Program-made: the position numbers and the translations under genes
Notes under the pieces: model-generated
What the model saw: the letters and a program-made list of their open reading frames with translations, nothing else
The model's database searches: none
What the model was told of the DNA's origin: nothing
Assembly: GCF_022809355.1 (NCBI RefSeq)
Contig: NZ_JAKZMM010000046.1
Coordinates: 1-33,387, forward strand
Origin: Parabacteroides faecalis
Lineage (GTDB): Bacteria > Bacteroidota > Bacteroidia > Bacteroidales > Tannerellaceae
Direction of reading: 5' to 3'
DNA length: 33,387 nucleotides
Part shown: piece after piece, positions 1-33,387 of the stretch
Numbering within the stretch: the first letter of the stretch is position 1
Layout of the letters: every line of letters starts with the position of its first letter

Positions 1-126
1 ATGGTGGCTACATATTGATGTTGTGCTGTTGCTTTTTACTGAAAGCTGCTACTAACGACTCATAAATCTACCCTTAATCGTGTATTGGATGATAGTTGCG
101 GATTTTAGGGTAAAAAGAAAATAGCT

Positions 127-576
127 ATGAAATCCATTGGTATGCTGATAGGTTTATCGTTTGTTTTTACAAGCTGTATCCAGGCCCGGCCAGCTTATGC
201 TGATCACTCCCGACATCCGGTAGTCGTTACCCATATCGATCATTCACCCGACCAACGACACCGGAAGAAAGTAAAAGTAAAAAAGATTGTGATCGGAACG
301 CGAGTCAAGGCACGCCCGGTTAATTGCATCGTTATCCGGCATAATCAAATCGTCTTGCTCTACGCAGCTGGCGTATTTTACCGGCAGATTAATGATGGCG
401 AGTACGAAGTGGTCAGACCCGAAATAGGCATGGTCGTACCCGAACTTCCGGCGTATGACGTCGAACAAGTTAAAATAAAAGGAAAAACTCTTTTCCTATA
501 TGATGGTACACTATACAAACAGATACCGACAACTAACGGAATTCAATATGAAGTATATGGATTTATTGACGAATAA
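127..576 (+). CDS. Small envelope protein, DUF6515-like, probable lipoprotein
   Basis: A 149-residue protein with a hydrophobic start and a lipobox-like FTSC with Cys17, so it is probably a lipoprotein or at least exported. The segment after the signal is rich in His, Lys and Arg. The rest has two repeats of a short pattern in which a hydrophobic strand leads into a G-x-(F/L)-Y-(R/K)-Q motif: GVFYRQ near residue 84 and GTLYKQ near residue 129, each followed by a Y-E-V strand. The paired VPELPAYDVEQVKIKG segment resembles the DUF6515 family of small Bacteroidetes envelope proteins; that family call is from memory. The next gene starts 26 bases downstream on the same strand, so the two are probably co-transcribed. 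The function is unknown. Confidence 0.6.
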   Translation: MKSIGMLIGLSFVFTSCIQARPAYADHSRHPVVVTHIDHSPDQRHRKKVKVKKIVIGTRVKARPVNCIVIRHNQIVLLYAAGVFYRQINDGEYEVVRPEIGMVVPELPAYDVEQVKIKGKTLFLYDGTLYKQIPTTNGIQYEVYGFIDE

Positions 577-602
577 TCATCTTAATTAAAATAAAAGCGA
601 AT

Positions 603-917
603 ATGAAAAAAGTATTATTTCTGGCACTTATTCTCGTAGCCAGCCTGCAACAGGCAGATGCTCAACGTCGTGGAGGAAAAGGAAATACAACACCCGAACA
701 ACGGGTTGAACAACGTATGACGAAACTCAGCGAGGAACTGAATTTAAATGACGAGCAAAAAGAAAAGATCAAGGCGCTGTATCTTGAATTCTTTCAAACC
801 AAAATGGAAAGGGAAGAACGGAAAAGCAAAATGGAAGAGTTGAACAAACAGATTGAATCTGTTCTGACCGACGAACAGCAAACCAAATTCAAAGAACTTT
901 CTACCCGAAAGAAGTAA
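603..917 (+). CDS. Exported helical protein, Spy/DUF4890-like
   Basis: A 104-residue protein with a clean signal peptide (cleavage likely after ADA, residue 20). The mature part is almost entirely charged helix. It contains two copies of the LTxEQ-type motif known from Spy/CpxP and related periplasmic proteins: LNLNDEQKEKIKALY near residues 46-60 and VLTDEQQTKFKEL near residues 87-99. Spy-type proteins are periplasmic chaperones or stress sensors, but this protein is shorter than E. coli Spy and the role here is inferred only from the helical pattern. It follows the preceding lipoprotein gene closely. A perfect 9-base inverted repeat lies just after its stop codon. Confidence 0.65.
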   Translation: MKKVLFLALILVASLQQADAQRRGGKGNTTPEQRVEQRMTKLSEELNLNDEQKEKIKALYLEFFQTKMEREERKSKMEELNKQIESVLTDEQQTKFKELSTRKK

Positions 918-927
918 AAACACGTAT

Positions 928-968
928 GCTGTTTTGTACAAACCCCATTTTTAAAAGTTCAAAACAGC
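928..968 (+). terminator. Stem-loop after the Spy-like gene
   Basis: GCTGTTTTG at 928-936 and CAAAACAGC at 960-968 form a perfect 9-base inverted repeat with a 23-base loop, 11 bases after the stop codon at 917. No continuous T run follows, so this may be a weak terminator or an RNA 3' end stabiliser rather than a classical intrinsic terminator. Confidence 0.45.
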
Positions 969-978
969 CTGCAAATTC

Positions 979-1064
979 TTTAGTTCACGACGTGGATTAA
1001 GTAGTTCACGCCGTGAACTAAGTAATCCACGCTGAGAACTAAGTAATCCACGGCGTGAACTAAT
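979..1064. repeat. Array A: four 21-base units of palindromic TTCACG/CGTGAA words
   Basis: The TTCACG or TCCACG word recurs at 984, 1005, 1026 and 1047, exactly 21 bases apart. Each unit is a near palindrome of the form TAGTTCACG-n-CGTGAACTA, but left and right half-words vary independently: GTTCACG or ATCCACG on the left, CGTGGAT, CGTGAAC or a degraded TGAGAAC on the right. Units are joined by CTAAGTA. The array lies in the 314-base spacer between genes ending at 917 and starting at 1232. The rest of that spacer (1065-1231) is AT-rich and shows only a weak promoter match near 1201. Confidence 0.85.
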
Positions 1065-1200
1065 AAATATCTGCCGAGAATTTATAGAATGGATAAGCAC
1101 TCTTTTCAGAATAAATCCACCCCAAAACACAAATTAAATCCGTACAGAGAAAAAACATAAAACAAAGCTGCCCCCGAATCAGTTATATAATAAATATCTG

Positions 1201-1208
1201 TAACTTTA
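1201..1208 (+). promoter_or_regulatory. Possible -7 promoter element for the glycine-zipper lipoprotein gene
   Basis: TAACTTTA at 1201-1208 matches the Bacteroides -7 consensus TAnnTTTG in all but the last base and sits 24 bases before the ATG at 1232. No clear TTTG is seen at the -33 position. Confidence 0.3.
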
Positions 1209-1231
1209 TCCCAAATGAAGAAAAAGCTTAT

Positions 1232-1864
1232 ATGAAAGCAAATTATATAATCGGTTTATTTGTCAGCTCTGCGTTATTGTGCAGTAGTTGCAAGACCATG
1301 ACTCCGCAGAACAAGCAAATGTTTGCCATGCAGACAGGAGGAATGATCGGAAGCGTATCGGGTTCTTTGGTAGGAGACCGTATCGGTGGCTGGGGAGGCT
1401 CATTAATTGGTTCCGTTGTAGGCGGAGTTGCCGGAAGTGCTTTAGGTGCTGCTGCCGCCAACCCGTATAAAACACAACCGCAACAAAGCAACGCACCGGA
1501 AGAAAGGCACGTGCCACAATTGGTTATCCGGGATATCCTGCTGACGGATGAAAACAAAAACGGGATTCTGGAAGCTGGCGAGCATGCGCATCTGACTTTT
1601 ATCATCCAAAACAACGGCTCGAGAAATATCACGCAGATAATGCCCCAGTTGAAAGGGAAAAAGGAAGCCAAGCGAATCCGTAATTCGGAAACTATCTCTA
1701 TTTCCCATATCAAACCAGGAGAAGAAATCCGGTATCGGGTCAATTTACTGGGAACATCTCAACTGAAAGAAGGGAAAGCCGTTTATCAGATCCGTCTGGA
1801 AGATAACCAAGGGCAGGATTTATATGAAGAGGATTTTTCTTTTCCGACAAATAAAAGGCTATAA
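1232..1864 (+). CDS. Glycine-zipper lipoprotein with a C-terminal calcium-loop/Ig-like domain
   Basis: A 210-residue lipoprotein: the signal ends in LLCSSC with Cys20 as the lipidated residue. Residues about 35-75 form a glycine zipper (repeated G-x3-G pattern, ending in GSALGAAAA), a segment type that packs into or crosses membranes. After a Gln/Pro linker, residues about 90-205 form a beta-rich domain. It opens with DENKNGILEAGE, which has the spacing of an EF-hand or dockerin-like calcium loop, and continues with NNG and KPGEE turns typical of CARDB-like Ig folds. The combination suggests an envelope-anchored protein exposing a small binding domain. The substrate is unknown. The gene stands alone, convergent with sufS. 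Confidence 0.7.
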   Translation: MKANYIIGLFVSSALLCSSCKTMTPQNKQMFAMQTGGMIGSVSGSLVGDRIGGWGGSLIGSVVGGVAGSALGAAAANPYKTQPQQSNAPEERHVPQLVIRDILLTDENKNGILEAGEHAHLTFIIQNNGSRNITQIMPQLKGKKEAKRIRNSETISISHIKPGEEIRYRVNLLGTSQLKEGKAVYQIRLEDNQGQDLYEEDFSFPTNKRL

Positions 1865-1872
1865 AAACATAA

Positions 1873-1898
1873 AGGAGCTCTTTTCACAAAGAACTCCT
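1873..1898 (+). terminator. Hairpin after the glycine-zipper gene
   Basis: AGGAGCTCTTT and AAAGAACTCCT form an 11-base stem with one mismatch and a TCAC loop, starting 9 bases after the stop at 1864. The following sequence is CT-rich rather than a pure T run, so termination strength is uncertain. Confidence 0.5.
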
Positions 1899-1989
1899 CC
1901 ACTCTCTTAACTAACTTAATGCTTGAAGTAGTATTACCTATAGGACTTCAAGTCTGAATTTTACTAAGGAAATGACTATTTATAATTCT

Positions 1990-2045
1990 ATGGCGCAAAT
2001 ATAGGAATATTTTTCTATACGAGAAAAGTCCTATATATGCGCCAT
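1990..2045. repeat. Long inverted repeat between convergent genes
   Basis: Arms at 1991-2006 (TGGCGCAAATATAGGA) and 2029-2044 match at 15 of 16 positions, with one more pair outside (1990/2045). The spacer holds a further TTTTCT/AGAAAA pair, so the whole stretch can fold into one long hairpin. It lies in the spacer between the convergent gene at 1232-1864 and sufS, and is the only strong candidate for a 3' end signal for sufS. No target-site duplication or protein-coding content is visible. Confidence 0.7.
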
Positions 2046-2103
2046 CTACTTATAAATCGTTAAAGATACTCAATGAAACTGCATTGTTACGCCATAAGTA
2101 ACC

Positions 2104-3324
2104 TCATCCGAACATCTGGCGTACCCGTTCGATTCCGCGAACCAGTACATCCACTTCCTCACGGGTATTATAAAAGGAGAAAGAGGCACGGACTGTTCCT
2201 TCGATCCCCAACGCCTGCATCAGCGGCTGTGCACAATGATGCCCCGTACGGACAGCAATGCCCAAGCGGTCAAGCAACATGCCCATATCATAGTGATGAA
2301 TATTTCCAACCAGGAAAGAAATGACAGCACCTTTGTCTGCCGCCTCACCGAAAATACGCATGCCTTCAATTTGTTTCAACTGAGCGGTAGCATATTCCAA
2401 TAAATCTTGTTCCTGTGCTGCAATCCGATCCATACCAATCTTTTCCACATAATGCAAAGCTTCTGCCAAAGCTGTACTGCCAATATAATCAGGCGTACCG
2501 GCCTCGAACTTAAATGGCAATTCATTAAAGACCGTTTTCTCGAACGAAACGGTAGCAATCATCTCACCACCGCCCTGATACGGAGGAAGTTTATCCAGCC
2601 ATTCTTCTTTCCCATACAAAACGCCAATACCCGTCGGACCATAAATCTTATGGCCGGAGAAAACGAAGAACTCGGCATCCAAATCCTGTACATCTACTTT
2701 CATGTGGGGCGTTGACTGCGCACCATCAACCAATACCGGAACGCCCTGTTCGTGAGCAATGGCAATGATTTCCTTTACCGGATTTACCGTACCCAACACA
2801 TTGGAAACTTGCGTAACGGCCACCAGGCGTGTCTTCTCAGTAAATAACTTTCGATATTCATCAAGCAATAATTCCCCTTTATCGTTCATCGGAATTACCC
2901 GCAAAGATATACCTTTCTTGGCCGCCTGAATTTGCCAAGGCACAATGTTAGAGTGATGTTCCATGACAGAAACAATCACTTCATCGCCGGCAGACATGCA
3001 TTCATCGGTAAAGCTGCTTGCTACCAAGTTAATGGATTCGGTAGTTCCTCGTGTAAAGATAATCTCATTTGAAGAACGGGCATTCAGGAAACGTTGAACG
3101 GTACGGCGTGCTTCTTCGTGTGCCTCGGTCGCTTCCTGACTCAAGAAATGAACTCCGCGATGAATATTCGCGTTTACATTATAATAACCGTTTTCAATCT
3201 TCTCGACGACGCAACGCGGTTTCTGCGTCGTTGCTGCATTATCCAGATAAACCAATGGTTTGTTGTAAACCTGATGGGACAGAATCGGGAAATCTTCCCG
3301 AATGGATTGTATATCGAAAGTCAT
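2104..3324 (-). CDS. sufS: SufS cysteine desulfurase
   Basis: A PLP-dependent group II cysteine desulfurase that takes sulfur from L-cysteine for Fe-S cluster assembly. The PLP-binding lysine is in SGHKIYGPTG at about residue 225 and the persulfide cysteine is in RTGHHCAQP at about residue 364, matching the E. coli SufS positions. An open frame continues upstream to 3372, but starting at MTFDIQ (3324) gives 406 residues, the length of E. coli SufS, and places a TATCTTTG promoter element about 38 bases upstream; starts at 3327 or 3345 remain possible. It is separated from sufD by 259 bases containing a strong terminator, so it is probably transcribed separately from the rest of the cluster. 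No sufE or sufU is visible in the window. Confidence 0.95.
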   Translation of the reverse strand: MTFDIQSIREDFPILSHQVYNKPLVYLDNAATTQKPRCVVEKIENGYYNVNANIHRGVHFLSQEATEAHEEARRTVQRFLNARSSNEIIFTRGTTESINLVASSFTDECMSAGDEVIVSVMEHHSNIVPWQIQAAKKGISLRVIPMNDKGELLLDEYRKLFTEKTRLVAVTQVSNVLGTVNPVKEIIAIAHEQGVPVLVDGAQSTPHMKVDVQDLDAEFFVFSGHKIYGPTGIGVLYGKEEWLDKLPPYQGGGEMIATVSFEKTVFNELPFKFEAGTPDYIGSTALAEALHYVEKIGMDRIAAQEQDLLEYATAQLKQIEGMRIFGEAADKGAVISFLVGNIHHYDMGMLLDRLGIAVRTGHHCAQPLMQALGIEGTVRASFSFYNTREEVDVLVRGIERVRQMFG

Positions 3325-3361
3325 CATCTTATCTATTAAATTCATTATTGATAACAACCCA

Positions 3362-3369
3362 CAAAGATA
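3362..3369 (-). promoter_or_regulatory. -7 promoter element for sufS
   Basis: The minus strand reads TATCTTTG, an exact match to TAnnTTTG, downstream of the sufD terminator and about 38 bases before the chosen sufS start. No good TTTG is seen at the -33 position. Confidence 0.6.
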
Positions 3370-3421
3370 CAATGTTTAATCGATATATGTATAAATCAGC
3401 AAGGACAGGATCAATCGGGTA

Positions 3422-3462
3422 CAAAAAAGGCCGCCTTTCCTACCGCCGTAGGTAAAAGCAGC
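3422..3462 (-). terminator. Intrinsic terminator between sufD and sufS
   Basis: On the minus strand a hairpin closes around a CCTAC-GGCG-GTAGG core, extended by TTT/AAA and then GCTGC/GGCGGC pairing (with G-T pairs and a bulge), and is followed directly by CTTTTTTG. It lies about 120 bases past the sufD stop and is the strongest transcription stop seen in the suf region. Confidence 0.8.
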
Positions 3463-3583
3463 CCATACTAAAATAGAAATATTTAAAGGATAAATTGGCT
3501 TGTTGTTTACGTCAGCAAAAATAAATACGACATATGACAACAAGATGACAAAAGTATGTCATTTTATCCTTTGCACTCTTTCA

Positions 3584-4927
3584 TTATTTACAGATCCGAC
3601 AACCGGCACATTTAGCCAATTCACCTCGGAAACGTTTCTCTACCAACTTATGCAGGCGATCTTTCAAGGCTTCCAGACGAACATGTTCGATTACATCCGA
3701 TGTAAAGGCAACACTAAGCAACATCCGTGCTTCGTCGCGGGAAATACCTCGGCTCTGCATATAGAAAAGTGCGTTCTCGTCCAGCTGACCGGTACTCATA
3801 CCATGTGAACATTTCACATCGTCGGCATAAATTTCCAACTGAGGTTTGCTGTACATCCGGCATTCGCGGGTAGCACACAAGTTTCGGTTGGTCTGATAAG
3901 CTTCTGTCTTGTCAGCACCCTGCTCAACCAGGATTCTACCACTGAACGCACCAATTGCACGATCGTTCAAGATATTCTTGAAGAGCTCGTTGCAAGTACA
4001 ATGTGGCACTTTATGATGTACTAAAGAATAAGTATCCAACTGCTGCTCCTTATCCAGCACTGACATACCACAAAGAGAAAGATCAGCTCCTTCACCTTCC
4101 AACGAGACGAAATAATTATTACGAGTCAATCCGTTTGTCAGTGTAACTCCATTCACAACAACACTCGAATGAGCTTCCAGACGAACAAACAGATTAGAGA
4201 AACGGGTTGTCGATACCGAACTTTCCTCCAAATCATAATAATCAGCACGAGCATTGGCTCCGGCAAAGATTTCAATCACTTGGTTAGAGAAGAATTTCAC
4301 ATCATCAATACTATGGTCACACACCAACAGACGAGCTTCAGCATTCTCTTCTACGATGAAGAGAATACGGCGATTGGCCATTGTATCAACATCACTACGG
4401 AAAATATTCACTAACTGAATGGGACGTTCCACCACCGTATGCTTCGGAACATATACAACGAAACCATCTTGCGCCAACATCGTATTCAAGGCAACAACAC
4501 CATTTGCCGATGTCTGTGCCAGTTTACCATAATAGCGGGCAGCAATCTCCGGATATTCGGAAGCAAAACGGCATAAGCTTCCGGCATAAACACCTACGGG
4601 CAGATGCGCTTTCGGTAATTCTTTATCGTAGAAAGAATCGTTCACCACAAAATAAAGTGAGGTGCTCAGATTAGGAACATCACAGTGAAATACGTCATAC
4701 GGATTGACCGGAATATTCAGCCGATTGATATTGATCCCATAATCGGGAGCAAAAGCCTTTTCCACATCCGTATATTTATAATCTTCGCCCTTCAACGATG
4801 GAAAGCCCAACCGCTCGAAATCGGCGAATGCTTGCGCACGCAAAGCATTCAATACCGGTACACTCTTGCGGCAGATCAAATCCTCATACTGGGTAAAGAG
4901 ATCAATGTATTGTTGTTCTGTTTTCAT
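3584..4927 (-). CDS. sufD: SufD, Fe-S cluster scaffold subunit
   Basis: A 447-residue SufB/SufD-family beta-helix protein, partner of SufB and SufC in the SufBC2D scaffold that builds Fe-S clusters in the cytoplasm. Family features include the C-terminal [27 protein letters not shown] region, in which the His of KCSHG corresponds to the conserved SufD histidine, and the central run of beta-strand repeats. The N-terminal helical part holds [15 protein letters not shown], typical of SufD. The start codon overlaps the sufC stop by four bases (ATGA type), indicating translational coupling. A strong terminator follows at 3422-3462. Confidence 0.95.
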
Positions 4928-5679
4928 AAGTCTCCCATCTCCTTCTTGATCCAGTCGTAACCTTTTTCTTCCAGTTCGAGAGCCAGCTCCGGACCTGCGG
5001 TCTTGACAATACGACCTTTATAAAGCACATGTACAATGTCCGGTTTAATATAATCCAGCAAACGCTGATAGTGAGTAATCACGATGGTCGCATTATTAGC
5101 AGTCTTCAATTTGTTTACTCCACTTGCCACAATACGCAAGGCATCAATATCCAAACCCGAATCCGTCTCATCAAGGATTGAAAGTTTCGGTTCAAGCATC
5201 GCCATCTGGAAAATCTCATTACGTTTCTTTTCACCACCCGAGAAACCTTCATTCACACTTCGGCTTGCCAGCTTGTTGTCTAATTCAACAATTGCCCGTT
5301 TCTCACGCATCAGTTTCAGGAACTCTGTAGCCGAAACCGGTGGCAGGCCATTATATTTCCGGTGTTCGTTTACGGCTGCACGCATGAAGTTTACCATACT
5401 TACACCCGGAATTTCCACCGGATACTGGAAACTCAAGAACAGACCTTCACGGCTACGGTCTTCCGGAGACAACTCCAACAGGTTCTTCCCATTGAATGTT
5501 ACTTCACCTTCTGTTACTTCAAAGGCCGGATTTCCCACCAAGACACTACTCAGTGTACTTTTTCCCGATCCATTCGGTCCCATGATAGCATGGACTTCTC
5601 CAGCCTTTACCGAAAGGTTGATACCTTTCAATATCTCTTTGCCATTCACATTGGCATGTAAATTCTTTATCTCTAACAT
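4924..5679 (-). CDS. sufC: SufC, cytosolic ABC-type ATPase
   Basis: A 251-residue ABC ATPase that powers Fe-S assembly on SufBD and has no transporter partner. The Walker A motif is GPNGSGKST (about residues 34-42), the signature is SGGEKKR near residue 147, and Walker B with the catalytic Glu is [12 protein letters not shown] near residue 165; DETDSGLD is characteristic of SufC. The switch histidine is in VITHYQRLL. Length is normal. It overlaps sufD by four bases and starts 15 bases after the barrel protein gene at 5695-6471. Confidence 0.96.
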
Positions 5680-5694
5680 ATTTTACTTTCCTCC

Positions 5695-6471
5695 TTAGTA
5701 TCTGTAATAATATTCCTGGTCATGTCGATTAACCCGATAAAACCAGCCCTCAATCAAATCTCCAATAATTCCACCCAACGAGAATCCATCTTGTTGCGTG
5801 AATCTCATGGGGAACGTTACCTTAATACCTAAATTCAACCGTTGATACAGCCCTTTATCCCGCAGCTGATACTTTGCTCCTCTGTTATCTACTGCTTCAA
5901 TTCGGGTACGAGAGTCAAGTCCGATTCCCAAATCATAACGAACCACAAAGGCAACTGACGAGAACAAATAAAAATCAAGTCCTACAGAAGGCACAAATAC
6001 CGCCCGAGGATTAACGGCCGTTTGTTTCACCGTTAGCGACCACTCACCGGATGATACACCAGTTGTATTTTCTTCCCTGCGATCGCCCCAATTAAACAAC
6101 CAACCAGCTGCCAAATAGGGTTGAACAAACCATCGATCCGGAACAAAATAACGCTTCACTCCTAGGCTAATTCCTTCCATACTACGGCAGGAATACCCAT
6201 AATCCAACTCTGTCCGTTCATAACCGCCATAGACGGCCCATTTCTTGGGCAGGAAATATTCGCCGGTAAACCCGAAAGACTCACCTCCGTTTCCTGTAGA
6301 AACCCGTTGCGGATTTTCTGACAAAATCGGGCGAACCAACACACCTCCGGTAAATCCGAGGCTCCAACGTGCCCCATCGACATCGTTACCAGTATAAAAC
6401 TGAGCTTGCACTCCTTGCATCGTCAAGAACGAAAGGAGACAACATCCCATCCATTTACATCCACTCTCCAT
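5695..6471 (-). CDS. Outer-membrane beta-barrel protein inside the suf cluster
   Basis: A 258-residue exported protein. Residues about 7-24 form a signal peptide ending in VQAQ. The mature part has alternating hydrophobic/aromatic strands with Gly-rich turns (WSLGFTGGVL, WAVYGGYERTELDYGY, WFVQPYLAAGWLF, VAFVVRYDLGIGL, YQRLNLGIKVTF) and an aromatic C-terminus, as in small porin-like or OmpA-type barrels of Bacteroidetes. It sits between sufB (86-base spacer with a TTCTGC/GCAGAA hairpin) and sufC (15-base spacer), same strand, so it is very probably co-transcribed with Fe-S assembly genes. No link of this family to Fe-S biogenesis is known to me; the function is unassigned. Confidence 0.75.
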   Translation of the reverse strand: MESGCKWMGCCLLSFLTMQGVQAQFYTGNDVDGARWSLGFTGGVLVRPILSENPQRVSTGNGGESFGFTGEYFLPKKWAVYGGYERTELDYGYSCRSMEGISLGVKRYFVPDRWFVQPYLAAGWLFNWGDRREENTTGVSSGEWSLTVKQTAVNPRAVFVPSVGLDFYLFSSVAFVVRYDLGIGLDSRTRIEAVDNRGAKYQLRDKGLYQRLNLGIKVTFPMRFTQQDGFSLGGIIGDLIEGWFYRVNRHDQEYYYRY

Positions 6472-6557
6472 CTCTCTTCTACTATTTGTTTCGTCTAACC
6501 TTTCTGCACGCTTGCAGAAGTTCTATCTCTGTAAGAAACGCTGTACCAGCCTTCTTT

Positions 6558-8003
6558 TTACCCTACGCTACCCTCGAGCGAGATACTTAACAGTTTCTGT
6601 GCCTCAACAGCAAACTCCATCGGAAGCTTATTCATGACTTCACGAGCATAACCATTGACAATCAAACCCACTGCTTCTTCAACGGAAATTCCTCGCTGCT
6701 GGCAATAAAACAACTGCTCTTCACTGATCTTACTTGTCGTCGCTTCATGCTCAACCACTGCCGTTTCATTCTGAATATCGGCATACGGGAAAGTGTGTGC
6801 TCCACAAGTAGGACTCAACAATAAACTATCACACTGGCTATGGTTACGAGCACCTTCCGCACGTGTAGAAATCTTCACCAGACCTCTGTAACTATTCTGA
6901 CTATGACCGGCAGATATTCCTTTTGAGACAATTGTGCTCCGGGTATTCTTTCCCAGATGAATCATCTTTGTACCTGTATCAGCCTGCTGATAATTATTCG
7001 TTACGGCGACTGAATAAAACTCACCTACCGAATGATCACCAGCCAAGACACAACTCGGATATTTCCATGTAATTGCAGAACCTGTCTCTACCTGAGTCCA
7101 TGAGATTTTACTGTAATCACCTTTGCACAAGCCTCTCTTTGTTACGAAGTTGTAAATACCGCCTTTCCCGTCTTTATCACCCGGATACCAATTCTGTACT
7201 GTCGAATATTTCACTTCTGCATGATCGTGAGCAACAATCTCGACAATAGCTGCATGCAATTGGTTTTCATCGCGCATCGGAGCAGTACAACCTTCCAAGT
7301 AACTAACGTAAGCCTCATCATCAGCCACGATTAATGTACGTTCAAACTGTCCAGTATTGGCGGCATTAATACGGAAATACGTACTCAACTCCATCGGACA
7401 ACGAACACCTTTCGGAATATACACAAATGAACCATCAGAAAATACAGCCGAATTCAAAGCCGCAAAGAAGTTATCCCGATAACTAACAACGCTTCCCAAA
7501 TACTTCTTCACTAAATCCGGATGATTCTGTACCGCCTCACTGAACGAACAGAATATAATACCTTTCTCTGCCAAGTTCTCCTTAAACGTTGTCTTGACAG
7601 AAACACTGTCCATAACGGCATCGACAGCCATTCCGCTCAATACCTTTTGTTCTTCCAATGGAATTCCCAGCTTATCGAAGGTTTTCAACAATTCAGGATC
7701 AACTTCTTCCATACTTTTCGGTCCGTCTTTCTTAACAGGAGCCGCATAATAAATAATATCCTGATAATCGATAGGCGGAATTTTCAACAAAGCCCAGTCC
7801 GGCATTTCCAATGTTTGCCAGTAACGGAAAGCACGCAAGCGGAACTCAAGCAACCATTCCGGCTCATGTTTCTTGGCAGAAATAATCCGAACGGTCTCTT
7901 CATCCAGCCCTCGATGGATCACATCTGTATCTATATCCGTAACGAATCCATATTTATATTCCCCATTCGTTACTTCATTCAACACGCTATTTGAATCTTG
8001 CAT
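6558..8003 (-). CDS. sufB: SufB, Fe-S cluster scaffold subunit
   Basis: A 481-residue SufB, the catalytic scaffold subunit that receives sulfur and builds the cluster with SufC and SufD. The conserved Cys in [10 protein letters not shown] is at about residue 391 (counterpart of E. coli Cys405), followed by the conserved Glu in [25 protein letters not shown]. The N-terminal region carries the SufB-type [13 protein letters not shown] segment. It begins only 30 bases after the cvpA-like gene, tying the suf genes to the rimP-nusA-infB run. The transcription unit appears to continue through the barrel gene to sufC and sufD. Confidence 0.96.
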
Positions 8004-8033
8004 ATATACATTATATTATATAAGAAAAACCAT

Positions 8034-8528
8034 TCACTCTTCTAAACTAAACAAGTTAGAAGGGAAAATGGTTGGAACAATCTGTTTAACGGAACCATAA
8101 AAACGAGACTCGACTTTCTGCTCCCGTGGAATCAAAACGGATCCCCGATCAATGTATTCCAGAACATTTATCGTCAAACTCAGGAAAAACATCATAAACA
8201 TAAAGCCGAACAAACCTCCCAACAAATGGTTCAGTATACCTAGCGGTGTCACTCCTACTAATTTACTCAACAAATCACCTGTCAGCTTCAATACTCCAAT
8301 GATCAGCATAAAACCAAACAGATAACTCAATACTGTTACTCCATAATCAGGAAACCAACCAAGCGCCAGAATATATCCACGCAACCAATCGGCTACCTGT
8401 GCACAGCAGAAGATGGCAATCACCAGGGCTATAAGTGAAACAACCTGTTTGATGACTCCATCAAACAGGCCTTTCACAAAACCGAATCCAGCCAGACACA
8501 ACAAGATCACGTCTAACCAGTTCATCAC
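8034..8528 (-). CDS. CvpA family membrane protein
   Basis: A 164-residue protein with about four membrane helices (near residues 3-20, 28-48, 60-82 and 96-120). The opening NWLDVILLCLAGFGFVKGLFDGVIKQ matches the CvpA family, whose E. coli member was named for its effect on colicin V export and which recurs as a cell-envelope protein of uncertain function. It starts one base after the infB stop and ends 30 bases before sufB, so it is an internal gene of the long operon. Confidence 0.85.
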   Translation of the reverse strand: MMNWLDVILLCLAGFGFVKGLFDGVIKQVVSLIALVIAIFCCAQVADWLRGYILALGWFPDYGVTVLSYLFGFMLIIGVLKLTGDLLSKLVGVTPLGILNHLLGGLFGFMFMMFFLSLTINVLEYIDRGSVLIPREQKVESRFYGSVKQIVPTIFPSNLFSLEE

Positions 8529-8529
8529 A

Positions 8530-11412
8530 TTATAATGTCTTTTTGATTTCTGTTTCCTCGTAAGCCTCGATCACGTCTCCGATCTGAATATCATTAAAGT
8601 TAGTGATGTTCAAACCACAGTCCTGACCAGCTACAACTTCCTTCACATCATCTTTGAATCGCTTCAAAGAGCCCAGTTCACCCGAGTAAATAACGATACC
8701 ATCGCGAATCAAACGAATCTTGTTGCTGCGCTTGATCTTTCCTTCCTTCACCAGACATCCGGCAACAGAACCAACCTTGGAAATCTTAAATACCTGTTGA
8801 ACTTCCACATTGGCAGTAATTTCCTCACGGATTTCCGGAGAAAGCATACCTTCCATTGCACTCTTCACTTCGTTGATCGCGTCATAGATAATTGAATACA
8901 GACGGATTTCTACACCTTCCTTCTCTGCATTCCGACGTGCCAACAATGATGGACGTACCTGGAAACCGATAATAATCGCATTCGAAGCTGCAGCCAAAAC
9001 AACATCCGATTCAGAAATCTGTCCGACTGCTTTATGGATCACATTCACCTGAATTTCTTCTGTTGACAAACGAATCAATGAATCAGACAAAGCCTCAACA
9101 GATCCGTCCACATCACCTTTAACGATGACATTCAACTCCTGGAAGTTACCCACAGCAATACGACGACCAATATCGTCCAATGTAAGCATCTTCTGGGTAC
9201 GCAAGCCCAATTCACGTTGTAACTGTTCACGACGATTGGCAATCTCACGAGCTTCCTGATCTGTTTCCAATACATTAAACGTATCACCCGCCTGAGGTGC
9301 ACCATTCAAACCTAAGATCAATACCGGTTCTGAAGGTCCTGCCTCCTGTACTCGCTGGTTACGTTCATTGAACATCGCTTTGATACGACCATAATGGGTT
9401 CCTGCCAAAACGATATCTCCCATCTTCAACGTACCATTCTCTACCAATACTGTAGAAACATAACCACGTCCTTTGTCCAAAGAAGATTCAATGATAGAAC
9501 CAACAGCACGACGTTTCGGATTTGCCTTCAAATCCAGCAAGTCTGCTTCCAACAGCACTTTTTCCAACAAATCTTCTACACCTATACCTTTCTTGGCAGA
9601 AATTTCCTGGCACTGATACTTACCACCCCAGTCTTCTACCAAATAATTCATATTGGCAAGTTCTTCCTTGATTTTATCCGGATTTGCATGAGGTTTATCA
9701 ATCTTGTTAATAGCAAAAACAATAGGTACACCTGCTGCAGAAGCATGATTGATGGCTTCCACTGTCTGAGGCATAACACTATCGTCGGCTGCTACAATAA
9801 TAATAGCGATATCTGTTACTTTTGCTCCACGAGCACGCATAGCCGTAAAGGCCTCATGACCAGGAGTATCTAAGAAAGTAATACGACGGCCGTTCGGCAA
9901 CTTCACATTATAAGCACCAATATGCTGAGTGATACCACCTGCTTCACCGGCAATCACATTCGCATTACGGATATTATCCAGCAACGAAGTCTTACCATGG
10001 TCAACGTGTCCCATCACCGTAACAATCGGTGGACGCGGAACCCAATCTTCTTCGTTATCTTCATCTTCATCTGCCTTGATTGCTTCAACTACATCAGCAC
10101 TTACATATTCTGTCTTGAAACCGAACTCTTCAGCAACAATATTAATTGTTTCAGCATCCAAACGCTGGTTGATAGAAACCATAATACCGATACTCATGCA
10201 AGTCGCTATGACTTTCGTAACCGGCACATCCATCATATTAGCCAAATCGTTAGCTGTAACGAATTCGGTTAATTTCAGGATTTTGCTTTCCATTTCCTCC
10301 TGCTCCATCAGCTCATGTTCACGCTTCTGGATTGCATCACGTTTATCACGACGATATTTTGCACCTTTGTTGCTCTTGTTGCTCTTATTCGTCAACCGGG
10401 CTAATGTTTCCTTGATTTGCTTCTGTACATCCTCTTCACTGACTTCCGTCTTTACCGGTTTCTTCAACCGAGGCTTACGGTCATCCCTATTATTCCCATT
10501 TTGACGATAGTTATTACCACCACCATTAGCTACATTGGCAACATCCACACGATCTTTCTTGATACGTTTACGTTTCTTCTTGCCATCACCTTCTTCATTG
10601 GATGCCATGTTCGCTTTAGGGGTTCCACCTTGTTGTTTATTCTGATCCTTTTTAAAATTCGGCTGTCCAGGACGATTATTACCTTGTTTCTCGTCACGTT
10701 CTTTCCGTTTTTCTTCTTTCGACTTCTTTTTCGGACGAGTTGACTGATTAAGTGCTTCCAAATCAATTTTACCCGTAACTTTGATATTCGATTCAAACTT
10801 AGGAGTACTCAATCGGAATAATTCACTATCGTTCTTATCGGCCGATGTCGTTGATGAACCCGATCCCACTGGTTGACTTTTTTCTTCTTTTGGAGCGACC
10901 ATTTCCGGCTGCTTCTCTTCAGCTTTCTCTTTATTCACAATATTTATTTTTACTTCTTCTTTCTCATTCTGTTGTTCCACTTTTTCTACGGCAGGCACGA
11001 CTTTTTCTTCTTGCTGAACGACAGGTTCAGGATCTTTATCAACCGAAGCTGGGGCGGAAACTGCCTCAGGTATGATCTCGTCCTTCTTTTCCGGTTCTAA
11101 ATTGATGTGACCTTTCATCACGATCTTCGGACGAAATTCTTCTGGAACCTCTGTTTTTATTTCTTGGGGCTGTTCTTCTTTTACGACAGCAGCCGTACTT
11201 TTCTTATTATGTATATGCGAAGCTTCACGCTTAATCTCCGCATCAGGCATATTCTTCCCAAACTCCTTTACGAGCAAAGCATACTGTTCATCACTCAACC
11301 GGGTATTCGGATTGGACTCAACCTCCGGATAACCATTCTTATGCAGGAACTCAACCACCGTGTTCAGTCCTACATTCATTTTTTTCAATACTTGTTGTAA
11401 TCTTATAGGCAT
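8530..11412 (-). CDS. infB: Translation initiation factor IF-2
   Basis: A 960-residue GTPase that places initiator tRNA on the ribosome. An IF2-N domain opens the protein, followed by a long low-complexity Glu/Lys/Pro-rich stretch (about residues 65-360) that is variable in this family, and a second IF2-N-like segment ([17 protein letters not shown]). The G domain starts near residue 466 with GHVDHGKTS, then DTPGHEAF and NKIDKPHAN (near residue 569). Two beta-barrel domains and the conserved C-terminal fMet-tRNA-binding region follow. It lies 27 bases after nusA and one base before the cvpA-like gene. Confidence 0.97.
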
Positions 11413-11439
11413 ACTAAACTTTGTCGTAACACTTAATCA

Positions 11440-12702
11440 TTAATTTTCATCATCCTCAAATTCGGCAGCCAAGATTGACAAGACATCATCAACTGTCGAT
11501 TCTTCCAAGTCAGCCCGCTCTACCAATTCATCTCTCGGTATTGCCAATACACTCTTAGCTGTATAGCAACCGATATTCTTCAGAGCGTCAATTACCCAAC
11601 CATCTATTTCATCAGCAAATTCATCCAAATAAATATCTTCTTCATCAGCACCATCGATATCGCGGAATACATCAATTGTATATTCTGTCAACATACAAGC
11701 CAATTTGATATTCAAACCGCCTTTACCAATAGCCAATGAAACTTCTTCCGGACGCAAATAGACTTCTGCGCGTTTCTCTTCTTCATTAACCCGGATAGAA
11801 GATATCTTAGCGGGGCTCAATGCTCGCTGGATAAACAAGGATATATTAGATGTATAATTGATCACATCGATATTCTCGTTTCTCAACTCCCGTACGATAC
11901 CATGAATACGAGAACCCTTCATTCCCACACAGGCACCTACCGGATCGATACGATCGTCATAAGATTCAACAGCAACCTTGGCACGTTCTCCCGGGATTCG
12001 GGCAATGGCCTTGATGGTAATCAAACCGTCATTGATTTCCGGCACTTCCAATTCGAACAAACGCTGCAGGAACAACTTGTCTGTACGAGAAAGGATAATT
12101 TTCGGATTGTTGTTGTAATTATCTACACGCTGTACGATAGCACGAGCCGTTTCTCCTTTCCGGTAGAAATCACCCGGTATCTGTTCCGTCTTCGGCAACA
12201 ACAATTCATTTCCATCGTCATCAAGCAGCAACATTTCTTTCTTCCATACCTGATACACATCTGCCGAAATGATTGTACCGATTTTATCTTTATATTTAGC
12301 GTAAAGGCTATCTTTCTGCAATTCCAATATCTTGGATGCTAATGTCTGACGTAAATTCAAGATAGCACGACGTCCAAAATCGGCAAAATGAACTTCGTCT
12401 GTAATTTCCTCGCCTACTTCACAATCGGCATCAATCTGACGGGCATCCGTCAACGAAATCTCCAGATTTGAATCTTCCAATTCATCATCCGCTACGACCT
12501 TACGATTTCTCCAGATTTCAAAATCACCTTTTTCCGGATTGATGATAACATCGTAGTTTTCGTCTGTTCCGAACATTTTTGCAATCACGTTACGGAATGA
12601 CTCTTCCAATACGCTGATCATCGTATCCTTATCTATATTCTTCAACTCCTTGAACTCCGCAAGGGTATCAATCATACTGACTGTTTCCTCTTTTCTGGCC
12701 AT
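11440..12702 (-). CDS. nusA: Transcription termination/antitermination factor NusA
   Basis: A 420-residue NusA that binds RNA polymerase and nascent RNA to control pausing, termination and antitermination. It has the N-terminal polymerase-binding domain, an S1 domain (about residues 130-200), and two KH domains with GMKGSR and GKGGLN loops. A short C-terminal helix-hairpin-helix-like part follows (DALKNIGCYTAKSVLAIPRDEL) and an acidic tail. At 420 residues it is shorter than the 495-residue E. coli protein and lacks its full pair of acidic repeats, which is usual outside Proteobacteria. Its start is one base from the rimP stop. A possible attenuator in the operon leader makes autoregulation worth testing. 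Confidence 0.96.
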   Translation of the reverse strand: MARKEETVSMIDTLAEFKELKNIDKDTMISVLEESFRNVIAKMFGTDENYDVIINPEKGDFEIWRNRKVVADDELEDSNLEISLTDARQIDADCEVGEEITDEVHFADFGRRAILNLRQTLASKILELQKDSLYAKYKDKIGTIISADVYQVWKKEMLLLDDDGNELLLPKTEQIPGDFYRKGETARAIVQRVDNYNNNPKIILSRTDKLFLQRLFELEVPEINDGLITIKAIARIPGERAKVAVESYDDRIDPVGACVGMKGSRIHGIVRELRNENIDVINYTSNISLFIQRALSPAKISSIRVNEEEKRAEVYLRPEEVSLAIGKGGLNIKLACMLTEYTIDVFRDIDGADEEDIYLDEFADEIDGWVIDALKNIGCYTAKSVLAIPRDELVERADLEESTVDDVLSILAAEFEDDEN

Positions 12703-12703
12703 A

Positions 12704-13171
12704 CTACTTGAATCTAATTAAATATTTTGTATATTTTATTTCACTATATGTATAAGGCTGGTCTTCCTCGACAGTAACCTTACGTTTGGCACCTTCCGGC
12801 TTGATCTGCTTTTCGACTGTCAGGACAATTCCGTTTTCATCAGCCGATTTCAACACACCGGTCAGTTTCACTCCTGCCGTCAACAAGACCTCAACTTCAT
12901 TCCCTATATTCTTTTGGTATTGACGAAGCACTTTAAAAGGAGATGTAATTCCGGCAGAACCGACTTCTAATTCAAAATCTTCCACATCACGGTCTAAATG
13001 ATCTTCCAAATACCGGCTCAGCTCAACACAATCATCAATGCATACCGACTCATCATTGTCTATTTCCACTACGATTATATTCCCAGGCTGTACTGCCACA
13101 TCTACCAGATAATTGGAAGAAGATGCCAACTTCTCTTCTACCAGTTTTACAATCAATTCCTTATCTATCAT
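12704..13171 (-). CDS. rimP: Ribosome maturation factor RimP
   Basis: A 155-residue RimP, needed for 30S subunit maturation. Conserved family features include VEIDNDESVCIDDCVELSRYLEDHLD and the LEVGSAGITSPFKVLRQYQKNIG segment, followed by an SH3-like C-terminal domain. It is the first gene of the long minus-strand operon. A consensus promoter lies about 235 bases upstream, leaving a leader of about 225 bases that contains a terminator-like hairpin, a 9-base long-range inverted repeat and a 22-base-period repeat array. Confidence 0.95.
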   Translation of the reverse strand: MIDKELIVKLVEEKLASSSNYLVDVAVQPGNIIVVEIDNDESVCIDDCVELSRYLEDHLDRDVEDFELEVGSAGITSPFKVLRQYQKNIGNEVEVLLTAGVKLTGVLKSADENGIVLTVEKQIKPEGAKRKVTVEEDQPYTYSEIKYTKYLIRFK

Positions 13172-13206
13172 ACTTCGCTTTATATATAATCTGTTTTTCT
13201 ATATTC

Positions 13207-13294
13207 CGAAGGTCTCTTCCAGAACTCTCGAAAATCGTTTGCAAAACCAACGAGAATCGTTTACAAAAAATACGGGTTCTGAAATCGGTCTTTC
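13207..13294. repeat. Array D: four 22-base units in the rimP leader
   Basis: Plus-strand units start at 207, 229, 251 and 273 past 13000 with CGAAGG, CGAAAATCG, CGAGAATCG and CGGGTTCTG, exactly 22 bases apart. Units 2 and 3 share CGARAATCGTTTRCAAAA. GTTTGCAAAAC is a short palindrome inside the unit. The word AACTCTCGARAATYG at the unit 1/2 junction recurs on the minus strand of array E near purL. The array lies in the predicted transcribed leader of the rimP operon. Confidence 0.8.
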
Positions 13295-13350
13295 CTATTC
13301 CTGCACTGACAAATGACTGCTCTTTCTCTTTAGGGCTATACCAGGAATAG
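13295..13350 (-). promoter_or_regulatory. Long-range inverted repeat in the rimP operon leader
   Basis: CTATTCCTG at 13295-13303 and CAGGAATAG at 13342-13350 are perfect complements that can close a 38-base loop in the leader RNA, between the terminator-like hairpin and array D. I do not recognise a known riboswitch in the loop. Confidence 0.5.
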
Positions 13351-13357
13351 TTAAGAC

Positions 13358-13383
13358 AAAAAGAGGGGACCGCCCGCCCCCTC
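13358..13383 (-). terminator. Terminator-like hairpin at the start of the rimP-nusA-infB leader
   Basis: On the minus strand GAGGGG and CCCCTC form a 6-base GC-rich stem around GCGGGCGGT and are followed by TTTTTG. It starts about 15 bases after the predicted transcription start, so it would release an RNA of about 40 bases unless read through. No gene lies between it and the promoter, which makes attenuation of the operon the natural reading. Confidence 0.6.
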
Positions 13384-13404
13384 ATCATCAACACTCAATC
13401 GTCG

Positions 13405-13435
13405 CAAAATTACAAAAAATCAGTCACTTTTCAAA
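13405..13435 (-). promoter_or_regulatory. Promoter of the rimP-nusA-infB-suf operon
   Basis: The minus strand reads TTTG (13432-13435), a 19-base spacer, and TAATTTTG (13405-13412), a full match to the Bacteroides-type -33/-7 promoter. Predicted start is near 13399. Confidence 0.75.
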
Positions 13436-13540
13436 TACACAACCGATATTTCCTACAACTATTCCACTATTTAGTCATTTCTTTCTCTTCTTTCGAAAGG
13501 AAAACAGTTCCTCATCAAGAAACAACCAATGCTTGCGGGC

Positions 13541-13578
13541 GAAAAAAACAAAACCGCCACGATTTATTCGTGACGGTT
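13541..13578 (-). terminator. Terminator of the tRNA-Met gene
   Basis: On the minus strand AACCGTCACGA and TCGTGGCGGTT form an 11-base stem with one G-T pair and a five-base loop (stem 13552-13578), followed by TTGTTTTTTT. It lies 8 bases past the tRNA and separates it from the rimP operon. Confidence 0.88.
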
Positions 13579-13586
13579 ACCTTTTG

Positions 13587-13660
13587 TAGCGAGACCCGGG
13601 ATTGAACCGGGGACCTCATGATTATGAATCATGCGCTCTAACCAGCTGAGCTATCTCGCC
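13587..13660 (-). tRNA. tRNA-Met (anticodon CAU)
   Basis: A full cloverleaf is visible on the minus strand: acceptor GGCGAGA with TCTCGCT (first pair G-U), D arm GCTCAGCTGGTTAGAGC, anticodon stem CATGA/TCATG around loop TTCATAA, T arm CCCGG-TTCAATC-CCGGG, and discriminator A. CCA is not encoded. The normal first pair and the lack of three G-C pairs in the anticodon stem argue against an initiator, so an elongator tRNA-Met is most likely. A tRNA-Ile read by a lysidine-modified CAU cannot be fully excluded by eye. It has its own promoter and terminator and lies just upstream of rimP on the same strand. Confidence 0.92.
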
Positions 13661-13701
13661 ATTTTTATTGTTTTTGTCGTTATCATTTCTGATTGACGAT
13701 G

Positions 13702-13733
13702 CAAAAGTAGAGGTTATTTTTTTACTATCCAAA
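13702..13733 (-). promoter_or_regulatory. Promoter of the tRNA-Met gene
   Basis: The minus strand reads TTTG (13730-13733), 20 bases, TACTTTTG (13702-13709), a full Bacteroides-type match about 42 bases upstream of the tRNA 5' end. Confidence 0.7.
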
Positions 13734-13816
13734 TTTTCGGCAAACTTTTTTTACACGCCTTTTTCATCTGAAACGGTAATTTATTAATAATGAGACAGAA
13801 TTTTCATGTAATTTTT

Positions 13817-13848
13817 TTTGATAATCAGAAAACTTTTCTGTAATTTGC
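13817..13848 (+). promoter_or_regulatory. Promoter of the START-like gene
   Basis: TTTG at 13817-13820, a 20-base spacer, and TAATTTGC at 13841-13848, which approximates TAnnTTTG. The ATG at 13872 follows after 23 bases. Confidence 0.5.
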
Positions 13849-13871
13849 GAAACGTAAAAACTCTTTTAGCC

Positions 13872-14258
13872 ATGAATAAGGAAAAATTTAACATTGAATA
13901 CGTTTTTGACAACGTCTCTCGATCTAGCCTGTGGAATCACATTACAACGTCCAGAGGATTGTCCTCTTGGTTTGCCGAAAAAGTTTCCATAAAAAACAAT
14001 GTCTATACGTTTATGTGGAATAAAGACGAAATGAAGGCCCGTGCAGAACTGATCAAGCAAAAAGAACAAATTCGTTATTGCTTAGAAACAGAAAATGGCG
14101 GGCCTTTTTCGTATTTTGAATTTTCCATTCATACATTAGAACTAACCGGGACAACATCTTTACAAATTACAGACTTTGCCGAACCCAGTGAAAAAGAAGA
14201 TGCCATCGATTTATGGGATTCGCAAATTCATGCCCTAAAACGTTCGCTCGGCATTTAG
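13872..14258 (+). CDS. START-like domain protein (AHSA1/SRPBCC type)
   Basis: A 128-residue cytoplasmic protein with the opening EKFNIEYVFDNVSRSSLWNHITTSRGLSSWFAEKV, typical of the helix-grip START-like/SRPBCC fold in Bacteroidetes, which has a pocket for a small hydrophobic ligand. An open frame extends upstream to 13818, but that would overlap the promoter-like sequence at 13841; starting at MNKEKF (13872) gives a normal length and a clean N-terminus. It is transcribed divergently from the tRNA and precedes an LPS-type permease gene that has its own -7 promoter element. Ligand and role are unknown. Confidence 0.8.
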   Translation: MNKEKFNIEYVFDNVSRSSLWNHITTSRGLSSWFAEKVSIKNNVYTFMWNKDEMKARAELIKQKEQIRYCLETENGGPFSYFEFSIHTLELTGTTSLQITDFAEPSEKEDAIDLWDSQIHALKRSLGI

Positions 14259-14301
14259 TGTTGTTTCACATATAAAAAGAGGTTATTATCGTTTTTTACA
14301 C

Positions 14302-14309
14302 TACTTTTG
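14302..14309 (+). promoter_or_regulatory. -7 promoter element of the permease-ribBA-aminotransferase run
   Basis: TACTTTTG exactly matches TAnnTTTG and lies 19 bases before the ATG at 14329. No clear TTTG at the expected -33 position. Confidence 0.5.
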
Positions 14310-14328
14310 CCACTCCAATCTATTAGGC

Positions 14329-16293
14329 ATGTTGAAAATAAAACGATTATATACCTTTATGCTGCAGACTTTCCTGCCGCTATTCTTAATGACCTTTGGT
14401 ATCTGCCTGTTCATTGTCCTGATGCAGTTCCTTTGGAAGTACATCGACGACATGGTTGGAAAAGGGCTGGAGATGAAGGTGCTGGCAGAAATGTTCTTTT
14501 ATGCAGCAATGGGATTAGTTCCCATGGCTTTGCCTTTGTCTATACTGTTGGCCTCGCTGATGACTTTCGGTAATTTGGGAGAAAGGCTTGAGTTGCTGGC
14601 TATGAAATCAGCCGGCGTTTCGTTAATTCACATCATGCGTCCGCTGATCATTTTTATCTCTCTGGTCAGTGTCGGAGCTTTTTTCTTCCAAGACAAGATC
14701 ATGCCTGTTGTACAGGTAAAGCTTTATACCCTGCTTTATTCCATCAAGCAAAAATCTCCTGAACTGGAAATTCCCGAAGGTGTATTTTATAAAGAAATCA
14801 CAGGTTTCAATGTTTATGTCAAAGAAAAAGTACCTGAAAGCGGACTCCTAAAAGACGTGATGATCTATGATTATTCGGAAGGATTCAATAATGCCCGTGT
14901 GATCGTAGCCGATTCAGGACGATTAAAAACATCTGCAGACAAACTTTATCTGGTCCTTTCTTTATATAACGGAGAATCTTTTGAGAACCTGAAGAATCAG
15001 ACCCAGAAAGGAAAAAGCAAATCGGCTGTTCCGTATCGGCGAGAATCATTTGCCACCAAAGATATTCTGATTGAATTTGATGCCAACTTCAACAGAACCG
15101 ACGAATCATTGATGCAGAACCAGTTTATCGGGAAAGGATTATCAGAGTTACAGGCTTCCATTGATTCGATGGGTGTTCGTTTAGATAGCATCAAACGCGA
15201 GAATGCAACCATTATCCTGCGACAGTCTTACCGCCAGGAATTCACTAAACATGAGCTCGTAGATGGGAAAAGTCAACCTATTTCTACCATTGATTCATTA
15301 GCACCTATCGCCCAAAACATGACGCTTAACTTCGATAGTCTGTATCAATCCATGACACCAGGAAAACAATCGGCTATCTTAAACAAAGCGAAATCCAAAA
15401 TTGAAAATACCCGGGCAGAAATGATTTTCAAAGCTTCTACTATTGGAGAAGAAGCATACAAAGTACGCCGACATCTTACCGAATGGCATAAAAAGTTTAC
15501 CATCTCATTTGCCTGTCTTATTTTCTTCTTTATCGGAGCACCGCTGGGAGCTATCATCCGAAAAGGAGGATTAGGTATGCCGGTTGTCATCTCGGTATTC
15601 CTTTTCATCTTTTATTATATCATCGACAACATAGGCTTTAAAATGGCGCGCGATGGTATTTGGGAAGCTTGGGAAGGTATGTGGCTGAGTGCAGCCGTTC
15701 TTACTCCTTTAGGTATTTTCCTGACGTACAAAGCGGTCAACGATTCGGTAATCATGAATGCCGACACCTATATCAACGCCTTGAAGAATTTAGTAGGAAG
15801 AAGAGCAGGACGAAAGGTTGAACGCAAGGAAGTCATCATTTATACTCCTGATTACGATGCCATCCTGCCTCGGTTGACGAAACTTTCGGCCGACTGCAAA
15901 CAATACTTGCAGAATCATCGCCGTTGGATCAATTATATCCAATACTGGAAATCCGGCGGAAAAGATCATTCGGCAGAAGCGCTGGCACAGGAAATGGAAG
16001 CGATCATTGAAGAGCTGGCTAATTCAGACCAGAACTTATTGCTGAACAAGCTTATGGATTATCCGATTATCAGTAACTATCATCAGTTGAATGCCAATAT
16101 AAACAGAAAAGTGGCGCTTGCGATCGGCTGTTTCTTTCCTTTGGGATTGATAGTCTATCTTTTTGCCATCTATCAGCGAAAGTTATTGCGGCAGGATATA
16201 AATACGGTACAAAAAGTGAGCGAAGAGATTAAAGAAATGATATTTTCACTACATTTGTCAAAAGAAACTTTAGATAACAAAAACAATATATGA
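14329..16293 (+). CDS. LptF/LptG (YjgP/YjgQ) family permease
   Basis: A 654-residue inner-membrane protein of the family whose LptF and LptG form the membrane part of the LptB2FG transporter that extracts lipopolysaccharide. Three N-terminal helices (about residues 10-35, 55-80, 98-118) carry the family sequence [23 protein letters not shown] large periplasmic domain follows, then helices from about residue 388 on with [21 protein letters not shown]. It is much longer than the roughly 360 residues of E. coli LptF/G. The extra length comes from an expanded periplasmic region (about residues 230-385) and a C-terminal cytoplasmic part of about 120 residues ending in one more helix. Its stop overlaps the ribBA start (ATGA). 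LptF and LptG cannot be told apart by eye. Confidence 0.88.
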
Positions 16294-17504
16294 GCGAATT
16301 CAAATTAAACACTATCGAAGAGGCAATTGAAGATTTCCGGGAAGGTAAATTCGTAATCGTCGTAGACGATGAAGATCGTGAAAACGAAGGTGATCTGATC
16401 ATTGCCGCAGAGAAAGTGACTCCTGAGAAAATCAATTTCATGTTGAAGAATGCACGTGGCGTATTATGTGCACCTATCACCATTTCTCGTTGCGAAGAAC
16501 TGGATCTGCCTCATCAGGTAACCAATAATACTTCGGTATTAGGAACTCCGTTTACTGTTACAATCGACAAACTGGAAGGTTGTTCTACGGGTGTTTCTGC
16601 TGCCGACCGAGCTGCAACTATTCTGGCTTTGGCCGACCCGACATCAACACCTGAAACTTTTGGTCGTCCGGGACATATCAATCCGCTTTATGCCCAGGAA
16701 AAAGGAGTATTACGTCGTGCCGGACATACAGAAGCCTGCATCGATATGTGCCGTTTGGCTGGTTTGTATCCGGCAGCTGCTTTGATGGAAATCATGAGCG
16801 AAGACGGAACCATGGCTCGTTTGCCTGAATTACGCAAATTTGCTGACGAACAAGATATAAAGTTGATTTCTATTGCCGATCTTATCGCCTATCGGTTGAA
16901 ACAGGAATCTATCGTAGAACAAGGTGAAGAAGTAGATATGCCTACCGAATACGGACATTTCCGTCTGATCCCGTTCCGCCAGAAAAGCAATGGTTTGGAA
17001 CATATCGCCATCATCAAGGGCGATGTAAAAGGCGAAGAACCGGTTCTGGTTCGCGTTCATTCATCTTGTGCAACAGGAGATATCTTCGGTTCCATGCGGT
17101 GTGACTGCGGCGAACAGCTTCATCAGGCACTTCGGATGATTGAAAAAGAAGGCAAAGGCGCCGTTATTTATCTGAATCAGGAAGGAAGAGGCATCGGTCT
17201 GATGGAAAAGATGAAAGCATACAAACTGCAAGAAAACGGAATGGATACCATTGATGCCAATATCTGCTTAGGTCATCAGGCAGATGAACGGGATTATGGT
17301 GTCGGAGCCCAAATCTTACGTCACATCGGTATTACTAAAATGCGCTTAATGACCAACAACCCGGTAAAACGCGTCGGGCTGGAAGCATACGGTTTGTCGG
17401 TAGTAGAAAATGTACCTATCGAAGTAACGCCCAATCCTTACAATATGTTCTATCTGAAGACCAAAAAGGAAAGAATGGGACACACATTACACAATGTAAA
17501 ATAG
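16290..17504 (+). CDS. ribBA: Bifunctional DHBP synthase / GTP cyclohydrolase II
   Basis: A 404-residue fusion catalysing both entry reactions of riboflavin synthesis. Residues 1 to about 205 are DHBP synthase, making the four-carbon unit from ribulose 5-phosphate, with [12 protein letters not shown] and [13 protein letters not shown]. Residues from about 206 are GTP cyclohydrolase II, with the zinc cysteines in [19 protein letters not shown] and the catalytic NQEGRGIGL. Both active sites look intact. It overlaps the permease gene by four bases and is followed after 23 bases by an aminotransferase gene. I saw no FMN riboswitch upstream, as expected for an internal gene. Confidence 0.96.
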
Positions 17505-17527
17505 TTAAACTTAAAATATACAAAGCG

Positions 17528-18721
17528 ATGGCACAATTATCAGAAAGATTAAACAGATTGTCTCCGTCAGAAACGCTGGCAATGTCTCAGAAAAGTAGTG
17601 AATTAAAAGCTCAAGGTATTGACATTATCAATATGAGCGTGGGTGAACCCGACTTCAATACACCCGATCACATTAAAGAAGCAGCCAAGAAAGCCGTGGA
17701 TGATAACTTCTCCAGATATTCTCCTGTGGCTGGTTATCCGGCTTTGCGAAATGCAATCGTTGCCAAATTGAAGAATGAAAACGGTTTGGATTACACAGCA
17801 GCACAAATCTCTTGTGCCAATGGTGCCAAGCAATCTGTTTGTAATACCGTCATGGCTTTAGTAAATGCCGGAGATGAAGTAATCATTCCTGCTCCGTATT
17901 GGGTTAGTTATCCGGAAATGGTGAAATTGGCTGATGGTACACCGGTTACAATTCCGGCCGGCATCGAGCAAGATTTCAAGATCACTCCGGCTCAATTGGA
18001 AGCAGCCATCACTCCGAAAACAAAGTTATTGATTCTTTGTTCGCCGTCAAACCCAACCGGTTCTGTTTACAGCAAAGAAGAATTGGCTGGTTTGGCTGCC
18101 GTATTGGCTAAACATCCGCAAGTATATGTCATTGCCGATGAAATTTATGAACACATCAATTATATCGGTAAGCATGAAAGTATTGCCCAGTTTGAGGAAG
18201 TTCGCGACCGCGTAGTAATCGTCAACGGAGTTTCCAAAGCTTATGCGATGACCGGATGGCGTATTGGTTTCATCGCCGGACCGGAATGGATCGTTAAAGC
18301 AGTCAACAAACTGCAGGGACAATATACTTCAGGACCATGTTCAGTTTCGCAGAAAGCTGCCGAAGCAGCCTATACCGGAACACAAGCACCGGTAGAAGAA
18401 ATGCGTCAGGCTTTCGAACGCCGTCGTGACCTGATCGTTAAATTGGCAAAAGAAATCCCGGGATTCGAAGTAAACGTTCCGCAAGGAGCTTTCTACCTCT
18501 TCCCTAAATGTAGTTCATATTTCGGTAAGTCTTGCGATGGCAGAACTATTAACAATGCAGCTGATTTAGCCATGTACCTGTTGGAAGTTGGGCATGTAGC
18601 ATGTGTAGGTGGCGGTGCATTTGGAGCTCCTGAATGCATCCGTATGAGTTATGCTACATCAGATGAGAACATCATCGAAGCTATGCGCCGAATCAAAGAA
18701 GCATTAGCTAAGTTACATTAA
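17528..18721 (+). CDS. Aspartate-type aminotransferase (class I/II, PLP)
   Basis: A 397-residue fold-type I aminotransferase. Key features are NMSVGEPDFNTPDHI near the start, the NPTGSVYSKEEL loop near residue 178, DEIYEHINY near residue 205, the PLP lysine in NGVSKAYAMTGWRIGF at about residue 237, and the C-terminal arginine in CIRMSYATS that binds the substrate carboxylate. This is the bacterial subgroup Ib (AspB-like) aspartate aminotransferase type. Substrate breadth (aspartate, or also aromatic or prephenate) cannot be told from sequence alone. It is the last gene before a strong terminator. Confidence 0.92.
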   Translation: MAQLSERLNRLSPSETLAMSQKSSELKAQGIDIINMSVGEPDFNTPDHIKEAAKKAVDDNFSRYSPVAGYPALRNAIVAKLKNENGLDYTAAQISCANGAKQSVCNTVMALVNAGDEVIIPAPYWVSYPEMVKLADGTPVTIPAGIEQDFKITPAQLEAAITPKTKLLILCSPSNPTGSVYSKEELAGLAAVLAKHPQVYVIADEIYEHINYIGKHESIAQFEEVRDRVVIVNGVSKAYAMTGWRIGFIAGPEWIVKAVNKLQGQYTSGPCSVSQKAAEAAYTGTQAPVEEMRQAFERRRDLIVKLAKEIPGFEVNVPQGAFYLFPKCSSYFGKSCDGRTINNAADLAMYLLEVGHVACVGGGAFGAPECIRMSYATSDENIIEAMRRIKEALAKLH

Positions 18722-18770
18722 AGAATCAGATCGGTAGAGTTTTCCCGGACTCTTCCGTCATAAGATAAAA

Positions 18771-18810
18771 CACCTGTCCCTCTGAATGCGGAGGCGACAG
18801 GTGTTTTTTT
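18771..18810 (+). terminator. Intrinsic terminator after the aminotransferase gene
   Basis: CACCTGTC at 18771 pairs with GACAGGTG ending at 18803, with an inner CTC/GAG extension, and seven T residues follow directly. Confidence 0.93.
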
Positions 18811-18910
18811 ATAGCCATGCCTCATTATCCCTTATTGCATTTATCTTTTTATCCTAATAGAATTCTGCATTTTACAAGTAGTTTTTAAGATAATCCTCTA
18901 CATAAACTAA

Positions 18911-19010
18911 TTAATTCACCTATATGATTTAATCAAATCACCAATATGAGGCAATCAATTCACCTATATAAATTAATTAATTCACTAATATGAATCAATT
19001 AGTTTATAGT
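18911..19010. repeat. Array B: four to five 22-base units of TTCACC/TATATGAA words
   Basis: The word (T/A)TCAC(C/T) recurs at 18915, 18937, 18959 and 18981, exactly 22 bases apart, each followed by an AT-rich core and usually TGA. The ideal unit is a palindrome with arms TTAATTCA and TGAATTAA around CCTATA. A degenerate fifth unit (TTAGTTTATAG) follows at 18999. It lies in the 550-base spacer between the aminotransferase terminator and the lipoprotein gene at 19272. The rest of that spacer (18811-18910 and 19021-19271) is AT-rich, with no convincing ORF. Confidence 0.82.
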
Positions 19011-19200
19011 ATTAAAATACAGAAAATACCATAACAAAACAAACAAAGTGGCTCTAGAGAAGAAGAAAATACATCAGACTTCTCACAACAGAAATTATCT
19101 TCTTAAAAAGTTTATAAAACAGATTTCCTTTACAGAAGAACAAGAATAGAAACAAGAAGATTAATATTCTGTAATCTATTAAATTAATCAGCTTTCGGCA

Positions 19201-19242
19201 AAACAATACCAGCGCTACATTGTTTTATAAATACAAACAATA
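19201..19242 (+). promoter_or_regulatory. Alternating inverted repeats upstream of the lipoprotein gene
   Basis: AAAACAAT (19201-19208), ATTGTTTT (19220-19227) and AAACAAT (19236-19242) allow two mutually exclusive hairpins, 30 to 70 bases before the ATG at 19272. They could form an operator pair or an RNA switch; no consensus promoter is obvious nearby. Confidence 0.35.
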
Positions 19243-19271
19243 TTAAGCATCATTTTTAAAATACAGAATTT

Positions 19272-20243
19272 ATGAATAGAATAATTTTAGTTGGTTCAAT
19301 TATTTTGATGGGCCTTTTCTCTTGCTCCAAAGAGGATGATTTAGACCAGCAAATCACACCACAAAAACTTGTTTCCCCAGATCTAACAGCTTATGTAGCC
19401 AATACAGACCAGACAACAAGTCCAATGACTGGTTTTCTTGAGATTTATCCTTGTACAGAAGGTACTTCTATTTACTTCGGAAATTACGTTGAAGATAAAA
19501 AGACAGCCTTTAATGCCTTTTATCCCATCGAGAATGGAGAGATTTATGCCGGTTATTACAGAAAACTTTCAGTCCCGGAAAATATCTACAACCTGGTTTA
19601 CTGGGGTACACCGGTAAATAACAATGATCCGATTTACGAATCACCAGCCATAAAGAATCCTGAAATCAGAATTGATACGGATCTGTCAAAATTATATTTG
19701 GAACTTAGGAAAAATTCGGATGATGACACGTACAGACCGGTATTTGACCTCGTCTATGCCTTGAGAGAAAAGAACCTAGCCAATGAAGATTTAAGTACAT
19801 CACTCGACCGAGTTGTTGCCGGACTCAAAGTCATTGTCAAGACATCCAACGGCACTCCGTTCAGTGCCAACATATCGAAAATGGAAGTCCGCATCAACGG
19901 CATCGCTGAGAAACTGAATTTCTATACGGCAGAACCGGAAAACAAAACGAAAACCGTCAAATTCGAATTAAAGCGTTCAGCCGACAACAAACAAATGACA
20001 ACAGGTACCGTTATGCTATTCCCTTCAACCGAAAATCCGTTATTGGAACTTTTCATAACCCTAAGCGATGGAAGTACGCATTCCGTATCTAAGAATTTAA
20101 GCAGCACACTTTCGGCTAACAACCGACTGACATTAAACATTATCGTCGGCGATATTTTCGGAGGAGGAAGTGAAAGCGGTTACTTTACCGTACAGAATTG
20201 GATCGAATCTACAGAGACCATCGAATTTCCAGTCATTCCTTAA
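19272..20243 (+). CDS. Surface lipoprotein, fimbrillin/FimB-Mfa2-like
   Basis: A 323-residue lipoprotein. The lipobox is LFSC with Cys18, followed at once by SKEDD, the acidic lipoprotein export signal that directs Bacteroidetes lipoproteins to the cell surface. The rest is beta-rich with no catalytic motif. The C-terminal pattern (SANNRLTLNIIVGDIF, then VQNWIESTETIEFPV) resembles the ends of fimbrillin-type or FimB/Mfa2 anchor proteins of Bacteroidales; this family call is tentative. It is a single-gene unit with a long repeat-bearing upstream region and its own terminator. No other fimbrial gene is adjacent. Confidence 0.6.
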   Translation: MNRIILVGSIILMGLFSCSKEDDLDQQITPQKLVSPDLTAYVANTDQTTSPMTGFLEIYPCTEGTSIYFGNYVEDKKTAFNAFYPIENGEIYAGYYRKLSVPENIYNLVYWGTPVNNNDPIYESPAIKNPEIRIDTDLSKLYLELRKNSDDDTYRPVFDLVYALREKNLANEDLSTSLDRVVAGLKVIVKTSNGTPFSANISKMEVRINGIAEKLNFYTAEPENKTKTVKFELKRSADNKQMTTGTVMLFPSTENPLLELFITLSDGSTHSVSKNLSSTLSANNRLTLNIIVGDIFGGGSESGYFTVQNWIESTETIEFPVIP

Positions 20244-20260
20244 AAACAGTCAACCCATAT

Positions 20261-20310
20261 AAACCGGGAGAGCAACGTTACCTTTTACAACGTTGTCCTC
20301 CCGGTTTTCT
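20261..20310 (+). terminator. Intrinsic terminator after the surface lipoprotein gene
   Basis: AAACCGGGAG (20261-20270) pairs with CTCCCGGTTT (20298-20307), extended inwards by CAACGTT/AACGTTG, and is followed by a T-rich tail. Confidence 0.88.
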
Positions 20311-20355
20311 TTGGGCATGAAGTTTCTTCCAGACAAACATTTTATGCCTCATATT

Positions 20356-20387
20356 TTTGATATTCCTGTTTTCATTTCATAGCTTTG
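20356..20387 (+). promoter_or_regulatory. Promoter of the proBAC operon
   Basis: TTTG (20356-20359), exactly 20 bases, TAGCTTTG (20380-20387): a complete Bacteroides-type promoter 26 bases before the proB ATG. Confidence 0.8.
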
Positions 20388-20413
20388 CGCTTCAACCCTA
20401 TTCATAAACGATT

Positions 20414-21490
20414 ATGAAAAGACGTATTGCTATTAAAATAGGAAGTAATGTACTGACCCGGAACGATGGGAAGTTGGATATTACGCGTATGTCTTCCCTT
20501 GTCGATCAGATCGCAGACTTACACCGGCAAGGAATAGAGATCCTGTTGATTTCTTCAGGAGCCGTAGCTTCCGGAAAAAGTGAAATCAACATCGGGAAAC
20601 AACTGGATGCCGTTTCATCCAGGCAACTCTATTCGGCCATCGGACAAGCCAAGCTCATCAACCGATATTATGACTTGTTTCGCGAGCAAGGAATCTGCTG
20701 CGGACAAGTATTAACCACCAAGGAAAGTTTCTCAACCCGAACACAATACCTAACGCAAAAGCATTGTATGGAAGTCATGTTGAATCATCATGTCATTCCT
20801 ATCGTCAATGAAAACGATACAATTTCGGTTACAGAGCTTATGTTTACCGACAACGATGAATTGTCTGGTCTGATTGCTACGATGATGAATGCGGATACAT
20901 TGATCATTTTAAGCAATGTCAATGGAATTTATACCGGTAACCCGGCAGATCCCAACAGTCAGCTTCTGCCTCAAATCATACCGGGACTGCAAGATCTGGA
21001 AGCATACATCCAAAGTGGGAAGTCTTCTTTTGGCCGAGGAGGCATGTTGACTAAGTGTAAGATCGCCTGTCAGGTAGCAGAAGAAGGTATTGAAGTCATT
21101 ATTGCCAATGGGAAACGCGACAACATTCTCAACCTGATTCTTCATCAACCGGAAAAGACCTTGTGTACACGTTTCGTTCCCGGAGAGAAAAACGTCAGCA
21201 ACATCAAGAAATGGATTGCTCATTCGGAAGATTTTGCCAAAGGGAAGATTTTCATCAACTCCGGAGCAGAGGAAGCTTTATCCTCACCTAAAGCCAGCAG
21301 TATTTTGCTGGTCGGCGTAACACGTATTGAAGGAGACTTTGAAAAAGATGATATCGTCCGTGTGATGAATGAAGAAGGGAAACAAATCGGAATTGGTTGT
21401 ACGGCTTATAGCAGTCAGGAAGCAAGACCGTTAATCGGAACGAAAGATGTAAAACCGATTATCCATTACAATTACCTCTACCTGAATTAA
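20414..21490 (+). CDS. proB: Glutamate 5-kinase
   Basis: A 358-residue kinase catalysing the first step of proline synthesis, ATP-dependent phosphorylation of glutamate. The amino acid kinase domain starts with [14 protein letters not shown] and has [11 protein letters not shown] and [18 protein letters not shown]. The C-terminal 75 residues (from about [12 protein letters not shown]) form a PUA domain, as in the full-length E. coli enzyme, whose kinase is feedback-inhibited by proline. It is the first gene of a compact proB-proA-proC operon with a clear promoter, so the whole glutamate-to-proline route is encoded here. Confidence 0.95.
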
Positions 21491-21534
21491 CCGATCAGCT
21501 TATTCAGCAAAATAAAGTAATTCGAATCAGGAAT

Positions 21535-22785
21535 ATGACAACAACACTACAACTTTTACAACAAGCGTCTCAAGCTGTCGCCTGCTTACAAAGCTGTTCC
21601 GACAGCCTGATTCAACAGATATTAAACGATACGGCTTTGGCTTTATTGGCCAACATGGAAAGCATTCTGAAAGCCAACGAAGAAGACTTATCCCGCATGG
21701 ATACGTCAAACCCCAAATATGATCGGCAGAAACTAACAGAAAGTCGCCTCCGCGGTATTGCAGAAGATATGCAAAACGTATCGGCTCTTCCTTCACCTTT
21801 AGGAAAAACATATAGCGAGACAATCCGGCCCAACGGCATGACTATTCGTAAAATCAGTGTTCCGTTCGGTGTTATCGGAGTCATTTACGAAGCCCGCCCG
21901 AATGTTACCTGCGATGTTTTCTCGCTCTGCCTGAAAAGTGGTAACGTATGTGTACTGAAAGGTGGTTCGGATGCCGACTGTTCCAACCGGGCTTTAGTAA
22001 GGATCATCCACCAGGTATTAGAGAAATATCAGCTTAATCCTGCGTTATGTACCTTACTTCCACCCGACAGAGAAGCAACAGCCGAATTATTAAACGCTGT
22101 CGGGTTGGTCGATTTGGTAATACCCCGCGGAAGCAGTTCGCTGATTCAATATGTAAGAGACCATGCCCGCATTCCGGTTATTGAGACAGGCGCAGGCATT
22201 TGTCATACTTATTTTGATATAGCCGGCAACAAAGAAAAAGGGCAAGCCATTATCAACAATGCAAAGACCCGCAGAGTCAGTGTCTGCAATGCTTTGGACT
22301 GTCTGCTCATCCACGATCAACGACTGGCAGATCTTCCTTATCTGTGCCAGTTGCTAAGCCAGCATCAGGTTATAATCTACGCAGACGAACCTGCCTTCAA
22401 AGCGTTACAAGGAAACTATCCACCGGATTTACTTCAACAAGCTACCGAAGAAAGTTACGGAACCGAATTCTTGGATTACAAAATGAGTATACGTACGGTT
22501 CCATCTCTGGAGGAAGCTTTAAGGCATATTGCCCGATACAGTTCGAAGCATAGCGAATGTATCATCACGGAAGACAAACAAAACGAAGACATATTCTTAC
22601 AGAAAGTAGATGCAGCCTGTGTATATGCCAACGTATCTACGGCATTTACCGACGGGGCACAATTCGGATTCGGAGCAGAAATAGGTATCAGCACCCAGAA
22701 GATGCATGCACGCGGTCCGATGGCTTTGCCTGAACTGACTACCTATAAATATATCATTACAGGAAACGGACAAACAAGAAGTTAA
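21535..22785 (+). CDS. proA: Glutamate-5-semialdehyde dehydrogenase (gamma-glutamyl phosphate reductase)
   Basis: A 416-residue NADPH-dependent reductase for the second step of proline synthesis, acting on the unstable product of ProB. It has the aldehyde-dehydrogenase-type fold with the nucleotide-binding [14 protein letters not shown] region and the catalytic cysteine in [13 protein letters not shown] (near residue 250). It sits 44 bases after proB and 21 bases before proC on the same strand. Confidence 0.95.
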
Positions 22786-22806
22786 TAATTATCTAAATCA
22801 GACAAT

Positions 22807-23610
22807 ATGAAAATTACAATCATCGGTTCCGGAAATATGGGAGGAGCCATTGCCAAAGGTTTGTCTCAAGGAAGTATCTTCCAGGCAAACGATATCACAT
22901 GTACAGCCCAAACAGATGAAACCCTGGAGAAAATGCGTCATATCAATGAGGCGTTTAACCTGACTCACGACAATATCAATGCCGTTCGTGAAGCGGATAT
23001 CGTTGTAATTGCCGTCAAGCCTTGGCGTGTACAATCAATTATTGAAGAAATCCGTCCAGCATTGCAGTTCGACAAACAGATCATCGTATCCATTGCGGCA
23101 GGTGTAACATTCGAGCAACTGAACGGTTTCTTAACCAAAACAACAACATCGAAAGCTCACGTAAATCCGGTTATCTTCCGCGTCATGCCGAATACAGCCA
23201 TCGAAGTCAAGAGCAGTATGACATTTATCTCGGCATACAATGCTTCACAGGAGCAGATTGATCTACTGATTTCTATCTTCAATGAATTAGGAAATGCAAT
23301 ACTGATAGAAGAACGCCTAATGGAAGCCGGCACAGCATTGGCATCAAGTGGTATCGCATTCGCCTTGCGTTACATCCGGGCGGCTATAGAAGGAGGCGTG
23401 GAATTAGGATTTTATCCCAAGCAAGCCCAAGAAATCGTTGTCCATACCGTAAAAGGAGCAATCGACCTGCTATTGGAAAACAAGAGTAATCCGGAAGCAG
23501 AGATCGATAAAGTAACTACACCTGGAGGTATTACTATCAAAGGATTGAATGAAATGGAACTTTCCGGATTTACTTCGGCTGTTATCCGAGGATTGAAAGC
23601 CAGCCGATAA
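22807..23610 (+). CDS. proC: Pyrroline-5-carboxylate reductase
   Basis: A 267-residue reductase for the last step of proline synthesis. The N-terminal Rossmann motif is TIIGSGNMGGAIAKGL. The C-terminal helical dimerisation domain holds the conserved PGGITIKGLNEME (family: TSPGGTT). Length is normal. It is the last gene of the operon; a hairpin follows 38 bases downstream, shared with the convergent tsf gene. Confidence 0.95.
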   Translation: MKITIIGSGNMGGAIAKGLSQGSIFQANDITCTAQTDETLEKMRHINEAFNLTHDNINAVREADIVVIAVKPWRVQSIIEEIRPALQFDKQIIVSIAAGVTFEQLNGFLTKTTTSKAHVNPVIFRVMPNTAIEVKSSMTFISAYNASQEQIDLLISIFNELGNAILIEERLMEAGTALASSGIAFALRYIRAAIEGGVELGFYPKQAQEIVVHTVKGAIDLLLENKSNPEAEIDKVTTPGGITIKGLNEMELSGFTSAVIRGLKASR

Positions 23611-23648
23611 ATCAACACAAAGGAATATAATACAACAGTAAACAAATA

Positions 23649-23674
23649 AGGCATGCCGAAACCGACATGCCTTA
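23649..23674. terminator. Bidirectional terminator between proC and tsf
   Basis: AAGGCATG (23649-23656) and CATGCCTT (23667-23674), with an inner CG/CG pair, form a symmetric hairpin between two convergent genes. The tails are T-rich on both strands. Confidence 0.8.
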
Positions 23675-23707
23675 TTCTATTATCTAAGCCTTATTCGTTC
23701 AGACGAA

Positions 23708-24697
23708 TTATTCAGCACGCAAAGTAAGACGTTTGAATGCCAAGATCTGTAATTCAGGATCAGCTTCCTTCATTACTTCCTTAACAGTCTTCTTACCATC
23801 CATGATATCTTCCTGGTTCAACAAGCAAACTTCTTTCAAGAATTTGCTCAAGCGACCTTTAGCAATATTCTGGATCATCTGTTCCGGCAAGTTAGCAGCC
23901 TTTTCAGCAGAAACAGTAGCTATGATTTCTTTTGCTTTCGCTACATCTTCAGCAGTAATCCAGCCTTTAGCCATGTTACTTTCCATGTGATCTTCGCTAT
24001 CAACATGAGCCGGATTAATACCAGCCTTCTTCAAAGCAGCTTCAACAGCTTTCTGTACTTGTTCAGCTTTAGTCTTTTCAATTGCTACCTGAATTTCCTG
24101 TTCTTTTACTGATTCAGGAACACCTGCTTCATCAATAGCAATCGGATTCATAGCAGCGATCTGCATAGCTATGTTGTGAGCAATTTCTTCAGAAGCCTTA
24201 TTGAATGCAGCAATTGTACAAAGCTGATTCTTACCCATGTGGTTATAAACTGTTGTATAAGCACCTTCAACCACATTGTAACCATCCAATTCCATCTTTT
24301 CACCAGTGATACCACTGCGATCAACAACTGCATCTTTTACAGTTCCGTTACCCATCGGCAAAGCTAATACTTCGTCTAATGAATGACACTTGTTTGCTAC
24401 AGCAGCATCCAAGATAGCTTGTGTCAAAGCAACAAAGTCAGCGTTCTTTGCAACGAAGTCAGTTTCGCACTTCAAAGCAATGACAGCAGCAAATTCGCCA
24501 TCTTTCTTTGCCAATACACAACCTTCAGAAGCATCACGATCAGAACGTTTTGCAGCGATAGCTTGTCCTTTCTTACGGATGATTTCCATTGCCTTTTCGA
24601 TGTCGCCATCAGTTTCAGTCAATGCTTTCTTACAGTCCATCATACCAGCTCCACTCATTTTGCGCAGCTTGGTAATATCAGCCATTGTTACAGCCAT
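23708..24697 (-). CDS. tsf: Elongation factor Ts
   Basis: A 329-residue nucleotide exchange factor for EF-Tu. The N-terminal UBA-like domain has ITKLRKMSGAGMMDCKKALTETDGDIEKA, then the core with KCETDFVAKNADF. It is longer than E. coli EF-Ts (283 residues), with extra length in the C-terminal core, which I believe is usual for Bacteroidetes. It is the last gene of rplM-rpsI-rpsB-tsf. The 144-base spacer before it holds a heptamer repeat array. Confidence 0.95.
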   Translation of the reverse strand: MAVTMADITKLRKMSGAGMMDCKKALTETDGDIEKAMEIIRKKGQAIAAKRSDRDASEGCVLAKKDGEFAAVIALKCETDFVAKNADFVALTQAILDAAVANKCHSLDEVLALPMGNGTVKDAVVDRSGITGEKMELDGYNVVEGAYTTVYNHMGKNQLCTIAAFNKASEEIAHNIAMQIAAMNPIAIDEAGVPESVKEQEIQVAIEKTKAEQVQKAVEAALKKAGINPAHVDSEDHMESNMAKGWITAEDVAKAKEIIATVSAEKAANLPEQMIQNIAKGRLSKFLKEVCLLNQEDIMDGKKTVKEVMKEADPELQILAFKRLTLRAE

Positions 24698-24741
24698 AAT
24701 CTTATTCTCTTATTTTTAATGTTTATATTCTTTATAAAATA

Positions 24742-24841
24742 GACAATGGACAATTGACAATTGACAATTTCTGTCAAAAGCCAATTGCCCATTGTATGTG
24801 TATTCGAATTGTCAATTGTCAACTATCAATTTTCAATTGAA
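24742..24841. repeat. Heptamer inverted-arm array F between rpsB and tsf
   Basis: Left arm: four tandem heptamers GACAATG/GACAATT from 24742 to 24769. Right arm: AATTGTC twice, then AACTATC, AATTTTC and a partial copy, 24807 to 24841, in the complementary sense. The arms can pair across a 37-base loop in DNA or mRNA. The right arm ends one base before the rpsB stop codon. Confidence 0.85.
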
Positions 24842-25681
24842 TTATTCTTCATCTTTAGCAAACTTACCAGCGATGTTAGCATTCAAAGCTTCATCATCTT
24901 CTTTCTTGGTACGTTCCTTCTTAGCTGCTTTAGCTTTACGTTCTCTTTTCGGAGCTTCTCCTTCACCAGCAGCTTCAGCATCTACTTTTTCAGCTTTGCG
25001 TTCCTGCAAGCCTTCGTTCATAGCTTCGCAGATAGCGCCTAAGATTACTTCTACTGATTTAGTAGCATCATCATTAGCCGGAATTACATAGTCGATGTTT
25101 GAAGGATCAGAGTTTGTATCAACCATACCGAATACAGGAATACCCAGACGGTTTGCTTCACGAACAGCGATATGTTCTTTCATCACGTCAACAACGAACA
25201 AAGCTGACGGCAGACGAGTCAGGTCAACGATAGAACCTAATGTCTTTTCCAATTTTGCACGCTGACGAGTGATCTGTAATTTTTCTCTCTTTGACAAATT
25301 ATCAAATGTACCGTCTTTTGTCATCTTGTCGATCGTAGCCATCTTCTTGATAGCTTTACGGATTGTCGGGAAGTTAGTCAACATACCACCCGGCCAACGT
25401 TCGATCACGTAAGGCATACCTACAGAAGCAGCCTTATCAGCAACGACTTGTTTAGCTTGTTTCTTAGTAGCAACAAAAAGAACTTTCTTTCCCTGTTTTG
25501 CCAGGTTCTTCATTACTTCTGCTGCTTCTTCTACTTTAGCAACTGTTTTATATAAATCAATGATATGAATACCATTGCGCTCCATGAAGATATAAGGAGC
25601 CATAGCGGGGTTCCACTTTCTTTTTAAGTGTCCGAAGTGAACACCTGCTTCTAATAATTGATCAAAATTTACTCTTGACAT
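24842..25681 (-). CDS. rpsB: 30S ribosomal protein S2
   Basis: A 279-residue S2 with LLEAGVHFGHLKRKWNPAM at the start and the core EAGVHFGH family signature. The frame is open to 25723, but MSRVNFDQ (25681) is the conserved S2 N-terminus and is chosen as the start. The C-terminal tail of about 50 residues is Lys/Glu/Ala-rich and variable. It lies between rpsI and tsf, with repeat arrays in both flanking spacers. Confidence 0.96.
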   Translation of the reverse strand: MSRVNFDQLLEAGVHFGHLKRKWNPAMAPYIFMERNGIHIIDLYKTVAKVEEAAEVMKNLAKQGKKVLFVATKKQAKQVVADKAASVGMPYVIERWPGGMLTNFPTIRKAIKKMATIDKMTKDGTFDNLSKREKLQITRQRAKLEKTLGSIVDLTRLPSALFVVDVMKEHIAVREANRLGIPVFGMVDTNSDPSNIDYVIPANDDATKSVEVILGAICEAMNEGLQERKAEKVDAEAAGEGEAPKRERKAKAAKKERTKKEDDEALNANIAGKFAKDEE

Positions 25682-25771
25682 TGTTTCTTTTCTTAAATCG
25701 TTTACATTCTTTTGTTTATACAACCCACAGGTAGTCTTCCCATATTCCTACATACAAAAAGAATCCTGCTG

Positions 25772-25786
25772 GTTTAGATACTAAAC
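25772..25786 (-). promoter_or_regulatory. Small inverted repeat upstream of rpsB
   Basis: GTTTAG-ATA-CTAAAC is a perfect 6-base-arm repeat in the rpsI-rpsB spacer, about 90 bases before the rpsB start. It is a possible part of an S2-responsive leader, but no family was matched. Confidence 0.35.
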
Positions 25787-25804
25787 GTTCGCTTTCAGTT
25801 CTAT

Positions 25805-25876
25805 AGTTTTTGAGCTTTTAAGTTTTTGAGTCATAAACCTAATAAACTTATCAACTAATAAACTTACAAACTCAAA
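25805..25876. repeat. Octamer inverted-arm array G between rpsI and rpsB
   Basis: Left arm: octamers AGTTTTTG, AGCTTTTA, AGTTTTTG, AGTCATAA (25805-25836). Right arm: AACTTATC, AACTAATA, AACTTACA, AACTCAAA (25845-25876). The period is 8 in both, and the arms are roughly complementary (TTTTTGAG against CTCAAA, AAGTTT against AAACTT). The right arm ends one base before the rpsI stop codon. Confidence 0.85.
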
Positions 25877-25877
25877 A

Positions 25878-26264
25878 TTAACGTTTACTGAACTGGAATC
25901 TTTTACGAGCTTTCGGACGACCCGGTTTCTTACGTTCAACAGAACGAGGATCACGAGTGATGAAGCCTTCTGCACGAAGAGCTGCTTTATCTTCCGGATT
26001 AATCTTAACCAACGCACGAGCAATACCCAAACGAGCTGCTTCTGACTGGCCTTTAAAGCCACCGCCTACCAAGTTGATCTTGATATCGTATTGTTCAGCA
26101 ACATTCAATTTTGCTAAAGGCTGCTTTACAACAAACTGAAGAATTGAAGAAGGAAAGTAATTTGCAAGATCGCGGTTGTTGATTGTAATCTTACCTGTTC
26201 CTTCGCTAACGTACACGCGAGCAACTGCGGCTTTACGTCTTCCTATTGCATTTACTACTTCCAT
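25878..26264 (-). CDS. rpsI: 30S ribosomal protein S9
   Basis: A 128-residue S9 with the normal N-terminus (NAIGRRKAAVARVYV), the core GGGFKGQSEAARLGIARAL, and the conserved basic tail ending in FSKR that reaches the P-site tRNA. It follows rplM after 5 bases, the near-universal rplM-rpsI pair. Confidence 0.97.
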   Translation of the reverse strand: MEVVNAIGRRKAAVARVYVSEGTGKITINNRDLANYFPSSILQFVVKQPLAKLNVAEQYDIKINLVGGGFKGQSEAARLGIARALVKINPEDKAALRAEGFITRDPRSVERKKPGRPKARKRFQFSKR

Positions 26265-26269
26265 CGCTA

Positions 26270-26725
26270 TTATTTATATGAGTTAATATCAATTGACTTA
26301 GGCTGCTGAGCTTCGTGTTTATGTTCTGTTCCTGCATAAACATACAAATTACCCAGTAACTTTGCACCCAGACGATTCTTAGGTAACATACCCTTTACTA
26401 CTTTTCTATACAGATAACTCGGGCCTTTTGCTAATAAATCAGCCGGAGTGTATTCAATCTGTCCACCAGGATAACCGGTGTATCTCAAATAAATACGATC
26501 GTTCCACTTTTTACCTGTCAGAACGACTTTTTCTGCATTGATAATAATTACATTATCACCACAATCAACGTGAGGAGTAAAATTGGGTTTGTACTTGCCA
26601 CGCAAAAGCTTTGCTACTTTTGCACAAAGACGACCTAATGTCTGGCCTTCAGCGTCAACGATGACCCATTCTTTGTTTACAGTTGCTTTGTTTGCAGAAA
26701 TGGTCTTAAAACTTAAAGTATCCAC
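26270..26725 (-). CDS. rplM: 50S ribosomal protein L13
   Basis: A 151-residue L13 with VNKEWVIVDAEGQTLGRLCAKVAKLLRGK, VIIINAEKVVLTGKKW and the GMLPKNRLG motif. The start codon is GTG: no in-frame ATG gives a better N-terminus. It is the first gene of rplM-rpsI-rpsB-tsf, with a consensus promoter about 127 bases upstream and a structured leader in between. Confidence 0.96.
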   Translation of the reverse strand: MDTLSFKTISANKATVNKEWVIVDAEGQTLGRLCAKVAKLLRGKYKPNFTPHVDCGDNVIIINAEKVVLTGKKWNDRIYLRYTGYPGGQIEYTPADLLAKGPSYLYRKVVKGMLPKNRLGAKLLGNLYVYAGTEHKHEAQQPKSIDINSYK

Positions 26726-26772
26726 TGCTTAAATTGTTTAATAAATTAATAAAATCAAAAAACTAATCTTTT

Positions 26773-26818
26773 CCCTTTGCCCCACCGGACACATGATGAT
26801 GCAAAGTTCTAAGAACTA
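26773..26818 (-). promoter_or_regulatory. Structured leader of the rplM operon
   Basis: Two overlapping inverted repeats lie in the predicted 5' leader: CTTTGC (26775-26780) with GCAAAG (26801-26806), and AGTTC-TAA-GAACT (26805-26817). They share bases, so they could alternate. Ribosomal protein operons often carry such leaders for feedback control; L13 leaders have been proposed in Bacteroidia as far as I recall, which was not verified. Confidence 0.5.
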
Positions 26819-26851
26819 AACTTTTAGTACAATTTGATAATAATCGGCTTG

Positions 26852-26881
26852 CAAAGGTACGTATATTATTTGAATTACAAA
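26852..26881 (-). promoter_or_regulatory. Promoter of the rplM operon
   Basis: The minus strand reads TTTG (26878-26881), 18 bases, TACCTTTG (26852-26859). The -7 match is exact; the spacer is one or two bases shorter than at the other promoters in this window. Confidence 0.65.
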
Positions 26882-26938
26882 ACTTTCCATTCTTCTTTTT
26901 CTGAAAAAATATAGTGGCTTTTACTCATCTTCGGTTTC

Positions 26939-27037
26939 TTATTCATGATTCCAGAGGCTTTCCCGAACAATAATCCCTTTGTTATTGGGTGTGTTCTCAT
27001 TAATCAACTCATAAGCGTTTTCTTCAGGTGATTCGAC
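26939..27037 (-). pseudogene. 32-codon gene relic between purL and rplM
   Basis: On the minus strand a frame without a start codon runs from just after a TAG (27038-27040) to TAA (26939-26941). It reads VESPEENAYELIN, then ENTPNNKGIIVRESLWNHE, which looks like the coherent C-terminus of a soluble protein. Upstream in the same frame lies repeat array E, and nothing coding-like is seen beyond it. It may be the tail of a gene lost from this locus; the family is not recognised. A short real peptide from a non-ATG start is an alternative. Confidence 0.4.
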
Positions 27038-27043
27038 CTAAAA

Positions 27044-27131
27044 GATCTTTGTGTAAGAAAACCCACGAAAACCGTTTTCAATTCTCGAGAGTTTTGAAAA
27101 CGATTCTCGTGGGTTTCTGTATGAGAAGTCT
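27044..27131. repeat. Array E: 22-base units and long inverted repeat after purL
   Basis: Read on the minus strand, units begin at 27109, 27087 and 27065 (22-base steps); the first two begin CGAGAAT. Inner palindromes GTTTTCAAAAC and TCTCGAGA alternate. The array also forms a large imperfect inverted repeat (ACCCACGA at 27061-27068 with TCGTGGGT at 27107-27114, and CGTTTTCA with TGAAAACG inside), so it may double as the purL 3' hairpin. It shares CGAGAATCGTTT-CAAAA words with array D. The 430-base spacer 26726-27155 also holds the relic, the promoter and the rplM leader. Confidence 0.8.
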
Positions 27132-27155
27132 TACCTTATTATATATAAGACCTTT

Positions 27156-30100
27156 TTATTTCTTGTTTTCTTCAATCCATTTACGAGCATTCACAAAAGC
27201 TTCGATCCACGGAGTCACTTCATCGTTCCGGTGTTCCAATGGATAATAAGCGCATTGCCATGGGAACATTGCACGTTCCAAGTGAGGCATCATCGCTAAA
27301 TGACGGCCATCGTGTGAGCAAACACCGGCAACAGCCCAAGGAGAACCGTTCGGATTAGCTGGATAGCCTTCATAATTATACTTAGCTACAATGTGATATT
27401 CTTTTTCCTCATACGGGAAATCAAACTTACCTTCACCATGAGCAACCCAGATTCCCAGCTTACTGCCGCTCAAAGAACCGAACATGACTGAATGGTTCTT
27501 CGGGATTTCCAAAGTAATGAAGTTAGATTCGAACTTGTGCGAATCATTATGCAGCATCTTATGTTTCTTTTCGTGTTCCGGATACAAGAGTTCCAATTCG
27601 GCCATCAACTGGCATCCGTTACAAATACCCAAACTCAAGGTATCTTTCCGGGCATAGAAACGATCGATTGCCGCTTTTGCCTTTTCGTTAAACAAGATAC
27701 CAGCAGCCCAACCCTTGGCAGAACCCAATACGTCTGAGTTAGAGAAGCCACCACAGAATACGATCAGGTTGACATCATCCAGTGTCTCCCGGCCTGAAGC
27801 CAAGTCAGTCAGGTGAACATCCTTCACATCGAAGCCAGCCAGATACATTGAGTAAGCCATTTCACGCTCACCATTGGTTCCCTTATCTCGCAAGATAGCT
27901 GCTTTAATACCTGTCGGTTCACGACGATCAGCCGAAATACCGTAAGAAGCCAACGTACCGGTAAAGTTCTTGTTGAACTTGAATTCCAGCGGCTGCATCT
28001 TATAGTTCTCGAAACGATTGCCGGCACATACATTACCGCTCTGCTTGATATCCAACTTATAAGAAGATTCATACCAAACATCCCGCATATAGTCGATACC
28101 GAAATGATACTGGATTCCATCTTTCGATACGAGGATATGGCGTTCGTTGGTCGGTTTTGCAATTTCGGCAAAGCCTACACCTGCATCCATCATCAGTTTT
28201 TCGAAGGCTTTCTTGTCTTTTACCTGAACGATGATACCCGGATTTTCGGCAAACAGAATCTTCACAATGTCTGATTCATTAATCTTATCCAAGTTAACTT
28301 CCAAACCACCTTCTACATTGGCAAAGCACATTTCCAACAAGGTAGTAATCATACCACCAGCCGAGATATCGTGACCAGCCAGAATCAAACCTTTCTCGAT
28401 TGCCTCCTGAACAGCATTGAAGGCATCGCTGAAATATTCCGGATCCTTCACGGTCGGCACTTCATTACCCAACTTGTTCAATACCTGTGCCAAAGCAGAA
28501 CCGCCCAGTTTCAAGGTATCGAATGAGAAATCGATATAATAAATATGTGAATTCCGTTCGTGAACCAATACCGGAGAAACGATCTTCTTCACATCGCTCA
28601 CTTCGGCACCGGCAGAAATGATCACGGTACCCGGAGCAATTACTTTGTCATCTCCATATTTCTGAGTCATTGACAACGAGTCTTTACCGGTCGGAATATT
28701 GATTCCCAACTCACAAGCAAAGTCTGATGCTGCCTGTACGGCTTTATACAAACGGGCATCCTCGCCTTCATTGCGGCACGGCCACATCCAGTTTGCACTC
28801 AAAGAAACACCAGTCAGCTTATCAGTCAACGGAGCAAAGACGATATTCGTCAAAGCTTCGGCTATCGCCATTACAGATCCGGCTGCCGGATCTACCATAG
28901 CTACCTGCGGCGCATGACCAATAGAAGTAGCGATACCAGCTTCTCCGCGGTAATCCAAAGCGACAGCTCCCAGGTCACTCAACGGCAATTGTAATTCACC
29001 CTGGCATTGCTGACGGGCAATCTTACCGGTTACGGAACGGTCCACTTTATTAGTCAACCAGTCTTTACAAGCAACGGCTTCCAATTGAAGTACGTTTTCC
29101 AGATAATGATGTAATTCTGATTCTTTGTAAACAACCGGCTGATAAGTTTCTTCTACCGTATGATCGCGCATGATGGTACGAGGCGGCTTACCGAACATAT
29201 ATTCCAACTTGATATCAATCGGTTTAACGCCATCTGCCTGTTCGAAGACAAACTTCATATCGTTGGTAGTTTCACCTACGACATACATCGGGGCACGTTC
29301 ACGTTCAGCAATACGTCTTACCCGTTCTACGTCTTTTTCTTCCATCAGCAAGCCCATACGTTCCTGGCTTTCATTACCGATGATTTCCTTTGCCGACAAG
29401 GTCGGATCACCAATTGGCAACTGACTCATATCGATATGTCCACCGGTTGCTTCCACCAATTCAGACAGACAGTTCAAATGACCGCCAGCTCCGTGGTCGT
29501 GGATAGAAACAATCGGATTATCTTCAGATTCGGCAATCGAACGAATCACGTTAGCCGCACGCTTCTGCATCTCAGGATTGGCACGCTGTACAGCGTTCAG
29601 CTCGATACCACTCGTATATTGTCCGGTATTTACTGACGAAACAGCACCACCACCCATACCGATCCGATAGTTGTCACCACCGATTACAACTACCTTTTCT
29701 CCAGGTTTCGGATCACCTTTCAAAGCATCCCGTTTATTGGCAAAACCAACACCACCAGCCAACATGATGACTTTATCATAAGCATACTTCTTATTATTCT
29801 CAGCATGCTCGAATGTCAGGACAGAACCGCAGATCAGCGGCTGACCGAACTTATTACCGAAATCGGATGCACCGTTAGAGGCTTTAATCAAGATCTGTTC
29901 CGGAGTCTGATACAACCACGGACGAGGATCAAGTACTTTCTCCCATTCACGGGCGCCTTCCGTACGAGGATAAGCCGTCATATAAACAGCTGTTCCAGCA
30001 ATTGGCAAAGAAGCCTTACCACCGCCCAGACGGTCGCGGATTTCACCACCCGTACCTGTTGCCGCACCGTTAAACGGTTCTACGGTTGTCGGAAAGTTAT

Positions 30101-30845
30101 GTGTTTCCGCTTTCAACGAGATCACAGTCTTGATGTCTTTGATCGCGAAGTAATCGGGTTTATCACCGCTCTTCGGAGCAAACTGTTCTACTACCGGACC
30201 ATCGTTGAAGGCCACATTATCTTTATAAGCCGATACCAACTTATTCGGGTTCTCGGCCGAAGTTTTCTTAATTAAATTGAATAACGAACTTTCCTTTTCT
30301 TCGCCATCGATAATAAAGGTTCCGCCGAAGATCTTATGACGGCAGTGTTCAGAGTTCACCTGAGAGAAACCGAACACTTCGCTATCCGTCAGCTTGCGTT
30401 GCAGCTTTTCGCTGACTTCCTTCAGGTAAGAGATTTCTTCCTGACTTAATGCCAAACCTTCCTGTTCGTTATAGGCTTCCAGATCATCAATATAAACAAT
30501 TGGATCCGGTTGTTTACTAATCGTAAAGATTTCCTGGTTCAGTCCATTGTAAATACGTTGCAGCATCGGATCATGATCAGCATCGCCCGACTCTACCGGG
30601 AAATACTCTTCTATACGACTAATACCGGCCAAACCCATGTTCTGGGTTATTTCAACTGCATTCGTACTCCATGGCGTTATCATTTCACGACGCGGACCAA
30701 CAAACCAACCGTTCATGGTTTCTGTTTCAACGGGTGTTGCTCCACTGAATAGCCACACCAGTTTCTTTGTGTCTTCTGGTGAAAACGCTTGCTTAGCTTC
30801 TACGGCCAGCACCGTTTTAGTTGGAGATTGAAAGAATAGAATCAT
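27156..30845 (-). CDS. purL: Phosphoribosylformylglycinamidine synthase, large single-chain type
   Basis: A 1229-residue FGAM synthase for the fourth step of purine synthesis, converting FGAR and glutamine to FGAM with ATP. It is the long form found in Proteobacteria, Bacteroidetes and eukaryotes. It has an N-terminal PurS-like domain, two AIRS-related halves with the ATP site (VNSEHCRHKIFGG, KAETHNFPTTVEPFNGAATGTGG) and a C-terminal glutaminase. The glutaminase nucleophile Cys is in LGICNGCQLM (about residue 1134) and the His of the triad in WVAHGEGKFDFP. Its upstream region holds a promoter, a perfect inverted repeat and an octamer array. Confidence 0.97.
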   Translation of the reverse strand: MILFFQSPTKTVLAVEAKQAFSPEDTKKLVWLFSGATPVETETMNGWFVGPRREMITPWSTNAVEITQNMGLAGISRIEEYFPVESGDADHDPMLQRIYNGLNQEIFTISKQPDPIVYIDDLEAYNEQEGLALSQEEISYLKEVSEKLQRKLTDSEVFGFSQVNSEHCRHKIFGGTFIIDGEEKESSLFNLIKKTSAENPNKLVSAYKDNVAFNDGPVVEQFAPKSGDKPDYFAIKDIKTVISLKAETHNFPTTVEPFNGAATGTGGEIRDRLGGGKASLPIAGTAVYMTAYPRTEGAREWEKVLDPRPWLYQTPEQILIKASNGASDFGNKFGQPLICGSVLTFEHAENNKKYAYDKVIMLAGGVGFANKRDALKGDPKPGEKVVVIGGDNYRIGMGGGAVSSVNTGQYTSGIELNAVQRANPEMQKRAANVIRSIAESEDNPIVSIHDHGAGGHLNCLSELVEATGGHIDMSQLPIGDPTLSAKEIIGNESQERMGLLMEEKDVERVRRIAERERAPMYVVGETTNDMKFVFEQADGVKPIDIKLEYMFGKPPRTIMRDHTVEETYQPVVYKESELHHYLENVLQLEAVACKDWLTNKVDRSVTGKIARQQCQGELQLPLSDLGAVALDYRGEAGIATSIGHAPQVAMVDPAAGSVMAIAEALTNIVFAPLTDKLTGVSLSANWMWPCRNEGEDARLYKAVQAASDFACELGINIPTGKDSLSMTQKYGDDKVIAPGTVIISAGAEVSDVKKIVSPVLVHERNSHIYYIDFSFDTLKLGGSALAQVLNKLGNEVPTVKDPEYFSDAFNAVQEAIEKGLILAGHDISAGGMITTLLEMCFANVEGGLEVNLDKINESDIVKILFAENPGIIVQVKDKKAFEKLMMDAGVGFAEIAKPTNERHILVSKDGIQYHFGIDYMRDVWYESSYKLDIKQSGNVCAGNRFENYKMQPLEFKFNKNFTGTLASYGISADRREPTGIKAAILRDKGTNGEREMAYSMYLAGFDVKDVHLTDLASGRETLDDVNLIVFCGGFSNSDVLGSAKGWAAGILFNEKAKAAIDRFYARKDTLSLGICNGCQLMAELELLYPEHEKKHKMLHNDSHKFESNFITLEIPKNHSVMFGSLSGSKLGIWVAHGEGKFDFPYEEKEYHIVAKYNYEGYPANPNGSPWAVAGVCSHDGRHLAMMPHLERAMFPWQCAYYPLEHRNDEVTPWIEAFVNARKWIEENKK

Positions 30846-30860
30846 ATATGATCAATTTAT

Positions 30861-31036
30861 AGTTTTAAGTTCTCAAGTTATTAAGCATTTAAGTTCCTGA
30901 GTTTTTCAATTCATCCGTTTTAAAAGCACGAAACAAATCAGTTTGAATCATGAATCAACTTGCAAACTCATAAATACATTCATCCGTTGACTCCCTAACT
31001 GACAAACTTACCAACTCATAAACTTATCAACTTAAA
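30861..31036. repeat. Octamer inverted-arm array H upstream of purL
   Basis: Left arm (30861-30907): repeats of AGTTnnnn at 8-base steps (AGTTCTCA, AGTTATTA, AGCATTTA, AGTTCCTG, AGTTTTTC). Right arm: AACTTACC, AACTCATA, AACTTATC, AACTTAAA at 31005-31036, also 8-base steps, preceded by looser copies from 30958. ATTCATCCGTT occurs twice (30909-30919, 30978-30988). The array occupies most of the predicted purL leader. A two-unit trace of the same octamer (AACCTACA, AACTCAAC) lies near 33085-33100. Confidence 0.8.
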
Positions 31037-31050
31037 GTCTGTAACAGACT
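31036..31050 (-). promoter_or_regulatory. Candidate operator at the purL transcription start
   Basis: AGTCTGT-A-ACAGACT is a perfect 7-base-arm inverted repeat overlapping the predicted start site, immediately downstream of the -7 element. It could be a repressor site or a 5' RNA hairpin. Confidence 0.5.
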
Positions 31051-31051
31051 A

Positions 31052-31059
31052 CAAAGATA
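31052..31059 (-). promoter_or_regulatory. -7 promoter element of purL
   Basis: The minus strand reads TATCTTTG, an exact match to TAnnTTTG, about 207 bases before the purL start. The -33 position is only TCTG-like. Confidence 0.55.
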
Positions 31060-31135
31060 CGTTTTTTCCGGTAATGAACAGATATATTCCCGGCAAACCC
31101 TCCTAAAATATACGAACATTTAAAAGCCTTTCCGT

Positions 31136-31894
31136 TCAGAAACCAAACAAGCCGTCAGGTTCCGAATCATTTTCGTCTTCTTTCCCCACACATTCCAGGA
31201 AAAGATCCCCTGTATTTCGAATCTGTCCGGCAGGTAATTTTTTCCGTAAAGCTTCCAATTGATCTGGAGTTTCAAAGCAGACAACCGCCCGATACAGATC
31301 GCCTTCTTCAACAAACCAGACACCTGTATATTGGATTCCTTCCAGCAAATGCGTCAAAGAAGAACTGACTTCCGACAAGCCGATCTTACCCCGCAGGAAT
31401 TTCAAGATACCGGATTTAGGCGAAAGCGATTGAAATGCGACCGGGAATTCCACTTTTTCGGCTTCCTCTCCGGACAGGAAATGACGCAAAACCGCATCTG
31501 CCTGCAGCTTTGCCCGCTCTGATCCGGAAGGAAATACCAATGAAACGTACCGGTTACCACATACCGTTTGCAACTGATAGGGCGAAAGGCAATCAATACA
31601 TCCTAATGTATCTGCCCGTTGACAACGGAATACATGTAACGAATAAATCCCATACGCATCTTCCGGAGTTGGCATTTCATAGATTTCCAATGCATATTCT
31701 TCCCCATCATATTCCAAATCGCGAGCTGTCAGCTTCGTAACGCCATACTCCAGAAACTGTTCAGCTCCGCCATTCATATAACCATACAGTCCGGTTCCGG
31801 TAAAAACACGCTCACGCTTCACCGTCATCTCCTGAGCCTCCAAACAGGATATGGATAAACACAGCAAACAAGTCAAAAGCAATCCTTTCATCAT
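31136..31894 (-). CDS. DUF6599-like exported protein
   Basis: A 252-residue protein with an N-terminal signal. Cleavage after LEAQ or lipidation at Cys17 (ISC) are both possible. The segments YMNGGAEQFLEYG and ALEIYEMPTPEDAYGIYSLH match the pattern I associate with DUF6599, a periplasmic family of unknown function often found next to DUF362 proteins. It has five Cys in the mature part, including CIDC near residue 100. Its start overlaps the stop of the upstream DUF362 gene, so the two are translationally coupled. Confidence 0.7.
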   Translation of the reverse strand: MMKGLLLTCLLCLSISCLEAQEMTVKRERVFTGTGLYGYMNGGAEQFLEYGVTKLTARDLEYDGEEYALEIYEMPTPEDAYGIYSLHVFRCQRADTLGCIDCLSPYQLQTVCGNRYVSLVFPSGSERAKLQADAVLRHFLSGEEAEKVEFPVAFQSLSPKSGILKFLRGKIGLSEVSSSLTHLLEGIQYTGVWFVEEGDLYRAVVCFETPDQLEALRKKLPAGQIRNTGDLFLECVGKEDENDSEPDGLFGF

Positions 31895-33036
31895 CCATTC
31901 AGATTTATCTCATGTAAATCGATTTTCTCCGGGTTGGCAATACCCAAACCTAAGGTTTCAGCCATCTCCAGGAAAGCACGTGCACCTTTCTTTTCCTCTT
32001 TCTGTACGCCTTCGGCTATACGCTTCTCCAGAATCATCCGATAACCGACCTCATCAACAGCCACCGGGTCTGTTCCTGCCAGTATGGAATGATACGGACA
32101 AATAAACTGCGGATTGGCAGCCGGTCCGCCATCAAAGCAACCTATCATTCCATCCAAAATATTCAATACTACCTTATCTCGTAAAGGAGGGAAAGCACAA
32201 ACCGAAGCACAAGTATCGTTCCACATCTGTCCATGCAAGCGGGCTGTATTCGTAATCGAGCCAAAAGCCAGGTTCTTCATGCAGCCGGTAATCGTTGTTC
32301 CCGCATTCTTCAGAATCGGTACATTGATGATTTTCGTCACCATCTCCGTACAGATCTTCGTGAAATAAGAATACTTTCCGCCATTAATCATATACGGCAT
32401 GGTATAAGCATCATATTCTCCTTCTACATCCACAAAGAAGAACTGCGACTTATCCACCCGTTCTTCTCCATAAAACTTACCTTCGGCATTCACATAACTG
32501 CCATTCTCATCCTGATATTCTGTCCCGATGATCCGAATTTCCGGATATTGTTCGGCAGTAAAGCCAGCTTCTCGCAAATCAACTTCCCGGCGGTCCCAAA
32601 TAATGATCTGCCGACGGGAAATACCGGATTCCTCCAATTGTCGGACAATCGACTTCGTCAAAGCATGCGAAGTAGACAACAATTTGCCCGCAATCGGGTT
32701 TACTTTCAAACCGATCACATCCTCCGGTCCCACAAACTGAAGCCAGGCGGCTTTCAAATCCGATGCACCCGTCAAGTCAAGCATGCATGTCTTCAACATT
32801 TCGTATGCAATCTCTTCCGACGGACGCCCATCTACTATACAATCCGTATTCTTGACTTTCACCACCTTACCCGGATACTTACCCGGCATGGACTGCGCCG
32901 TGCGTGGAACAGCCAACGCATCCTTCAAATTCGTTTCCGGTTTATCATCAGCCACCGGAACAGCTTTTGCTATCGGAGAAAATACCATTCCAGCTCCACC
33001 CAAAGCCAACGAACGGAAAAAGTTTCTTCGTTTCAT
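31891..33036 (-). CDS. Tat-exported DUF362 domain protein
   Basis: A 381-residue protein with a twin-arginine signal (KRRNFFRS, hydrophobic core, cleavage after AKA near residue 25), so it is folded, probably with a cofactor, before export. The body has DUF362-type segments: VGPEDVIGLKVNPIAG, NVPILKNAGTTITGCMKNLAFGSI and DPVAVDEVGYRMI. No ferredoxin CxxCxxC cluster motif is visible, unlike many DUF362 proteins, so the cofactor is unclear. A consensus promoter lies about 88 bases upstream; the gene forms a two-gene operon with the DUF6599-like gene. Confidence 0.8.
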   Translation of the reverse strand: MKRRNFFRSLALGGAGMVFSPIAKAVPVADDKPETNLKDALAVPRTAQSMPGKYPGKVVKVKNTDCIVDGRPSEEIAYEMLKTCMLDLTGASDLKAAWLQFVGPEDVIGLKVNPIAGKLLSTSHALTKSIVRQLEESGISRRQIIIWDRREVDLREAGFTAEQYPEIRIIGTEYQDENGSYVNAEGKFYGEERVDKSQFFFVDVEGEYDAYTMPYMINGGKYSYFTKICTEMVTKIINVPILKNAGTTITGCMKNLAFGSITNTARLHGQMWNDTCASVCAFPPLRDKVVLNILDGMIGCFDGGPAANPQFICPYHSILAGTDPVAVDEVGYRMILEKRIAEGVQKEEKKGARAFLEMAETLGLGIANPEKIDLHEINLNG

Positions 33037-33123
33037 ACTCCCTATCTATTTATGTTTTGAAGTAAAAGTTCAACAAGAATTTATAAACCTACAAACTCAA
33101 CTATTCAAAAAATGAAATACATA

Positions 33124-33154
33124 CAAAAGTAAAAAAACTATCTGCCAATCCAAA
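33124..33154 (-). promoter_or_regulatory. Promoter of the DUF362-DUF6599 operon
   Basis: The minus strand reads TTTG (33151-33154), 19 bases, TACTTTTG (33124-33131), a full Bacteroides-type match. Just upstream CAGGC (33160-33164) and GCCTG (33173-33177) form a small inverted repeat that may be an operator. Confidence 0.72.
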
Positions 33155-33198
33155 GGAAACAGGCAAAAGGATGCCTGATCGTATAAAGATAGTAGAAA

Positions 33199-33308
33199 AG
33201 TAATCGAAAAGTATATTTTTGACAGCTGTCGAAAAGCTTTTCCATATTAGTCGAAAAGCTTTATCACATATATGGTAAAGCTTTTTGACAGCTGTCAAAA
33301 ATATGAAA
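33199..33308. repeat. Array C: about four or five 22-base units of GACAGCTGTC and AAAAGCTTTT palindromes
   Basis: AAAGCTTT-type palindromes start at 33232, 33254 and 33276 (22-base steps), and GACAGCTGTC occurs at 33221 and 33287, exactly three periods apart. The two intermediate slots hold CATATTAGTC and CACATATATG, so palindromes alternate along the array. The second GACAGCTGTC is flanked by TTTTT and AAAAA, a perfect 20-base palindrome at 33282-33301. It lies upstream of the DUF362 promoter. The rest of the right end (33309-33387) shows no gene. Confidence 0.83.
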
Positions 33309-33387
33309 AGTAATGGCTTTTCAGGGCTGACGCATTACAAACTTCCAGACCTTTTAAAAAGTATTTATCTTTAGAGAGTCAAAGGGA

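Follow-up and report, generated by a model that had tools for sequence, protein, structure and literature searches.

Our analyses show that the window (the whole 33,387-nt stretch of DNA analyzed, which is from the genus Parabacteroides) contains three palindromic arrays, A, B and E, whose families are dispersed over the genome, keep a fixed pitch and mostly four units, have constrained arms beside the 21-bp cores, and include a copy upstream of a gene coding for a long HU-HIG protein. Judging from these sequence comparisons, each array family is probably the operator of one paralogue in a lineage-expanded set of long HU-HIG proteins, with autoregulation also probable.

Arrays in the window

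A, B and E are genuine arrays, far above chance, and are the three stretches with the highest autocorrelation in the window (A 0.79, B 0.76 and E 0.63 over 70 bp; TRF was used as well). The features of the window are:

900..974, unstranded: left arm of array A, with A/T triplets at a spacing of about 22 bp (a pattern derived from 50 flanks and weak in any single copy)
975..1068, unstranded: core of array A, four 21-bp palindromic units centered on 990, 1011, 1032 and 1053
Bounding the core of array A: variants of ATTCTTTAGTTCACG / CGTGAACTAAAGAAT
1069..1143, unstranded: right arm of array A, with triplets as in the left arm (same pattern)
13228..13268, unstranded: C, the ACGAGAATCGTTT word in two direct 22-bp units, autocorrelation 0.56
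18902..19008, unstranded: array B, four 22-bp units of AATTCACNNNNGTGAATT type
27059..27116, unstranded: D, hairpin-type inverted repeat with the same word as C
33213-33304: autocorrelated stretch of array E, 22-bp period
33216..33301, unstranded: inner core of array E (86 bp), four 22-bp units readable between TTTTTGACA and TGTCAAAAA
About 33196-33321: array E with its outer inverted ends
33322..33387, unstranded: sequence starting CAGGGCTGACGC, found again next to E copies where other contigs end, and likely to be the terminus of an insertion sequence

An earlier note on this DNA had claimed five arrays, with a period of 21 bp in A and 22 bp in B to E. This holds for A, B and E but not for C and D, which are members of another, hairpin-type repeat. 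C was rejected as a four-unit array, as it has two direct 22-bp units only, and D as a 22-bp tandem, being an inverted repeat without one. When 3 mismatches are allowed, their word, ACGAGAATCGTTTNCAAAA, matches 32 times versus 4 for the reversed pattern and, in the 11 places inspected, is mostly part of a dispersed hairpin repeat of ~50 bp. Other observations of the same note proved accurate. Half-words are indeed exchanged between units, as seen in the junctions of A, made almost exclusively of GAACTA/TAATCC- or GGATTA/TAGTTC-type pairs, and in one orthologous array where the two inner units are inverted as a block. Likewise, CRISPR-style unique spacers are absent, the units being contiguous with 1-2 bases between half-words. 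Terminal repeats, by contrast, had been denied, and both A and E have symmetric ends; beyond the TTTTTGACA / TGTCAAAAA ends of E, a further ~20 bp are conserved.

Dispersed families with a fixed pitch

This genome carries at least 25 copies of A (counted among about 100 of 138 matches listed), 20 of the 25 extracted being 94 bp long, together with seven copies of B, six of them in addition to array B of the window, and at least 35 of E, which are those retained with two recognizable ends from 81 matches on both strands, the rest being dropped. In a 433-kb sample of this genome, a period of 21-22 bp applies to 13 of the 15 intergenic short-tandem matches. Shuffled spacers, where the earlier note had proposed to look for arrays at equal frequency, yielded no short-tandem arrays in three dinucleotide-preserving shuffles of that 433-kb set, an outcome contrary to the refutation which the note had envisaged. 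Such arrays, with differing words, occur in eight of nine sampled genomes, and 36 of the 43 intergenic short-tandem matches found in sampled genomes have a period of 21-23 bp. The core has four units in 20 of 25 A copies, 34 of 35 E copies (86-bp core), all seven B copies (by eye), 78 of 83 arrays of the TATCTTTAG family, whose loci may overlap one another, and all 19 arrays of a second family of genome G019; exceptions are some arrays with 2, 3, 5 or about 6 units.

Association with long HU-HIG genes

In each of the A, B and E families, one copy lies immediately upstream of a gene for a long HU-HIG protein (Pfam PF18291), at about 111-135, 53 and 75 bp from its start, respectively, distances that vary with the start codon chosen. 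Five further word families (F, G, H, J and K) are also found upstream of long HU-HIG genes. Two of them, G and H, were first found elsewhere in the genome (L019 and L012) and have their HU-HIG copies at L467 and L480, the one at L467 having two units only. For F, J and K, the analysis covered the copies upstream of three more long HU-HIG genes.

We scored an array as present when a 20-23-bp period reached a match of at least 0.62 over 50 bp within 400 bp upstream of the gene, with strands taken from the searches. Long HU-HIG proteins were defined as having 180 aa or more, and 139 genes with noncoding upstream DNA, including some that themselves carry arrays, served as controls. Three genome sets (80 loci) were used, the third made up of four further genomes; sets 2 and 3 contributed 30 HU-HIG loci each, of 82 and 87 matches. 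Among the long HU-HIG genes, an array was present before 7 of 8 in set 1, 6 of 8 in set 2 and 10 of 12 in set 3, compared with 21 of 139 controls (Fisher p 3.2e-5, 5e-4 and 1.7e-6, respectively); the test on set 1 is not independent because the idea arose from the genome of that set. A threshold of 0.58 gave 7/8, 7/8 and 11/12 versus 25/139, and one of 0.66 gave 6/8, 4/8 and 9/12 versus 19/139. Short HU-HIG genes had an upstream array in 3 of 12, 0 of 22 and 5 of 18 cases in the three sets. At 0.62, the long HU-HIG genes L520, L531 (241 bp upstream searched), L467 and L509 lacked a passing array, and one word family of the 433-kb sample (AAAAGCCGG, 21 bp, at L014) showed no link to any HU-HIG gene.

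The HU-HIG family was reportedly introduced by Burroughs and colleagues in Cell Cycle in 2017. Its model has 7 to 54 matches per genome, counting ordinary short HU/IHF proteins. Most long members combine an N-terminal HU/IHF-like domain with a winged-helix-like C-terminus, the latter recognized through weak Pfam matches below curated cut-offs; in L484 an Ig-like DUF4469 takes its place. Judged by eye, three closest cross-species protein pairs have words in common, L466/L487, L467/L486 and L511/L512 (67%, 55% and 88% identity), and two other pairs have none, L476/L503 (68%) and L480/L511 (56%). No solved structures were found for two of the HU-HIG proteins. Neither published DNA targets of these proteins nor the pairing with arrays was found in the literature searched, in which subscription papers were thinly represented.

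A/T-phased arms

In the arms next to the 21-bp cores, A/T triplets are maintained at intervals of ~22 bp even though the arm bases diverge. This phase is present in the A family (50 flanks) and in three relatives (59, 73 and 28 flanks). Among five orthologous arrays, the A/T class was altered at 7 of 110 phase sites versus 197 of 680 other sites, the phase columns having been chosen by hand after inspection of the profiles. The extended arm pattern is absent from E, and array-free spacers show no peak of a general 22-bp A/T periodicity. Scanning this genome with the arm profile yielded four non-A sites above the best control, and chains of the unit profile exceeded the 1% control level in 12 of 230 scans, A loci included, compared with 0-3 in each other sample.

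Genomic placement and relatives

A occupies 12 tandem, 7 divergent and no convergent gaps, with six copies inside called ORFs, and E occupies 11, 11 and 4, with five copies inside ORFs and four at their edges; the background for both is 50 tandem, 13 divergent and 12 convergent gaps. The TATCTTTAG family (30 tandem, 17 divergent, 3 convergent; 12 inside ORFs and 1 at an edge) compares with background gaps of 40, 15 and 10 (p 0.21 and 0.14). These counts, set against the background, support no firm placement rule. The spacer between trpE and trpG, which holds A, measures 285 bp here versus 3-75 bp in 28 of 29 relatives. At the spacer of B, two of 29 relatives have a small array of other words. 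In a third relative, an array lies at another position of the locus. The E locus was matched in only 10 of 38 genomes. The second refuting condition of the earlier note, arrays missing from these spacers in close relatives and no further copies genome-wide, gave a mixed answer: the corresponding spacer is free of arrays in most relatives, but other copies are abundant genome-wide.

Alternative explanations

Several of these features would be expected from MITE-like mobile elements with symmetric ends, for which HU-HIG proteins would be cofactors of transposition or integration, or merely carried along, instead of regulators. The families are multi-copy and intergenic with species-specific words, A and E have terminal inverted repeats, array positions are non-orthologous between this genome and G019, and an insertion of ~210-280 bp is centered on A between trpE and trpG. 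We nevertheless consider this explanation unlikely. No recurrent target-site duplication appeared in 25 A and 80 TATCTTTAG elements, five arrays sit in the same place in two species with 80-88% identity, conservation peaks centrally and declines outward, the opposite of transposon ends, and the phase of the arms is preserved while their bases diverge.

Even less probable is that the arrays are RNA or single-strand hairpin elements, maintained by selection on a long transcript hairpin. A does fold into a single long hairpin that is more stable on one strand (mean -43.6 vs -35.3 kcal/mol, the same strand being lower in 22 of 25 copies), but in 10 of the 12 tandem-gene contexts that strand runs antisense to the genes on either side, the outer flanks pair no better than permuted controls within copies, save for a weak signal adjacent to the core in G019 (p 0.002), and a search of Rfam returned tRNA as its only match and nothing for the arrays. 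Neutral minisatellites generated by replication slippage, to which the tandem build and the deviant unit numbers might point, are scarcely credible: we set them aside because the unit number is near-fixed at four in the families counted and constraint reaches the non-repeated arms; moreover, a single pitch is common to unrelated words and the arrays associate with one gene family. The unknown repeat-generating process that the earlier note had also envisaged is not needed to account for the pitch.

A putative operator model

The arrays look like binding sites of HU-like proteins because most families examined have a copy before such a gene. Among the options raised in the earlier note, we favor binding platforms for a dimeric DNA-binding protein, an idea close to its nucleoid organizers, and sequence comparison allows us to name HU-HIG (PF18291) as the candidate binder. 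In this operator model, the winged-helix-like C-terminal domain would read the palindromic word of its family, with one dimer per 21-22-bp unit, such that the usual four-unit core might hold four dimers along a single face of the helix, and bending or wrapping of the array DNA would fall to the HU domains. The A/T triplets found every two turns over ~70 bp on each side in the 21-bp families may be minor-groove contacts of HU. The copy at the promoter of the HU-HIG gene itself would mediate autoregulation, of whichever sign, and the others (at least 24 of A, 6 of B and at least 34 of E) could form a regulon or an architectural network. How the copies spread over the genome is a part of this model that we infer. 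Alternatively, HU-HIG genes and arrays could simply travel together.

The pairing of arrays with HU-HIG genes provides concrete candidate targets of ~90 bp, making the specificity, stoichiometry and role of HU-HIG proteins testable, and offers an account of a class of tandem repeats that is dominant in the intergenic DNA of a major gut genus. Should the dispersed copies be bound, they would represent an overlooked layer of sequence-specific DNA architecture in Bacteroidales. More speculatively, and with considerable doubt on our part, a Parabacteroides chromosome might hold several (eight visible) parallel and mutually insulated "packaging codes", in which every HU-winged-helix paralogue spreads its own four-site, A/T-armed platforms across many intergenic positions, uses one of these for its own control and changes its words from species to species in an arms-race-like manner. 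If true, this would amount to a chromatin-like, sequence-addressed organization of a bacterial genome.

Comparison with known systems

The BrickBuilt MITE of Porphyromonas gingivalis resembles the arrays in being intergenic, multi-copy and species-restricted within Bacteroidales, and has 23-nt tandem repeats, inverted ends and long stem-loop potential (PMC4596501). It has many direct repeats, variable in number among strains, and IS5-like ends of GAGACCTTTGCA type (PMC4596501). Ends and unit structure differ here from such variable 23-nt direct repeats and IS5-like ends: the arrays usually consist of four palindromic units, end in other sequences, have A/T-phased arms and are linked to HU-HIG genes. 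REP/BIME elements are also dispersed intergenic palindromes in mosaic arrangement, but carry GTAG or CGTC tags, occur mostly as single units or dimers and lack four-unit arrays at a two-turn pitch (PMC3733652); for A and E, the consensus ends are words other than these tags. Lrp-type octamer operators such as that of BarR consist of four to five semipalindromic sites with a stated spacing of two helical turns, with DNA wrapped around an autoregulated octamer of four dimers (PMC10201364). They involve another protein fold and single loci instead of dispersed families, and are a functional analogue only. The family of the proposed binders, HU-HIG or HU_rel (Pfam PF18291, NCBIfam TIGR01201), is known here as a family model only. 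In Escherichia coli, MatP with matS, or SlmA, provides the example of tens of specific palindromic sites per chromosome served by one DNA-binding protein. Those systems pair one protein with one word per genome, whereas here each of several paralogues has a word family to itself.

Tandem arrays of palindromic units in Parabacteroides spacers

The window is an entire contig of a draft genome (4.31 Mb in 104 contigs), and its strongest tandem signals are A (975-1068), B (18902-19008) and E (33213-33304), three arrays of palindromic units at 21-22 bp. The earlier note had claimed five such arrays; these three stand, while the two others, C and D, are members of a dispersed repeat of hairpin type. 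Equal frequency in shuffled spacers, which the note named as a refutation, was not seen in this genome: three shuffles of its spacers gave no short-tandem match. Across nine sampled Parabacteroides genomes (~1.1 Mb), 36 of 43 intergenic short-tandem matches, a count that excludes two runs of N, have a period of 21-23. Eight of the nine contain such matches; the 45 kb sampled from G044 had none. Besides N runs, three shuffles of congener spacers returned one match of period 15, three of period 16 and three of period 22 (G019); where matches of the same kind recur in all three shuffles, they probably lie in DNA left unshuffled by the mask. Noncoding DNA of other Bacteroidales genera (41 kb) yielded four matches, three of them at 21 or 23, and that of E. 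coli (7.5 kb) none.

Each family has its own word. At up to two mismatches, P. faecalis has 138 matches to the A word CACGNCGTGAACTAA and 14 to its reversed pattern; at up to one mismatch it has 103, and 24 congeners have 0 to 3 apiece, which is the reversed-control level. A longer A pattern was not found exactly in the public species collection, which may omit records near this genome. The genome has at least 25 A elements; of 25 extracted, 20 are 94 bp long with four palindromes, two are 52 bp, two 73 bp and one 115 bp. E has 81 matches, both strands counted, and an 86-bp core, which we interpret as four units spaced 22-22.5 bp, in 34 of the 35 copies with two recognisable ends; all seven B copies have four units, as judged by eye. 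The same design occurs in congeners. In G019, TATCTTTAGNCTAAAGATA has 248 matches per strand (six for the reversed pattern); it is present in at least three Parabacteroides assemblies, with four units in 78 of 83 arrays at fetched loci. A second G019 family combines three AAATATCGWCGATATTT-type units with one TATCTTTAG unit in 19 copies, every one found on both strands. A two-turn pitch, mostly with four units, is common to these unrelated words.

Some further features were noticed. In 10 of the 12 tandem contexts among the 25 A copies, the strand forming the more stable hairpin (G.U pairs) is antisense to both neighbour genes. An arginine-repressor gene has an E copy before it (L018, upstream of 18953-19453). 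The ACGAGAATCGTTTTC word (32 matches, reversed 4) marks a separate dispersed inverted repeat of ~50 bp. Another sequence, beginning with CAGGGCTGACGC, borders several E copies on their outer side, often where contigs end; at L055 it lies inside the right end of E. It probably represents an insertion-sequence end and may target E elements.

Dispersed sequences in the window and at fetched loci (L-numbers)
Window 13228-13268 and 27059-27116; L294, L297, L299, L303, L307: ACGAGAATCGTTTTC inverted repeat
Window 33322-33387; L055, L060, L144, L047, L141, L048: sequence beginning with CAGGGCTGACGC

Arrays precede most long HU-HIG genes

HU-like genes lie downstream of four of 43 array loci found de novo, and all four belong to PF18291 (HU-HIG), a family with 20 matches in the P. 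faecalis genome. Each window family has a copy before a long HU-HIG gene (180 aa or more, HU domain plus C-terminal region).

Copies of window arrays upstream of long HU-HIG genes
A copy: about 111-135 bp upstream of the gene at C1:28526
B copy: 53 bp upstream of the gene at C25:9793
E copy: 75 bp upstream of the gene at C49:25910

Five further long HU-HIG genes are preceded by arrays of families G (two units), H, F, J and K. G and H were first met elsewhere in the genome; F first turned up at its HU-HIG copy, J and K at theirs alone, and each of these three is known from one copy. We scored an upstream array as a 20-23-bp period with a match of 0.62 or more, strands being taken from the searches for all 80 loci. 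Arrays precede 7/8, 6/8 and 10/12 long genes in P. faecalis and two groups of relatives (30 of 82 and 30 of 87 matches), the last of which (G012, G018, G008, G041) was examined only once the idea was fixed. The corresponding figures for short HU-HIG genes are 3/12, 0/22 and 5/18, and for control genes with noncoding upstream DNA 21/139. Judged by eye, words match in three cross-species pairs of closest proteins and differ in the pairs L476/L503 and L480/L511. Four nearly alike short genes (L471-L474) have upstream repeats unlike the 22-bp arrays: of 20/40 bp and GGATCAGTGTGGATGAATG type before three of them, and of 20 bp with the word TTTCGGTATAT before the other.

All ten long proteins tested match PF18291, and in nine the HU domain is followed by a C-terminal region whose helix-turn-helix matches are weak or absent; an alignment of eleven proteins reveals a conserved helix-like block in this region. 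The L484 protein ends in an Ig-like DUF4469 domain. NCBIfam names all three proteins tested HU_rel.

Phased arms and the spread of copies

The arms beside the cores are constrained in the 21-bp families. A arms carry A/T triplets at -22, -44 and -66 (0.84-1.00 A/T; 50 flanks), separated by G/C-rich stretches, a pattern absent from these flanks past about -85; in the TATCTTTAG family this phase recurs in each of three species (59, 73 and 28 flanks). Identity between A arms is 0.31-0.39 over the first three 22-bp blocks; since arms of different copies have so few bases in common, simple inheritance does not explain their phase. In G019 arms it falls from 0.57 adjoining the core to 0.34. Between two relatives, An277 and CALUZR, A/T class changed at 7/110 phase-column sites versus 197/680 others in five orthologous arrays, the columns having been chosen by hand with the profiles already seen. 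E flanks lack the extended A/T arm pattern. One P. faecalis locus (L014:13785-13960, contig C13) has about eight successive units of 22 bp in which AAA-type triplets keep phase but no word repeats.

The trpE-trpG spacer holding an A copy (L250:1951-2044, contig C29) measures 285 bp. Of 29 relatives examined, 28 have only 3-75 bp there, which implies a gain of about 210-280 bp, core plus arms. In the remaining relative (L275, from G050), the 212-bp spacer holds other, unrelated repeats: a tandem repeat of roughly 30 bp next to a GTAGAGACGGGGCGTGCCCCGTCTC hairpin resembling a GTAG-type REP. The elements examined showed no recurrent target-site duplication. Only two of 25 A loci share an orthologue-level neighbour gene with 24 G019 array loci (part of all G019 arrays), and there the positions differ. 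An277 and CALUZR have five arrays in the same place, in surroundings 80-88% identical; in a sixth pair (L357/L388) the alignment reaches near the array of one, and the other has none there. The inner two units of one orthologous array (L331:5436-5518, L386:4579-4661) are inverted as a single block, spacer dinucleotides included. This spread would fit a scenario in which whole modules rarely transpose and their cores are homogenised afterwards.

Proposed mechanism and known systems

We propose that one HU-HIG dimer would bind each unit via its C-terminal domain, loading four dimers per core, and that the HU domains might bend or wrap the DNA, with A/T minor-groove contacts in the arms. The upstream copy would allow autoregulation of the HU-HIG gene, and dispersed copies could define a regulon or play an architectural role.

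Searches on Bacteroides/Parabacteroides intergenic palindromic or tandem repeats, nucleoid proteins and HU-HIG names, mostly outside subscription papers, returned no description of this pairing. The closest repeat found is BrickBuilt (PMC4596501). The nearest working analogue found in print is BarR (PMC10201364), an Lrp-type octamer whose four to five sites are spaced at two helical turns; its fold differs from that of HU-HIG proteins.
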